From Limnephilus marmoratus (taxonomy: Eukaryota; Arthropoda; Insecta; Trichoptera; Limnephilidae), in the NCBI GenBank assembly GCA_917880885.1, contig OU862915.1, forward strand, positions 34,418,676 through 34,482,675: DNA of 64,000 bases. Reading direction: 5' to 3'. Shown here piece after piece: positions 1 through 64,000 of the stretch (within the stretch, counting starts at the first letter, position 1; every line of letters starts with the position of its first letter). A program made the position numbers and the translations under genes. Below the pieces are notes generated by a model. That model saw only the letters and a list, made by a program, of their open reading frames with translations, made no database searches and had not been told where the DNA came from.

Positions 1-497
1 ACCGGCTGGCTGCCGGGGTTTGTGACCACTGGGTTAAAAGCTCTACTTATAAATAAACTGTCAGTTTGTTTTTATATTAGTATTTCTTAAACCCCTTGTT
101 ATATAAATACAACAGAATACCATAAATCCTCCTTCTTTCCTTCGCAATTGGCAAATGGGGTAAGGAGTTTCTTCAGAAATACAGGGGGGGCCGAGCCGGT
201 GTTTAATCTAAGTAGAATGTAAAAAAAGTGCAAGTCATAGCGAATTTATTTTATAGTAAATAAAAACTAAATTCTCATTTTACGGAGTGCTTCTACTGAA
301 GTGACCTGAATACTTAACAATTGTTAACTATTTTTTTCTATTTTCCGTAGGTAGGCCATCTAAACTATTTCTCATATTTTTATTTGTTGTACTCGTACCT
401 ACGAGTATTAGGTTAATCCATTTTTCCTTATCTTATTTTTCATATTATATGGTTTCCGCAGTGCCAATATTCATATCTTCTTTACTAAAAGTATAAA
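1..497. other. Non-genic AT-rich sequence
   Basis: I see no convincing gene here. The first bases form a GC-rich patch that could be the edge of a repeat running in from outside the window. The rest is AT-rich with no long open frame. Confidence 0.6.
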
Positions 498-725
498 ATG
501 AAGTCGCTCACGATGTATGTGCGTTTAGATCTTTAAAACTACCCAACGGATTTTCATGCGGTTTTCACCAATAGATAGAGTGATTTATGAGAAAGGTTTT
601 TAGGTATATAATTTGTCAAGGTTTTTGTGTAAATTGGTTGAAATACATAATATATCTGGTCAAGAGGCAGCGGGCAGCGTGACGTGGATTTGATTTAACA
701 GATGGCGTGTGGACGGGTCTGCTAG
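498..725 (+). repeat. Dispersed repeat family H, copy ending in CTAG
   Basis: The block contains an 'acggattttcatgcggttt' type segment and a 'gatagagtgatt' segment. Both recur on the same strand at about 11.34-11.47 kb and on the opposite strand at 51.4-51.7 kb. The copy ends in 'gggtctgctag'; the 51.4-kb copy begins with the complement. A 3' CTAG end next to a GC-rich patch fits a Helitron-like terminus, but no Rep/helicase sequence is present, so the class is inference. Confidence 0.6.
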
Positions 726-899
726 GAAATTAATAAATGCATAAAATTGTGTATTGCAAAAAAATATTATTGTAAGAAGGTGGCAACAAAACTATTATTA
801 TTTTATTTGTCAGAACGTAAATTTCAATTCACCAATATACATTTTTATGTGAAAAGAGTCCCAAACTGCTTCCAAGGAAATAAGACTATGGCGTGTCAA

Positions 900-1105
900 C
901 TTGAGTATTTTGTGAGGCTGAAGATAGTCGGGGTGGGTGGAGATGGGTAGAAGGACGGCGGAAAAGTACCCAGCTAATCAAATCCTGTCACCAAACACGG
1001 CCAAAGCCGTTTCAAGCAACTTTTTAATTCTGAATGATAGTCTAACACCAGCGCGATATTGAGCGAATCTTCCACTCTGAAAAGTGCCGCAAGTATACAT
1101 TAAAT
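900..1105 (-). repeat. Dispersed retroposon family gamma, partial
   Basis: On the minus strand this copy carries the gamma body: a 'cttccactctg' type segment, then 'caaacacgg' and 'aaagccgtttcaagcaac'. The same order recurs at 34.7, 41.2, 43.1 and 55.7 kb. The best 3' end, at 41.4 kb on the plus strand, finishes in an A-run, so the family looks retroposed. This copy is truncated and diverged. Confidence 0.6.
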
Positions 1106-1672
1106 AAATAAATAGACAAATAACACAAAATCAAATTAAATTTATAACGGGATTTAAACAAGTCAAGGCTGGTTAGTTTCGACCACGGAGGCCGTCAAAG
1201 AATTATTAAACCCTAGGTACTCTAAATTTGTTTTAGGTAAAAGCCTTTCGGGCGTAAATATTAATTATCATTCTTTTATTGATGTTACTATTTTAAAGCA
1301 AACTTTATATTATTTAAAATTGCTGGCAAAAACAAATAAATTATTTCATTCGGAAGCACGTAGAAGCAAACTCTGAAGTATGTTACATATATTCACAAAC
1401 AAATAATGTATTTATTAAATATGTGATACGACTTTTCAATAAATTAAATATTATCTATATTCTTTATTAGAATAACTGCCTCGTATAATATTTTTTAAGG
1501 TTATTCCCATCAATGTGAAATATCATTGAAGAAAAAGTTAATACCAATAAATCTAAATGAAAATTTAAAAATCACGTATAACATTGGAGGGAATAACCCA
1601 CAAAAGTTTTTTTAATAGAAAAATATGTATAGTTGTATAGATTTTTAGAAAAAGATCAATAGGTAAATTTGA

Positions 1673-2074
1673 GAGGCGGGTATAGTACCGCGCCGCCCCG
1701 GGAACCATTTATGGGATAACCAACATCTCTGCCATAAGTTACCCCAATTGGTTCGCTACGTTTGGTGAGTTAGCAAGTGCCCGGGTTAATGGGGTTTGTC
1801 CGGGTCTTATCGGCGGACGTGTCTGCCCACCAGCTACATGGCAGTCCGGATCGGGAGAGAATGGTTGAGGGAGTCCCTTTGACTTCTCCTCCCGTACTCT
1901 CTCGGAATTCTACCCGCGGATTTCTACCCCCCCGTCGTACCCTTTTCCGTCCTAGAATTTCCTCTCCTTCCTTTCCTCTAAAGACCCTCCACACAGCATC
2001 CCCAAAGATTACAAAGGCCCTGAAGGGAATAATTTTCCTCAGGGCCTTCTGTGTGGAGCTTATGTAAAAAAAGG
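1673..2074 (+). mobile_element. SINE-alpha retroposon, internally deleted
   Basis: It starts 'gaggcgggtatagtaccg' and ends in the family tail: 'ctccacacag', 'ggccctgaag', 'cctcagggcc', 'ctgtgtggag', then '(c/t)tatgtaaaaaaa'. Compared with the 40.3-kb copy it lacks the middle block around 'ccgcagtgggagggatgg', about 70 bp. It lies inside the tau SINE. The open frames across it are not conserved between copies, so it is treated as non-coding. Confidence 0.85.
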
Positions 2075-2256
2075 TGTACCATATAAATAAAATCGTGTAT
2101 GTTAATCCGAAACACTATCTAGGTTAAAAACCAGGTCTTCGAACATTTGTTATCATTTAAAATGGTAGCTACCAAAAATATAGGGAAAACATTAGTCGAA
2201 GATAATATTGTTTACTCTGGATTTGAAATATGCGATGACTTAAAAATAAGAAGTAT

Positions 2257-2325
2257 CAATGGACGAGTTGGTTAAGGTGCTTGTCCACGTATGACGAGAG
2301 ATCCTTACCTCGTCGCCACCTTTTT
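2257..2325 (+). pseudogene. tRNA-related head of SINE tau, copy 1
   Basis: A box-A-like 'ggacgagttggttaagg' is followed about 30 bp later by a decayed box-B region, then a T-run. The second copy at 4528-4597 keeps a better box B. This is a promoter-bearing SINE head, not a functional tRNA gene. Confidence 0.55.
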
Positions 2326-2753
2326 TAGTTTTTTTTGTGTCTCGTTCTTTTGCACATTTTCATTCAGATTATTGATAACATCTTTATTGAAATATCGATT
2401 TGTAGGTAGGAGGCAATGTCGTTTTATCATTTGTGGGAGTATAGATAAAGTGGGTGGATATCACCCAGCTTACCACTTAACCCGTGATATGGGTGAAATT
2501 TCGAGATGACAACCCGATATTGAATATTCGAATAGCACGAGCATTCGCCAACAGATGTCACTTGAATCTAATACAATACGCATACACAACCATCCACTAT
2601 TACCGATACTTTAGCTATAGCGGTCTGTATACTGCCTACATAAATATCTACCTACATAATATAAGGTAACCTCTATTGCCAAACTATTTTAATATTTTTT
2701 CCGAGGGGTCAAAAGCTGAGAGTACAATTCTAAAGTTACCAATATGGTTTTAG

Positions 2754-2785
2754 CAATAATAATAATAATAATAAAAATAATTGGA
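2754..2785. repeat. (AAT)n microsatellite
   Basis: A short run of AAT triplets with one interruption. Confidence 0.9.
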
Positions 2786-2895
2786 TATTTTGTACAGCGC
2801 GGTTTTTGTGAAAACTCACATCAAAGGCGCAAATCACATCGATCATTAATTAAATCATTTTAATTAATACTTAATATATTTGCAGTACGTTTCAT

Positions 2896-3080
2896 AGTGG
2901 AGGTACTCTCTGCATCGCTCTGGTGTAAGACTACTAATCAGAATCGAAACGTTGTCTGAAATGGTTTAAGCCATGTTTAGTGACCAGATATGAAACACCA
3001 GATGCTTACCCACACCCACCTTCATATCATATCTCTCCCTTCTCCACTGCATACAGGAAAATGTGCAGTGGAAGTGTCCT
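2896..3080 (+). repeat. Family gamma retroposon, 5' part
   Basis: It reads 'ggtactctctgcatcgctct', then 'ggtgtaagact', then 'tttagtgaccagatatgaa', in the same order and orientation as the start of the 41.15-kb gamma copy. Confidence 0.55.
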
Positions 3081-3162
3081 TACTTATGGTAAATTCTAGC
3101 GAACAATTATTATTGATAACTGAAATATTATATCATTATATATTTATTAACGCCGAAACCGG

Positions 3163-3264
3163 TTATATATTTTATTAACGCCGACCGGTTTCGGAACTAC
3201 CGTTCCGGAAGGAATGAGAAGGGAACGTCGTTCTGAAACCGGTCGGCGTTAATAAAATATATAA
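3163..3264. mobile_element. Fold-back element with perfect 30-bp arms
   Basis: Bases 3163-3192 and 3235-3264 are exact reverse complements. The arm includes 'attaacgccgaccggtttc'. The 42-bp loop contains 'ggaactaccgttccggaa'. A further partial copy of the arm lies just upstream at about 3145-3162, and a single arm with part of the loop recurs at 33.91-33.96 kb. This is a short MITE or foldback of unknown class. Confidence 0.8.
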
Positions 3265-3265
3265 G

Positions 3266-3690
3266 TGGTTCCAACAAAGACATATTTTTAAATTTATTTA
3301 TAATGGATAACCCAATAAGGCTACATTCTTAAATACAATTATTATTGAAGTTTTATTATTGAAATTTCATTTACAACATTTTCAATTAATGAATTTTCAA
3401 TTACAGAAATCCTATTTTTTAAAAATTTGATTATTAAAATTTAATAATTAAAATTCTTTTATTTAAATTTCATATAAATGGTTCCAAAAAAAAAATTGTT
3501 TCATTTATTTATAATGGATAACCCAGAGTTATAGCTACATTCCAAAATAAAATTATTATTGAAATTCTATTATTGAAATTTCATTTACAAAAATTTCAAT
3601 AAATGAATTTTCAATTACAGAAATCCTATTTTTTTAATTTTGATTATTAAAATTTAATAATTAAAATTCTTTTATTTAATTTTCATTGTT
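3266..3690. repeat. Tandem duplication of a ~213-bp AT-rich unit
   Basis: Unit 1 starts at 'tggttcc' 3266 and unit 2 at 'tggttcc' 3479. Both continue through 'tataatggataaccca', 'ttgaaatttcatttacaa' and 'aattacagaaatcctat'. Beyond 3690, to about 3890, are degenerate short 'attgaaattt' motifs. Confidence 0.85.
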
Positions 3691-3984
3691 GAAATTTTAA
3701 TTATTGATTTTCTATTCTGAAATATCCTTTATCGAAATTTTGTTCATAAAAATTTCAATTATTGATTTTCTATTATTTAAATATCCATTATTGAAATCGT
3801 GTTGTTAAAATTTCAAGTAATGAAGTTTAATTATGGAAATTTTAATTATCGCAATGCTGTTATTGAATTTTCAGTTATTGATATTCTTTTTCGGACCGGT
3901 AATCAAATTCTCTAGCCTACTTATAAGACTGGTCAGTAAGTTTAAATATAGATACATCAATATGTATTATTGCCTAATTATTAA

Positions 3985-4050
3985 TCATTGATGATAGACA
4001 CTTTGATGCTGTCCGAAACGTTGGCTAAAGAAGGAAGAACAAGGCGTAAT
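3985..4050 (+). repeat. Repeat fragment with ribozyme-like core motif
   Basis: It contains 'ttgatgatagacac', 'tgtccgaaac', then 'ttggctaaagaagg'. The order recurs at 48.957 kb, and the latter half recurs in the fold-back at 17.43-17.56 kb. The TGATGA / short stem / GAAAC order resembles a hammerhead core, known from Penelope-like elements, but the first core base is T, not C, so activity is doubtful. Confidence 0.5.
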
Positions 4051-4199
4051 AACCCAATAATAAAACACCATAATTCTTTTTTTTACCGTAAATCTCTCAA
4101 ATAATAACCATGCAAAGTCTCTATAATTCAATGTCACAAATAAACCGATTTAAAAGATTTTTTATAAGAATTTTTTTAAAAGAAAAACTTTCTTTTATA

Positions 4200-4670
4200 A
4201 CTTTGAAGGTTATTCCCATCAACGTAATATATCATTGAAGAAGAAGATAACAATAATTATCTAAATAAAAGAAATAAAAGAGAGTTTTTCTTATAAAAAT
4301 TGAATATTCATTTAGACTTTTATAAAAAGTCAATCGTTCTATATGAATAAATTCGGATACTTTTATCCGAGACGCTATCCAGGAAACAAACCAATTCTTA
4401 GAATGATTATTTCCAATAAAAAGGGTAGTTGCCTATAACATGGAAAAATAATTAGTTGAAGATAATATTGTTAATTCTAAAATTTGAAATATGAGATTGA
4501 CTATTATGACGGCTTGACAGAAGGTACCAATGGCGAAATTGGTTAACGCGCACGTCCCAGTTAGACGAGAGGTTTGGGTTCGAGTCCCAGTTGCGACCAT
4601 TGTCTTTTTTTCCGTTTTCTGTGTCTTGTTCTCTTTCGTTTAGATTATTATTTTTTTCTTCTTCCTCAAA
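4200..4670 (+). mobile_element. tRNA-headed SINE (tau), copy 2, uninterrupted
   Basis: This is the uninterrupted counterpart of 1490-2400, with the same ordered blocks without the SINE-alpha insertion. The tRNA-like part is followed by a T-rich tail with 'tgtgtcttgttctcttt'. Confidence 0.7.
4528..4597 (+). pseudogene. tRNA-related SINE head, copy 2
   Basis: Box A 'tggcgaaattggttaacgcg' and box B 'gggttcgagtccc' are both well kept and spaced as in a tRNA. The flanking 'caatgg' / 'ccattg' can pair as an acceptor-like stem. The T-run 'tctttttttcc' follows directly. It is more likely a SINE head than a translating tRNA, since the same flanks occur at the other copy. Confidence 0.65.
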
Positions 4671-5149
4671 GATTTAGAATATTTTTGTTGGTGTAAGTCG
4701 CGCTATCAAAACGTTAAAATGAAATTTCGAAACTGAAGTTAAAATTTAAATCATCACAATTCGTGGAGGAAATTTATAAAATTATTTCCGCAATGCATCG
4801 TCAAAGTTACGCGTCACTTTTAGATGAATTCTGAATGGTATTATATTCTCGAGTTAACAAAATAACTTTAGTTGGCATGAAAATTGTGATTTCCAACTAG
4901 TTTCATTGACTGATGAATAGTGCGAACTGCTTTTGTATGGCTTTGGAAACTTTTGCCTTCAGTTCAGTGAAAATAATTTCAACTACCAGGGCAAAATTTA
5001 AATTAAATATAATTTCCTAACTGAGCAGTTTTCCACTGAAGTGTCATAATTCACACGCGTGGAAGTAATTTTATTATTACAGTTTATTGTTTGAACATTT
5101 ACAGAGTGCTAACAATTATTTTATAAATGAAATTGCCACTGTCTAGATT
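4670..5149. other. No recognised feature
   Basis: AT-rich sequence without a long open frame or a repeat matched elsewhere in the window. Confidence 0.5.
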
Positions 5150-5222
5150 AGGTCTCCCTCAACCAGTCTCACCTGATCCGGCCCGCATTCGCCGCCAAGA
5201 CCTAGACAATCCTCACTCTTTG
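5150..5222 (-). repeat. SINE-alpha fragment
   Basis: On the minus strand this is the internal part of SINE-alpha: 'ccctcaaccag', 'gatccggcc', 'cgccgccaagacc' in the same order as 42.3 and 42.75 kb. Confidence 0.65.
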
Positions 5223-6519
5223 TTTGATTAATACCAGCTGTAGTCAATTTAATTTGAAATTAGTCATCGCGGCCAAGTGGACTGGATTTTATACTGAAAA
5301 TAATGTTCGACGACAAATTGGTTTTACGCAATTCCCAGAAAAAACTAAGTATCAAAAAAGCAATTCGCTTGTCCTTTTTCGTGCAAATGTATTTTTTTAA
5401 ACGTTTTAAAGATCTATACTTAGAAAATTCATTAATTCCAATCGTGAAGAAAAGGACAAAAACCAATTTTACCTGAAAACCTTACTCGACTTAAATATAT
5501 ATTTCTAAATTAAATACTTCATTTGCAAAGATATTAAACTTACAAAGGAAGAACTTTTTACGATTGACTACAGGAAGAAAAAAGAAGTATTAAAGACAAA
5601 ATCCAAACACTGAACTGTGTTCAAATATTTTGTAGACAATATTATAAAACAAAAATGTTTCCACTTGAACTAATCTAAAAAAGAACCGGAATTTCACTTA
5701 TCTCCAATTTGCAATAATTTCTTCGACAAAAATGGTATAAACTTCGTCTAATACATTCTTTTCTGATATTCAGACTCTTCACATGGCCCGTCTAAAGTAT
5801 TCGGTTCACTTAATCGTACCATGTCAGGCATTTTACTATTCACACACGTGTCATGTATGCTTCTTACTCTCTTTTCTTTTTTATTAGCTCAACTTGCCCA
5901 AACTATCTAAGCCTCCCTTCTTAATTTTACTTTTACTCATTACATTTAACTTTTTTATTTGTTTGTGTGAAAATGCTTCATCTTTCTATAAAATCAAATA
6001 TTTTTTTATTAAAATATCGCTTTACATTACCACATAGAGACACCCAAACTGAAATGGTGACTTAAAATACCAATGAATGGCGAAAGGCAAAAACCAAATA
6101 TACTTCCATCCTTCCGAAAAATGCTTTTACCCACTCCATATTTATGTACTCCTATTATGAGCTTAGCCAAAATTCATTACGATATAATTATTCTCGTATG
6201 TAATTAAAGCGAAATTGAAATGATTTATCCCAAACCTAAATATAATCACTTTTAAAGCCTAAAGAAATTGATGTTAGATATTATTATTTAACTATGATCG
6301 ATTTGAAGAATTTTCATGGGTTCGGGGATGACTAAAGGATTACGGAAATGGTTGATTATTAGAACTAAGGTTTCAAATTCTAAGAATTTTTGGATGTGCT
6401 ATGATTAAAATACTATTATTTACTTCCCCTTTAGGGGCAACAATAATATTTATTCAGTAATTTATTTTTCAGTCTTTTTAAAAAATTTGAACACTGTTTT
6501 ATTGTTTCTTTACAAGGTA
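5223..6519. other. Mostly unrecognised; one family delta scrap
   Basis: No gene seen. At about 5765-5830 a scrap reads 'gactcttcacatggcccg' then 'ggttcacttaatcgtacca'. It matches the end of family delta at 24.36-24.42 kb ('acacggcccgac', 'gattcacttgatcgtgcca'). Confidence 0.5.
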
Positions 6520-6529
6520 GGTATAAATA

Positions 6530-7745
6530 AATAAATAAATAAGTTTTTAATCCAGTATGTGGGGAGGAGAGTGCAATCCCACACATTCCATAAAGGTATA
6601 ATATACACATACGTGTACAAAGTATTTGAAAGGAAAAAAAGAAAAAGGAGGTGGATATGAATGTACACGAAATAAAAAAAGGTAATAAGCTAATAGTAGT
6701 AGAAGGAAAACAAAAGAAATAATAATATTAAGCTTTCAGGATTCTGTCTGTGAGCACATAAGGAGCCAGTATTTTTCTCCTGTGTGCATCAATACTGGAT
6801 GATGGACTGAGGCGGGCTTCCGTGACGAGGATGTTTCCAGAGCTGGTTTTCCTTTCCCTAATTCCTGCCACCCTGGATCTAATAAGGGCTGCAAAGCCAG
6901 GAACTCGCCCGTCCGTGAACATCCGGGAAGTGCTGCAATATCTGGGGAGACCAAACATTATGCGGAAGGCGTTGTTATACTGAACCCGAAGTCTTTCTAT
7001 ACTATTCTTCTTGTAGTTTGCCCAGAGTTCACACGTATACAGTGTTGCGCAGAAGGAAAGGAAGAGCGTCCTTTTTACAGCAGTACTGCAAAGGCGGAAT
7101 CTTCTACTGAGCATGTTTGCTTTTACACTGAGAGCTCTTCTTTGCCTATCGATGTCGTCATCGTCCATCAGATTACTGGTGATTATGTGTCCAAGGTATT
7201 TAGTTCCTTCAGTCATCTGCAGGTTCACACCATTCAGGGTAGCTGGAGGAATATTTTTTGGTCCTTGTCCATATCTTACGACCAGTAGAGCCGTTTTAGT
7301 GGGGTTGTATTGCATGTTTGTTTCTTCAGCAAACTCTTCGCAGATCTTTAAAAGAATGCGTAGGCCCCTTATGGATGGTGCCATCAATACCATGTCGTCC
7401 GCATAACTGATGTTGTTCAGAAACTGTCCTCCAATTTGGCAGCCTACCCCTGCATTGTTTAGCCTGTCGGTGAGTTCGTCCATGTACAGGTTGAACAATA
7501 TCGGGGACATGCATCCTCCCTGTCTAACGCCGCTCTTCAGGAGGAAAAGTTCGGAGAGTCCATCTTTCCACCTTACTAAGTTCTCCTGCTGTATATGCCA
7601 CAAGTCGAGGATATGTATCACCGCCGGTGATATGCCTCTTTCCCTGAGTTTATCCCATAGTAGAGGGTGAGAAACCCTGTCGAAGGCCTTGCTCAGATCT
7701 AGAAAACATGCATACGTGGTGGTCTTTTTATTCCTGTAGTATTTA
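6530..7745 (-). mobile_element. LINE C: 5'-truncated non-LTR retrotransposon
   Basis: The element reads on the minus strand from about 7745 down to an (ATAA)-type tail at about 6528-6545. The RT-homologous part of the frame stops near 7740, so the 5' half of RT and any ORF1 or endonuclease are missing, as in typical dead-on-arrival LINE copies. Just inside the tail a 6-bp stem 'tgtggg' / 'cccaca' (6558-6563 / 6578-6583) may be a 3'-UTR hairpin. Upstream it abuts a LINE B-type 3' end. Confidence 0.8.
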
Positions 7746-7852
7746 CTATAATGTTTACAATACATAAACCTCACTAGGACAAGCCTGTGTTGAGGTTTAC
7801 AATTCAATAAATAAACAAAATAACACAAAATTACATTGACATTGAAAAACAA
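6728..7852 (-). CDS. Reverse transcriptase (non-LTR), partial but open frame
   Basis: A 374-codon frame. Homology to non-LTR reverse transcriptase starts at about residue 45. The palm motif A 'FLDLSKAFDRV' lies at residues 50-60, motif B 'SGVRQGGCMSP' at 107-117 and the catalytic 'YADDM' at 150-154, followed by thumb and C-terminal sequence to the stop. Known role: copying the element's RNA into DNA at a nicked target. The first ~44 codons read through a different repeat (a LINE B-type 3' UTR), so the printed start codon is an accident of fusion and the true N-terminus is lost. With no stop across the RT core this is the youngest-looking LINE copy here. It cannot be autonomous because fingers motifs and endonuclease are absent. 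Jockey-superfamily membership is inferred from motif style. Confidence 0.85.
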   Translation of the reverse strand: MFFNVNVILCYFVYLLNCKPQHRLVLVRFMYCKHYSKYYRNKKTTTYACFLDLSKAFDRVSHPLLWDKLRERGISPAVIHILDLWHIQQENLVRWKDGLSELFLLKSGVRQGGCMSPILFNLYMDELTDRLNNAGVGCQIGGQFLNNISYADDMVLMAPSIRGLRILLKICEEFAEETNMQYNPTKTALLVVRYGQGPKNIPPATLNGVNLQMTEGTKYLGHIITSNLMDDDDIDRQRRALSVKANMLSRRFRLCSTAVKRTLFLSFCATLYTCELWANYKKNSIERLRVQYNNAFRIMFGLPRYCSTSRMFTDGRVPGFAALIRSRVAGIRERKTSSGNILVTEARLSPSSSIDAHRRKILAPYVLTDRILKA

Positions 7853-8419
7853 AATTGTTGCACGTTTCTTACATATTAAGAATATGGGTACCTACTAAGC
7901 TGAGGGCGCTAGTAAGAACATTATAATACATATACACTTCTAGGGTGACCATATTTTTGAATTGATTTAAAATTAAAAACAAAAATTAAAGGATTAAAAT
8001 GAACACAATAAATATATGTATATAATATAATGTGCTATAAATTTGGCAAGAGAAAGATGAAAAACGGTTAAGACAAAATAATATTAATTTAGCTTATTAT
8101 CTTAATCATTTAGCTATTAATTTAGAAAGGACAATGTAGAGAAAATCAATTGGCAATCCTCGGCTAACACAAATAATTTAACAATCTTTTTAAAAGTGCT
8201 CAAGGAACGGCTTAATATGTTCTGGAAGGCTGTTAAATATGAGTGGAGCCTGATAAAAATAATTTCTTTGACCAAAAGAAGACTTAGTTTGAATTGCTAC
8301 AAAGTTCAGACCGGAGCCAATTCTAGTAGTACGAATTTGCCGTGTTCTTTCTGCAATATTAATATTACTAAAAAATCTACAAAGCGTTTGTGTAATAGTA
8401 TAACTGTATATATTGTATG
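7746..8419 (-). mobile_element. LINE B-type 3' end, degenerate
   Basis: Bases 7765-7799 form a hairpin 'taaacctca' / 'tgaggttta' around a loop 'ctagg...cctgtgt'. The LINE B copy at 38.0 kb has the same loop with a different but still paired stem. On the minus strand, about 8165-8420 reads as a stop-broken trace like the C-terminal end of a non-LTR RT. The copy is old. Confidence 0.6.
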
Positions 8420-8628
8420 GTGTTAAGGGACGTACTTGACTTACTTTAACCAGTGATTCCTGACATTATTTGGAGTAAAAAATGTAAATGAAATTTTGGT
8501 CTCCAGTGACATTTTGACGTTGAAGTCGTCATAAAAAGTCACCGGAGACCAAAATTTCATTTACATTTTTTACTCCAAATAACGTCAGGAATCACTGATT
8601 AAAGTAAGTCAAGTACGTCCCTTAACAC
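8420..8628. mobile_element. Fold-back MITE with 91-bp arms
   Basis: Arms 8420-8510 and 8538-8628 are reverse complements with only a few differences, around a 27-bp loop. The right end continues 'acaccctgta', reading 'tacagggtgttaag' inwards; the left end has a one-base-shorter 'tatggtgttaag'. A TACAGGGTG start and flanking TA suggest a Tc1/mariner-like non-autonomous element (inference). No coding capacity. Confidence 0.85.
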
Positions 8629-9089
8629 CCTGTATAGACCGGTCAGTATCTGAGTTGGCATTGCGCTTTGGTCCCATCCCGACGTCGGTTGGCTGGCTAA
8701 GCTCATCATTTTCCGTTAACTGTGGTGGTAGCAGGAGATAATCAAATATTGTCAGGTCTTTCTTAAAAAAATGTATGTTGTTCATTCATTCATCTTTAAA
8801 AAGTAAATTAGTGCATGGGCGATGTACTGTGCCTGCCGCGCTTAGAAATTCTGTGTTAAATAGATGTTTCCCAGCTCTATAGCTCAAAATTGAATTAAAT
8901 TTGTTGTATAAAAACATGGTTATTCTAGAAAGTCAAAAAAAAAATCATCGAAAAATGGTGAGATAAATAGGGTTGAGAATTAGGTTGGGTGGTCGATTTT
9001 TTATTTTGTGGTGTGATAAAAATATTGTTTATATTTTTTTTTATCTGCAACCAGTATTCAAATTCTGGGGTTTTGCGCTAACTGGATGA
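8629..9089. other. No recognised feature
   Basis: AT-rich sequence with no gene or repeat that I can match within the window. Confidence 0.4.
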
Positions 9090-9132
9090 CTACTATAAAC
9101 TGTTAAGTGTTTGGCAAAAAAAAAATTTTTTT

Positions 9133-10265
9133 AAAGAATTTATTTTCAACATTAAATGAAGCTGTTTGTTTTGTTGGAAAATCAAGGGGATCTGAAAATA
9201 TTTGCGGCAGGTTTTTGGCTTAGAGCAGTCACTTAAGAGGGCATTACCAGAGAAAGCTGGAAATACGTCATTTTCAAAAAAGTTTTTAGACGTATTGACT
9301 CTTTTCCACAAAAAATTATAAATGGATTTCGAAAAATTGTTCTTTTATCTAGTGAAGTTATGTAATAAATTTTAGAATTTTTTAAAATTTTTAGTTTAAT
9401 AAGGTTATTCCATAGGTCGTTGGCAGATTTGTTAAATTTTCAAAAAAGTTTTTGTATTATACCACACCCATTTCAAATAATGTAATCATGCAGTAAAATA
9501 AATCAATACATTATCTAGCAGAGTTATGTATTAGATTTTTAATTTTAGTTTCAATAAAATCATTAAAAAATATGTACGTACATGTGTTTCTTGACGAAAA
9601 TTGGTCCATTTGTTTATTTATTTGCGCACTTACAAACTAATATATTTCAGATTTTTTTAACATTCTTATTAAATTTAGACATTATTGAAAAATGATAAAT
9701 ACTTATAATCAAAAAATAACTACAAAAAGTACACTATTTTAATAGTTTTATCATCACGCCTTTCAGGATTTTTGGATGAAGGTATAAATTAAAGCTAATT
9801 TGGATTGAAATAAATTCGATAATGAGTTATAATTTAGCTGGTAGAGAGAATAATTAATCTTTCTCAATTGTAACCGCCCTGCACGATCGGAAGAACAACT
9901 TTCGACGAAATGTGGATTTTCGTCCGCTGGCTGGTTAAACGCTCTTAATTAACCGAATATGTCAATCTTACAATCCAAAACCGTGTGCTTGGTGTAAGAA
10001 TTTAGTTTTTTTTTATTTGGATAATAATTAATGTTGTAAATTATAAAGGTGAAAAAGTTTATTTCAAAGAATTTATTTTCAACATTAAAAAAGCTGTTTG
10101 TTGGAAAATCAAGGGGATCTGAAAATATTTGCGGCAGGTTTTTGGCTTAGAGCAGTCACTCAATTAACCGAATATGTCAATCTTACAATCAAAAACCGTG
10201 TGCTTGGTGAGAGAACTTAGTTTTGTTTTATTTAGATAATAATTAATGTTGTATAAAGGTGTATA
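9133..10265 (+). repeat. Flank duplication: filled and nearly empty copies
   Basis: Bases about 9133-9232 and 9949-10045 flank the TTAA element. Both recur joined together at about 10066-10265: the left part ends 'agcagtcact' at 10160 and the right part resumes 'caattaaccg' at 10161. The locus is thus a tandem duplication in which only the first copy holds the insertion. Confidence 0.8.
9237..9944 (+). mobile_element. TTAA-bounded non-autonomous element, copy 1
   Basis: The element is 708 bp and lies between TTAA at 9233-9236 and TTAA at 9945-9948. Its ends are imperfect inverted repeats: 'gagggcattaccag' at the left and, read inwards, 'gagcgtttaaccag' at the right (10 of 14 identical). An inverted copy lies at 20.17-20.88 kb and a left-end fragment at 53.5 kb, each starting at TTAA. 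TTAA target duplication is the hallmark of piggyBac-type transposition. No transposase frame is present. The flanks are repeated without the insert at 10.07-10.27 kb. Confidence 0.85.
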
Positions 10266-11334
10266 CCTTTAATTACATGTTATCAATACAAAAAAGCCAA
10301 ACTAAACCATTATACTTCAAAATACAATTACGAAACAAGGCGAGGACATCAATACACGACTTCGAAGACAAATACCAACTATGAAAGAAGACATTACCAT
10401 AATCTGGTTCCAAACCTTAAATTTAATAGGAATAGGCAAATATTCATTTGACAAAAAAATTAGTAAAATTAATCAGGGCAGTCAATAAAGGCATTGTATA
10501 CTTGTACAAAATATATAATAACACAATATTCATGTCTGTATTTTTTACTCCTTTCTTATTTCTTTTTTTCTTTATTTCATTTCTTTTCCGTTTCTGTCAT
10601 TTTTTCTCATTTAATTTTTTCTTCTCATTTCCTTTAAAATATTAAAATTAGAACAATGATTTGCTCAACCTAATCCGTTTATATTATAACTTGGTTACTA
10701 AATAATTTGAAAAAAATATACAGAACTGTTTTCCAACCTGAAATTTAAAGAACTTTTAAGAATACTAAAATCATTTCAGAAGAAAAAATAACATTTTTTT
10801 TTACCTTTTTCGACTTCCACAATATTAGACTGAAGCAAAAGTCGCTTTTCGATTAATTCTCCGAACCAAAAGATACTCAATCAATCAACAATAATTTATG
10901 TATTGATGAACAGAAACTTTGGCAATGAATCAAACACAACTCCGTTACAATTTAAACAAGCACACTAAATCACTGATTGAACAAGACAATTAACGACTCG
11001 AAAGTTTTTAATGAATCTAACAGAATCCTACCCGTTTTTATCGTTGTATTTTCAATGAATTATAAATACCATCGACTAGCTTTGTAAATACACTTAAGTT
11101 GAGAATAAACGAATTTAGTTTTTGTTAAATACATTCAACTCAATTAAAGAACACTTCAATTTTCTCATGTCTTAGTAGTTTGTATTTTTCTGGAATAATT
11201 TTTATTACGGGATATTAAGTGTATTGTTATACTTCGATCGTCCAGTTGATTAGTCAGTTTGTTTGAAAAATCTAAATTTGAGTTGATTTATAAATTAAAT
11301 TAAATTTAATTACAATTAATAAATTAAAATCCTC
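10266..11334. other. No firm feature; possible LINE scrap
   Basis: AT-rich sequence. Around 10280-10445 there is a weak hint of a LINE C-terminal reading ('YNYETRRG' in one frame), too short and broken to call. The rest holds T-rich tracts and nothing recognised. Confidence 0.4.
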
Positions 11335-11467
11335 CGTCGCGTCTGTCTGTCTGATCGTGATATACTCAAAAACTAGTGAACGGATTTTCATGCATTTTTC
11401 GCCAATAATAGAGTGATTCAGGAGAAAGGTTGAGATGTATGATTTGTCAAGGTTTTGTGTAAATTGG
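11335..11467 (+). repeat. Family H fragment that leads into a minisatellite
   Basis: It contains 'gaacggattttcatgc', 'aatagagtgattcagg' and 'tttgtgtaaattggttgaaa', in the order seen at 0.54-0.64 kb. The minisatellite unit begins inside this last segment. Confidence 0.7.
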
Positions 11468-11885
11468 TTGAAATATATAATTAAAGGAGAATGTTGAAAT
11501 ATATAATTAAATGTGAATGTTGAAATATATAATTAAAGGTGAATGTTGAAATATTTAATTAAGGGTGAAAGTTGAAATATATAATTAAAGGAGAATGTTG
11601 AAATATATAATTAAAGGAGAATGCTGAAATATATAATTAAAGGAGAATATTGAAATATATAATTAAAGGAGAATGTTGAAATGTATGATTAAAGGAGAAT
11701 GTTGAAATATATAATTAAAGGAGAATGTTGAAATATATACAAAATTAAAGGATAATATTGAAATATATAATTAAAGGAGAATGTTGAAATGTATGATTAA
11801 AGGAGAATGTTGAAATATATAATTAAAAGAGAATGTTGAAATATATAATTAAAGGAGAATGTTGAAATATATAATTAAAGGTAAA
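11468..11885 (+). repeat. 26-bp minisatellite, about 16 copies
   Basis: The unit is 'ttgaaatatataattaaa' followed by 'ggagaatg'. Variants include 'ggtgaatg', 'atgtatgatt' and one longer unit with 'atatacaaaa'. The first unit coincides with the 'ttggttgaaatacataa' segment of family H, so the array probably arose by expansion from that element. Confidence 0.95.
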
Positions 11886-11944
11886 TTGAATGAGAGGGAT
11901 GAATTCATACGTTTGTAACGTCTTTCAATTCTAAAAAAACCTTC

Positions 11945-12010
11945 GATGACGTAGACCCCAAGGGGAATAATTTTCCTCAGGGCCTCCTGTGTGGAGCTGA
12001 TATAAAAAAG
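11945..12010 (+). repeat. SINE-alpha 3' tail fragment
   Basis: Only the last ~60 bp of the family are present: 'ggaataattttcctcagg', 'gcctcctgtgtggag', then 'ctgatataaaaaa'. A short gamma fragment ('ggtactctcagtatcgctct') follows at 12015-12035. Confidence 0.75.
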
Positions 12011-12035
12011 GTGGTAGGTACTCTCAGTATCGCTC

Positions 12036-12359
12036 TGTCGGAATCAAAATATAAAAAAAAATACATAACTCGTTTTAGGATAGGAGGAACATGCAATTCA
12101 TGGTCGGGAGGAAATACTTACAATTTTACATAGGAATTTAGGTATTAAAAATATAAGTTTCCCATACAATATAGACGAAAAATAAAAGACAGGTTGAGTA
12201 GAACAAATAACAATGGAAATCAATTAAAGAAAAAAAGAACAAGGTTATACAAATATGGATATTACAACTAAATGGAAAAGAAAAGACGAGAAAAAGAAAC
12301 AAGGTAATTGAACATGACAAGAAAATTACATAGTTTCATCCTAAAATGTACTTAAAAAA
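12036..12359. other. No recognised feature
   Basis: AT-rich sequence; no gene or matched repeat. Confidence 0.4.
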
Positions 12360-12394
12360 TATTCTTTTAAAGCATTACCCTGATTTTTTTTTAT

Positions 12395-12560
12395 TTTGCT
12401 GGATTTCCTTGAACATATCTGAAAGCGAATTATATAGTGTATAGGCAACATAGTTCAGAGATTTTATCCCATATTTTGTAGTGTGTGTTTGAAGTATGCG
12501 GATTTTATTGCTATTTCGAGTATTGTGAGTGAGGATGTCTTGATTGTAAAGTGACTTGAT
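12395..12560 (-). pseudogene. C-terminal fragment of a non-LTR RT
   Basis: In one minus-strand frame the peptide reads 'NTRNSNKIRI', then 'TTKYGIKSLNYVAYTLYNS', then 'LSDMF'. This follows the usual order at the C-terminus of CR1/Jockey-like RTs: NTR, then YG.KSL, then YNSL or WNSLP. A 104-codon frame overlaps it in another register and is not conserved in any way I can see. The fragment is short and lacks RT motifs, so this is a moderate-confidence call. Confidence 0.5.
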
Positions 12561-13344
12561 GTTAGTGTGAGTTGATTGTTGAGTAATTTGTAGGATGGTG
12601 CTTGTGATTTCATGTTTAGGAAGGACTGTGATTGGAAGAATACCGGAAACTGAATAGACGTCTCTGACATGGGTGTTCCAAGGAAGTCCAAAAGTATCTT
12701 GTGGAAAGTGGAAGTATCTTTAAATAGAAAGTCGCATTTGTTGATCTGTAAGGCTAGGCATTTCCCAACGTTTCTCACCCCTTCTCTTTCGTACTGCCGT
12801 TGTCTTCACAAGATCTCCGAAATAAAAACGCCGTAGTCCTACCAGCTCCAGAGAGTTGACTCAGACTCTCTCGCGGTATTCTCGTAAAACGAACACGCAT
12901 AAATATTTTATCTGTAAGTTGGCCATAAAAATAAGCAATGCTATAAATTTAGGACGGTCAAGTAATTTAGTAGTTTCTAAATTAATAGCCTTCTGACCAT
13001 TAGTTTCAACGGTCAGGCAGATTAAATGTGAGATTGCGGGATTGAGTTGATTTATAGAACCTGATAGAATAATTAGTTTAGCGAAATATCCCCCCACTTT
13101 CCAATAGAATCACGTCCTAAAGAGCTTTTCAAACAAGCTTATATTATTCAAAATGTAGTCTACGGGATAACCAGACTATCCATCTAAAATAACTTAATTA
13201 TTATTTCGTAGGCAGTTATTTTTATTTATCTTTGTTTTCACCTTAATATTACAAATTATTAATGCGAATTTCAAAAGTCTTAGAAATATATTAATCATTT
13301 ACTAACAATTATGCCATTTCTCCAAATGAATAGGCAGAAAAGGT
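12561..13344. other. No recognised feature
   Basis: Open frames here show no motif I recognise and no copy elsewhere in the window. A GC-richer patch lies at 12775-12880. Confidence 0.4.
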
Positions 13345-13672
13345 GGACAGCAACCACTGCAACCACCGAGTCGCAGAAGCTACCCGTTCTCATGTGACAA
13401 ATGTCAACAATATACATATGTTGGGCAAGCGTGTACATAGTTCCTCGGAGCATCTTCCATTGAAATACAGGTTGAACAAGGATAGCATTCCCAACGGACG
13501 CCTGTGCTCTAAAGATTGCAGACGGGAGAATCTATCAAACCGCCCGTTTCTGCACAGAGTGTAGGTTATTTTTCAGGTATTTTTGAGCTCCAGACCAGAA
13601 GTGACTGCCAAATTCAACCGTGGGGCGCACTTGTGATTTGAACAGGGCTAACAGTTGTGTATTATTAAAGTA
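13345..13672 (-). pseudogene. LINE A fragment (RT C-terminal region)
   Basis: On the minus strand the region encodes, in pieces, 'QLLALFKSQVRPTVEFGS', then 'KYLKN', then the region before 'YR'. It matches LINE A at 39.25-39.44 kb and the start of 59.5-59.7 kb. It lacks a 13-bp segment that the 39.25-kb copy keeps in frame, so it is frameshifted. The 3' end is missing below about 13345. Confidence 0.7.
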
Positions 13673-13689
13673 TCAAGTCGGTTCCTCCT

Positions 13690-13905
13690 TGCTGAAGGTC
13701 CTGACCCTTACTCGAATTTCCATGGTGGACAAGACTTCTCCACTCCTCGGGATTCTGCGCTGCGTGGAGATCCATCGACACCCTAGAACCAGACGCCGAT
13801 GATACTTGGTTACTCCAGCGCATTGGTGACCTTCTGCCTTCCACTTTGCCAGTGAAATGAATTTCTCGAAGTAAAGTTTGTCTCCAAAGAAATGTCTCCA
13901 AAGTA
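13690..13905 (-). pseudogene. C-terminal end of an RTE/CR1-like LINE ORF
   Basis: The 78-codon minus-strand frame contains 'GKVEGRRSPMRWSNQV', then 'MDLHAAQNPEEWRSLV'. This matches the order GK-EGRRxxxRPRxRW, then A-DRxxWRxLV found at the end of many endonuclease-reverse-transcriptase LINE proteins. There is no RT core. It directly abuts the LINE A fragment and probably represents a separate insertion. Confidence 0.6.
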
Positions 13906-13959
13906 TCTTAAGTTTCGTTGTAGGCAGATAGTCGAAAGCCTATTGGGAATGCTTAGCTC

Positions 13960-14190
13960 TTCCAGAATGGACAGTGTGAGGATAGAGAAGCAATATCGCT
14001 ACCCACATTCGTCGAGTTTCGCATGCCTGCACTGATGCCCAGGGGATCAATGCTGCTAGCTCCTTCGAGCAGGTTCCATTGAAATAAATGTTAAATGTCT
14101 TTCATCTTGCCTACATTATAACTGTGCGTTATGCAATTGTCAATCAGACCGACCGCACTCCTATGCACAGAATCAAGTAGGTTTATCTTT
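13960..14190 (-). repeat. Diverged LINE A-like fragment
   Basis: It contains 'gatcaatgctgctagctcct', then 'gagcaggttccattga', laid out like 'gatgctagttcctc', then 'gagcatcttccattg' in LINE A at 59.62-59.65 kb. The related copy at 21.36-21.6 kb has 'gagcaggttctactgcaata'. The reading frame is destroyed. Confidence 0.5.
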
Positions 14191-14334
14191 ACCATAAGTT
14201 CTAAAGGGGGGTAATATACTTACCCCAAATGAGATTTTTGTGCAACATCTAAGTTATTTTTAAATCACATACTTTATAATTAGGTAATCCTAAAAATCTT
14301 AGGGGAACGTCTTTCATTAGATTAATTTAATGCA

Positions 14335-14700
14335 AAATAAAAAACTTCGTTTTCACCACTATATAATTAACAATATCAACGTGTTTCAATAACAATGTTA
14401 TCTTGTCTTGTTGAAGATAGCATTTTTATCGAAACATGTTGATATTGTTAATTATATAGTCGTGTAAACGAAGTGATTTATTTTTCATTACATTAATAAT
14501 GATGCCACAAAGTATTTTTGTTGATTGAATAAGATTAATATAATTTTCAATTTTGTTGTTTGAAGATAACATTTTTATTGAAATATGTTGATATTGTTAA
14601 TTATATAGTGGTGTAAACGAAGTGATTTATTTTTCATTATATTAATAATGATGCCACAAAGTATTTTTGTTGTTTGAAGAAGATTAATATAATTTTTAAG
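14335..14700. repeat. Fold-back plus 148-bp direct duplication
   Basis: An arm at about 14338-14403 ('accactatataattaaca', 'aatatcaacgtgtttc') is inverted at about 14412-14487. The right arm and the sequence beyond it (from 'gttgaagatagc', 14410) are repeated directly from 'gtttgaagataac' (14558) to about 14697. The result is one left arm followed by two right arms. MITE-like; class unknown. Confidence 0.8.
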
Positions 14701-15329
14701 TTTCTAATACATCCGTAAAAGTTAAAGCAATTTCGACATTGATATCCTGGTACCGGAAAAATGAACATTGTTTCATTATTGGGTTATAAGTACAAAGGTC
14801 TGAGAGGATTTATAGACGTTTGTATCAAGTTGTTACCCGATCTAACTAATTTAACTACAATAATGTTAACAAGTATAACCGTGAACAATAACCATGTCTA
14901 TAGGTAATATCAGATTTCACTGAGTCTATGTCTAGACCACAAGATATCTTCATTGTCTTAAAACACAATATTATGTATGGCTACATTAGTCAAATTGACG
15001 GGTTACTTATGCCTTTGTTTCGCAAGTCACATTGTAGATTTATTACTTTCTATTGTAAATACAAATAAAAACTTTTGATCAGTAGTCAGAGGATTTTCTC
15101 TGATGTTCTAGAACGTTGAAGGTAAAAGCATGCAAATAGAAAACTTTTTACATAATTCTTTGCTTGTTAATGTGACACCTCACAAGAGCGCCTCTATCTT
15201 TATTGTTTAGAGTCAGGAAAACTTTATTGCCACAGGCTAAGGATTAATATCATTATAATTTAATTAAATAAAGACAATATCAGAGAAACTCTTCAAACCA
15301 AGCTTAGGTTTCCCTATCCGATTCGGTCA
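14701..15329. other. No recognised gene
   Basis: AT-rich sequence. A scrap 'cctcacaagagcgcctc' at about 15178 matches the 3' region of family gamma on the minus strand. Confidence 0.45.
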
Positions 15330-15605
15330 TTTTTAACTGTATCATACATAAGCCGAAGGCCATGGATTCGAGTCCTTTATGTGTCCATATCTTTTTCTGA
15401 TTTTTCTGTTTCCAGATATTTCGATTGAGTTTCGAGTACTTTATGAGTAAAACCTCAACATTGTAACATTTAATTAAATGAAGACATTATTGGCGAAGGT
15501 TCTGGGATCGAGTCCCAGAGGTGCCAATATCTTTTTCAAATTTTTCTGTTTCCAGATTTTCGATTGAGTTTGGCTAACGTTGTCTTCATTTAATTAAATA
15601 AAGCG
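15330..15605 (+). mobile_element. SINE-beta: two tandem tRNA-tailed units
   Basis: Box-B-like 'ggattcgagtcc' (about 15365) and 'gggatcgagtccc' (about 15510) are each followed by 'atatctttttc', 'tttttctgtttccagat' and 'ttcgattgagttt'. The second unit ends 'gtcttcatttaattaaata'. The same module occurs at 21.1 kb (+) and 41.05 kb (-). This is a tRNA-related SINE family with a body different from tau. Confidence 0.7.
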
Positions 15606-15984
15606 TGTTGTTTTCTTTTTCCAATATCATTTAGATCATACTTCTTACTACGATAGTTAGTGAGACTAAACGATTTCTATGAGACCTATGTGAGCTGGGT
15701 AAATATGATATGTGATTAAACGGGTTTTAAGATATTAGGGAAATTAGTAATGGTGCACACTGATTTGATTTTTTTACGTAAAACCAATATCATGTTATAT
15801 AATTTAAGAGTTTAAATTTTATCAATACCTTAGTACCACGTATTTATGTGATATGGCTGTCACCTCATATAAAAATTATCTATATATATATATTGCTCCT
15901 TAAAAAATTATCATCCTTAGGCATTGATAAGCAATGGATTGCTTCAAATCTTATCTTGGTGATATAACACAGCAAGTAGAGATA
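15606..15984. other. No recognised feature
   Basis: AT-rich sequence with a short TA run at about 15882. Confidence 0.4.
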
Positions 15985-16588
15985 AATAAAATGTTTAGGG
16001 TCCGCAACCCGAATTTCTACCGATTTCTTACACATCTCCCTTAAACATTTGAAGTTTTTAAGCTCTTAAAAAAATAAATGTTATTTTTGAAGATAGTGTC
16101 TAGATCTAGGGTGGCCAAACCACGGCCCGCTGGGTGCCTACTTGTGGCCCGCGGAGCATATGCACACTTTTTTTTTTCTTTTAGTGTACATAAAATCGCC
16201 ACAAGAACATTCCAACGTGCGTAGTTCGAATCATATCTCATATATGGAAGTATCTCAGTACATTGATTCGACTATCGTGACAAGTTCTTCCATGGTATAT
16301 AGGTGTTAACAAACAATTACAGTTAAAGGAGAAATTCAAGCACGTTGGTTTGGAAGAGTTTTACAAAACATATTTGGACAAGGAGAAATGTGGGGTATAG
16401 AATCAAAGGCAGCATTCTTCAAAAAGCGTTATTTTGAGAAAACTAAAAAAAAACGTTTCTTTTCCACAATTCTCACGTATTTATAAGTTTATAATTTTAT
16501 TCAAAAGGGGAAACTGCTTATCTATTATAATTTCCAAAGTAGAATTTGTTTATTGTATTGATTGATTAGTTCTAACGGATTTAATTAT

Positions 16589-16680
16589 GGAGATTGCTGC
16601 ATTTGATACTCACCTAAGGAGAATGCTGCTTTTGTTTCTCACACGTGTGGAGAAAGCTGACTTTGATACTGACAAATAAA
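16589..16680 (+). repeat. Repeated ~25-bp motif inside the hAT element
   Basis: Copies begin at 16589, 16618 and 16649, with further ones at 18688, 18720 and 18861 and one inverted at about 16400-16424. The pattern is 'ggagaatgctgc', then 'nTTTGaTtCTcac'. Neighbouring copies are 29-32 bp apart. They sit on either side of the nested insertions. Internal transposase-binding sites are a possibility, but this is inference. Confidence 0.7.
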
Positions 16681-16765
16681 TATGACGTCACAATAATGGA
16701 CCGACCAAATCACAGGGAAGTTCGTGATTTTTTACGCACCAGATTTAAATGTCCGGGTTAAATTT

Positions 16766-16843
16766 TCCCCCCAAAAAAAAAAAATAAAAAAAAATAAAAA
16801 ATAAAAATAAATAAATAAATAAAAAAAAAAAAAAAAATAAAAG
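16766..16843. repeat. A-rich low-complexity tract
   Basis: Runs of A broken by single T, with AAAT quartets, preceded by a C-run. It could be the tail of a retroposon inserted in the hAT element, but no body is recognised. Confidence 0.8.
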
Positions 16844-17310
16844 AAGGAAAAACTAAACCCTTTCATACACTTCCCCAAATGATCATCTAGTGAATCCACG
16901 TTATGCAATTGCACTATATAAGTATTATAAATACAAAACAATACAAGAACAACATGTCAACCTACTAGAGACCAAATGGGAATATAATTCACCGACTCCA
17001 GATATTTTCATATCAGAGGGTTCGGCTCTGTGGCATTTCTAATTGAACCTATAAATCCTACTGATCCCTCAATATAAATATTTAAAAAATCTTTTGTAAT
17101 CCTACATGTATTTAAAATTACTGCTTTTTGCATTTTTATATACAAATTCTTTGACAAATCTAATATGCTTAAATTTTGAATCAGATTCCTAGGTATTATG
17201 CCAGTGGCCGAAATAACAAATGGTAATATTTTTATTTTTATTATGATTTTAATTTTAGTATAATTAAAATAAAAATAGGTTTTGTAATGTACTCATACAG
17301 TATTGAATTT

Positions 17311-17958
17311 GGGAGGGGTGTATGGGTACCGCCACCCCGGGAACCATTTATTGGATAAATAATATCTACCTCTGCCATAGATATGACTTTAGATTTTCAC
17401 AGCCAAAAGTATTTTCGATATTTGTTATTGGGGTGTTATGCCGTGTAGTGCTACCTCCTTCTTTAGCCAAAGTTTCGGACACTGCAACGCTGTCCAAACA
17501 TTTGCTTTGGCACTTTGGCTAAAGAAGGAGGTAGCGCAACACGGCATAACACCCCAAAAACAAATAACGAAAATCTCTGTTTAAGTGGTTCGCTACGTTT
17601 AGTGACTTAGCTGGGATGCCCGGGTTTATGGAGTGAGGTTTGTCCGGGTCTTAGCGGCGGATGCATCTGCCCACCTGCTGGATTGCAGGCCGGATCGGGA
17701 GAGAATAGTTGTGGGAGTCCCTTTGATTTCTCCAGCTGTGATCTCTCGAAACATCGCAGTGGGAGTGATAGATTTATACATCCGTCACTTCTGGACACAC
17801 TGACCCCCAGATTCCTACCCACCCGTAATACCCTTTTCCTTCCCAGAACCTTCTCGCCTTCTTTTCCTAAAAAGACCCTTCACACAGTATCCCCAAAGAT
17901 GACAAAGGCCCTGAGTGGAATTATTTTCCTCAGGCCCCCCTGTGTGGAGCTAATGTAA
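17311..17958 (+). mobile_element. SINE-alpha, split by a fold-back element
   Basis: The family start 'gaggggtgtatgggtaccgc' runs to 'ctctgccata' (about 17372) and resumes with 'agtggttcgctacg' at about 17583. It continues to the family tail 'ctgtgtggagctaatgtaaa'. The ~210 bp between form the fold-back described next. The tail hairpin is partly decayed ('ccctgagtgg'). Confidence 0.85.
17373..17582. mobile_element. Fold-back element inserted in SINE-alpha
   Basis: Arms 'ggggtgttatgccgtg', 'cctccttctttagccaaag' (17430-17472) and their inverse (17513-17555) are nearly perfect. The flanks 'agattttc', 'atttgttattgggg' also pair with 'aaaacaaataacgaaaatct'. The loop contains 'cggacactgcaacgctgtcc'. 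Arm sequence recurs singly at 4.02 kb and 48.98 kb, next to the TGATGA / GAAAC motif. Confidence 0.8.
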
Positions 17959-17964
17959 AAAAAT

Positions 17965-18172
17965 ACAAGTGTGCAGTTCGCACGCGGTACAAATGAAACC
18001 TGCAGAAAACTAAAGTAGACAAGGGTGGGGACAAGCACTGCACGAAGAGAAGATCAATTATTATTTTATTCTTTCGTAGCCTTAATCCTATTTTGTCTAT
18101 TTTAGTGTCGCATTTTTGTTTCATCGAGTTTCAAATCACAACGGTGCTAAAGAAGCTTTTACTTAAAAAAAT
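17965..18172 (-). repeat. Dispersed relative of the 277-bp satellite monomer
   Basis: Written in this orientation, it shares with the complement of the satellite the ordered blocks 'gtgcagttc', 'aaaactaaagtagac', 'gaagagaagatcaatta', 'tttgtctattttagtgtcgc', 'gtttcatc' and 'tttcaaatcacaacgg', then 'ctaaagaag'. It contains only one of the two 'cacaaagagga' sub-repeats seen in each monomer. Confidence 0.8.
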
Positions 18173-18926
18173 AATAATATTAACAGAGAAAATTTAAAAA
18201 AAGAAGAAAAATAATGAAGGTTAATTATTTTGCTCAAAATTGGCTTGAAACTCGCAAAATTTTCAACACTAAACATGTAATTCGGGATGTTTATGTGCAA
18301 GGCTATGAATCCTAGATTTAATTATAAAAGTAAAATATGTCTATGCATATTAATTTAATTTATGAATTTTAATTAATACCTAAAAAAATCTTTTGCCACT
18401 CCACGTCTCTGAAATAAACGGTATTTTATGACAGCTCATCTTAGAATTTTGACTACTTTTGCTTTCCATTTTTCTGGATTCCTTGACTTCTTCCTTGCGT
18501 TTTTCTTGGGCACGGATGAAGGGTGAGAGTCCATAATCACACTGGCATCTTGTTTTTATTTCTAAATTCACTTCAAACTATTTAAAACAGTAAAATTAGA
18601 GCGACAGATTCAACACACGACCATACAATTTTGTCTGGGCGGCTATGTTGTCACGTGATCAAATGGAGGCTTACCATTGGTCAAATTGGAGAATGCTGGT
18701 TTTGTTTCTTAAGTGCGTTGGAGATTGCTGCCTTTGATACTAACGCAGAATGGATTTTTAAAGCATAAAGAGTTGGTTTTAATGCCAAATAACTGTTTTT
18801 CTAGGTAAAAGAGTGAATCATTAACAAAGTTGCATCATTAGTCCATTTTTGAAAAAAAGTGGAGAATGCTGCATTTGATTCTACACACCTCAAATATCCT
18901 GCATTTTACAAAAATGCTCTCTACCG

Positions 18927-19112
18927 ATGATTTCGCTATTTGAAGACTTAACGTGCGAACAGATTTTTAGTCGAATGAAGCACATTAAATCTCAAATGAG
19001 AACGATCACTGATGAGCATTTTGAAAACTGTTTGCGTACTGTAGCAACAACATCAATCGTTATCAACATTGATGCACTTAGTTCTGACAAACAAAATCAC
19101 ACCTCTCACTAA
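18927..19112 (+). pseudogene. hAT transposase C-terminal remnant
   Basis: The frame of 61 codons reads 'EDLTCEQIFSRMKHIKSQM', then 'ITDEHFENCLRTV', then 'DALSSDKQNHTSH' to the stop. This is the pattern CEQ-FS-MK, then LTDEHL--CLR, then -D---L---KQ---SH that ends transposases of the SCAND3/ZBED/GTF2IRD2-like hAT branch. It forms the dimerisation end of the enzyme, which carries out cut-and-paste transposition. The stop lies about 200 bp inside the right terminal repeat, the expected place. The catalytic part upstream is not recognisable, so the copy is dead. The matching N-terminal end of a related copy is at 53144-53407. Confidence 0.75.
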
Positions 19113-19625
19113 AATTTATTATATATATATATTTTTTTTGTATTGCCGAATTCTAATCTAATAAATATGTTTGATTCTCATTTTGGGTATATCTTCTTAA
19201 AAAAAACAATATATTTCTGGTTATCTTTGAATAATCAAAGATATTTAGTTGTGCGGCCCGGTAGGAAATCTAATTTCTAAAATCTGGCCCGGGTGCTGAA
19301 AAGGTTGGCCACCCATGGTCTAGATGCTGCCCGCGCCGAAACGCAAATTATATGAAATTCCTTCGATAGAAAAAAATCGCGAAGTATGCTCCGAAAATTA
19401 TTGTGAACAAGTTTGTTTTAGTTATTTTACAAGTTATAGTTGTGAAAAAAATCACAATGTTGCTTTAAATGATACTTAAGATGCTTTCTGCGAGATTTTT
19501 GCTCTATTTTAAAGGAGTCATGTTTTATTAAACATTTTCGCAATTTTTGCATCGATTTTGAGGCTTTAAATGTTAGCGCTCTTCTCTAAAATTCGTAATT
19601 TCGTATCTCTCCATCTTCTTCTTTT

Positions 19626-19850
19626 CGAACCCGTTTGCGGAGCCTTAAGCAATAGTAAATCAATCTCCTTTGGAATCCCGCAAGGTAGTGTGCTTGGGCC
19701 AATATTGTTTCTAATTTATATAAATGATTTATGCTGTCTTAATATTCCTGGTAACATTGTTAGTTTTGCAGATGACACTGTCTTAATATTTGAGGGTAAA
19801 ACTTGGAATGAAACTTTTGACAAATGCAATATACAAAGATATTGAAATAT
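19626..19850 (+). pseudogene. Short RT-core fragment of a non-LTR element
   Basis: In the frame ending at 19845 the peptide has 'FGIPQGSVLGPILFLIYIND' (motif B region), then 'FADDTVLIF' (catalytic motif C). Both are canonical for LINE reverse transcriptases. The frame upstream of residue 20 belongs to repeat epsilon, so the protein start is false. It stops about 30 residues after FADD. The whole remnant is about 220 bp, close in style to LINE B (FADDTVLLF at 39.2 kb). Confidence 0.8.
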
Positions 19851-20168
19851 AAGTAGATGTGCTATCTGCTGTTTTTACTATGTGGGTCTGCGCTTCCATG
19901 TGTCGCCGATATTGTTAACCAATTAACACATAAACTAAAAGAGCAAATAATTAACGAATAAACCAAACGAACGTTAAACTAAATGAACGAATTCTTTCCT
20001 TATTCAAAATATATTGTTAACCAATATTAATGCACATTTTCAAAAAATCAACGAAATGAACAAATTCTTTTTGTATGAAAACTACGCTAATTAGCGCGCA
20101 GTCCGGTGACAGTTGCGCGGACACCATAGCATATCTTTCTGTATTTGAATATCTTTGGCAATATAGGT
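19851..20168. other. No recognised feature
   Basis: AT-rich sequence with repeated 'aaacgaa' type words at 19930-19995; no gene. Confidence 0.4.
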
Positions 20169-20172
20169 TTAA

Positions 20173-20875
20173 GTGCGTTTAACCAGCCAGCGGCCGAAAA
20201 ACCATATTTCGTCGAGAGTTGTTCTCACGATCGTGCAGGGCGGTTACAATGAGAAAGATCAATTATTCTCCGTACCAGCTTTTTAAAATTATAACTCGAT
20301 ATCGATTTTATTTCGTTCCAAATTTGCTTTAATTTATACCTACATCCAAAAATGCTGAAAGGTGTGATGATAAAACTATTAAAATGATGTACTTTTTGTT
20401 ATTATTTTTGATTATAAGTTTTTATCATTTTTCAATAATGTCTAAGTTAAATAAGAATGTTAAAAATCTGAAATATATTAGTTTGTAAGTGCGCAAATAA
20501 ATACACAAACGGTCCAATTTTCGTCAAGAAATACATGTTCGTATATATGTTTTAATGATTTTATTGAAACTAAAATTGAAATTCCAAAACATGCCACACA
20601 AAGATTATGAATTGATTTATTTGACTGCATGATTATAAGATTTGAAATGGGAGTTATATAATACAAAATCTTTTTTGTAAATTTAACAAATCTGCCAACG
20701 ATCTATGGTATAACCTTATTATACTAATAAATAAACATTTTTTCTCAAACATGCGAATGCTAGATAAAAGAACAATCTTTCGAAATCTATTTATAATTTT
20801 TTGTGGAAAAGAGTCAATACGTCTAAAATCTGATTTGAAAATGACATATTTCTGATTTTCTCTGGTAATGCCCTC
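20173..20875 (-). mobile_element. TTAA-bounded element, copy 2 (inverted)
   Basis: About 703 bp between TTAA at 20169-20172 and TTAA at 20876-20879. It matches 9237-9944 in reverse complement along its length, with ends 'gtgcgtttaaccag' and 'ctggtaatgccctc'. Retention of TTAA at both ends of two copies in unrelated flanks supports true boundaries. Confidence 0.85.
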
Positions 20876-21084
20876 TTAATGAGTAAAACCTAAAATTAAA
20901 TTAAGACAATAAAACATCTGAAAACAAAAAATTATAAAAAGGATATAATATTTAGATAGCATTTAGTTCGGGTTCGAATCTTGCAATCATACATAAAGAT
21001 AGCAGCCAATAAAAATGATCAAGAAAATGAAGCAAATGTTAGTAGTTCTTAGCAGAAGTATGGTAAAGTTAAATACGGTTATAT

Positions 21085-21205
21085 TACGGTTACAGTTGGT
21101 AGATTTGCGCCCTGGCAAGGTAAAGGTCCTGGGTTCGAGTCCCAGGTATGTTTCAGATTTTCGATTGAGTTTCGCTAATATTGTCTTCATTTAACCAAGA
21201 TTATT
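21085..21205 (+). mobile_element. SINE-beta copy
   Basis: Box B 'gggttcgagtcccag' (about 21131), then 'tttcagattttcgattgagt', then 'attgtcttcatttaacc'. It lacks the 'atatctttttc' spacer seen at 15.5 kb. Confidence 0.65.
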
Positions 21206-21354
21206 ATTGTTGTGAGGAGGATTAAGGTACAATCAATTAGAAAGGATTTGTTAACGTGAGTCTTGAACTCTAACTCTAACTCTTGAACCTACATTTTAAA
21301 AAAGGTGGAAAGACAGTTGCCAGTAGATTGTAAGAGCTGACTTACATAAAAAAA

Positions 21355-21600
21355 ACGAGTCGAAGAAACGACCCGTTCTCATGAAGTCAACGTTAACCAT
21401 GAACAGATGTTTCACTCGTGTCGAGCACATAGAGAATGCATTCTGATGGCTGCTTTGAGCAGGTTCTACTGCAATACCTGTAGAATGGACTATCTATACC
21501 CACACTGTGTCAAAAAAAAGAGTTTCAACCAGACGAACCACCCACATTTTTACAGAACCAAGCAGGTTTATCCGAAGTACCTACATTTGGTAGTTCAAGC
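21355..21600 (-). repeat. LINE A-like fragment, diverged
   Basis: It opens 'acgagtcgaagaaacgaccc', 'gttctcatg' exactly as LINE A at 59.52 kb, then diverges. It later reads 'gagcaggttctactgcaata', matching the 13.96-kb relative. No frame survives. Confidence 0.6.
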
Positions 21601-22312
21601 CCGGTGATGGCTCCCCAAATCCGACTCTGGGTTGAAATTCAAATATATACAGAACTCTATTATTGAAAATGACATATTTTCAGTTTTTAAAAAATTATTT
21701 GTCTCTACGTTCAAATAAAGAAGTGAAAAATGATAAATTGACCCACATTTGGCACGCCCAGAGTTAAGCCTCCTATCAACCACATACCAAGTGACGTCAT
21801 GAAATACAACCTTCGGGTCAAACGTGAATTGAAACCGGAAATAACGTGAAAAGAACCGACCGTAGTGGAAATATCAAAAAGCGTTGCTTTTGAAATTCGG
21901 GACATTTAGGCAAAAACGGGTATCACAAAAGAATAATACAGCTGATTAACGTCTCAGGCATTTCAATGTTTTTTGTCTACTTTGTTATGTTTCCTATGTA
22001 TTTCAAATGTGCTTTAAATAAAAAAATTCGAATAAAGGTTTTAAAAACATGACAACTAAAAAAAAGGTACGCATTTAATATATTAAAACATCGTTTTAAA
22101 CGTAGCTACTGGTGCCCTCAGTTGGCGTAATCCAAATTAATTTTTAATTTAATTTCAATTCCGTCTTCTTTAACAATATTAATAAAAAAAAAGTTAATAT
22201 TATTAAAGACGACGGGGCTAAACTCTTATTCTCGGTATCCGGTAATTGACATCTACGCCAAAATTAAATGCAGGAAACATTTTAAATTATATTGTTATAC
22301 CAGCCCTTAGAG
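21601..22312. other. No recognised feature
   Basis: No gene or matched repeat. A short inverted pair, 'ttctttaacaatattaata' / 'ttaatattattaaagac', lies at about 22168-22213. Confidence 0.4.
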
Positions 22313-22600
22313 CAGTGGTTCTTAACCTTATTGGAGGTACTGACCCCCACCAGCTTCCTGTGCGCATTCACCGAACCTTTCTTAATTGGAAAGCGGGGCA
22401 CGTCATGTGATAATTTGCTTCTCTCTACTCTATACGCTGATTTATTCCTCTTTATTATTTTTAAATTCACTCCTGGGCATTTGGCTCCAGTCGTGATATT
22501 TTCTTCTTTTCTTTTCTCTTGGCTCTGATCGATATTTAAATTTTTAAGGCTTTGCATGTGTGTAGTAGGGATGGAAAATTCCTCCCCTACGTCACGCAAG
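22313..22600 (+). mobile_element. hAT-like MITE, left terminal repeat
   Basis: 'cagtggttcttaacctt' begins at 22313 right after 'ccttagag'. The right-end fragment at 48.87 kb ends 'ggttaagaaccactg' and is followed by 'tcttagag'. Both the terminal sequence and the 8-bp flank are therefore nearly the same at two loci, as expected for a hAT family with a target preference. The right end of this copy was not found. Confidence 0.6.
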
Positions 22601-24261
22601 CCTTCATGAAAATTGGACCCTTATTTTCTTTGGTAACTACAGAAAGCTACTTGTAGCTCCCTTGTACTACATATCTTTAGAGATATATGTACTTAACTGA
22701 TTAATACGTTATTTACGACCTTGAACGTAAATATTTTCGTATTTATGTTGTAATTAAACTCCATCAAACGTTGTGTAATTTTTTTTATTTATGATATGGG
22801 ACTTTAATTACTTTCATTTTTGTGGTAACCCTTTGATTCTAAACAGAGCGTTGAGTTTCAAACTGTATTGGCCTTTCTCTTGCAACCCTAACTTTAAATA
22901 ATTTCTCTAAATTGGCTAACTTTCCTTTGTCGCTTATTATGATTCTCTACATCTTAACGAACTCGTAAATAAACTGTACTAATCGAAATTACACATGTTT
23001 AATTGAACAGATAATTAAGTATGACTCAAATGGTTAGTTGTTAGTAAATTTGATTATGATTGTTTTGTGTCTGCTTGGCATCCCTCCAATCCGATTCAGC
23101 TGCTATAAGGTACATACGAAGATGGATTTAGTAGGTTAATGTAATTAATAGATTGCATATTAGACAAACTCAGAATACCCTTTTTCTGCCGAAAATTTGG
23201 CGCCTTCCTCCTACAAGTAACCCAGGTGATCAGATTCTTACTAGAAATTCGCACAATCTTCTGGCGCGGATCGGCTGATTGATACCTAAGTTATCGCGTC
23301 CCAACCGTCCTTCCTCTTGCCATCATGCACTGCCTTCAGGTCGTCATCTGAGCCTAGATACCCCCAAATTCCTACTCCTCCAAGGTCTACTATTTACTTA
23401 GGGCGAACCGGTTTCGTCCTATATGCAATCATATACTCACGGTGTTGTGTAGAGTTACGGGTCGTGAATCCTCCCTCCACGTACAAGAAATGATGTGAAA
23501 GTAACTCTGTCGAGTCTAAAACGCTAGCTGTAAGCGAGTCCACATCGTCCAATGTACATAAAAAGATATATATATATATATATATATTGACCTCTTCCCG
23601 TAGTATCTTGATCCTGTAAGAAGTTGGTTGACAATGTTGATCCACCTTTAACACCGTATAACTTGGCTTTGATGGAATATATCTGTATGAATTGGCAACA
23701 ACGTTACTACAAATACCAAGGTTGCCAGTTTCTCGGTAAAAGTTTTTGATATATTGCACATAAAATTTTCGAACTTTGTATGGAAATCATACGCATCTTA
23801 TTTGATGATCCGTCCAAATTCCCATACGTTGCGGATCCGCCCAAATATCCGTACGCATTTGATCCGCTTGTGTATAATCAAAGATGGCTGAAAAAGGAAG
23901 CCTTCTGATTGGTCGTGTTGGGCGTGGTGTGTTGTGAACGAAGCCTTCTCATTGGTTGACCAGATATGGAAGGCACCTACTAAAAAAAGGTATCCAATTG
24001 TTCAGCTAAATTTTTTCAACGTTTATGAAGAATATATATTTTTGTAAATTCTCCACAAAATATTCAATTTGCTGCCCGCGGTCATTCGACAGGCGTTGCA
24101 TCTCGCTCTAGCAGCATTATAGCGGCACTTTAAACAAACGAGACAGCGCTAGTTTGATCAAACCCATCTCATCGTGATTGGATCAGTATGCAGTCTCGTG
24201 TTAGTTTTCTAACATTTTGCTTAATGTATTTTATAAAATTCTAACTAACCATAACGCTTTT
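22601..24261. other. No recognised gene; (TA)n at 23568-23587
   Basis: Frames here (the longest is 121 codons on the minus strand, 23394-23759) run through the TA microsatellite and show no known motif. The words 'gatccg', 'ccaaat' and 'cgtacgcat' repeat at 23808-23870. No copy of this stretch is seen elsewhere in the window. Confidence 0.45.
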
Positions 24262-24435
24262 TCTCTGCAGGGGTAGGCAGAGAGGACGGACCGCCAAACA
24301 ACTCGGTCTTGGCACACACTCTTTGCCTCACTCACATTCATACATCGTATCATACATTATCTTCTATTATTCTGACTTTTGACACGGCCCGACTCAAGTA
24401 TCTGATTCACTTGATCGTGCCATTACTTCCACGGA
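24262..24435 (+). repeat. Dispersed repeat family delta
   Basis: 'tctctgcaggggtaggcag', 'ggaccgccaaacaac', then 'tctgacttttgaca', 'cggcccgactcaag' and 'ttcacttgatcgtgcca'. It recurs on the opposite strand at 34.1-34.3 kb and as a scrap at 5.77 kb. Its position relative to any LINE is unknown. Confidence 0.6.
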
Positions 24436-24479
24436 TGTCCACCTGAGAAAAAATCTCTCAGTACCTACCTTTATCATAT

Positions 24480-24779
24480 TCGGGGATGCTGTGTGGAGGC
24501 CTTCTTTTTATGAAAAGAAGAAAAGGAAGCCCGGGTAAGGAAAGGGGTATGAAGGGTGGGTAGGAATCTGGGGGTCAGTGTGTCCAGGAGTGATGGACGG
24601 ATGAATCCATCCCTCCCACTGCGGTGCATGGCGTTATTCCGAGAAAATCCAGCTGGAGATATCAAAAGGTCGCCATCAAGATTAAGATTTGGGAGGTGGG
24701 TATGGGTACCGCCGCCCCGGGAACCGTTTTTTGGATAACCAATACCTCTGTCATAGGTCACCCCAAGTGGTTCGCTATG
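24480..24779. mobile_element. SINE-alpha pieces left of the satellite (inverted 3' half, then 5' part)
   Basis: Bases 24480-24680 are the 3' half of SINE-alpha on the minus strand. Bases about 24692-24779 are the 5' part on the plus strand ('gggaggtgggtatgggtacc' onwards), cut at 'ggttcgctatg' where the satellite starts. The junction and 222 bp of it (24558-24779) recur right of the satellite at 30885-31110. Confidence 0.85.
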
Positions 24780-27700
24780 CTTTCCTCTTTGTGCGTTGCT
24801 TCGTAGCCAGCCTATCGGTCTCCTCTTTGTGCGATGCTTCGTATCTATCACTCTCGTCTACTTTAGTTTTCACTTTTCTCGCATGTGAGTGAACTGCACT
24901 TCTTTAGGACCGTTGTGATTTGAAACTGGATGAAACGAAAAAAAGCGACACTAAAAATAGACAAACAATATGTTATACATCTATAGGATTAAACCTGCAA
25001 GAGAATGAATGACATAGACTAATCGCTTTCCTCTTTGTGCGTTGCTTCGTAGCCAGCCTATCGGTCTCCTCTTTGTGCGATGCTTCGTATCTATCACTCT
25101 CGTCTACTTTAGTTTTCACTTTTCTCGCATGTGAGTGAACTGCACACAGATTCTATAAAATTATTAAAGTGAAAACTTCTTTAGGACCGTTGTGATTTGA
25201 AACTGGATGAAACGAAAAAAAGCGACACTAAAAATAGACAAACAATCTGTTATACATCTATAGGATTAAACCTGCAAGAGAATGAATGACATAGACTAAT
25301 CGCTTTCCTCTTTGTGCGTTGCTTCGTAGCCAGCCTATCGGTCTCCTCTTTGTGCGATGCTTCGTATCTATCACTCTCGTCTACTTTAGTTTTCACTTTT
25401 CTCGCATGTGAGTGAACTGCACACAGATTCTATAAAATTATTCAAGTGAAAACTTCTTTAGGACCGTTGTGATTTGAAACTGGATGAAACGAAAAAAGCG
25501 ACACTAAAAATAGACAAACAATCTGTTATACATCTATAGGATTAAACCTTCAAGAGAATGAATGACATAGACTAATCGCTTTCCTCTTTGTGCGTTGCTT
25601 CGTAGCCAGCCTATCGGTCTCCTCTTTGTGCGATGCTTCGTATCTATCACTCTCGTCTACTTTAGTTTTCACTTTTCTCGCATGTGAGTGAACTGCACAC
25701 AGATTCTATAAAATTATTAAAGTGAAAACTTCTTTAGGACCGTTGTGATTTGAAACTGGATGAAACGAAAAAAAGCGACACTAAAAATAGACAAACAATC
25801 TGTTATACATCTATAGGATTAAACCTGCAAGAGAATGAATGACATAGACTAATCGCTTTCCTCTTTGTGCGTTGCTTCGTAGCCAGCCTATCGGTCTCCT
25901 CTTTGTGCGATGCTTCGTATCTATCACTCTCGTCTACTTTAGTTTTCACTTTTCTCGCATGTGAGTGAACTGCACACAGATTCTATAAAATTATTCAAGT
26001 GAAAACTTCTTTAGGACCGTTGTGATTTGAAACTGGATGAAACGAAAAAAAGCGACACTAAAAATAGACAAACAATCTGTTATACATCTATAGGATTAAA
26101 CCTGCAAGAGAATGAATGACATAGACTAATCGCTTTCCTCTTTGTGCGTTGCTTCGTAGCCAGCCTATCGGTCTCCTCTTTGTGCGATGCTTCGTATCTA
26201 TCACTCTCGTCTACTTTAGTTTTCACTTTTCTCGCATGTGAGTGAACTGCACACAGATTCTATAAAATTATTCAAGTGAAAACTTCTTTAGGACCGTTGT
26301 GATTTGAAACTGGATGAAACGAAAAAAAGCGACACTAAAAATAGACAAACAATCTGTTATACATCTATAGGATTAAACCTGCAAGAGAATGAATGACATA
26401 GACTAATCACTTTCCTCTTTGTGCGTTGCTTCGTAGCTAGCCTATCGGTCTCCTCTTTGTGCGATGCTTCGTATCTATCACTCTCGTCTACTTTAGTTTT
26501 CACTTTTCTCGCATGTGAGTGAACTGCACACAGATTCTATAAAATTATTCAAGTGAAAACTTCTTTAGGACCGTTGTGATTTGAAACTGGATGAAACGAA
26601 AAAAAGCGACACTAAAAATAGACAAACAATATGTTATACATCTATAGGATTAAACCTGCAAGAGAATGAATGACATAGACTAATCGCTTTCCTCTTTGTG
26701 CGTTGCTTCGTAGCCAGCCTATCGGTCTCCTCTTTGTGCGATGCTTCGTATCTATCACTCTCGTCTACTTTAGTTTTCACTTTTCTCGCATGTGAGTGAA
26801 CTGCACACAGATTCTATAAAATTATTCAAGTGAAAACTTCTTTAGGACCGTTGTGATTTGAAACTGGATGAAACGAAAAAAAGCGACACTAAAAATAGAC
26901 AAACAATCTGTTATACATCTATAGGATTAAACCTGCAAGAGAATGAATGACATAGACTAATCGCTTTCCTCTTTGTGCGTTGCTTCGTAGCCAGCCTATC
27001 GGTCTCCTCTTTGTGCGATGCTTCGTATCTATCACTCTCGTCTACTTTAGTTTTCACTTTTCTCGCATGTGAGTGAACTGCACACAGATTCTATAAAATT
27101 ATTCAAGTGAAAACTTCTTTAGGACCGTTGTGATTTGAAACTGGATGAAACGAAAAAAGCGACACTAAAAATAGGCAAACAATCTGTTATACATCTATAG
27201 GATTAAACCTTCAAGAGAATGAATGACATAGACTAATCGCTTTCCTCTTTGTGCGTTGCTTCGTAGCCAGCCTATCGGTCTCCTCTTTGTGCGATGCTTC
27301 GTATCTATCACTCTCGTCTACTTTAGTTTTCACTTTTCTCGCATGTGAGTGAACTGCACACAGATTCTATAAAATTATTAAAGTGAAAACTTCTTTAGGA
27401 CCGTTGTGATTTGAAACTGGATGAAACGAAAAAAAGTGACACTAAAAATAGACAAACAATCTGTTATACATCTATAGGATTAAACCTGCAAGAGAATGAA
27501 TGACATAGACTAATCGCTTTCCTCTTTGTGCGTTGCTTCGTAGCCAGCCTATCGGTCTCCTCTTTGTGCGATGCTTCGTATCTATCACTCTCGTCTACTT
27601 TAGTTTTCACTTTTCTCGCATGTGAGTGAACTGCACACAGATTCTATAAAATTATTCAAGTGAAAACTTCTTTAGGACCGTTGTGATTTGAAACTGGATG

Positions 27701-30700
27701 AAACGAAAAAAAGCGACACTAAAAATAGACAAACAATCTGTTATACATCTATAGGATTAAACCTGCAAGAGAATGAATGACATAGACTAATCGCTTTCCT
27801 CTTTGTGCGTTGCTTCGTAGCCAGCCTATCGGTCTCCTCTTTGTGCGATGCTTCGTATCTATCACTCTCGTCTACTTTAGTTTTCACTTTTCTCGCATGT
27901 GAGTGAACTGCACACAGATTCTATAAAATTATTCAAGTGAAAACTTCTTTAGGACCGTTGTGATTTGAAACTGGATGAAACGAAAAAAAGCGACACTAAA
28001 AATAGACAAACAATCTGTTATACATCTATAGGATTAAACCTGCAAGAGAATGAATGACATAGACTAATCGCTTTCCTCTTTGTGCGTTGCTTCGTAGCCA
28101 GCCTATCGGTCTCCTCTTTGTGCGATGCTTCGTATCTATCACTCTCGTCTACTTTAGTTTTCACTTTTCTCGCATGTGAGTGAACTGCACACAGATTCTA
28201 TAAAATTATTCAAGTGAAAACTTCTTTAGGACCGTTGTGATTTGAAACTGGATGAAACGAAAAAAAGCGACACTAAAAATAGACAAACAATCTGTTATAC
28301 ATCTATAGGATTAAACCTGCAAGAGAATGAATGACATAGACTAATCGCTTTCCTCTTTGTGCGTTGCTTCGTAGCCAGCCTATCGGTCTCCTCTTTGTGC
28401 GATGCTTCGTATCTATCACTCTCGTCTACTTTAGTTTTCACTTTTCTCGCATGTGAGTGAACTGCACACAGATTCTATAAAATTATTCAAGTGAAAACTT
28501 CTTTAGGACCGTTGTGATTTGAAACTGGATGAAACGAAAAAAAGCGACACTAAAAATAGACAAACAATATGTTATACATCTTTAGGATTAAACCTGCAAG
28601 AGAATGAATGACATAGACTAATCGCTTTCCTCTTTGTGCGTTGCTTCGTAGCCAGCCTATCGGTCTCCTCTTTGTGCGATGCTTCGTATCTATCACTCTC
28701 GTCTACTTTAGTTTTCACTTTTCTCGCATGTGAGTGAACTGCACACAGATTCTATAAAATTATTCAAGTGAAAACTTCTTTAGGACCGTTGTGATTTGAA
28801 ACTGGATGAAACGAAAAAAAGCGACACTAAAAATAGACAAACAATCTGTTATACATCTATAGGATTAAACCTGCAAGCGAATGAATGACATAGACTAATC
28901 GCTTTCCTCTTTGTGCGTTGCTTCGTAGCCAGCCTATCGGTCTCCTCTTTGTGCGATGCTTCGTATCTATCACTCTCGTCTACTTTAGTTTTCACTTTTC
29001 TCGCATGTGAGTGAACTGCACACAGATTCTATAAAATTATTCAAGTGAAAACTTCTTTAGGACCGTTGTGATTTGAAACTGGATGAAACGAAAAAAGCGA
29101 CACTAAAAATAGGCAAACAATCTGTTATACATCTATAGGATTAAACCTGCAAGAGAATGAATGACATAGACTAATCGCTTTCCTCTTTGTGCGTTGCTTC
29201 GTAGCCAGCCTATCGGTCTCCTCTTTGTGCGATGCTTCGTATCTATCACTCTCGTCTACTTTAGTTTTCACTTTTCTCGCATGTGAGTGAACTGCACACA
29301 GATTCTATAAAATTATTCAAGTGAAAACTTCTTTAGGACCGTTGTGATTTGAAACTGGATGAAACGAAAAAAAGCGACACTAAAAATAGACAAACAATCT
29401 GTTATACATCTATAGGATTAAACCTGCAAGAGAATGAATGACATAGACTAATCGCTTTCCTCTTTGTGCGTTGCTTCGTAGCCAGCCTATCGGTCTCCTC
29501 TTTGTGCGATGCTTCGTATCTATCACTCTCGTCTACTTTAGTTTTCACTTTTCTCGCATGTGAGTGAACTGCACACAGATACTATAAAATTATTCAAGTG
29601 AAAACTTCTTTAGGACCGTTGTGATTTGAAACTGGATGAAACGAAAAAAGCGACACTAAAAATAGACAAACAATCTGTTATACATCTATAGGATTAAACC
29701 TTCAAGAGAATGAATGACATAGACTAATCGCTTTCCTCTTTGTGCGTTGCTTCGTAGCCAGCCTATCGGTCTCCTCTTTGTGCGATGCTTCGTATCTATC
29801 ACTCTCGTCTACTTTAGTTTTCACTTTTCTCGCATGTGAGTGAACTGCACACAGATTCTATAAAATTATTCAAGTGAAAACTTCTTTAGGACCGTTGTGA
29901 TTTGAAACTGGATGAAACGAAAAAAGCGACACTAAAAATAGGCAAACAATCTGTTATACATCTATAGGATTAAACCTTCAAGAGAATGAATGACATAGAC
30001 TAATCGCTTTCCTCTTTGTGCGTTGCTTCGTAGCCAGCCTATCGGTCTCCTCTTTGTGCGATGCTTCGTATCTATCACTCTCGTCTACTTTAGTTTTCAC
30101 TTTTCTCGCATGTGAGTGAACTGCACACAGATTCTATAAAATTATTAAAGTGAAAACTTCTTTAGGACCGTTGTGATTTGAAACTGGATGAAACGAAAAA
30201 AAGTGACACTAAAAATAGACAAACAATCTGTTATGCATCTATAGGATTAAACCTGCAAGAGAATGAATGACATAGACTAATCGCTTTCCTCTTTGTGCGT
30301 TGCTTCGTAGCCAGCCTATCGGTCTCCTCTTTGTGCGATGCTTCGTATCTATCACTCTCGTCTACTTTAGTTTTCACTTTTCTCGCATGTGAGTGAACTG
30401 CACACAGATTCTATAAAATTATTCAAGTGAAAACTTCTTTAGGACCGTTGTGATTTGAAACTGGATGAAACGAAAAAAAGCGACACTAAAAATAGACAAA
30501 CAATCTGTTATACATCTATAGGATTAAACCTGCAAGAGAATGAATGACATAGACTAATCGCTTTCCTCTTTGTGCGTTGCTTCGTAGCCAGCCTATCGGT
30601 CTCCTCTTTGTGCGATGCTTCGTATCTATCACTCTCGTCTACTTTAGTTTTCACTTTTCTCGCATGTGAGTGAACTGCACACAGATTCTATAAAATTATT

Positions 30701-30880
30701 CAAGTGAAAACTTCTTTAGGACCGTTGTGATTTGAAACTGGATGAAACGAAAAAAAGCGACACTAAAAATAGACAAACAATCTGTTATACATCTATAGGA
30801 TTAAACCTGCAAGAGAATGAATGACATAGACTAATCGCTTTCCTCTTTGTGCGTTGCTTCGTAGCCAGCCTATCGGTCTC
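24780..30880. repeat. Satellite array, ~22 monomers of 277 bp
   Basis: Monomers start with 'ctttcctctttgtgcg' at 24780, 25026, 25303, 25579 and so on to a partial one at about 30838-30880. Period is 277 bp, or 276 where an A-run is one shorter. The first monomer is 246 bp because it lacks 31 bp ('acagattctataaaattatt' and what follows). Identity between monomers is very high; the variable sites are few (A-run length, 'attaaag'/'attcaag', 'ctgcaag'/'cttcaag', 'agacaaac'/'ggcaaac'). Each monomer holds an internal repeat of 'cctctttgtgcg(t/a)tgcttcgta'. No open frame of note. Related single copies lie at 17.97, 40.1 and 51.84 kb. Confidence 0.98.
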
Positions 30881-30884
30881 TAAA

Positions 30885-31345
30885 GGGTGGGTCGGAATCT
30901 GGGGGTCAGTGTGTCCAGGAGTGATGGACGGATGAATCCATCCCTCTCACTGCGGCGCATGGCGTTATTTCGAGAAAATCCATCTGGAAATTCAAAAGGT
31001 CGCCTTCAAGATTAAGATTTGGGAGGTGGGTATGGGTACCGCCGCCCCAGGAACCATTTTTTGGATAACCAATACCTCTGTCATAGGTCACCCCCAGTGG
31101 TTCGCTTCGTTTGGTGACTTAGCAGGGGTGCCCAGGTTCATGGGGTGAGGATTGTCCGGGTATTGGCGGCGGATGCATCAGCCCACCAGCTGCATGGCAG
31201 GCCGGATTGGGAGAGTGTTGAGGAGTCCCTTTGACTTTTTCCAGCCGTACTCTCTCGGAACATAGCCTTGCACCGCAGTGGAAGTGATAGATTCCTGGAC
31301 ACACCAACCTCCAGATTCCTACCCACCCTTTATTCCTTTTCATTT
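30885..31345. mobile_element. SINE-alpha pieces right of the satellite
   Basis: It repeats the left-flank arrangement: minus-strand 3' half (30885-31010), then a plus-strand 5' start ('gggaggtgggtatgggtacc', about 31020). Here the plus-strand copy continues through 'gtggttcgcttcgtttggtg' to 'attcctacccacccttt' before being cut by a MITE at 31346. It lacks the 3' hairpin tail. Confidence 0.85.
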
Positions 31346-31623
31346 GGGGTCGTCTAATAATCACATGATGTTTTTTAGCAACTTTTTAACCCCCTCCCCC
31401 CGGTGATATGTGGTAAGGTTTAAGACTACCCCCCCCCCCCCCATACCCAAAATCACGTGTATTTTTTTTAGTACAAAGTATTTTGAAATTTTCAGAATAT
31501 TATCACGAAAAATAAATACACGTGATATCTCATTATACCCCCCCCCCCACGTGATATTTCGTGTTTTTTTCCAACCCCCCCCCCCCCCCCTTTCGAGTCT
31601 CACGTGATTAATAGATGACCCCC
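31346..31623. mobile_element. MITE with C-tracts and CACGTGA motifs
   Basis: The ends 'ggggtcgtctaataatcac' and, read inwards from the right, 'ggggtcatctattaatcacg' match at 16 or so of 19 positions. The interior holds three long C-runs (the longest about 18) and 'cacgtga' type words at 31454, 31518, 31548 and 31600. A few open frames across it are G/P-rich artefacts of the C-runs. Terminal sequence and size suggest a non-autonomous DNA transposon; the superfamily is not assigned. Confidence 0.75.
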
Positions 31624-31628
31624 AAGAT

Positions 31629-32150
31629 GAAACTGTTAATCCTCTTAAAGTAAAAATTAATCTTCATGCTACGTACAGATGCTAACCCGCGACCTCCGGA
31701 TTCTTAGTCGAAGCTCGTAATGGCGTACATATAAGTAATAAAAACCGTTTTCGAAGATTAAGTACATCCGTTCAAACTGTTCATCCTCTTAATTAGAAAT
31801 GAATATACATACTACGCACAGATGCTAGCCCGCGACCTCTGGATTCGTAGTCAAAGTTCGTAGTCTCATTACTCAAGCCATCTCCAATAGGTGTGCTAAC
31901 TCTATTTAATGGTTACAGTAGTTTTTCGAGTTCGAGTCTTTGGTCCCCACCTTAACTCGCATCAGAAAGTTTCCCAACCGGGTAACGATAAAAAGCCGCT
32001 CTAACTAGTCCGTACAAGTAGTTTGGCACGTGTTAGGTGGTAAATAAAAACACTTTTCAAGGGTAAAGTACCATGACGCAATTGTGAGGCGGTCTATCCT
32101 CTTAAGTATATTTTAATCTTTATAGAACGTACCGATACTAAATGGACCTG
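31629..32150 (-). repeat. Tandem tRNA-related units, degenerate
   Basis: Two units of about 150 bp (from 31629 and from about 31780) share 'ctgttaatcctctta' / 'ctgttcatcctctta', 'agatgct', 'cccgcgacctc' and 'ggattc'. On the minus strand they read 'ggaggtcgcgggttagc', like a tRNA T-arm with box B. A third, more decayed start is at about 32090. Confidence 0.6.
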
Positions 32151-32515
32151 AACAATACGACAGACGCACATAGAACATTTTTTATTTGCATTGCGCACAG
32201 TTCGCGGTCAAAACGTGGCAAATAAGAACGTACCTACGATTACCTACTAAAAGGAGCAGAAAAGTTCGACAGACCGGCACCATCCATATATACATATATG
32301 GAGATCAACAAATAAAAACGTGTAAAATGTATATGTCACCGAAAAATGGGCGTGGCTTAGAGGTAAATCTCGATGACAAAAGTAGATCCACATGGATCAG
32401 GATTTGTATGCCAGCTTCGGTAACGGATCTAAAAATCCGGCCAGATCAACAAACCCAAACGGATCAATAAAAAACTGGTGTACCGTCGCGCAAAATCAAC
32501 ATAGTACGAGAGGGG

Positions 32516-32566
<51 letters not shown>

Positions 32567-32658
32567 CCGCTATCATTGCTGCGTCTTCTAATGGTCCACT
32601 TTCATTCAATCCTGCGTCCGACCGTCATTCTGCGTCCGGTATACGGACGCAGGATTGA
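32516..32658. repeat. (TA)n microsatellite plus flanking fold-back
   Basis: TA repeats run from about 32518 to 32561, followed by 'tacatcccgctatcattg', 'ctgcgtc'. The arm 'ttcaatcctgcgtccg' is then repeated inverted as 'cggacgcaggattgaa' about 23 bp later. The block next to the TA run recurs in reverse orientation at 43.62-43.69 kb, also beside a TA run. Confidence 0.85.
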
Positions 32659-33347
32659 ACACATGTAATTTCAAGTTTTCCCCACTCCTGTACCCTCATA
32701 TGGTCCAAAAACGAAATTAAGCCAGACGCGGTATTGATACCTAAATCAACTGAAATATGCTATTTTAGTTCAGTGCTTTGTCACCGATCGGCGAGCCGCG
32801 GCGCTGCAGTAGACCAGCGTATATTTTTAGCAAAGTATACGTTTTTATTGGCTTTTATTGACTCGCGTATCGCAACTCCTACATTTGGCAACATCGCTTT
32901 TTAACAGCGTTTCTTCTGTTCTCTGCGAAAATAAAGCAATCATACTTAAATATCGCACATTGCTACGTAAGATTACATTGAAATTCAGCTACATTACCTA
33001 TTCAAAATTGGCGCCAAATATGATTCCAATAAGGATGGATCTTTGTCAAACGTGTGTAATTTATATTTCAATTTCACCAAGACAATGTTGCTACAATATC
33101 GTCGTTATTTACTCATTAAATAATAGTTTTTTTGCTGATATTGAATTTGCCAAAGCTGCATTTTTTTTAAAGTAATGATTTTACTTCTTACTCGCAAAGT
33201 GAATTGAAATTCATTGTTAAACTAATATTCAATCACAGCATCCATGCTTATATCTAAAAATAAAGACGAAATTGCCTAAACTAATTTACTAGAAGTGGAA
33301 TTTTTCTTTTGATTTCTTTTAGTTCTTCTGACTTTTCAATTTCAATT
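32659..33347. other. No recognised gene
   Basis: Contains a 105-codon frame (32858-33175) without any motif I know and without copies here; treated as chance. A GC-richer patch lies at 32785-32820. Confidence 0.4.
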
Positions 33348-33775
33348 TGAGAGGCAGACATGGGTACCGCCTCCCCGGAAACCATTTATTGGATAACCAA
33401 CACTTTTGCCGTAGGTCACCCCAAGTGATTCGCTACATTTGGTGGCTTAGCAGGGGTGCCCGAGTTTGTGGGGTAAGGTTTGCCCGGGTCTTGGCGTTGA
33501 ATGCTTCTGCCCACCATGTGCATGGCAGGCCGGAACGGGAGAGAATGGTTGAGGGAACCATTCTCTCTGACTTCTGACTTCTTCAGCCGTTTTTTCTCGG
33601 AACATCGCCTTGCACCGAAGTGGGAGGGATGGACTCATACATCCGTCACTCCTGGACACACTAACCCCCAGATTAACCTACCCAACCTTCATTCGCTTTT
33701 CTTGCCCAGAACTTCCTTTCCTAAAAAGACCCTCCACACGCATCCAAAAAAATGTCAGCGCTAATGTAAAATGCA
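33348..33775 (+). mobile_element. SINE-alpha copy
   Basis: It starts 'gaggcagacatgggtaccgc' and runs through all family blocks to 'aaagaccctccacac'. The tail is shortened: the hairpin second half is deleted, ending 'gcgctaatgtaaaa'. A local duplication 'gagaatggttgagggaacca' / 'ttctctctgacttctgactt' lies at 33540-33590. Confidence 0.85.
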
Positions 33776-33913
33776 TATTACTAAACTGAAAATGTCCAGA
33801 TCTTCAGAGACTACAATTGCACATTTATGAAAAAGCCGGAGGAAAGTTTAAAAAAAAAACTACCAAGAATTTGGCGATATTAACCAACAAAAAAATATAG
33901 ATGACTATTTTTA

Positions 33914-33960
33914 CTAACGCCGACCGGTTTCGGAACGACCGTTTCTTCCTCATGGCAAAC
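33914..33960 (+). repeat. Single arm of the 3.16-kb fold-back family
   Basis: 'actaacgccgaccggtttcg', 'gaacgaccgttt' repeats the arm and part of the loop found at 3172-3203. Confidence 0.65.
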
Positions 33961-34099
33961 ATATAATGACTTGACAATTACAAAACAGTGGGTTGATACA
34001 ATGTATTATTACTAAGGGTGGGGGCGTGTTTTGTGGTATTTCATAATGTATGAATTCATTAAAAATAATATGTAGTAGGTACTTATTTGCAGCTTGTTC

Positions 34100-34300
34100 T
34101 AGAGTAGTAAATATGCCCGAGGAAGACACGGCATATTATCATGTTAAACAAATTTTTGAGTCAGGCCAAGCCAAAAGTCAGAAAAACAGAAGAGCGATTA
34201 TGAATGTGAATTGTAAATGAGGAAAAGAAATATATGCCAATACCTAGTTGTTTGGCGGTCTCTGCCTACTCCTGCGAAGAAACGTTAGGAGGCTTGATGG
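34100..34300 (-). repeat. Family delta, inverted copy
   Basis: The complement of 24.26-24.40 kb: 'ggcggtctctgcctactcct' at the right and 'ggccaagccaaaagtcag' at the left. Confidence 0.6.
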
Positions 34301-34671
34301 TTAGTTAGTTATTGCTTAACACTATTTATTACTTTTACCGTTTTATGCTTTCCCTTTTTCGTGTTTTCCATTTTTCGTCCTAAAAGAATATAATGCATAT
34401 TTTTGTTTTAACGTCCATAAAATAACCTTAAAATTGTTTCTCCCGTGACGAGAATGCATTAGTTAACTATAATATACTGTCAAACATGATAGATTTGATA
34501 AGCATTTATGTAATTCTATGTTGATTTTAATGACATTAGAAAATACTCACAATTACTGTGGATTAAAGATATTTTTTTTACTGAATGATTATATAAAAAA
34601 AATTCAACACGTGGCTGATAAATAAAAAAAGACCAGCATAACCAATTTGCGTATAAACGCTTTTTTATGTA
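34301..34671. other. No recognised feature
   Basis: AT-rich sequence with no gene. Confidence 0.4.
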
Positions 34672-34960
34672 AATTCCTCACAAGAGCCTCAGCTTCTCCC
34701 GTCTGGAGCCAGTGAGACTATGGCATCCCCGATTTGGGGTATGTTGTGAGGATAAAGCAAGTGGGGAGGGGAAGGAGATGGTGAATAAAAAGGTGGGCTT
34801 GCTTTACCTGGCTTTTCAGATCTAGTCACCAAACACGGCTAAAGCCATTTCAATTAATTTATTTTGAATGGTGGTCTTACACAAGGGCGATACTGAGAGT
34901 ATCTTCCACTCTGGAACGTGCCGCAAATATACTAGATATGTATATTAAGGCGGAACGAAA
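34672..34960 (-). mobile_element. Family gamma retroposon, near complete
   Basis: Reads on the minus strand from 'cacgttccagagtggaaga' (34920) to 'ttatgtaaattcctcac' region at 34672. It shares 'gtctggagccagtgagacta' and 'caccaaacacggctaaagcc' with 41.15-41.40 kb. The short inverted words 'gtctc' / 'gagac' near the 3' end suggest a terminal hairpin. Confidence 0.7.
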
Positions 34961-35371
34961 TTTTTTTTTTTCTAATTTTTATTTGGAATAGTTGTATTAA
35001 GTTGCCAATTGCCATCAATTATCTCAATTAAAAATATAAAAAATATTAGACAACGGTAAAAGCCCCCGCCAAGACATTGAACATTTACAAAAACGACAGT
35101 TTTGGGGCTATTTGCGCGGCCTACAAAACAGTACAGAATTTATTAAAATAGGTTTATTTTATTTAATAATATATTTAAATATCGTTAACTAGCTGTTGCA
35201 ATCAAATATTTCATTATTGTGTTATGGGTCGAAGCGGGGGGAGGCAGGTGACAATCTACGAAATGCAGTGTTTTGTTTAAACTAGTGTCGATAATTATCT
35301 CAAGATGAAGGGTCTCGCGTCAATTATATTCACGAGTACTTGTTGATAAACGTTTTTTTAAGTGATTTAAC
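34961..35371. other. No recognised feature
   Basis: AT-rich sequence leading into the pseudogene. Confidence 0.4.
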
Positions 35372-36990
35372 ATGACTTCTACAAGACAAACGTTAAATGG
35401 AAATTTGGTGAAAATACAGATTTGAAAGTGAATATCCTACCAACATATGAAAATGTGATGAATTCTATGAATGAGTTCGACAAAACTTAAAAGTAAGGAA
35501 TAACACATCAAAAGAACCTACGTTTTTGGAAATTGCCGAAATAGCTGGAACGAAAATTGAAGAATTGTGGATAAAATCTTCTATTCCAATTGCCACACTT
35601 ACAGTTACTATAAAGTTATCACTCAAAGTGTTATAATTTGAAAAGTCTTTGAAGAAACTTAAGGAAGAAAAGTTAGAAGAGTTCAGAGTACAAAGTAGAT
35701 AGCTTTTTGACATAGCTGCATGTAAATGTAAAGAATTTGTAAGCTGTACTTGTTTGAGGGAAAAAGTGCTAAAAGAGGAACAAAATTTTTTAGAAGACCA
35801 ACGCACTAACAGGCTAAAACTGTTTTAAAAGGACCGAAGAGGTTAAGAGTGATTGTACAAGAGAAACATATTTCGATTATAAAAAAAACCAGGTTCTATT
35901 TATGTTGGGTATGTGGTTCCAACATCGGACAGTGCAAGAAATATTGAAAGAGCTATCCACAGCTTTTAACGACTGAAAAGATATCACTAGAGGGTTTAAT
36001 GGCTGTTGGCTGTGATGGAACAAACACAAATGCAGGGAAAGTGAGAGGCGTGATTCCTCTTTTGGAAAACAGACTGTCTCGACCATTGCAATGGATAATT
36101 TGTCTCTTACAAGCCAATGAGTTACCATTGAGGCATTTGTTTACCTATTCGGATGGCCCTACTGTAGGACCTATATCATTTGCAGGTCAAATTGGTAAAG
36201 CATTAGAGATATGCGAGACGCTGCCGTTGGCCAAGTTTGAGAAGATAGAAGGTGAACTACCTCCACAAATATCCACAGATCTCAGTACAGACAAGAAATA
36301 TTTACAAAAAATTACTACTGCTGTCATAAATGGATCCTGTTCTCCTGATTTATTAAAGAGAAGCCTAGGTAAATAGCATACTGCGTTTGAATATGTCTAC
36401 GAAAAATCCACAACAAAATCTTGTGACTTTAGCAAATCATACTCTCCTGACTGGTTTGCTATCAAAACACATTCATCCTGCAAAGATGGTTCAAATTATG
36501 TATGGAAACTCATTAACAGCACTAGATATTTGTCCAACGAGTTGTTAGCGATAGTGGACCCTGTTATAATTCGAAACAGTTACTTTGCTCAACCAGAAAA
36601 CTTGCTGTTGTGTATGATAACAGATTCACGTAAGCAGATTAGAGAACTCGCTGCTAGACGCATTTTAAAGGCTCGTGAAGTTAATAAAAATTCTGTTTGG
36701 CACTTGTTTGAGATGCCAAAAGTGGACTACAATGCACTTTCTTACATAGACATGATTGACTGGCAACAAAATATGTATAAACACCCAATACTTATGAATA
36801 TTTCCAATAAGCACTTACAAGATCTTATTGAAAATTGAGAACAAACAGTGTTGGAGTTTATGAGACTGCCTTGCCACATCCAGGCTGTGGAAAGATCTGT
36901 AAAAGTTTTGACAAAAGCATCTATAAGTGTATGCGACAAGACAAGACAAGAAGGATTCATAAAATCTAAATGAGCATCTCGAAAGCTCAT
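35372..36990 (+). pseudogene. Decayed gene of a dispersed, uncharacterised protein family
   Basis: Successive plus-strand pieces read as one protein broken by stops and frameshifts. About 35420-35830 gives 'TFLEIAEIAGTKIEELWIK', then 'FDIAACKCKEF', then 'LEDQRTNRLKL'. Bases 35999-36376 give an open piece with 'VGCDGTNTNAGKVRGVI', 'RPLQWIICLLQANELPLRHL' and 'ISFAGQIGKAL'. About 36376-36530 is broken. Bases 36530-36838 give 'AIVDPVIIRNSYFAQPENLL', then 'IRELAARRILKAR'. Beyond 36838 the frame is short and stops near 36970. I recognise this order from multi-copy proteins of unknown function in aphid and other invertebrate genomes; I cannot name a domain. CKCxxF-x-C suggests a metal site. At least three in-frame stops rule out an intact product. 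It may itself belong to a mobile element, as no introns are evident. Confidence 0.7.
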
Positions 36991-37424
36991 GCCAAAGTTT
37001 GAGATGAAAAAGGATTTTTGTCATAAAAAATGATGTTATGCATACCAACATAACTTTCTGAACCTGTGTTTACTTTTCAAATAAATGATTTTATTAGTTA
37101 AAATGAACTTTTATTTTATCATTTAATGCATAACATATTATATTTACTTATTATTTTGTTTATAGGGTGGATAATACAAAACATCTATAAAAACTTAAAA
37201 AATAAAATATCAAGTCTATGGCGGGAGCTCAAGCTGTCGAGCTAGAACTTCCAAATTGAGAAGTGTTATTTACAATTACATAAAGCAACTTTTACCTGGT
37301 ATTCCAATTCGAATTTCGAAAAAAAAAAATTTTTCATACAAAAGTGTTCCACCCTAAATTGTATATTATTGTTAAGGAATTAATTGTGAAATAACAAAAA
37401 TTCGTAAAATAAAATGTATTTGCC
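36991..37424. other. No recognised feature
   Basis: AT-rich sequence; possible 3' remainder of the pseudogene up to about 37110 ('aataaatgattttatt'). Confidence 0.4.
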
Positions 37425-37505
37425 CACGCCCGGATTGATCCCGCTACCTTTATTGCAAGTCAAGAACCTTACCCTCAGACCACGCCGTTGTCACTACTTA
37501 CTTTA
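37425..37505 (-). pseudogene. tRNA-related SINE head (minus strand)
   Basis: On the minus strand: 'gtggtctgagggtaaggttc', 'ttgacttgcaa', then 'gcgggatcaatccgggc'. It has box-A- and box-B-like parts at tRNA spacing. A relative lies at 55.99-56.07 kb ('cgaggggtaaggttctcg', 'gcagattcaaattcc'). Followed on the minus strand by AT-rich sequence. Confidence 0.55.
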
Positions 37506-37570
37506 CTTATTTACTTTATTTAAAAAAAAATAATAACATGCATTTTTGCTCATCTTTTATTAATTTTTTT

Positions 37571-37945
37571 TCATTAACTCCACACAGGAGGCCCTGAGGA
37601 AAATAATTTCCCTCTAATTGTCATCTGGGATGCTGTGTGGAGGGTCTTTTCGAGAAGAGGAAGGAATGAATATTTGTCTTGAAGAGACTCATGTTGTAAG
37701 AAGGAGAAACACAGAGGCCGGCAAATCATTTCATAGCCGCGCTGTTGAACACAAGAACGAGTCGAAGAAGCGACTCGTTCTCGTGTGACAAATGTCAATC
37801 GTGTACAAATGTAGGGCACGCGTTTGGCGTGTTTCCCGACTATGCACCGGTGCCGAAAGGGTCAGTTATGCAAATCCTTCGAAGCCACTTCCATTATAAT
37901 ACCGGTAGAACAAGGATAGCATTCCCACCCGACGCCTGTGCTCTA
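37571..37945 (-). mobile_element. LINE A 3' end, interrupted by LINE B
   Basis: On the minus strand it carries the LINE A C-terminal coding trace and the 3' hairpin 'ctccacacag' / 'ctgtgtggag' (37578-37587 / 37633-37642). The inner stem's second half is lost ('cctctaattg'). The upstream part stops at 'gcctgtgctcta' (37945), and LINE A resumes at about 39247 after the LINE B insertion. The coding part has small insertions relative to 59.34-59.70 kb ('aaagggtcagttatg'). Confidence 0.85.
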
Positions 37946-39250
37946 ATTTTTTTTTTTTTTATTTATTTATTTATCTATAAAAGGTATGTTTACATAACAT
38001 TATTCGATGCCTGTCTCACTAGGGAATACCTGTGTTGAGACAGGCGTAGAGGTACATAAATGAGTATCATACATAAGAATATTTAATTACAACATGAGAA
38101 TATTTAAGGTAAGATACATACTGATTTATACAATTCAAACAGAAAGATGATTAAGATTGAGGGTTAATATCATAAAGAGAGCATTATATAGGTGAAGGAA
38201 GAGATGAATAAAGTAGTAAATCCTTTCGAGTCTATATAGGAAGTTATATTATACATATAGGATTTTACTATTTTAAGTTTTTTAATAAGGGTAAGGACAT
38301 ACGTGAGATGGTAATTCTGTCTATTTGTACTCTATTTTACAGATGTTAGCAGTAGTGTGGCGTCCAATACTTATAATCCATTTCTTTAAATCTTGTTTGT
38401 ATTTGGTCTTTGATTCGGTTTGTCTAATCGTGGCTGGAAGTGTATTGTATAGTTTGCAAGCTATGTATTTAAAGTGTTTTTGTCCAAAGGTGGTTTTAGA
38501 AAAGGGAGTTTGGAGAAGTTCTTTATTTTTGGCTCGTGTATTGTGTATCATTTGTGTTGGTTTGTATAGGATTTTGTTGTTTTTATGTAAATAAAGTAAG
38601 ATGGATTTTGCGTAGAGCTGTTTAATGTCCATAACGTTGAAAGTATTGAAGATCGTATCAGTGCTGGTAGTGAGAGGAAGTTTAAGAATTATTTTTATTA
38701 TTAGTTTTTGTGCTTTAATGATGGGTTCGAGGGCATTATAATAAGTGTTACCCCAAGCTAAAATTCCGTATTCGATGTGAGATTGGCACAGTGAGTAATA
38801 CACTGTTTTTAAAAGTTGTAGGTTAAGGAAATTGCGCGTTTGTTTGAAAAAGTAAATAGATTTGCGGATTTTGTTTGTAGTGTTAAGTATATGTTGCTTC
38901 CAATTTAGATGTGTATCAAAGGTTAATCCTAAATATTTGATAGTTGCTACTTGTTCTAGGCATGGGCAGTTGCAATTCCTGTTCTGAGATGAGTTATTAC
39001 ATTCGTGTATTTTTAATTTTGGGTGTAGGTTTGGTTTTGTGATATTGGTAAGACTAGACAGTAAGTATTTTGTTTTCTGTATATTAAGAGCTAATGTGTT
39101 CGAGTCAAGCCAATATTTAACCTTTTGAATTCCTACCTCCGCTTTAGAATATACGGTAGGCCAATCTTTTGCTTGAAATAGTAGTACAGTGTCGTCGGCG
39201 AAACTGACAATAGTGGCATCGATATCTAGGTTACACAACCCGTTAATGAT
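37946..39250 (-). mobile_element. LINE B inserted in LINE A
   Basis: Reads on the minus strand from about 39248 to a poly(A) plus (AAAT)n tail at 37946-37976. The 3' UTR holds a 10-bp hairpin 'gcctgtctca' / 'tgagacaggc' (38009-38018 / 38036-38045). The 5' end is truncated inside the RT palm. On both sides LINE A sequence is found ('gacgcctgtgctcta' left, 'gattgcaacccgtctg' right). No clear target duplication could be read. Confidence 0.85.
38321..39238 (-). CDS. LINE B reverse transcriptase, 5'-truncated open frame
   Basis: A 305-codon frame without stops. The catalytic motif 'VSFADDTVLLF' lies at residues 11-21. Then come 'WLDSNTLALNIQKTKYL' (palm/thumb), 'IKYLGLTFDTHLNWKQHI', 'IEYGILAWGN' and a C-terminal 'AKNKELLQTPFSKTTFGQKH', 'YNTLPATIRQTES'. 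These are in the usual order for Jockey-superfamily RTs. The frame continues open upstream of the first Met ('INGLC') to the truncation near 39248. Motifs A and B, fingers and endonuclease are missing, so it cannot act alone. Relatives with the same layout are at 50.16 and 56.5 kb. Open state despite truncation implies recent insertion. Confidence 0.85.
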   Translation of the reverse strand: MCNLDIDATIVSFADDTVLLFQAKDWPTVYSKAEVGIQKVKYWLDSNTLALNIQKTKYLLSSLTNITKPNLHPKLKIHECNNSSQNRNCNCPCLEQVATIKYLGLTFDTHLNWKQHILNTTNKIRKSIYFFKQTRNFLNLQLLKTVYYSLCQSHIEYGILAWGNTYYNALEPIIKAQKLIIKIILKLPLTTSTDTIFNTFNVMDIKQLYAKSILLYLHKNNKILYKPTQMIHNTRAKNKELLQTPFSKTTFGQKHFKYIACKLYNTLPATIRQTESKTKYKQDLKKWIISIGRHTTANICKIEYK

Positions 39251-39440
39251 TGCAACCCGTCTGTTAAGATGGGAGAATCTATCAAACGGACCGCCCGTTT
39301 TTGCCCAGAGTCGAGGGTATTTTTCAGGTATTTTGGAGCTTCAGACCAGAGGTGGCTGCCAAATTCAACCGTGGGGCACACATGTGATTTGTACAGGTTT
39401 AGCAGTTGTATACTATTAAAGTATCTGCGGGCCCTGTAAA
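39247..39440 (-). pseudogene. LINE A, part upstream of the LINE B insertion
   Basis: On the minus strand: 'LLNLYKSHVCPTVEFGSHLW', then 'KYLKN', then 'KRAVRLIDSPILTDGLQ'. It is colinear with 13.5-13.67 kb and continues logically into the 37.57-37.95 kb part. It keeps 13 bp that the 13.5-kb copy has lost. Confidence 0.75.
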
Positions 39441-40095
39441 GTAACGCCCAGTTTTTGAGAGGTTTTATACCCTTTTAACATTTTTATAAGCTTTTATGCC
39501 TTTTTTATGATAAAAAAATCATTTGGGTTCCTACATTGAATTTTTTTTTTAAAATTTTATACAATGTTAATTTAATTTTATGTAACTAATTCAATTTTGT
39601 TCATCTTTAAGCAAAAGCAAAATAATGCCAATCTTATTGTGACACGAGAATTCCATGAATGTAATGGTTGACTGTTGAATGTTCAATGACTCATAGAAAA
39701 ATAAACAATAAAAATGAAATAACTTGATTAAGATAAATAATTATCACATAATGTGCATCGATTGTGGTTCGGAAAGAATTTAGAACGATTTACGAGGCAG
39801 TTTGTTTATATGGATACGTATGAACACTTGAGATGTAGGTTAAGTTATGAATGCATCAGCTGTCCCGAGGACGCTTATCACATAATAGTCGAACATTTTA
39901 TTTATTGTGGCTTGGACTTTTTTGTTTCAAGTTACGATTAGTCGACGCCGATTAAAATGATATGGTGTTTTGGTGTTTTCTTCACATGTATGACCAGCAG
40001 AGCAGTACATTCGACCGGTCCATGGCCGAGTTTGGATCCCACTCAGGAGTTGTATGTTAAGTTCATCTGTGGCTAAATCCTCCATCTCGACACAA
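39441..40095. other. No firm feature
   Basis: AT-rich sequence. A 62-codon frame (39753-39941) has 'CISCPEDAYHIIVEHFIYC', vaguely like the Cys/His end of R1-type LINE proteins. It is too short to call. Confidence 0.35.
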
Positions 40096-40096
40096 G

Positions 40097-40175
40097 CAAC
40101 AATTTCTGCTTACTATTTTTCGTTTCATCGATTTTCAAATCACAACGGTCCTAAAGAAGTTTTACTTTAAATATC
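40097..40175 (-). repeat. Satellite-related fragment
   Basis: 'tttttcgtttcatcgatttt', 'caaatcacaacggtcctaaa', 'gaagttttact' equals the complement of the satellite's 'aaacttctttaggaccg', 'ttgtgatttgaaactgg' region. Only this end is kept. Confidence 0.75.
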
Positions 40176-40320
40176 GTAATGTGAGAAAGAGCTTGGACCC
40201 AAATTAAAAAGAGAAGGTTATCTTTATATTGATATTGTGCACTTAATATCGTATTTTATTATGCTAGTGCACTGCACTATAATTTGCAAAGGGACAATAC
40301 TTTGCCTAATAATATTTATT

Positions 40321-40768
40321 AGAGGCGGGTATGGGTACCGCCGCCCAGGGAATCATTTATTGGATAACCAACACCTCTGCCATAGGTCACCCTAAGTGGT
40401 TCGCTACGTTTGGTGACTTGGTAGGGGTGCCTGGGTTCATGGGGTGAGGTTTATCCGAGTCTTGGTAGCGTATGCGCCTGCTCACCAGCTGCATGGCAGG
40501 CCGGATCGCGAGAGAATGGTTGAGGGAGTTCCTTTAACTTCTCCAGCCGTACTCTCTGGGAATATTGCGTTACACCGCAGTGGGAGGCATGGATTCATAC
40601 GTCCGTCATTCCTGGACACACTAAACCCCGATTCCTACTCATCCCTAATAACCTTTTCATTTCCAAAACTTCCACTCCTTCCTTTCCCTAAAAAGACCCT
40701 CCATACAACATCTCTGATGGAATTCTTTTTTCCTCAGAGCCTTCTGTATGGAGCTAATGTAAAAAAGT
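40321..40768 (+). mobile_element. SINE-alpha, nearly complete copy
   Basis: The best full-length example in the window: start 'gaggcgggtatgggtaccgc', 'ggaatcatttattggataac', 'ggttcgctacgtttggtgac', 'ggccggatcgcgagagaatg', 'ccgcagtgggaggcatgg', tail 'aaagaccctccatacaaca' and 'gagctaatgtaaaaaa'. About 445 bp. No tRNA, 5S or 7SL promoter was recognised at the head. The tail hairpin has lost part of its inner stem. Confidence 0.9.
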
Positions 40769-41039
40769 AAGATATTTTCAAATATTGTCTGGTTATTCGT
40801 AACCAGGGAATGTTTGTCTTTCTTAAAATTTAAAAAAGAAATCCTTACCTATGTTTTTATTTTTAACTTTATGAGCCCTCAAATTATAACATTTAATTAT
40901 GAATATGTTGATATTTCGATCAACATATTAAAATCTTGCTATCTTTTTCGATCAACATACCATGTTGATCGAAAAATCCTCAAAGATGTAACGAAAAATC
41001 CTCAAACATGTAAAAAATAATTCAATGAATAAAGAAAAC

Positions 41040-41145
41040 TTTTATAAAATATATATTTAAATGAAGAAAATATTAGCGAAACTCATTCGAAAATCTGGAA
41101 ACAGAAAAATCAGAAAAAGATATTGGCAATATCGTATAATACGAG
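41040..41145 (-). mobile_element. SINE-beta copy (minus)
   Basis: The complement reads 'attgccaatatctttttctg', 'tttttctgtttccagatttt', 'cgaatgagtttcgc', 'ttcttcatttaaata'. It lies head to head with the adjoining gamma element. Confidence 0.7.
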
Positions 41146-41149
41146 TAGG

Positions 41150-41406
41150 TAAAGTATATTTTCGGCACGTTCCAGAGCGGAAGATACTCTCAGTATCGCC
41201 CTGGTATAACGTTGCTTGCAATGGCTTTAGCGTGTTTGGTGACCAGATCAGAATAGCCAGGTACTTTCCCACCTTCCTCTTTCCCATCTCCTTCCCATCC
41301 TCACTACCTTCAGCCTCACAGCATACTCCAATTGGAGATGCCATAGTCTCACTGGACCAGACGGGAGTAATTCGAGACTCTTGCGCGGTGCTCATGTAAA
41401 AAAAAG
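41150..41406 (+). mobile_element. Family gamma retroposon with A-tail
   Basis: 'cggcacgttccagagcgg', 'gaagatactctcagtatcgc', 'ggtgaccagatcagaa', 'gccatagtctcactgg', 'gcggtgctcatgtaaaaaaa'. The end strongly recalls the SINE-alpha and LINE A end ('gagctaatgtaaaaaaa'), and 'agtctc' / 'gagact' (41345, 41372) can form a terminal stem. The 112-codon frames on both strands are side effects and not conserved. Confidence 0.75.
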
Positions 41407-41589
41407 TGAAATCACTTCCATACTGCAGGTCACGATTCCTTTAAATTTTCTAGATTCTCCTTGTACCAATTCTCAGCATCTCCTTTCGTTCGTTGTACAA
41501 TAAAAATACATTTACTGTATATTTTAAATACTGTTTTAGCCTTCAAATCTTTAAACATTTTTGGAATTTCGGAAAGGTTCCCATTTCCA

Positions 41590-41860
41590 AATTTACTCCC
41601 TTCTATACCCTACCGTTACTATGTCACCTTTGCAATCCCTCCCTCTGCCATCCCTCGTCCTCCATCCCTTACCCTCACCCTCTCGTGTGTGTCCTTTCCC
41701 ATGCGCCCTCGTTACACTCTCGCGACCCTCACCCCTCTTGCGTTCCTTTCCACCTTCCCATCTTCCCTGCTTTCTCCCCTTCCGCGAACTCGTCCCTCGT
41801 TGATATTCCCAATCCCAAATTTCCCCTTCCCCTTCCCCTCCCTTCATCACTCCTTGAAGC
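41590..41860. repeat. Pyrimidine-rich low-complexity tract
   Basis: C/T-rich plus strand ('ccctccctctgccatccct' and similar) keeps several frames open, the longest 206 codons. The predicted peptides are Pro/Ser/Leu strings with no domain. I read this as composition, not a gene. Confidence 0.7.
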
Positions 41861-41919
41861 GAAACTAAATGAAAAACATACGTATCAAACAACTCGCACG
41901 CCACTAATTGTAATTTTTT

Positions 41920-42115
41920 ATACAAATTTCATAACGCCAGAGCTCACTATTATATATAGAAAAATTCACGGATGTGCGCATAACAACTCACCAAAGTTTC
42001 ATCGCTATCGGATGAATGCCAAAAGAAATAATTTCATAGCGCTAGAGCTCACCACAGAAACCATCGCGGGCATGCGCACGACAAATCTCCAAATTATCAT
42101 CGTAATCGTATGAAT
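41920..42115 (+). repeat. Imperfect ~75-bp tandem pair
   Basis: 'ttcataacgccagagctcac' (about 41927) and 'ttcatagcgctagagctcac' (about 42033), each followed by 'atgtgcgca' / 'atgcgcacg', then 'accaaagtttcatcg' / 'ccaaattatcatcg'. Confidence 0.6.
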
Positions 42116-42162
42116 GCTTTAGGTACATAAACATTCGTTTTTAAATAAAGATTATTTTTACA

Positions 42163-42450
42163 TTAGCCAGGGGGGGCAGGAGAAATTTCCACAGGAAGCC
42201 CTGAGGTAGGTGTCCAGGAGTGATGGACGTATGAATCCAATCCTCCCACTGCGTTGCAAGGCGATGTGTCGAGAGATTATGGCTGGAGAGAATAAAAGAT
42301 CACCCTCAACCAGTCTCTCTCGATTATACCCACCACGCAGCAGGTGGGCAGACGCATCGGTCACCAAAACCTGGATAAACCTCACCCCATGAACCCGGTT
42401 ACCCCTGCTAAGTCAACAAACGTAGCGAACCCCTTGGGGTGACAGCATTT
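42163..42450 (-). mobile_element. SINE-alpha copy (minus)
   Basis: Complement order: 'ggttcgctacgtttg', 'ggggtgaggtttatcc', 'actggttgagggtga', 'tctctcgacacatcgc', 'cgcagtgggagg', ending near 'ggaaatttctcctg'. The 3' tail is rearranged ('caggaagccctgaggtag'). Confidence 0.8.
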
Positions 42451-42504
42451 ATATGATAAGCATTAATATAATTATAATTTAACTCTTCATTCATTATTAA
42501 AATA

Positions 42505-42945
42505 ATTTTCCTCAGGGCCTATGCTATCTTTCGCGATGCTATTTGGAGAGACTTTTTAGGTGAAGAAAGAGAGGAAGTTCTGGGAAAGAAAGGGATACCA
42601 GGGGTGGGTAGGAATCTGGGAGAGTGTGTCCAGAAGTGAGGGACGTATGAATCCATCCCTCCCACTGCGGTGCAAGGTGATGTTCCGAGAGAGTACGGCT
42701 GGAGAATCAACCAACCAATCCCTCAACCATTCTCTCCCGATCCGGCCTGTTATGCAGCTGGTGGGTAGACGCACCCGCCGCCAAGAACCAGATAAACCCC
42801 ACCACATGAGCATAGAATATTATAGGGCACCCCTGCTAAGTTACCAAACGTAGCGAACCACTTGGGGTGACCTATGGCAGAAGTCTTAATGGCAAGATTA
42901 TCCAAATGGGTTCCCAGGGCAGCAGTACCATACCCGCCACCCAAA
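42505..42945 (-). mobile_element. SINE-alpha copy (minus), second
   Basis: Near full length: 5' end at 'gggtggcgggtatgg' (about 42940) to the tail 'ggccctgaggaaaattattt' at about 42520. It has a 12-bp A/T-rich insertion, 'aatattctatgct', at about 42807-42820 within the 'gcccgggttcatggg' block. Confidence 0.85.
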
Positions 42946-43039
42946 TTGAATCTTTCGGAAAACTACGGTTTCTTTTTAAATAATAGGTCGCAAAATATAC
43001 CTACTGATTATCGTATTGTAGTAATAAAGTCCTTATATG

Positions 43040-43175
43040 GTAATCACTGTCGTGATGAGGAATCAAAATGGGGAGAAGAGGACGCATATAAAGGTCCCAG
43101 CAATACAGATCTAGTCACTAAAAATAACTAATCGCACTTCAAGCAACGTTTTAATTCGGAATGATAAGTCTCAAT
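43040..43175 (-). repeat. Family gamma fragment (minus)
   Basis: Contains 'cagatctagtcac', 'cttcaagcaacgttttaatt', 'cggaatgataagtct', as in 0.98-1.04 kb. Confidence 0.5.
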
Positions 43176-43600
43176 AAAATTCCATACCAATTTAATAAAT
43201 ATTACGTGCGCATCGCCGCCGGGTTGATTAGAGTCCGCAACATATTGGCCAGTCGTATTGGCACTTTCATATTCTATTAATAACTTTACAGTCGTCCAAC
43301 CAAAAACTTGAACAAATAAGCGGCAACGTCGCAAGACGTTGGTTTGTAGTCAACATGAAAATGAATATATAATTGGACGCTACATTGTGGACCAAATTGA
43401 AGAAAATATACGCAGGATGCCTCACTGCATTGAATATGAAAGGAGTTCGGATTGGTGGAACTTTGAAGGGCGTTTTTTTCGTTTTGTATATTTTTATTAT
43501 CATAATTTTTTTTTAAAATATAAATACCTAGCTACAATCAAACACTTAAAAGCTAGTATATACTTTAGTTAAAACTATGTAAAATTAAGTCCTTCAGATA
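43176..43600. other. No recognised feature
   Basis: Frames of 68-78 codons on both strands overlap and show no motif. Confidence 0.35.
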
Positions 43601-43646
43601 GACGCAGTAATGTCGATCTGATGAAAGGACGCAACAATGATAGCGG

Positions 43647-43690
<44 letters not shown>
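43601..43690 (-). repeat. (TA)n microsatellite with its flanking repeat, inverted
   Basis: 'gacgcaacaatgatagcggg', 'atgta' followed by TA repeats to about 43688. This is the complement of the 32.52-32.59 kb arrangement. Confidence 0.85.
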
Positions 43691-43691
<1 letters not shown>

Positions 43692-43899
43692 ATACATTTG
43701 GGGAAGGTTTTATAACTCGCAATACACAACTACATGCTACGCATTTCGAGCTCGGATCCCTTGCATAGAATTCTGCGAAATTCTAAGTTTGGTAACCGAA
43801 TATATACATAAAAGAGTGGGTAATATTAATAGATACTAGTAGAATAAGAAATTATCTTCGGTTTGTTCTGGAGTGCCGAAAACTCCAAGCTTTTTGATT

Positions 43900-44310
43900 T
43901 GTTTGGTTGACAATTTTATTTAAGAGATTGCCATCTCTATTATGTGTTTGGTTAATGGTCCTCCTTTTAAAGAGCGACCACTGCCTCCTATTGTTGAACT
44001 GTTTTTCTAAATTTTCCCCCAAGGTTCAACTTTTGGTAAACCTTTTACTCTCCCGTGATTTTTCAACTGCTTCATGTAAATTATTTATACTTGTAAGAGC
44101 AATTATTTCATAAATTTTCCTCGAATTTTCCATGTAATTCCTCAATACCCCTTAAACTTGCCCGTGATTTCCCAAATGTTTGATGTAGCTAACTGCTACC
44201 TCGGAGAGTAGTTAATCCCTAAAATTTTCTCGAACATTCCATGTAATTCTTCAATACTCTCTTATTTTACTATCCCGTGATTTTTCAAATGTTTGATGCA
44301 CCTATTATTT
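43900..44310 (+). repeat. Degenerate ~111-bp tandem repeat, about 3 copies
   Basis: 'cccgtgattttt(c)aa...' occurs at about 44052, 44161 and 44273. Between them recur 'ttccatgtaattc(c/t)tcaata' and 'ttaaa(t/c)ttgcccgtg'-like words. Old and diverged. Confidence 0.6.
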
Positions 44311-45174
44311 GTCTAGCTTATAATAAATCTGTTAACTTTCAATTGTTCAGTTCAAAATTTATCTCTTCATGTTCAAATTAAAGATTGTGTTTAAAACTTT
44401 TTCTATAATTGCGCAACTTCATGGCTTTGTCCCACTCTAAAAGTTAATACCTAAATACAATACTAATACCTGTCGACTACCTATTAAAGACCCAGGTACA
44501 TCTACCTTTAAAAGCATTTGACACAGTGTCCTACTGACCGAGTTGTTTTATAAACAGTTTTAATTATGTAAACATTCCCGCTGTCCTCGTGACCTAGATA
44601 CCAAACGTGAGATATTTGTTTATTATCTCACGAACGCGAGCTTATATGGTTCTAAATTTTTTTCTTTTGAATTTAATAGTAAATTCCTTTTCGCAAATGT
44701 CTAATCTGTTCCCCGATAAATATAGTCATAACGCATATATATATACATATATATTTTGTCTCAATAAATAAATATACTGATATATACAATTATATTATAG
44801 TTGAAATAAATTCTAATATCATAACTCATTTTTTGATCATTTTATATTAGCTGAAGTTATAATTAATAGTACATATACTAAAATAAATACAAAACTTTGA
44901 CTTGGAAATTTGTCAAACACATAAGTATTTTAAATAGTTACTGATAAATTCAAAGGTAGGTATTCGAGATCGATACCTTTACTTTTAATATAAGTGTGTT
45001 TCTTTTTGATTAAACTTTCTTGGAATAATATATATATATAATATGTATTTTATATATAATATTTTAATATAGGTACATATCACATATTAAGCAAGTAATA
45101 TTTTATTATTTTTAATTGTAAAACTAACGTTTTTAAGACAAGATTTTTTTTATGCATAGCACAAAGGGTAACAA
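44311..45174. other. No recognised feature
   Basis: Very AT-rich with short TA runs at 44735-44755 and 45028-45060. Confidence 0.45.
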
Positions 45175-45240
45175 TTATTATAAGCAATAATTATCAGCCT
45201 GAAACACTCATCCACATTGAAAAATCTTCCGAGAAAAGAT

Positions 45241-45314
45241 ACATGACGCCAACGGGACTTGAACCCGTGTCCTCTCGATTGCCGGTCGATTGCTCTTGAC
45301 CACTGAGCTATGGT
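45241..45314 (-). pseudogene. tRNA-like sequence, left arm (minus)
   Basis: Same sequence as the right-arm copy on the other strand, except that the acceptor 5' strand is cut short: the inverted repeat ends at 'ctatgg', so bases 1-4 of the acceptor ('gccg') are replaced by spacer sequence. It therefore cannot form the full acceptor stem. Confidence 0.8.
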
Positions 45315-45385
45315 CTATATAATAAGCAGTAATTGTTGAATGAAACACTAGCATATATTGAATCATTTGGCGGGTACGAGATAAG

Positions 45386-45459
45386 CCGCCATAGCTCAGT
45401 GGTCAAGAGCAATCGACCGGCAATCGAGAGGACACGGGTTCAAGTCCCGTTGGCGTCAT
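45386..45459 (+). pseudogene. tRNA-like gene, right arm (plus)
   Basis: It folds as a cloverleaf: acceptor 'gccgcca' / 'tggcgtc' (one mismatch), D-stem 'gctc' / 'gagc', anticodon stem 'atcga' / 'tcgag' (one mismatch), T-arm 'acggg' / 'cccgt' with loop 'ttcaagt'. The anticodon loop is 'ccggcaa', giving anticodon GGC but with C at position 33 in place of the invariant U. The body ('agctcagtgg', 'atcgac', 'tcgagagg') most resembles tRNA-Cys. 'tatctttt' lies just downstream and could end Pol III transcription. Probably a tRNA-derived pseudogene; a functional tRNA cannot be excluded by eye. Confidence 0.7.
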
Positions 45460-45527
45460 GTATCTTTTCTCGGAAGATTTTTCAATGTGGATGAGTGTTT
45501 CAGGCTGATAATTATTGCTTATAATAA

Positions 45528-48500
45528 GTAATATTTTGTTATAAAATTTATTCAAATACCAACTGTCCGCTGCATGCCGCTTTCTCCTTGGAACCTGGAA
45601 ATTTTTTTTTTAAATAAAAACTTACCCCATCAAGATTTTCCTTCCCGGGTGGTACATGGGTAAACCTTGTTTTGTTTTCCTTACCTAATACCTATTCTTA
45701 TGTTATCAACTAAATTCAAATAAAATTTTTCCGACTTCAATTTTATTTTATTCTTGTTTAATCTAACTAAATTAAATGATGTTTATCGTTCTGGCTGCAT
45801 TTTATTTCAAAACTCGTTGGTTAACTTAACACTTTTTAAATTAAATTTAACAAATTAATTACTTATTTTGTGTTCGTTTTTCCACCGTACTTTTATTTAG
45901 CAACAAATCGTTATACAACTAAATACCGAACAGATTATTATCATGCTTATTTATTTATTATTTATTTCAACTTCCAGATTTATTATTATAATTATTCCAT
46001 CGTTAAAATAACACTCCGTTTAAATTATAATTTTTAAGCAATAACCACTTCACGATTATTTACGAAATAAGAGATTTATTATTTTTATTTTTGTTTGTCA
46101 CCGAACCTTTTTTTATTTTGCAGTAAGATAACGTATTTTACTATTTATTTAAGCTTTATGAAATAATTATTATTATTAAGTTACCACAATCTCATTTAAC
46201 AGCAATTTAATAATTTGTATTATTTATTCTAAAGTCCATATTTATTATTATTATTTTATCTAACACTAGATTTATCCTGTGGTAAATTATTACGTTCGAT
46301 TTGCACTTTATTTAAAGGAACTATTACTGATATGATTATTTTTCCAAGTATTAATTCCTAAAATTTAACTAAACACTGTTTTTAAATTTGCCAAATACAA
46401 CACAACACTTTTCACCAACACAATTTAAATCACTTCACTGAATCTAATTAATTATTATTAATGGTATTAATTTCTTAAACTGAATTTAATATTATAAATC
46501 TCCAAACTTTTAGACACTTAGAACTTGCTGTTAATATAACATACTTAGTCCAAAACCACTCCTATTGACTTGAATTCAATTATTTCAGAGTCTTAAAATT
46601 TATAACACTTAGAAAATTTTTCAATTAATAACCGCTTTAGACGTCACGTCGTTTGATAATCCGACGATTGATCTCTCAAATGACCCATGTCCTAGATTAT
46701 ATACCCTTCCCAGGATTAGAATGGCCTATCTAAGCTATCTTTGATTCACGAATTTAACCTCTAACAACTCGAGATTTCATATATCGATTCTGTCATTTTT
46801 GTTTAACTGTCGTTAGCCCCACCTCCCATGATTTGTCTTCATGCCCTATCTCGTCTAACATTTTTCCAGGATCGGACCGGCGATATTACGTCAAAATGCC
46901 CCTCATTCCTTTGTCTGCTGGTCTTACGAATTTACCTCAAATATCATGATTTTCGTATCGCTACCAGAACATGAACAAACTCATGCCAAAACCTTCAATA
47001 TGCATTTTCCAATTTTCTTTTTTCTAAATTCCTCCATATCTTCATGCCACCTATATGTGTCAATTCAATTTTAAACTGCATCGTCTCTACTTATGTCGTA
47101 GACTTGAATTTTCCTATTTTCTCTTATTTCCCTTTTATTCACGATGTTCTTTTTTTGATTTTTCTCATTCATTCTCATGTAACTTTCCACAATTATATGA
47201 TTAGTTACATTCCAAGCCAAATTTATTGTTTTCATCGATACTTCTGATTTTTCATGAGTTTTCCTTACGGAATCATCTTTTAATTGTCTTTATTTTCTTT
47301 TTTACTACCCCCCGTTTCGTCTTCGATGTATGTCACCTCTTAGAAAATTTCATTTTCTATATACTGCTACTTTTTATGTTATTTTCCACATTTTTTATAG
47401 GAGAAAATTCCAATTTGTCCCTGGGATATGTGTCATGTTTGTTAATTCCCCAAAATCCGGCCCGAAATTTCGTCTCCCTTTGTCTTAAATTCACATTAAT
47501 TTAAGATTTGACATTTGTATATGTCTGGGTTTCAAGGTACTGATCAATAACTCAGCATTTATTCGAGGGTAATAAAATATAATCGTTTTTAGTTAATGTA
47601 AACTGTCCATAAGACCAATGGTAATTTTTAAAATGCCCAAAAGCCATTAAAATGGGTTTAATCACCTAAAATCATGTCCGTTTTCTTATTGTTTAAACAA
47701 CAGAATCATGTGTGAGATCGTCAACCCATATAACGTTTCGTTTTCCCTCGCAGTCTTGTATAACTTTATGCTATAATCCTTATTACAATTACGTAAAATG
47801 ACTCCTTTTTATGAATTAAATCTACCGCAATATAACTAGAATAACCACCCTATTTCAAATATATAACGATATCTATTTAAACTCGTCTGAAAACGCAAAA
47901 TTAAGTCGAAATCTTATATTATTCAATAAACACTTCCGTTTAAACGTCCATTTTTTCCATTAGCTTTTCTTTTCAAATCGCTTTCCCTGACTTTATTGCT
48001 TCATCTAAAGGTGACATTCCTAATTTCCAGCGTTTTTCTTCCTTTTAAATATCAAACGTACGTTTTCCTCTGAATCTGGCCTCCTTTTGATTTTCACGTA
48101 CCCGTTATACAATTGAATATTCCTACAGTAGTTTTTCCTATGTTTCCCACGTCTTTTCCTTATCTTCCTCTTATTATAATTTTCTTGTTATTTTCTTGCA
48201 TAATTTTTTCAACATAATATGGATTTATTTGTTCGTTAACTGCGGTTGTCGATACCTCCATTGCACCGATTGTTTACTTTACATCTAGGGTCATTGTACC
48301 TGATGCACTGAGCGTGTGACCCTGTTAACATTATAGTGTAGTGATTTCTCGGTTGATGACGATATTTTTTTTCCATAAATCTCTGACTAATTGCCTAGTC
48401 TAAAGTTCATCTCTTTGTTCAAAATATGAATACGCCCTTCACATTGTGATTGGTTTGCTTAATTATTTATAGCTTTCTGCTTAGACCTGATTGGCTGTTA

Positions 48501-48739
48501 AAATATCAATATTTAGAATTGAGCCTAAAGAAAGGGTCTTTCCCTGTGTTGTGACGATTTTTAATACCATCTGTGATTTTTTATCAATACTCATCTCAAT
48601 CTACTTAATTGTAGATCCCTATCGTCAACAAGAATTCAATTTACTTTGATCCGATAGATATCGCAAGTGTGTCCGTTTTATAAGTCTGAAATATTATTTA
48701 TCCATTCGTAAGGTGGAAGCTACGATATTTTCTTATTTT
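45528..48739. other. 3.2 kb without any recognised feature
   Basis: Uniformly AT-rich, pyrimidine-biased on the plus strand from about 46.6 to 48.2 kb. Frames at 47044-47247 and 47226-47504 are Phe/Ile/Leu-rich as expected from T-rich DNA. I see no repeat shared with the rest of the window. It may be ordinary intergenic or intronic DNA. Confidence 0.5.
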
Positions 48740-48873
48740 CAGTGTTGATTAATGCAATACATCACAGTTATCACGAATCATATGAGTCGGGGGTGTGTCT
48801 TGACCTCCGCCGAACCCGCGAGACTGACCACCAAACCTCTGGGGTTCGGTCGAACCCAGGTTAAGAACCACTG
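48740..48873 (+). mobile_element. hAT-like MITE, right terminal repeat
   Basis: It ends 'ggttaagaaccactg' at 48873, preceded by 'ggggttcggtcgaaccc' (an 8-bp stem in itself), and followed by 'tcttagag'. It pairs with the left-end copy at 22313. The left end is absent. Confidence 0.6.
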
Positions 48874-48954
48874 TCTTAGAGGGTTGGAGCTGGCATTGCA
48901 GTATCACTGCTTCACACGCGAGCACACACCACATTACATTCCATTACACATTTG

Positions 48955-49020
48955 CCTTGATGACGGACACTGTCTGAAACATTGGCTAAAGAAGGAGGCG
49001 GCGCAACACGGCATAAAAAC
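48955..49020 (+). repeat. Copy of the 3.99-kb motif repeat
   Basis: 'ccttgatgacggacac', 'tgtctgaaacattgg', 'ctaaagaaggaggcgg', 'cgcaacacggcata'. The later half equals an arm of the 17.4-kb fold-back. The stem-II loop seen at 3.99 kb is missing. Confidence 0.55.
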
Positions 49021-49669
49021 CAAAATATAAATCACGATAATACTTTTGGTCGTGAAAATTTCAAATTGTACTCGAATAAATCGGGTAATTTTTTTAGTTC
49101 ACGAAAAGGTAGAGCTCTACTCGAGGATCACAAGATAAAAAAAAGTCAATCACAAGATCTTTTTGATAAAATATATGTTTGCTAGAATCTTTCGTCTTTC
49201 ATTACAAGCCGGTTCCTTCAGGATGAACGAGGGGGATCAGGCTTATTTTTTGTGCAGAAATTTAAAATCATCATGTGATTGATCCACTGTAAAACAAAAC
49301 TCAGTGTGGTTCAAATCAGTGTTTTTTTATTGAAGAAATCTGAAAACTTAACAGTTGCTAATTTACTTTATATTTAATGTAGTATACATTTGAGACAAAC
49401 TGAAAAGAACATGAATGTTTCTTTATAACTTTAAAGTATGGACGCCCGGTCATATACATACAACCCTTAAAGGCTCTAGTCTAGGGGTTAACCTATCACG
49501 ATACGAGTATATACACCAACTGTATTGTACAAAGGTCTATACGGAAAACCAATCAGTCATATCAATCATACATATACACAGCTATATATTTATATTGGAT
49601 TACCTACATATGCAAGAAAATGAGAAAGAATGTAAGGAAAATTGTTTTGCTCGACATTTCAATGCTATC
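49021..49669. other. No recognised feature
   Basis: AT-rich; frames up to 85 codons without motif. Confidence 0.4.
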
Positions 49670-50700
49670 TGATATTTATTTATTTTTTATTATTTCATAA
49701 ATGATTAAATGTTACATTTTTGGCCATTTTTGACTACCATACTAGGCTATTGCCCGTGTTGTGTAATATAATTTTATATAAACAGATAATAAAATATAAG
49801 AAGAGAAAAGAAAAAAATAACATATTTAGGGATAAATAAAACTAAAAACAGATAAAAATATAAGAATTGCAAGTTATCTAAGAAATAAAGTAAATTTAAA
49901 GAAGATGAAATAAACATTGGTGAGCATTATTCTTCTTGAAATAAAAATAGAAATAAAATTTGGTAAGTAATCTTCTGCACGAGAGTACATGTTTGTAGTC
50001 ATTTTTGATATTCGTTCTATGAAAGAAATTGGAAAGAGTGTTAGAGAAAGTAATTTTTTGTTTGATTTTTTTTAAATGCAATATTAAGTTAAAGTAATTG
50101 AATAATTAAATTTGTAATATTTTTTTAATTAATATTAATATTATTTGTTTTTTATTGTAATATTAAGCTCTCATGTGTTGTTTGAAGAAATCTCTTCCCT
50201 TTTCAAATATCCAATGATTGATACGGGATTTAAAGAGAGATTTAGAATTATGTGACTTTATATCGACACTCAAAGCATTATACATTTTAGGAGCGATATA
50301 CCAGAATTGTCGTTGAGCGAAAGAAGTTTGAGTTTTAGGGACCACGCAACCCAGGTTTGCTAAGAAGCGTGTTTGATGTTGTGGGGCCACCAGTAGATTA
50401 TTTTGGCATATATAACATATGCTTATCTTAGTAAATAGCTGTCGAATATCTAAGACTCTGATTTTTGCAAAGAGTTCATTTGACGGGTGGGTAGGTTGAC
50501 ATTTAAATATAATTCTCAGAATTAGTTTTTGAACTAAAATAATTGGTCTAAAAATGGATTCAGCACAACCACCCCATCCCACTATACCGTATGTTGCTAT
50601 GGATTGGAAAAGAGCAAATAGATGTGCGCGGGGACCGGTTTTGGTAGTTTCTGATCCTTCGGTCAAATTGGACAAATTGAAGGTAAAATCGTGTAATAAA
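49670..50700 (-). mobile_element. LINE B-type element, 5'-truncated
   Basis: Reads on the minus strand from about 50690 to an A-rich tail at about 49670-49695. The 3' UTR keeps the loop sequence 'ctaggctattgcccgtgt' (49742-49759) of the LINE B hairpin, with only a weak stem around it. Confidence 0.75.
50163..50675 (-). CDS. LINE RT C-terminal region, open but truncated
   Basis: A 170-codon frame. Residues 27-41 'SIATYGIVGWGGCAE' match the 'I-YGI-AWGG' block that follows the RT thumb in LINE B (38.7 kb) and the 56.8-kb copy. Then come 'VQKLILRIIFKCQ', 'KIRVLDIRQLFTK' and, near the end, 'TSFAQRQFWYIAPKMYNALS', the usual closing block. No RT catalytic motif is included, so the fragment has no enzyme activity. 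The first Met is internal to a truncated protein. Confidence 0.8.
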   Translation of the reverse strand: MSNLTEGSETTKTGPRAHLFALFQSIATYGIVGWGGCAESIFRPIILVQKLILRIIFKCQPTHPSNELFAKIRVLDIRQLFTKISICYICQNNLLVAPQHQTRFLANLGCVVPKTQTSFAQRQFWYIAPKMYNALSVDIKSHNSKSLFKSRINHWIFEKGRDFFKQHMRA

Positions 50701-51404
50701 AATAGTTTTATGGTTGAATGATTTCAGGTTTGTTTCGCATTGATTTAAAGGTAATTTTCAAAATTAGAACTGATGAAAACTTAGAATTAGGGTTATAATA
50801 AGTTATAAGTAAAGTCAGGCGAATTTTTAAATGTACCTATAGGTACGCTTTTTACTATCCAGTGATTTTTCACAGGTCTGTGCAAGTTTCTAGTGAAATA
50901 CAACCCTTCCAAATGAGAAGTATTTTGGTTTTGTTTAATGGTATTCTGTAAAAAAATAAAATAACCATAAACTTTTTTTTTATTTCATCTTCGGTAGTAT
51001 ATTTAAAAGTCTTTAAACTTTTCTTACTAATTAATCAAAAAAATTATTATGTAGACGTCATGATGTTTGGGCAGATTCAACTAAAAATTCCGAGTGACTA
51101 ACTTTTTGAATCTGGGAAAGCCTTCTGGTGTTTGACCTCTAGTACAGGGATTCCCAAACTTGGAAACTTTCATTACCTTTTCAGATCCTCCTCACTTTTA
51201 TTATGACACCTTAGTCAGTTAGCGAGTTATCTTCTCTTGTTATTATATCATCTCTAATTAATAAAGTGTTAAGCGACGCATTTCTGAAATTTACGAAATA
51301 ATTTGTTATTTTATTTGTCTTTTATTACCTAGGAATGTTATAGATGATACCGTTGACACGATTTTATTTTATTTGGTTTACGCACAGGAAGGCTTTTATA
51401 TAGA
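50701..51404. other. No recognised feature
   Basis: AT-rich; a 'ggattcccaaacttgg' palindrome-like word at about 51149 may be a decayed terminal repeat. Confidence 0.35.
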
Positions 51405-51725
51405 TTACTAGCAGACCCGGGGACACTGTTGCTGTGACTAACGAAACACAGTTCCATTACCCAACCTTTATAACCAACGCCATCTGATAATTTGCATAGA
51501 TATCAAATTTACACCACCCGCTTGCTAGCTGCCCGCTGCCCGCTGCTTGCATTGAATCTTTTAATTTCTCGGCTTTTCTCTACTATAATATCCATGTACC
51601 ATACATATAAACCTTCCTCTTGAATCACTCTATCTATTGGTGAAAACCGCATGAAAATCCGTTGCGTAGTTTAACAGTTCTAAGCGCACAGACAGTGGGA
51701 GCGACTTAATTTTATCCTATGTAAC
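51405..51725 (-). repeat. Family H copy (minus), with CTAG end
   Basis: Starts at 'ctagcagacccgggg' (51407) and contains 'tatctattggtgaaaacc', 'gcatgaaaatccgttg'. It is the inverted, longer version of 498-725, with a GC-rich 'gctgcccgctgcccgctgc' patch in the middle. Confidence 0.65.
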
Positions 51726-51837
51726 TACGTAAAGATGAACACAATAATATACCTAATGAGCTACTGAAAATTTTAGAAAATAATTTTCAAAGCATGAAGT
51801 AATATAAAACTGATAAATTAAATAAGATAAAATCAGG

Positions 51838-52062
51838 GTGTGCAATTCACATGCGGTAGAATTAAAACCTTCAGAAAACTGAAGTAAACAAGAGTGGGGA
51901 GGATACGAAGCACCCCGCAAAGAGGAGACCGATAATTCTATCTCTTTCTCTCGCAGTATAAATCCAATAGATGAATTTGTCTCTTGTTAGTGAGGCAATT
52001 TTTCGTTTCATCGGGATTCAAATCACAACGGTGCTAAAGAAGTTTTGACTTAAAAAAATATT
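51838..52062 (-). repeat. Dispersed relative of the satellite monomer
   Basis: Shares with the complement of the satellite: 'gtgcaattcacatgcg', 'gatacgaagcac', 'gcaaagaggagaccgat', 'cgtttcatc', 'caaatcacaacgg' and 'ctaaagaag'. It has one 'cgcaaagaggagaccgat' block where each monomer has two. Confidence 0.8.
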
Positions 52063-52379
52063 AGTAAAACGAGTAACAGTAGGATTTAACAAAGGATATA
52101 ATTTGTGGGATTCAACAAAGTGCTGGCAAGGTAAAGTTTAATTTTATAAAAGGAGTCCGTAAATATATCAATACGAACCCCCAATTTGTTGCCCAGTTCG
52201 TTGCAGAAAAATGTTACATTTCGTGTAGCGTTCCTCAGTAAATATTAAATAACTTTAATCGGTTGGATACTGCTTTAACTGGTCTTTTTTAAACTTATAT
52301 ATGGCTGTTATCTTTATAATGAGTTATGAAAATGAAATTAAATGTTGGTTAAGAAAATGAAAATAACGTTGGTAGTTCT
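52063..52379. other. No recognised feature
   Basis: AT-rich, no gene. Confidence 0.4.
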
Positions 52380-52460
52380 CGGATTAGATTAGCTCAGTGG
52401 AACATGTACGCACTCGCATACTGCCTGCTAACAATGTATGCCCGGACATTGGAGGTCTAG
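52380..52460 (+). pseudogene. tRNA-like remnant
   Basis: 'gattagctcagtgg' resembles a tRNA D-arm, and 'ggaggtctagagtc' a decayed T-arm about 50 bp later. Weak. Confidence 0.35.
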
Positions 52461-52610
52461 AGTCATTTTAAATAAAAAGTAGCTTCTTTATAAATAAAAA
52501 ATTAGAGTCCTGACGAGTACGGTGAAGGAGGAAACCATCTGTTTGCTTAGAACGCCGTGGGAAAGTGGTGGGCAACCTCCAAAAGCTCAGTGGTCGGAGC
52601 ATTTCCCCGT

Positions 52611-53410
52611 AAAGCAGCTCTGGCCAACCCGAATTGCACCCGGGCTGCATTGACGACCCAAAATTTTCTCAAGGGCCGCACATACAGACATTATGCAAAA
52701 ATAATAACATTTTTTTATTCCAACGAATTTCATACAGTATCTACTCTATGTAAATGTCTTAATTGTGTAACATGTACTTAAGTAAATAAATATACTTACC
52801 TCTTTTTTGTAAGTATTATAAATAATTTGAATGCAGAAGTAATCTGAAAGAACAATCAGTTTAATTGTGTAAATAATATTACTACAGCCAGATGTGCAAA
52901 GAAAACACACATGAAACCAACAAAAAATGTATTTTTATAGTAATTATAATTTTTAACAATGAAAATTATTAATTGTGACACATAAATCAAACAATATTAA
53001 ATTTTTTATTTGAAATAAAACCAATTATCATGACCGCCTCTTTCAGTGCGAGATTTGAGTTTCTTTTCGCTTACTTAATTTTTCTAAATCTATTTCAATA
53101 TTTGAAGTTGCACTTTTTAACTGCTTTTCCAGATTTACATCTGTTATTGAGGCCCTATTTTTATTTTTATTATTAATTTTGGAAAAAAAAGCTTCACAAA
53201 CGTAGGTAAATAGTCAGTATATTTTGTTTCATGACGTCTTTTAACATTGAATTCTTTAAAAGCTGTTACTGTTTCTCTACAAATTAAACAGGTTAATTTG
53301 AAGTTATACGTTATAAAAAAATAATCATCTTCCCAGTAGTCACTGAATTTTCTTTTTTCATCAACAAGTTTCCTTTTCTTCGAAATCATGTTTAACGGAT
53401 AAAACATAAA
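52611..53410 (-). mobile_element. Second hAT copy, internally deleted
   Basis: At 52611 'cagctctggccaaccc', followed by 'gcacccgggctgc' and 'agggccgcacata'. The complement matches the right end of the 16.1-19.3 kb hAT ('gtgcggccc', 'ggcccgggtgc', 'ggttggcca'). The transposase N-terminus lies at 53144-53407 pointing towards this end, the correct polarity. Only about 530 bp separate them, so the catalytic part and C-terminus are deleted. The other terminus was not found. Confidence 0.75.
53144..53407 (-). pseudogene. hAT transposase N-terminal fragment (BED-like zinc finger)
   Basis: The 87-codon frame reads 'KKRKLVDEKRKFSDYWEDDY', then 'TCLICRETVTAFKEFNVKRR', then 'HETKYTDY' at residues 10-66. 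This matches the start of SCAND3/ZBED/GTF2IRD2-like hAT transposases: a C-x2-C ... H-x(3-5)-H/Y zinc-binding unit that binds element DNA. The last zinc-ligand region reads H-ETKY where H-xTKH is usual, so a ligand may be lost. The frame runs into unrelated sequence after residue 70. It complements the C-terminal fragment at 18.93-19.11 kb in showing which branch the family belongs to. Confidence 0.7.
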
Positions 53411-53495
53411 TGTAGGTACTAATTAATAGATAATATATCACCAAAATAAGTTCACCTGTTTAGCTGAGAATACGCAACTTGTACGATCGTATTAA

Positions 53496-53572
53496 GAGGT
53501 AATAACCAGAAAAAACCGGAAATATGTCATTTTTAAATCAAATTTTAGCCGTGTTGACTCTTTTCCTGTTCC
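53496..53572 (+). repeat. TTAA element, left-end fragment
   Basis: TTAA at 53492-53495 is followed by 'gaggtaataaccag', then 'ggaaatatgtcattttta' and 'tgttgactcttttcc', colinear with 9237-9308. It is cut at about 53572, where LINE A-like 'gttgaactcaagaacgagtc' follows. Confidence 0.75.
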
Positions 53573-53612
53573 TGTTGAACTCAAGAACGAGTCGTAGGAG
53601 CAACCCATAATA
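53573..53612 (-). repeat. LINE A scrap
   Basis: 'gttgaactcaagaacgagtc', 'gtaggagcaaccc' equals 'gttgaacacaagaacgagtc', 'gaagaaacgaccc' of 59.51-59.54 kb. Confidence 0.6.
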
Positions 53613-53744
53613 CTAACATAGTTTTTCAACAAAGCAATTCTAATTACCAAAAAAATATTAGTATTGCACGTGATCGGATAACAAAACGGCCACTCTCACA
53701 TTTCATATCCTGGGTGCGCAGAAATAATTATGTATTTAAGGCGC

Positions 53745-54115
53745 CGCATTCCCCCTCAAAAATAAGAAGATGGAGAGATGTGTAATTACGAATGTTGGAG
53801 AGAAATTGAAACGAAAATTGTTTAAAATAGAACAAACATCTCTTGGGGGCTGTATAAAACAGCCTTTAAAGAAAAACTGTGAATTTTTCATTCGTATAAC
53901 TTGTAAAATAACTGAAACAAACGAGTTTATAATAATTTTCGGAGCATACTTTGCGATTTTTTCCTATTGAGGGAATTTCATATAATTTGCCTTTCGGCAC
54001 GGCGTGGGAAAAGTATCGATATTATTTTCAAAAATAACATATATATTTTTAAGAACTTTGAAACTTCAAATGTTTAAGGGAGATATGTAAGAAATAGGTA
54101 GCATTTCGGGTAGCA
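53745..54115 (-). repeat. Dispersed repeat epsilon, uninterrupted copy
   Basis: It matches both halves of the hAT target at 16.0 and 19.3-19.6 kb, joined without the hAT element. At the corresponding point (complement 'gaaaataatatcgatac') there is no duplication of 'gtctagat' and no hAT sequence. A 66-codon frame (53770-53970) is not maintained in the other copy. Confidence 0.8.
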
Positions 54116-54696
54116 GCGGCTTGAAGGACGTTTTGTAAACGACATAAAATTATTTAATTATCAAAACATTTTTATTTGGGCACTAATGACAAAAAGTTTT
54201 TCATGAACAATCACCTCTAAAGTTTCACGGTGTAAGCTTGGAACACTGTATATACTGTAAATTGGTCAATGTACTCTGCAATATAAGACGTTCATAATTA
54301 AATGCAAGAAATACATTTTTTATTTATCCATTCGGTAGGTAAAATACATATTTCAGTTTTAAGATTTTTTCAAAATTCGGTAAAAATAGCTTTATTTTTT
54401 GAAGTGTTTACTCCTTATAAAATAGTTGACTTTTATTATAAAATGATAACCTTGCAATAATATTTATCGGCAGATACTTTAACAGGAAAACTAACGTCGA
54501 AAAGCGTTCGAATCATAAAAACGGTTTTCCTGGAACTAAATCAAACTTGGGTTTGCTGGAAAGATTTATAGAACCGGTTGGTAAATATGAAGGGCCATAT
54601 TATGGTAAGTCAGAAAATTATGGGATGGCCCAAAATAATTGTAGGGAATTTTTTTAAAATATTTTTTTTGGAGAAGTAACATTTTATCTTTGCTAT
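54116..54696. other. No recognised feature
   Basis: AT-rich, no gene. Confidence 0.4.
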
Positions 54697-55338
54697 CATC
54701 ATGTCTGAAAATGTTTGAAATTTAGGTTTATATTGAATGAAATGAGTGATTGCTAATGAAACTGATTACATACAAAATCATCATGTCTGAAAATGTTTGA
54801 AATTTAGGTTTATATTGAATGAAATGAGTGATTGCTAATGAAACTGATTACATACAAAATCATCATGTCTGAAAATGTTTGAAATTTAGGTTTATATTGA
54901 ATGAAATGAGTGATTGCTAATGAAACTGATTAATACAAAATCATCATGTCTGAAAATGTTTGAAATTTAGGTTTATATTGAATGAAATGAGTGATTGCTA
55001 ATGAAACTGATTACATACAAAATCATCATGTCTGAAAATGTTTGAAATTTAAGTTTATATTGAATGAAATGAGTGATTGCTAATGAAACTGATTACATAC
55101 AAAATCATCATGTCTGAAAATGTTTGAAATTTAGGTTTATATTGAATGAAATGAGTGATTGCTAATGAAACTGATTACATACAAAATCATCATGTCTGAA
55201 AATGTTTGAAATTTAGGTTTATATTGAATGAAATGAGTGATTGCTAATGAAACTGATTACATACAAAATCATCATGTCTGAAAATGTTTGAAATTTAGGT
55301 TTATATTGAATGCAATGAGTGATTGCTAATGAAACTGA
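54697..55338 (+). repeat. 82-bp tandem repeat, 7.8 copies
   Basis: Units start with 'catcatgtctgaaaatg' at 54697, 54779, 54861, 54942, 55024, 55106, 55188 and 55270. One unit is 81 bp ('gattaatac' for 'gattacatac'). Otherwise only one or two single-base differences are seen. Near identity points to recent expansion. No long frame. Confidence 0.97.
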
Positions 55339-55669
55339 CAACAGATTTCACCGCATGCACCACGTTGGCGATAGCGCGAGAAAATGGGACCTTTTAATAC
55401 TCCTACGGCGACGGCACGAAAACGGCACAAAAAAGCATAAAATTTACGTTTTTTATCGCAATAATGCTGTATCTGTTTCTTACACACTAAATAATGGTGA
55501 GAGAAACGATTTACGTATGTCTGCTTCCTGCAAAGGAGTAATGCAATAATTATCATACATCTCCCTCACTCGCATTAATGAAAACAGACGACCCCGTGTC
55601 GTTTAGTATTAAAAGCGGTCTATTGTTTAATTTTTTTTTGAATACGTAATGAGCATAATATTTATGAGG
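55339..55669. other. No recognised feature
   Basis: Two overlapping 76-codon frames on opposite strands; no motif. Confidence 0.35.
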
Positions 55670-55815
55670 TAATGGGGAGGGAAAGGAAACTGGGAAGAGA
55701 AAAGTAAGGAAGTTCCTGGCTATTCAGATCTGATCACCAAACACGGCTAAAGCCATTAGCCATAGTAACGTTTCATTTTCAGAACGGTGGTCTTTCAACT
55801 GTGCCAAAACGACCG
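55670..55815 (-). repeat. Family gamma fragment (minus)
   Basis: Contains 'tggctattcagatctgatca', 'ccaaacacggctaaagccat', then 'cagaacggtggtctt', as in 34.82-34.88 kb. Confidence 0.65.
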
Positions 55816-55984
55816 TATGTGCCATTCTCACCACAAGACACTCTAACGAGGAGGACCAAGAAATACCATTACTGTTTTTAAATTCACCGTTTTATTTTAT
55901 ATGCCCAATACTTTACATAGACGCTAAAATAAATAAAAAATTTCAACGGGTAGTACAAATTATTTTTAATTTGTTAATTTTGAA

Positions 55985-56075
55985 ACGAAACAAATTGATT
56001 GGAATTTGAATCTGCAACCTTCGGATTCATTTTCGAGAACCTTACCCCTCGATCACGGAGTCCGGAAAAATTTTA
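55985..56075 (-). pseudogene. tRNA-related SINE head (minus)
   Basis: Minus strand: 'ccgtgatcgaggggtaaggt', 'tctcg', then 'gaaggttgcagattcaaatt', 'cc'. Same family as 37.43-37.51 kb. Confidence 0.5.
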
Positions 56076-56484
56076 TAAATGGAAAATGTTACGTGGATAG
56101 GCAAAAGGATTATTTTTATTGTTTTATCACAATTAGTGATGTGCTATGCCTAACTCACTTTAAACTCCTGTAATGCGGGCAGGTGCAGTTTAAAACATAA
56201 GCACTTTATAACAAAAATAACAACACAATATTACGTTTAAAATAACAGACAAATGAAATAATGGAACATATCGATATTTCGATGGATATTGATTTGAAAT
56301 AATAAGACCTAGAATTGTGAATAAAACAAAGAATAATATTTAAAAGCAAGTATATACGAATAGGCATACAATAGGCACACAATGTTACTTTTGATTACAA
56401 CAAATAAAACAATCAAATTTAATTATAACAATCAAAATAGAAAGACAATCAACATCGAATAATTGATAATACTCACAAAGGTTT
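56076..56484. other. No recognised feature
   Basis: AT-rich; may include the 3' UTR of the LINE that follows, but the LINE B hairpin was not found. Confidence 0.35.
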
Positions 56485-57003
56485 TTAAAAACTTTGTGAT
56501 TTAACTACTGATCCAAGACTTATTTTTCGCGTAATTCGTATTCTGTCTAATGGCAAACAGAAGGGCTTTGTGTAACTTAATTGCACAGCATCTAAAATTA
56601 ATTTTACGAAATGTTGTTTTAGCGAAAGGGATAAGTAAGAGGTTATGTCATTGGATTCAGTATAATGAGCAGTTCGGACAATATCAAATAGAATTCTGTG
56701 TTTGAAGAGGTATGCTATTATGCTTTTGGCGTAAAGTTGCCAAATACCCAAAATATAGATTCTCCTAAAGATTTCTTTCGAACAGCTGATGATCGGTAGT
56801 TTTAGAATAATCTTTATGATTAGTTTCTGAGCTTTAAAGGTTGGATCAACGGTGGCAGCGTTTGCTCCTCCCCAGGCTATAATACCGCACTTGATTAAAG
56901 ATAGACGTAATTCCAAGTAAATTAGTTCGAGCTGAATCAAGTTAAGAAAGTTGCGATATTTTCTAAATAATTGTATGGATTTTCTAAGTTTGTTTGTTTA
57001 CAA
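56485..57003 (-). pseudogene. LINE B-type RT C-terminal region, truncated
   Basis: On the minus strand, upstream of the annotated 151-codon frame, reading continues 'NKLRKSIQLFRKYRNFLNL'. The frame then gives 'LSLIKCGIIAWGGANAATV', 'KAQKLIIKIILKLP', 'LGIWQLYAKSIIAYLFKHRI'. Each block has its counterpart in LINE B at 38.32-39.24 kb ('TTNKIRKSIYFFKQTRNFLN', 'IEYGILAWGN', 'KAQKLIIKIILKLP', 'KQLYAKSILLYLHKNNKI'), with a small deletion after 'FLNL'. No catalytic motif is left. Confidence 0.8.
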
Positions 57004-57094
57004 ATAGTTTAATTGCAGCTTATTATCTTCGTAGACATATTAGGAACAGAAGATGTAGATATCACGTACATCCGATCGTCGCCCAAAGAGCATT

Positions 57095-57286
57095 TCAAAG
57101 GAAATTCACTCGTTGGTCGACCGACGGTTCGCATGCGCACGCGCTCGACCGACGATTCTCATACGCACTGCGTAGCGATATACGCATTCGTATGGTCTGT
57201 CCTGCACTGAACCATTGATGAATTTTCATACAAATGATAAACGCGACCGACGTACGCACCGACCGTCGGTCGAGCACTGTAACTGG
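57095..57286. mobile_element. GC-rich fold-back with CGACCGACG motifs
   Basis: 'gaccgacg' type words occur on the plus strand at about 57117, 57147 and 57244, and inverted at about 57262 ('accgtcggtcgag'). With 'gcgcacgcgctcg' and 'catgcgcac' they make a GC-rich island in AT-rich DNA. It ends 'gcactgtaactggcc', followed by 'tta'. Probably a MITE or DNA-transposon end inserted at the SINE-alpha 'gcctt(g/a)caccgcag' site. The left terminus is not found. Confidence 0.6.
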
Positions 57287-57480
57287 CCTTACACCACAGG
57301 GGGAAGAATGGATTTATGCGTCCACCACTTCTGGATACACTGACTCTCAGATATCTAATACAACTAATACCTTTTTCCTTCCCAGAACTTCCTCTCTAGC
57401 ATTTCCCTAAAAAGACTTTCCACAGAGCATTCCCAAAGTTGACATAATCCCTTCGAATATTTTTTTCTTCAGGGTCTCCT
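57287..57480 (+). mobile_element. SINE-alpha, 3' half
   Basis: Begins at 'ttacaccacagggggaaga' and continues to a diverged tail ('aaagactttccacagagc', 'ttcttcagggtctcct'). The 5' half is replaced by the GC-rich fold-back. Confidence 0.75.
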
Positions 57481-57485
57481 TTGGT

Positions 57486-57812
57486 TTGTAGACTTAGCAA
57501 GAGTTCCTGGGTTCATGGGGTAAGATATTTCTAGGTATTGGCGGCGGATGCCTACTGCGCGACGGGCCGGATCGGGAGAGACTGGTGGTTTCGACCCATT
57601 GCCTTGCACCACAGTGGAAGGAATGGACTCATACTTTCTTAACTCCTAGACACATTAACCTCCAGAATACTATTCACCACTCATACCTTTTTCCTTCCCA
57701 GAATTTCCTCTCTTTTCTTTCCCTAAAACACCCTCTACCACCATCCGCAAAGAATGATATGGGCTCTGAGAGAAATTGTTTACTCCAGGACCTCCTGTGT
57801 GGAGCTTATGTA
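57486..57812 (+). mobile_element. SINE-alpha, second adjacent copy
   Basis: From 'gtttgtagacttagcaagag', 'ggttcatggggtaagat' to 'ctgtgtggagcttatgtaaa'. It lacks the 5' ~110 bp. The two copies lie head to tail, with the second starting inside the family. Confidence 0.8.
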
Positions 57813-58430
57813 AACAAAAGTGGTGTCATAGAATATTGCCGCCGAAATATGTAATAAAAACACAACGTTAGCGATGTACCAACCATTTGTGTGCTTACTT
57901 TAAAATTTAAAGTAAGAACAAAAACTGCTTTTTCCAAAATACCTTTATCCACCCGTTACTCGCACCTACCTACGAATCTACCGATCCCGTAGTAATTTAT
58001 TTGCTTTTCATTCCGTTAAAAAGCTGGCCGCCCGCGCCCCTTTGCCGAACCACGAACATACGTTGATCCTTATTCCCTCTCCTTGCAAAGAAGCTCATAA
58101 TAACGTACGAGCATACCCCGATCCTGCAATATGATTTAATATTCGATGGAACAAGTTATTCGGGGAAGGAATAATAATGTATTCGGGATTGAAGCAACGG
58201 TATTTTTAAACTGAACTTATATTAATATTTTTTCGGTAAAGTAACTCAATTATTTTTTTAATAATATAGAGTCTGACGACAACACTATTTATTGTGTTTA
58301 ATTTAAATTAAGACACCTCTCTTCTCTCTAAAATAACTCATTATGTACTTAAGATATTAGTTAAGAATTGTAGTTAATAGCTCCACACTTCAACTAGTGC
58401 TCAAGTATCCTTTTCCTATGTAAGGAAAGA
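57813..58430. other. No recognised feature
   Basis: AT-rich, no gene. Confidence 0.4.
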
Positions 58431-58433
58431 GAA

Positions 58434-58935
58434 CAGAACAAGTTACAAATTCTCCAAAACAGGGCAATGAGAATAATTATTCAACGAAATAGATTTTCAA
58501 AAATAATTAAAATGTTAAAGGAACTATATTGGTTAACTATTAAACAGATGCTGACCTTGAATACGATGGTATTTATCCATAAAATGTTAAACAACATGTT
58601 ACCAAAATACTTCTCAAATAAATTTTTTTACAACAAGGACATTCACAGATATAACACAAGGACGTGCAAGGAAATTAGGCTACAAAAAAAGGACAAAGCG
58701 AATACGCAGAACAGTTTACTGTTCAAGGGAAAACACACTACCAGAAACTTTAAAGTCCACACCAATTGGAAAGTCCAAGATGTATTGTAGGAGTTATATA
58801 AAACTGGAAAAAATATAGTGAATATGAAATATTATAATTAATTAGCTGCAATATGAAATTTTATAAATAATTAGAAATTTGTAAACTTAAATGTACAAAT
58901 TACTAAAATAAATTATTATTATTATTATTATAGAT
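58434..58935 (+). mobile_element. LINE 3' end with (ATT)n tail (plus)
   Basis: A coding trace at 58440-58790 is followed by about 120 bp of 3' UTR and a tail of ATT triplets at about 58912-58933. The microsatellite-like tail differs from the A-tails of LINE A and B, so it is another lineage. Confidence 0.75.
58440..58790 (+). CDS. LINE RT C-terminal domain, truncated
   Basis: Starting upstream of the first Met, the frame reads 'LQILQNRAMRIIIQRNRFSK', then 'LKELYWLTIKQMLTLNTMVF', then 'IHKMLNNMLPKYF', then 'HRYNTR', then 'TQNSLLFKG', then stop. The order LQNRAMR-I, LxWLxIKQRLxxNTL, IYKxxNxLLPxYL, H-YxTR, -SLFYKG is typical of the C-terminal domain of CR1/Jockey-like reverse transcriptases, after the catalytic core. 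The core itself is absent, so the fragment is inert. The frame is intact over its length. Confidence 0.75.
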   Translation, partial: KLQILQNRAMRIIIQRNRFSKIIKMLKELYWLTIKQMLTLNTMVFIHKMLNNMLPKYFSNKFFYNKDIHRYNTRTCKEIRLQKKDKANTQNSLLFKGKHTTRNFKVHTNWKVQDVL

Positions 58936-59335
58936 ATGTCGACAGCACAGTGAATACTATTTTATCGAATTAATTTCTTAGAAAAATGATCAATCCAACC
59001 GGAATCCAATACGTAAATAAAGCATTTGAAAGTGATTGGCAACAATTTATTCATAAAATAAACTAGTAATCTAAGCTAAAATAATATCAGATAGTTAGTT
59101 TTTTCATAGATAAAAATATATGAAAAATCATTACACTTACTTTCTGAAGATGCCTCGCACAAAAAAAACTTCATTTCTCCAAAAAATTAATAAAGTCACA
59201 GCATGCCATTGAATATTTTGTTCAAAAATAGTAAAATACAAGAATAATACAATAAAATAAAGTGATTAAAACTGTAAGGAGCAGTAATCACATTATTTAT
59301 TTATACTCAAATGAATAATATCTTTTTTTTTGCGT
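58936..59335. other. No recognised feature
   Basis: AT-rich, no gene. Confidence 0.4.
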
Positions 59336-59708
59336 TAACTCCACGCAGGAGGCCCTGAGGAAAATAATTTCCCTCAGGGCCTATGTCATCTGGGATGCTG
59401 TGTGGAGGGTCTTTTTGAGGAGAGGAAGGAATGAACATTGGTCTTGAAGAGACCCATGTTGTAGGAAGGAGGAAACACAGAGGCCGGCAAATCATTCCAC
59501 AGCCGAGCTGTTGAACACAAGAACGAGTCGAAGAAACGACCCGTTCTCATGTGGCAAATGTCAACCATGTACAAATGTTGGGCACGCGTTTGGCGTGTTT
59601 CCCGACTATGTACCGGTGCCGGTGATGCTAGTTCCTCGGAGCATCTTCCATTGTAATACCGGTAGAACAAGGATAGCATTCCCACCCGACGCCTGTGCTC
59701 TAAAGATT
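59336..59708 (-). mobile_element. LINE A 3' end, best copy
   Basis: Minus strand: coding region (59707 to 59386) and 3' UTR with a two-tier hairpin. The outer stem is 'ctccacgcag' / 'ctgtgtggag' (59339-59348 / 59398-59407). The inner stem is 'ggccctgagg' / 'cctcagggcc' (59351-59360 / 59372-59381). A short A-run follows at 59324-59334. This is the same tail as in SINE-alpha. The upstream break at 'gcctgtgctctaaagatt' is within a few bases of the LINE B insertion point in the other LINE A copy. Confidence 0.85.
59386..59707 (-). CDS. LINE A RT C-terminal domain
   Basis: The frame (99 codons from its first Met) reads 'MLSLFYRYYNGRCSEELASP', then 'TRQTRAQHLYMVDICHMRTG', then 'RFFDSFLCSTARLWNDLPAS', then 'VFPPSYNMGLFKTNVHSFLS', and stops just before the 3' hairpin. 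The order LSLFYRYxxGxCSxELA, TRxxRxxHxYxV, RTxxFxxSFLxxTARLWNxLPAxVFPxxYNxxxFKxxV is a familiar C-terminal signature of insect non-LTR elements of the Jockey superfamily. The catalytic core lies upstream and is missing here; part of the preceding region survives at 39.25-39.44 kb. The piece shows no stop or frameshift. Confidence 0.8.
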
Positions 59709-59889
59709 ATCTACATAAATCGATCAATTATTATTATTCTCAAAAATTTGTACCAGTATTGGTATTGAAAATGTTTAATTTTATATTTGATTTGAAATTT
59801 CAATAATATAATATATCGTAATGATGGACGAATAAACGTAACGGTACGTATATGCACATAAAAAATGTACATAAAATATTTATTATTAT
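59709..59889. other. No recognised feature
   Basis: AT-rich. Confidence 0.3.
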
Positions 59890-60139
59890 TGGGTTTTAAA
59901 TGCTTTTTCAGAACTTCTAAATCTCTCGGTCTTTCCTCTATTTGTATAAAGAGTAGTTAGTATCTGTGGCGGGCGGCGTGCATTTGATTTTTATAGAAAT
60001 CTACAGTTTTATTCAGAGGTTGGTGAAATTCTGCCCTCTTGACCTTCAAACTGAGAGGGAGATCACTTTCTGCTGTCTACATTAGATTTATTAGAAAAAC
60101 TTGGCGTAAAGCCAGGGCAATGCCGGGGACATCAGCTAG
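59890..60139 (+). repeat. Repeat with CTAG end, family H-like
   Basis: It ends 'gccagggcaatgccgggg', 'acatcagctag' (60139). The GC-rich end and terminal CTAG are as in 498-725, although the body differs. The last 15 bases of the window ('cccggctttgcccga') look like the start of a similar GC-rich end. Confidence 0.5.
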
Positions 60140-61440
60140 TCGAACATATAAATCATAAGTTGTTAACGTATTTTGCAGAGTAAATAAGGTTTTGTGTGAT
60201 TTTTTTAAACTTTTCCTTTATTGATTTGTTATCTCAAAAGTGGTGTCCGTAAGCCGCTTGAAATTAATTTAGGCGTGTTACGGCGCGGCGTGTTATGTGT
60301 GTTTAAGCATAGTCCCACATCTGGGTCTATTCATAAGAAACTTACAGACCTGCAATATTGTTAAAATTTACAAAACAAGAAACGGTTATTACGTAAGCAA
60401 AATGATTAATTTCTTTGAAATCTCACTCTGCAATAGCGGAACGAGTCCAATCCTTGAACAGTTTTGGAAAAATTTTGGAGGTCTCCAATTCTATTGTCGC
60501 AGCTCAATAAATTTTACATCCGAACATTTAAAATAAACAGACAAACTCTTAAATAACGTTAATTTATTTGACTAAGTTAAGTAAGCCCTCTTCTCGAGAG
60601 TGTAAATAAGTTTAAAGTGGATAAAAATGACTTATTTTAGTATTATCGCAGTACTTACTTGCTGTTTAGTTCGCGCGAGGCTTAGTGAACAGCTTTTGCC
60701 ATTTAACTTGACTGTAGGCAAATGCCTTTGTTCAGTATTAAATATGAGCTAGGATTATTAGGCAAACAACTGAAGCAGAGAGAATAGTGGAATATGTCCA
60801 AAAAAATATGCGGTGTCTCTTTCTATGTAATACTTTACAGAGATGTCGTCTTTATTATTAATCTAATAATACTGTGCTGTGTGATTAAAAGGGTTTGGTT
60901 CTTTGAAATCACAGTGATTGCTTATAGTTATAATTAGGGCCCGGATTAATATGTAAATACATATTTTTAATTTACACGCTTTTCGGTCTCGTATGTGTTC
61001 TCTACCTAGATTATCATATAATAGATTGTGAAAAACTAATTTTTATTTTCCATATTTCATGGTTAAGTCCATATTTTAGAAAAATATCACAATCATCCAT
61101 ATTTTCGATTTTTATATCATAAAACAGGAGTTAGTTCACAAAAATTGATATAATTTTATAATTTTACGGGTTTGCATTCTCGCCACCACACGGCCGCGCG
61201 GGTTTCATTTCTCTCGCGTATTATTTATTCGTCGAAATTTGATTTTTGATTTTCTTCCTTCACTTGCTTGCTGTTGCTTGCGCGTCTTTTTATTTTTACA
61301 TACTCAAGTCACCTACTACTACTGTCTAGGTACCTATCAGTTTAATTTAAAATGCCCAAGGATAAACAATCTTTGCGTATCAAGTAAAGTTTATTTTAGA
61401 CAAAAATAAAGGATTTGACACCCTAAAAACAATTAATTAA
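60140..61440. other. No recognised gene
   Basis: AT-rich. The frame at 60297-60536 (79 codons) has no motif. From 61310 the sequence may be the upstream part of the hAT fragment ('atgcccaaggataaacaat'), with a stop soon after. Confidence 0.4.
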
Positions 61441-61668
61441 GTTCTGAGCGGAAACATTGAGGGTACTGCAGTCGTGCCTTACACAATTTTGGAACTAGGC
61501 GTCTTTAAATACGCTCCCATTACATCATGTGACGTGGAAAGATCTTTCAGCCGATATAAAGCTATTTTTAGACCAAATCGACAAAGTTTTAAGTTCGATA
61601 ATTTAAAAAAGCATGTGATTGTGTACTGCAATCAATTTAATAAGACAGATTTAGAGGAAGATGAATAA
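61441..61668 (+). pseudogene. hAT-type transposase C-terminal (dimerisation) fragment
   Basis: The open frame runs 'VLSGNIEGTAVVPYTILELG' and on through 'VFKYAPITSCDVERSFSRYK', 'AIFRPNRQSFKFDNLKKHVI', 'VYCN' to the stop at 61668. The block APxTSCDVERSFSxYKxxLxxNRxxFxxxNLxxxLxVxCN is the C-terminal hAT dimerisation region of a DUF659/BED-type transposase-like family known from aphids and other insects. It is a different branch from the 18.9-kb remnant (CDVERSFS versus CEQIFSRM). A stop lies just upstream (61438-61440), and no other transposase part is visible. It could be a lone exon of a domesticated gene, but a dead transposon is more likely. Confidence 0.75.
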
Positions 61669-63140
61669 AACTTAATTTTTTTATTTGAATTACCTGAACG
61701 TTTCGCTATTTTTTTATAATTTTTTTAATGTAACTGTTACTGCATAGTAATTTTTCACAATAAACATTGTTTAATATGAAACATATTCTTATTTTACACT
61801 CCATATTTTTTCCATATTTTACATTTTTTAGTCCATATTATACGTACATATTTTGAATTTTTTAATACATATTTATCCGAGCCCTAGTTATAACGCATAA
61901 TACGTCCTTTTAACTCGCTAGTTAGATTTTGTATGGCGAGCTCTCCAAAAGGAATGACATGTCGCTCTGACCGGCTTTGTTCAGCGCACGTCTTAATTGA
62001 CTCCATGAATATGTCAGGAGCATAGCATAAACAACAGAAAAAAATAATATCTATAATAATAATAAAAACATTCCCATATGTTATTTTAAACTTTGGAATT
62101 GACAGGAAATTAGGCACATTGATTCTTAAACTTAGACGCAAATTTTACCAAGTTGACCTTCATAATGTTCTTCATTTTATCAGATTTGCATATAGAATCC
62201 ATTGCTTCGACAAGGTGCTTGCAGGCTTTCATATCTTATATATATATATATATTATGCCACTTCAGTGTCCTAGACTCAGTCTCCTACAAAAAGAGATTT
62301 TATCGTTAGAAAAGCACCACCATAATCGTACATGTTAAACATACAAGACAATGATAAATTTGAAGTATAAAATAAAGTGTACGAAAATATCGATTTTGTC
62401 AAGGAGGTTGATAAATTATTATTATATATTAAGGTTGATAATTCAATTATAAATACATTATATTATCGTTAAACATGCTGGATATAATTAGGGAAATCAT
62501 AATATCGAGTTGCGCCGTGAATTGCGTTGCCAACCAGTATTTGTTTGATTTCGGTTTCTCGAAGAGCGAAGAGTCTTACTAGTTTAGTTAATTGCTTCGG
62601 TGGAAATTTTGATATTTTCAAGTATAAGTTTACTTAAATTTAAAAAGGAAATCAGAAGTAAATTTCATGACATTATTTCATAATCGCATCAAAATGTTTT
62701 GTTAAATTGAAAACTTCTTTGCAAAATAAATCAGATAAATAAATAAACTTTATGCACTAAAACATTTTCAATATTTAAATTTATTTTTCTTTAACTTGTA
62801 CCACTATTCCAGTATTGTACGGGTCTCGCAGAGCAATACTGTGTGTCGCGCTATATAGTAACTTCTCTATCATTTCCAATTACAGTGTGTACAAGTATTC
62901 GATGATTTCCATGAGTGGATTATGAATATCATAATATTAATTGGACACAGTAGCGCACATCTGCTTCAGAGCCTACACTCATAAGCTTATCGCTGTTTAT
63001 AGAACTGGGTAAACAAAATCGAGCTTATAAATTTTCACGGTTAAAGATGTCGAATGTAACCATAAAAAGATCAACCCGCAAAAAAGAAAGCCTTTTTCCT
63101 ATAAATTATCAATAATTTTCAAATGTCTTATAAAATTTAA
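61669..63140. other. No recognised gene
   Basis: AT-rich; a short TA run at 62238-62254. On the minus strand about 63150-63195 looks like a decayed tRNA T-arm ('ggaaggttcaaacctcag'). Confidence 0.4.
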
Positions 63141-63205
63141 AATTTTAATAATATTTTGGTTTCACTGAGGTTTGAACCTTCCTACCCAATGACCGGAATA
63201 AACTT

Positions 63206-63555
63206 GGGAGGAGGGTATGGGGACCGCTGCCCCGGGAACCATTTATTCGATAACCAATACCTCTGTCACCGGCCACCCCAAGTGGTTCGATACTTTGGTG
63301 ACTTCGGTTCGAGAGATAATGGTTGAGGGAGGCTTTTTGACGTTTGTTAACATCGCCTTGCATCACAGTTGGAGGAATGGATTACGTCCATCACTCCTGG
63401 AAACACTGACCTCCAGATTCCTACCCACCCCTCATAATTATTTATTTCCCAGAACTTCATCTTCTTCATTTCCTTAAAAAAACCCTACAGATGTTATAGG
63501 CCCTGAGTGCAATTATTTTCCTCAGGGTCTGCTGTGTGGATCTATTGTTAGAAAA
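63206..63555 (+). mobile_element. SINE-alpha copy, internally deleted
   Basis: 'gggaggagggtatggggacc', 'gcccc', 'gggaaccatttattcgataa', then a deletion from 'ggtgactt' to 'gagagataatggttgaggg', then through 'cctgagtgcaattatttt' to 'ctgctgtgtggatct'. The outer stem's left strand is lost. Confidence 0.8.
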
Positions 63556-64000
63556 AGCCTTTTAACTACAAAATCATCAACTTTCAAATGTCTTATAAAA
63601 GTCAAGCGCCGTAATGTCATAGAATTTAAGAGAAATGTTTCAGAAAGAGAAATTCATTCCGGATGCCGATATCTACCGAGTTTCAGCTTGATCGGTTGTC
63701 GGAAAGTGAGTTAATTGTTACTTTCGAGATCCCACTTCATTCAAACATTCATTAAGTCAAGAAAACAGAAGTGAAATTCAAACAGACGTATTTAAAAAAA
63801 ATACTTCGTGGAGCTTTTTATTTCCACTTGATATGGAGAAATGGAGGGAGTTTTTAAAGGAAAATTAGTTACGAGGTTGCTTTGAAGAATTAAAATTACA
63901 TTCGAAAATGTTATGTGAAATGTGTATTTAGGATCTACTCAACCTCGCGTAATCTCATTTGCTTTATATATGTATGATTTTATTTCCCGGCTTTGCCCGA
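63556..64000. other. No recognised gene to the window end
   Basis: AT-rich; the final ~15 bases are GC-rich and may begin a family H-like element. Confidence 0.4.

What the first reader, a model, noticed from the sequence alone, without database searches (positions are those of the whole stretch)
37571..59708. SINE-alpha and LINE A share a 3' tail with a two-tier hairpin
Seen: the last ~110 bp of SINE-alpha (for example 1940-2072, 40.68-40.77 kb) and of LINE A (59.34-59.45 kb, minus) carry the same blocks in the same order: 'aaagaccctccacacag', a 'ggccctgagg' / 'cctcagggcc' stem, 'ctgtgtggag', then A-rich. LINE A codes for an RT C-terminus; SINE-alpha does not. Known: many SINEs carry a 3' tail copied from the LINE whose RT mobilises them. 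Inference: LINE A drives SINE-alpha.
Basis: partly seen in the sequence, partly recalled or inferred. Interest (0 to 1): 0.75.

Follow-up and report, generated by a model that had tools for sequence, protein, structure and literature searches.

The report
Gutted LINE copies, not SINEs
The abundant short repeat read as a "SINE" is a LINE retrotransposon with its middle cut out: it keeps the LINE's front and the folded tail that its copying enzyme probably recognises, and tens of thousands of copies fill this genome, a large example of a known but uncommon kind of genomic parasite.

Summary
The shared 3' tail is real: 84% over 109 bp, E about 1e-27 in the window, folding far better than shuffles (z -7.0, -7.6). 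The inference is half right. LINE A is a genuine LINE: L009 holds a 3.6-kb copy with one open frame of 981 codons, endonuclease plus reverse transcriptase. But "SINE-alpha" is not a SINE: its head is LINE A's own 5'UTR. It reads LINE A 1-218, 386-~525 and ~3470-3575 in order, without the ORF. It is a short internally deleted element (SIDE), like Persaeus/Zenon of Lepidoptera (PMC6740152). A younger 334-nt form arose from the 468-nt form. Genome counts at up to 3 mismatches: short-form junction 29,977; long-form junction 14,861; LINE A ORF end 23,926; LINE A-only 5'UTR segment 854. No tRNA, 5S or 7SL head was found. The 29 tail pairs are kept between LINE and SIDE consensuses, but covariation among 37 copies is not significant. 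Mobilisation by LINE A's lineage is inferred, not shown. New member of a known kind.

The parts
59325..59708 (-). LINE A copy, 5'-truncated (LINE A 3183-3575): end of ORF, 3' tail, A-tail
   Evidence: 96% to L009 LINE A; frame SLEHRRRVGM...KRPSTQHPR*
59339..59407 (-). 3' tail hairpin of LINE A
   Evidence: fold z -6.99
37564..37946 (-). LINE A, 3' part (3188-3575) of a copy split by another LINE
39244..39462 (-). LINE A, 5' part (2973-3190) of the same split copy; between them a 1.3-kb LINE fragment with poly-A and an apparent 4-bp ATTA duplication
13367..13674 (-). LINE A fragment (3009-3376, with gap)
1674..2072 (+).
   Evidence: tail fold z -6.25
17309..17963 (+). SIDE long form, carrying a ~200-bp insertion (17381-17582)
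33352..33745 (+). SIDE long form, cut in the tail
40323..40766 (+). SIDE long form with head and tail; outer stem carries one compensated pair change
42499..42944 (-). SIDE long form, tail incomplete
42210..42443 (-). SIDE long form, partial
57286..57818 (+). two damaged SIDE long-form copies end to end
63204..63555 (+). SIDE long form with internal deletion
24502..24777 (.). SIDE long form with head inverted relative to body; borders the 277-bp satellite array
30881..31341 (.). same inverted arrangement on the other side of the array
11945..12009 (+). isolated tail piece (LINE A 3510-3574)

Best explanation
SINE-alpha is a short internally deleted element (SIDE) derived from the LINE A lineage. 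A LINE A ancestor lost about 2.9 kb, essentially its ORF, between a pyrimidine/A-rich stretch just before the start codon and a matching stretch just before the stop codon. Another 167 nt inside the 5'UTR is absent too (lost in the SIDE, or gained later by LINE A). What remains is most of the 5'UTR, which in LINEs carries the internal promoter (established knowledge), and the last codons plus 3'UTR with its hairpin and A-tail. The RNA is presumably made from the retained 5'UTR by the LINE's own kind of promoter, bound through the tail hairpin by LINE A-type protein in trans, and copied by target-primed reverse transcription. The long form (468 nt) was copied first; a further deletion made a 334-nt form that was copied more recently. 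Shown here: shared ends, order of blocks, common junctions, copy numbers, relative ages, fold. Inferred: promoter, trans-recognition, mechanism of deletion.
For: Blocks of the long-form consensus match L009 LINE A in order: 197/218, 101/116 + 21/23, then 25/25 + 58/60 in the tail, leaving out blocks of 9 nt or less at the joint and ends. 41 of 92 chains in 276,613 bp of sample join the 5'UTR (ending at LINE A 511-548) directly to the tail (starting at 3465-3508); the only chain holding both 5'UTR and ORF is L009 itself. 13 chains share the 218|386 join and 14 the 157|~465 join. The 5' ends agree: ATTTGGTAGG begins 7 of 9 full-length LINE A copies, L009 included, and 10 of 14 SIDEs with both ends have CAAT just before TTGG. 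The SIDE tail keeps sequence of the last LINE codons. A 12-nt repeat TTCCTTCCTCTC lies at both ORF breakpoints in L009 (0 of 19,314 random 45-nt segment pairs of LINE A share a 12-mer). Junction 24-mers: 29,977 short-form (control 0) and 14,861 long-form (control 2) against 854 of a 24-mer in the LINE A-only 5'UTR segment (control 0). Median K2P to consensus: long 0.134 (35 of 36 chains), short 0.035 (19 of 19), LINE against L009 0.077 (14 of 19).
Against: No mobilisation was observed. Today's young LINE A tail lacks 3 nt of the small hairpin's loop that SIDE tails have (CCA against CCCAAA), so the youngest LINE A may not be the exact partner; older LINE A copies with a CAAA-bearing loop exist. 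Covariation is not significant. No excess of target-site duplications was found. The long form is on average older than the sampled LINE copies, and no old LINE copy with its 5'UTR was seen. Pyrimidine-rich tracts match each other more easily than the 12-nt control suggests.
Confidence: 0.9

Rival explanations
1. SINE-alpha is a true SINE (Pol III head) that picked up the tail of LINE A.
For: Shared tail and A-rich end; short, non-coding, very many copies.
Against: Head is collinear with LINE A's 5'UTR. Rfam gives no tRNA, 5S, 7SL or snRNA match on SIDE copies of the window at E up to 1, none on the copy at 40323 at E up to 10, none in the L009 5'UTR at E up to 10.
Confidence: 0.03
2. The short copies are not an element but LINE A copies that each lost their middle after insertion.
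For: The sequence is LINE A-derived.
Against: Dispersed copies with different flanks share the same junctions; 29,977 short-form junctions against 854 LINE A-only 5'UTR segments; short-form copies share changes of their own.
Confidence: 0.01
3. Reverse direction: LINE A acquired its 5'UTR from the short element by template switching, so the short element is the older thing.
For: The long form is older on average than the LINE copies sampled (median K2P 0.134 against 0.077); the 167-nt segment was seen only in LINE A.
Against: The SIDE tail carries sequence of the last LINE codons, so the element came from one with the ORF. LINE copies up to K2P 0.163 exist, but in the sample none except L009 keeps a 5'UTR, so the old LINE 5' end was not seen.
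Confidence: 0.06

Closest known systems
Persaeus SIDE and its partner CR1 LINE Zenon (Lepidoptera; PMC6740152: abstract, introduction, part 1 of the results, the Persaeus/Zenon structure section and discussion read)
   Same: 5'UTR plus 3' end of a single-ORF LINE, ORF deleted, no Pol III promoter found, up to about 10^5 copies, short direct repeats at the breakpoints, partner LINE in the same genome
   Different: Here the 5' block stops about 44 nt before the ATG (Persaeus reaches into the ORF start), the repeat is TTCCTTCCTCTC instead of AGGCC, there is only a short pyrimidine-rich joint and no clear unrelated central region, and there are two nested deletion forms. Whether LINE A is a Zenon could not be tested.
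R2 and R2/R1 SIDEs of Drosophila (PMC3414825, abstract read)
   Same: 5' and 3' ends of an autonomous LINE joined by internal deletion; movement in trans proposed
   Different: R2 SIDEs have a 5' ribozyme and an rDNA site and are called rare; no Rfam ribozyme matched the LINE A 5'UTR and the copies here are dispersed
Stringent-type LINEs with 3' stem-loop recognition (UnaL2, ZfL2; PMC4176376, abstract and introduction read)
   Same: A stem-loop at the 3' end shared between LINE and non-autonomous partner
   Different: The fold here is larger (three helices, 29 pairs) and its binding is untested; the non-autonomous partner is a SIDE, not a SINE

Membership tests
SINE | Head derived from tRNA, 5S, 7SL or another Pol III gene | tested here: not met
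   Head is LINE A 5'UTR; no Rfam match
SINE | 3' tail shared with a LINE | tested here: met
SIDE | Both ends collinear with one autonomous LINE, interior with the ORF deleted | tested here: met
SIDE | Amplified as its own unit (same junction in many dispersed copies) | tested here: met
   41 of 92 chains; 29,977 and 14,861 junctions genome-wide; differing flanks of 14 copies
SIDE | Mobilised in trans by the parent LINE | not testable with these tools
   inferred from the shared 3' end and overlapping ages
Persaeus/Zenon | Parent LINE belongs to CR1/Zenon | tested here: inconclusive
   EN + RT in one ORF of 981 codons. 23 of the 120 listed relatives carry an organism name, 46-52% identical, 22 lepidopteran and one isopod. 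No labelled Zenon was available.
Persaeus/Zenon | 5' block includes the start of the ORF; AGGCC repeats at the break | tested here: not met
   5' block ends near LINE A 525, ATG at 569; the repeat is TTCCTTCCTCTC
Stringent-type LINE | Stem-loop at the 3' end shared with a partner | tested here: met
Stringent-type LINE | Structure under selection (covariation) | tested here: inconclusive
   6 pairs with a change on both sides against 3.0 +- 1.5 in shuffles (31 of 500 as high); slid controls gave 6-11; covariation score 0.082 against 0.080 (146 of 500)

The most novel reading that the evidence does not exclude
A LINE has been pared down in two successive steps by the success of its own deletion products: 3.6 kb, then 468 nt, then 334 nt. 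The smallest form, about 157 nt of 5'UTR core, a joint of some 60-70 nt and the 105-nt folded tail, would be close to the minimal set of signals for transcription and trans-mobilisation. At equal mismatch tolerance SIDE junctions outnumber the LINE A-only 5'UTR segment by about 50 to 1.
Probability: 0.4. Interest if true: 0.5.

Novelty: new member of a known kind. Interest (0 to 1): 0.38.

Why it matters
SIDEs from LINEs are described as rare (PMC6740152, introduction). This genome offers about 45,000 junction-bearing copies in two nested forms beside young LINE A copies with open frames, a natural deletion series: the parts that survive in each successful form point to the promoter core and to the 3' signal that the LINE protein needs. 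It is also a warning for annotation: a shared 3' tail alone does not make a SINE; the head must be compared with the LINE's 5'UTR.

Tried and rejected
Pol III head: rejected. The near-identical 5' ends of the two window LINE A copies looked like a fixed short element; rejected, since LINE A continues upstream in other copies and the 37.6-kb copy is split by an insertion. Target-site duplications: no excess (mean longest shared string 3.93 against 3.99 in shuffled pairs; 15 pairs, 14 SIDEs and L009, whose 3' flank was empty and counted 0; one pair shared 8 bases); six LINE copies with both flanks were only looked at by eye. Covariation: not significant. The tail pattern in viral contigs: 0. Tails of other LINE families: one LINE about 29% identical, in L026, also ends in a long hairpin, anecdotal only. 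The clade of LINE A and the host are not settled. A search for other LINE families with P0026 and one for a lepidopteran marker family did not complete, nor was a genome count of the tail 24-mer (not repeated).

Limits of the sample. L001-L028 lie on contig 1 around listed CTGTGTGGAG matches, mostly chosen for them, so they favour young copies. Window plus six 10-kb places at round coordinates (124,000 bp) is less biased: SIDE 4.5% and LINE A 3.2% of bases, no short form among them, and the window is denser in SIDEs. CTGTGTGGAG counts (71,139 + 71,084; reversed-pattern control 1,036 + 1,056) take in both arms of the stem, so tails with at least one intact arm number roughly 70,000 to 140,000. 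L002 and L006 were left out of the 276,613-bp sample as overlapping L010 and L009, and L008 was trimmed. Of 42 tails listed, 37 were aligned; five cut or extrapolated ones were dropped. 14 LINE 5' ends were picked for long open frames out of 150 listed rows; 8 of 14 reach LINE A position 1-3, seven 98.8-99.5% and one 95.2% identical to L009; my notebook entry says 9, and 8 is right. The 218|386 pattern would also count any old LINE that lacks the 167-nt segment; no sampled chain shows one. Only 7,992 candidates were scored.
Full report
Observation. The tail folds into an outer 10-bp stem, a small CAUC/GAUG hairpin and an inner stem of about 15 bp; z is -6.99 for the window LINE A copy and -7.61 for L009. 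In seven further copies (four long-form, two short-form, one LINE) z runs from -3.62 to -7.63, the small hairpin being absent from the best fold of three. The LINE A reading frame runs into the tail and stops inside it.

What LINE A is. The window lies in a 1.63-Gb genome of 67 contigs. One tail hit led to L009, where LINE A is full length: positions 4396-7970 and a long A-run, with a 981-codon open frame carrying endonuclease and reverse transcriptase domains. Of 14 further 5' ends, picked for long open frames, eight are complete; seven are 98.8-99.5% identical to L009 over about 750 bp and one 95.2%. LINE A is therefore young and perhaps still active (inference). As a family it is strongly 5'-truncated: 23,926 copies of a 24-mer from the ORF end against 854 of a 24-mer in the LINE A-only 5'UTR segment, both with up to 3 mismatches, controls 0.

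What SINE-alpha is. Aligning six window copies to L009 showed that the head is LINE A's 5'UTR. Chaining LINE A matches over 276,613 bp gave 92 chains: 36 long-form (17 with tail), 19 short-form (18 with tail), 19 LINE (9 with tail) and 18 fragments. Long form: LINE A 1-218, 386-~525, ~3470-3575, consensus 468 nt. Short form: 1-157, ~460-~520, ~3470-3575, consensus 334 nt. 41 chains join 5'UTR to tail directly, and none but L009 holds both 5'UTR and ORF. The short form shares the ORF-deletion joint and the tail changes (CCCCAAAG, GAGCT) of the long form, so it arose from it. One of six further places (L049) shows another internal deletion. Sequence of the last LINE codons remains in the SIDE tail, which argues that the short element came from the LINE and not the reverse. 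TTCCTTCCTCTC occurs at both ORF breakpoints in L009, as short repeats are reported for Zenon. SIDE copies are complete at the 5' end far more often than LINE copies: 20 of 36 long, 9 of 19 short, 1 of 19 LINE chains.

Numbers and ages. Junction 24-mers with up to 3 mismatches: short form 29,977 (control 0), long form 14,861 (control 2); being older, the long form is probably undercounted. In 124,000 bp of less biased sequence SIDE covers 4.5% and LINE A 3.2%. Median K2P to consensus: long 0.134 (35 copies), short 0.035 (19), LINE A against L009 0.077 (14, range 0.019-0.163). LINE A copies thus span both SIDE waves, which fits, but does not prove, that its lineage moved them.

Structure as a signal. 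Reading the consensuses side by side, all 29 pairs are kept between LINE A and both SIDE forms; inside the fold the differences are a 3-nt length change in the small hairpin's loop and, in the full-length long-form consensus, one A-U/G-U change. Among 37 copies 89.2% of cells are paired (shuffled 88.9, 86 of 500 as high), and 6 pairs show a change on both sides (shuffled 3.0 +- 1.5; 31 of 500 reach it; slid controls 6-11); the covariation score is 0.082 against 0.080. Copies that decay neutrally from few sources cannot show much more. The copy at 40323-40766 does carry one compensated change in the outer stem.

Known kinds. The name SIDE was given for R2-derived elements (PMC3414825, abstract); Persaeus is a CR1-derived SIDE with up to 115,283 copies in one butterfly (PMC6740152, parts read). 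The present element works like Persaeus. It fails two of its particular features (reach into the ORF start, AGGCC repeat) and its LINE's clade is untested, so I file it as a new SIDE family and not as Persaeus. In a search of the held library for Persaeus, SIDE and Zenon (at least two of three words), only PMC6740152 of the 8 papers listed out of 642 holds the word Persaeus; the rest were not seen. Recognition of 3' stem-loops by LINE proteins is reported for zebrafish and eel L2 LINEs (PMC4176376, abstract and introduction); its extension to LINE A is inference.

Noticed in passing
window 24898-31009: Satellite array of 277-bp units, mostly 90-100% alike, bounded on both sides by SIDE pieces with the same inverted-head arrangement; the array may have grown inside or beside one such SIDE.
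   Followed up: partly
L026:4307-4784: Part of the tail hairpin (LINE A 3509-3575) repeats every 137 bp, four times in a row (matches 137 bp apart at C1:908212-908760).
   Followed up: no
window 37950-39244: A 1.3-kb LINE fragment (RT-like frame 38321-39340) inserted in a LINE A copy, with poly-A and an apparent 4-bp ATTA duplication.
   Followed up: partly
window 45175-45527: Perfect 139-bp inverted repeat whose arms each hold most of the same tRNA gene-like sequence, facing each other.
   Followed up: no
G000:C1:1847465-1878382: Nine short-form SIDE junctions about 3-5 kb apart in the same orientation, perhaps a large repeat that carries the SIDE.
   Followed up: no
L026:1876-2150: Another LINE (about 29% amino-acid identity to LINE A) also ends in a long hairpin.
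   Followed up: no
window 17381-17582: A ~200-bp insertion with inverted-repeat arms inside a SIDE copy; looks like a small inverted-repeat transposon.
   Followed up: no
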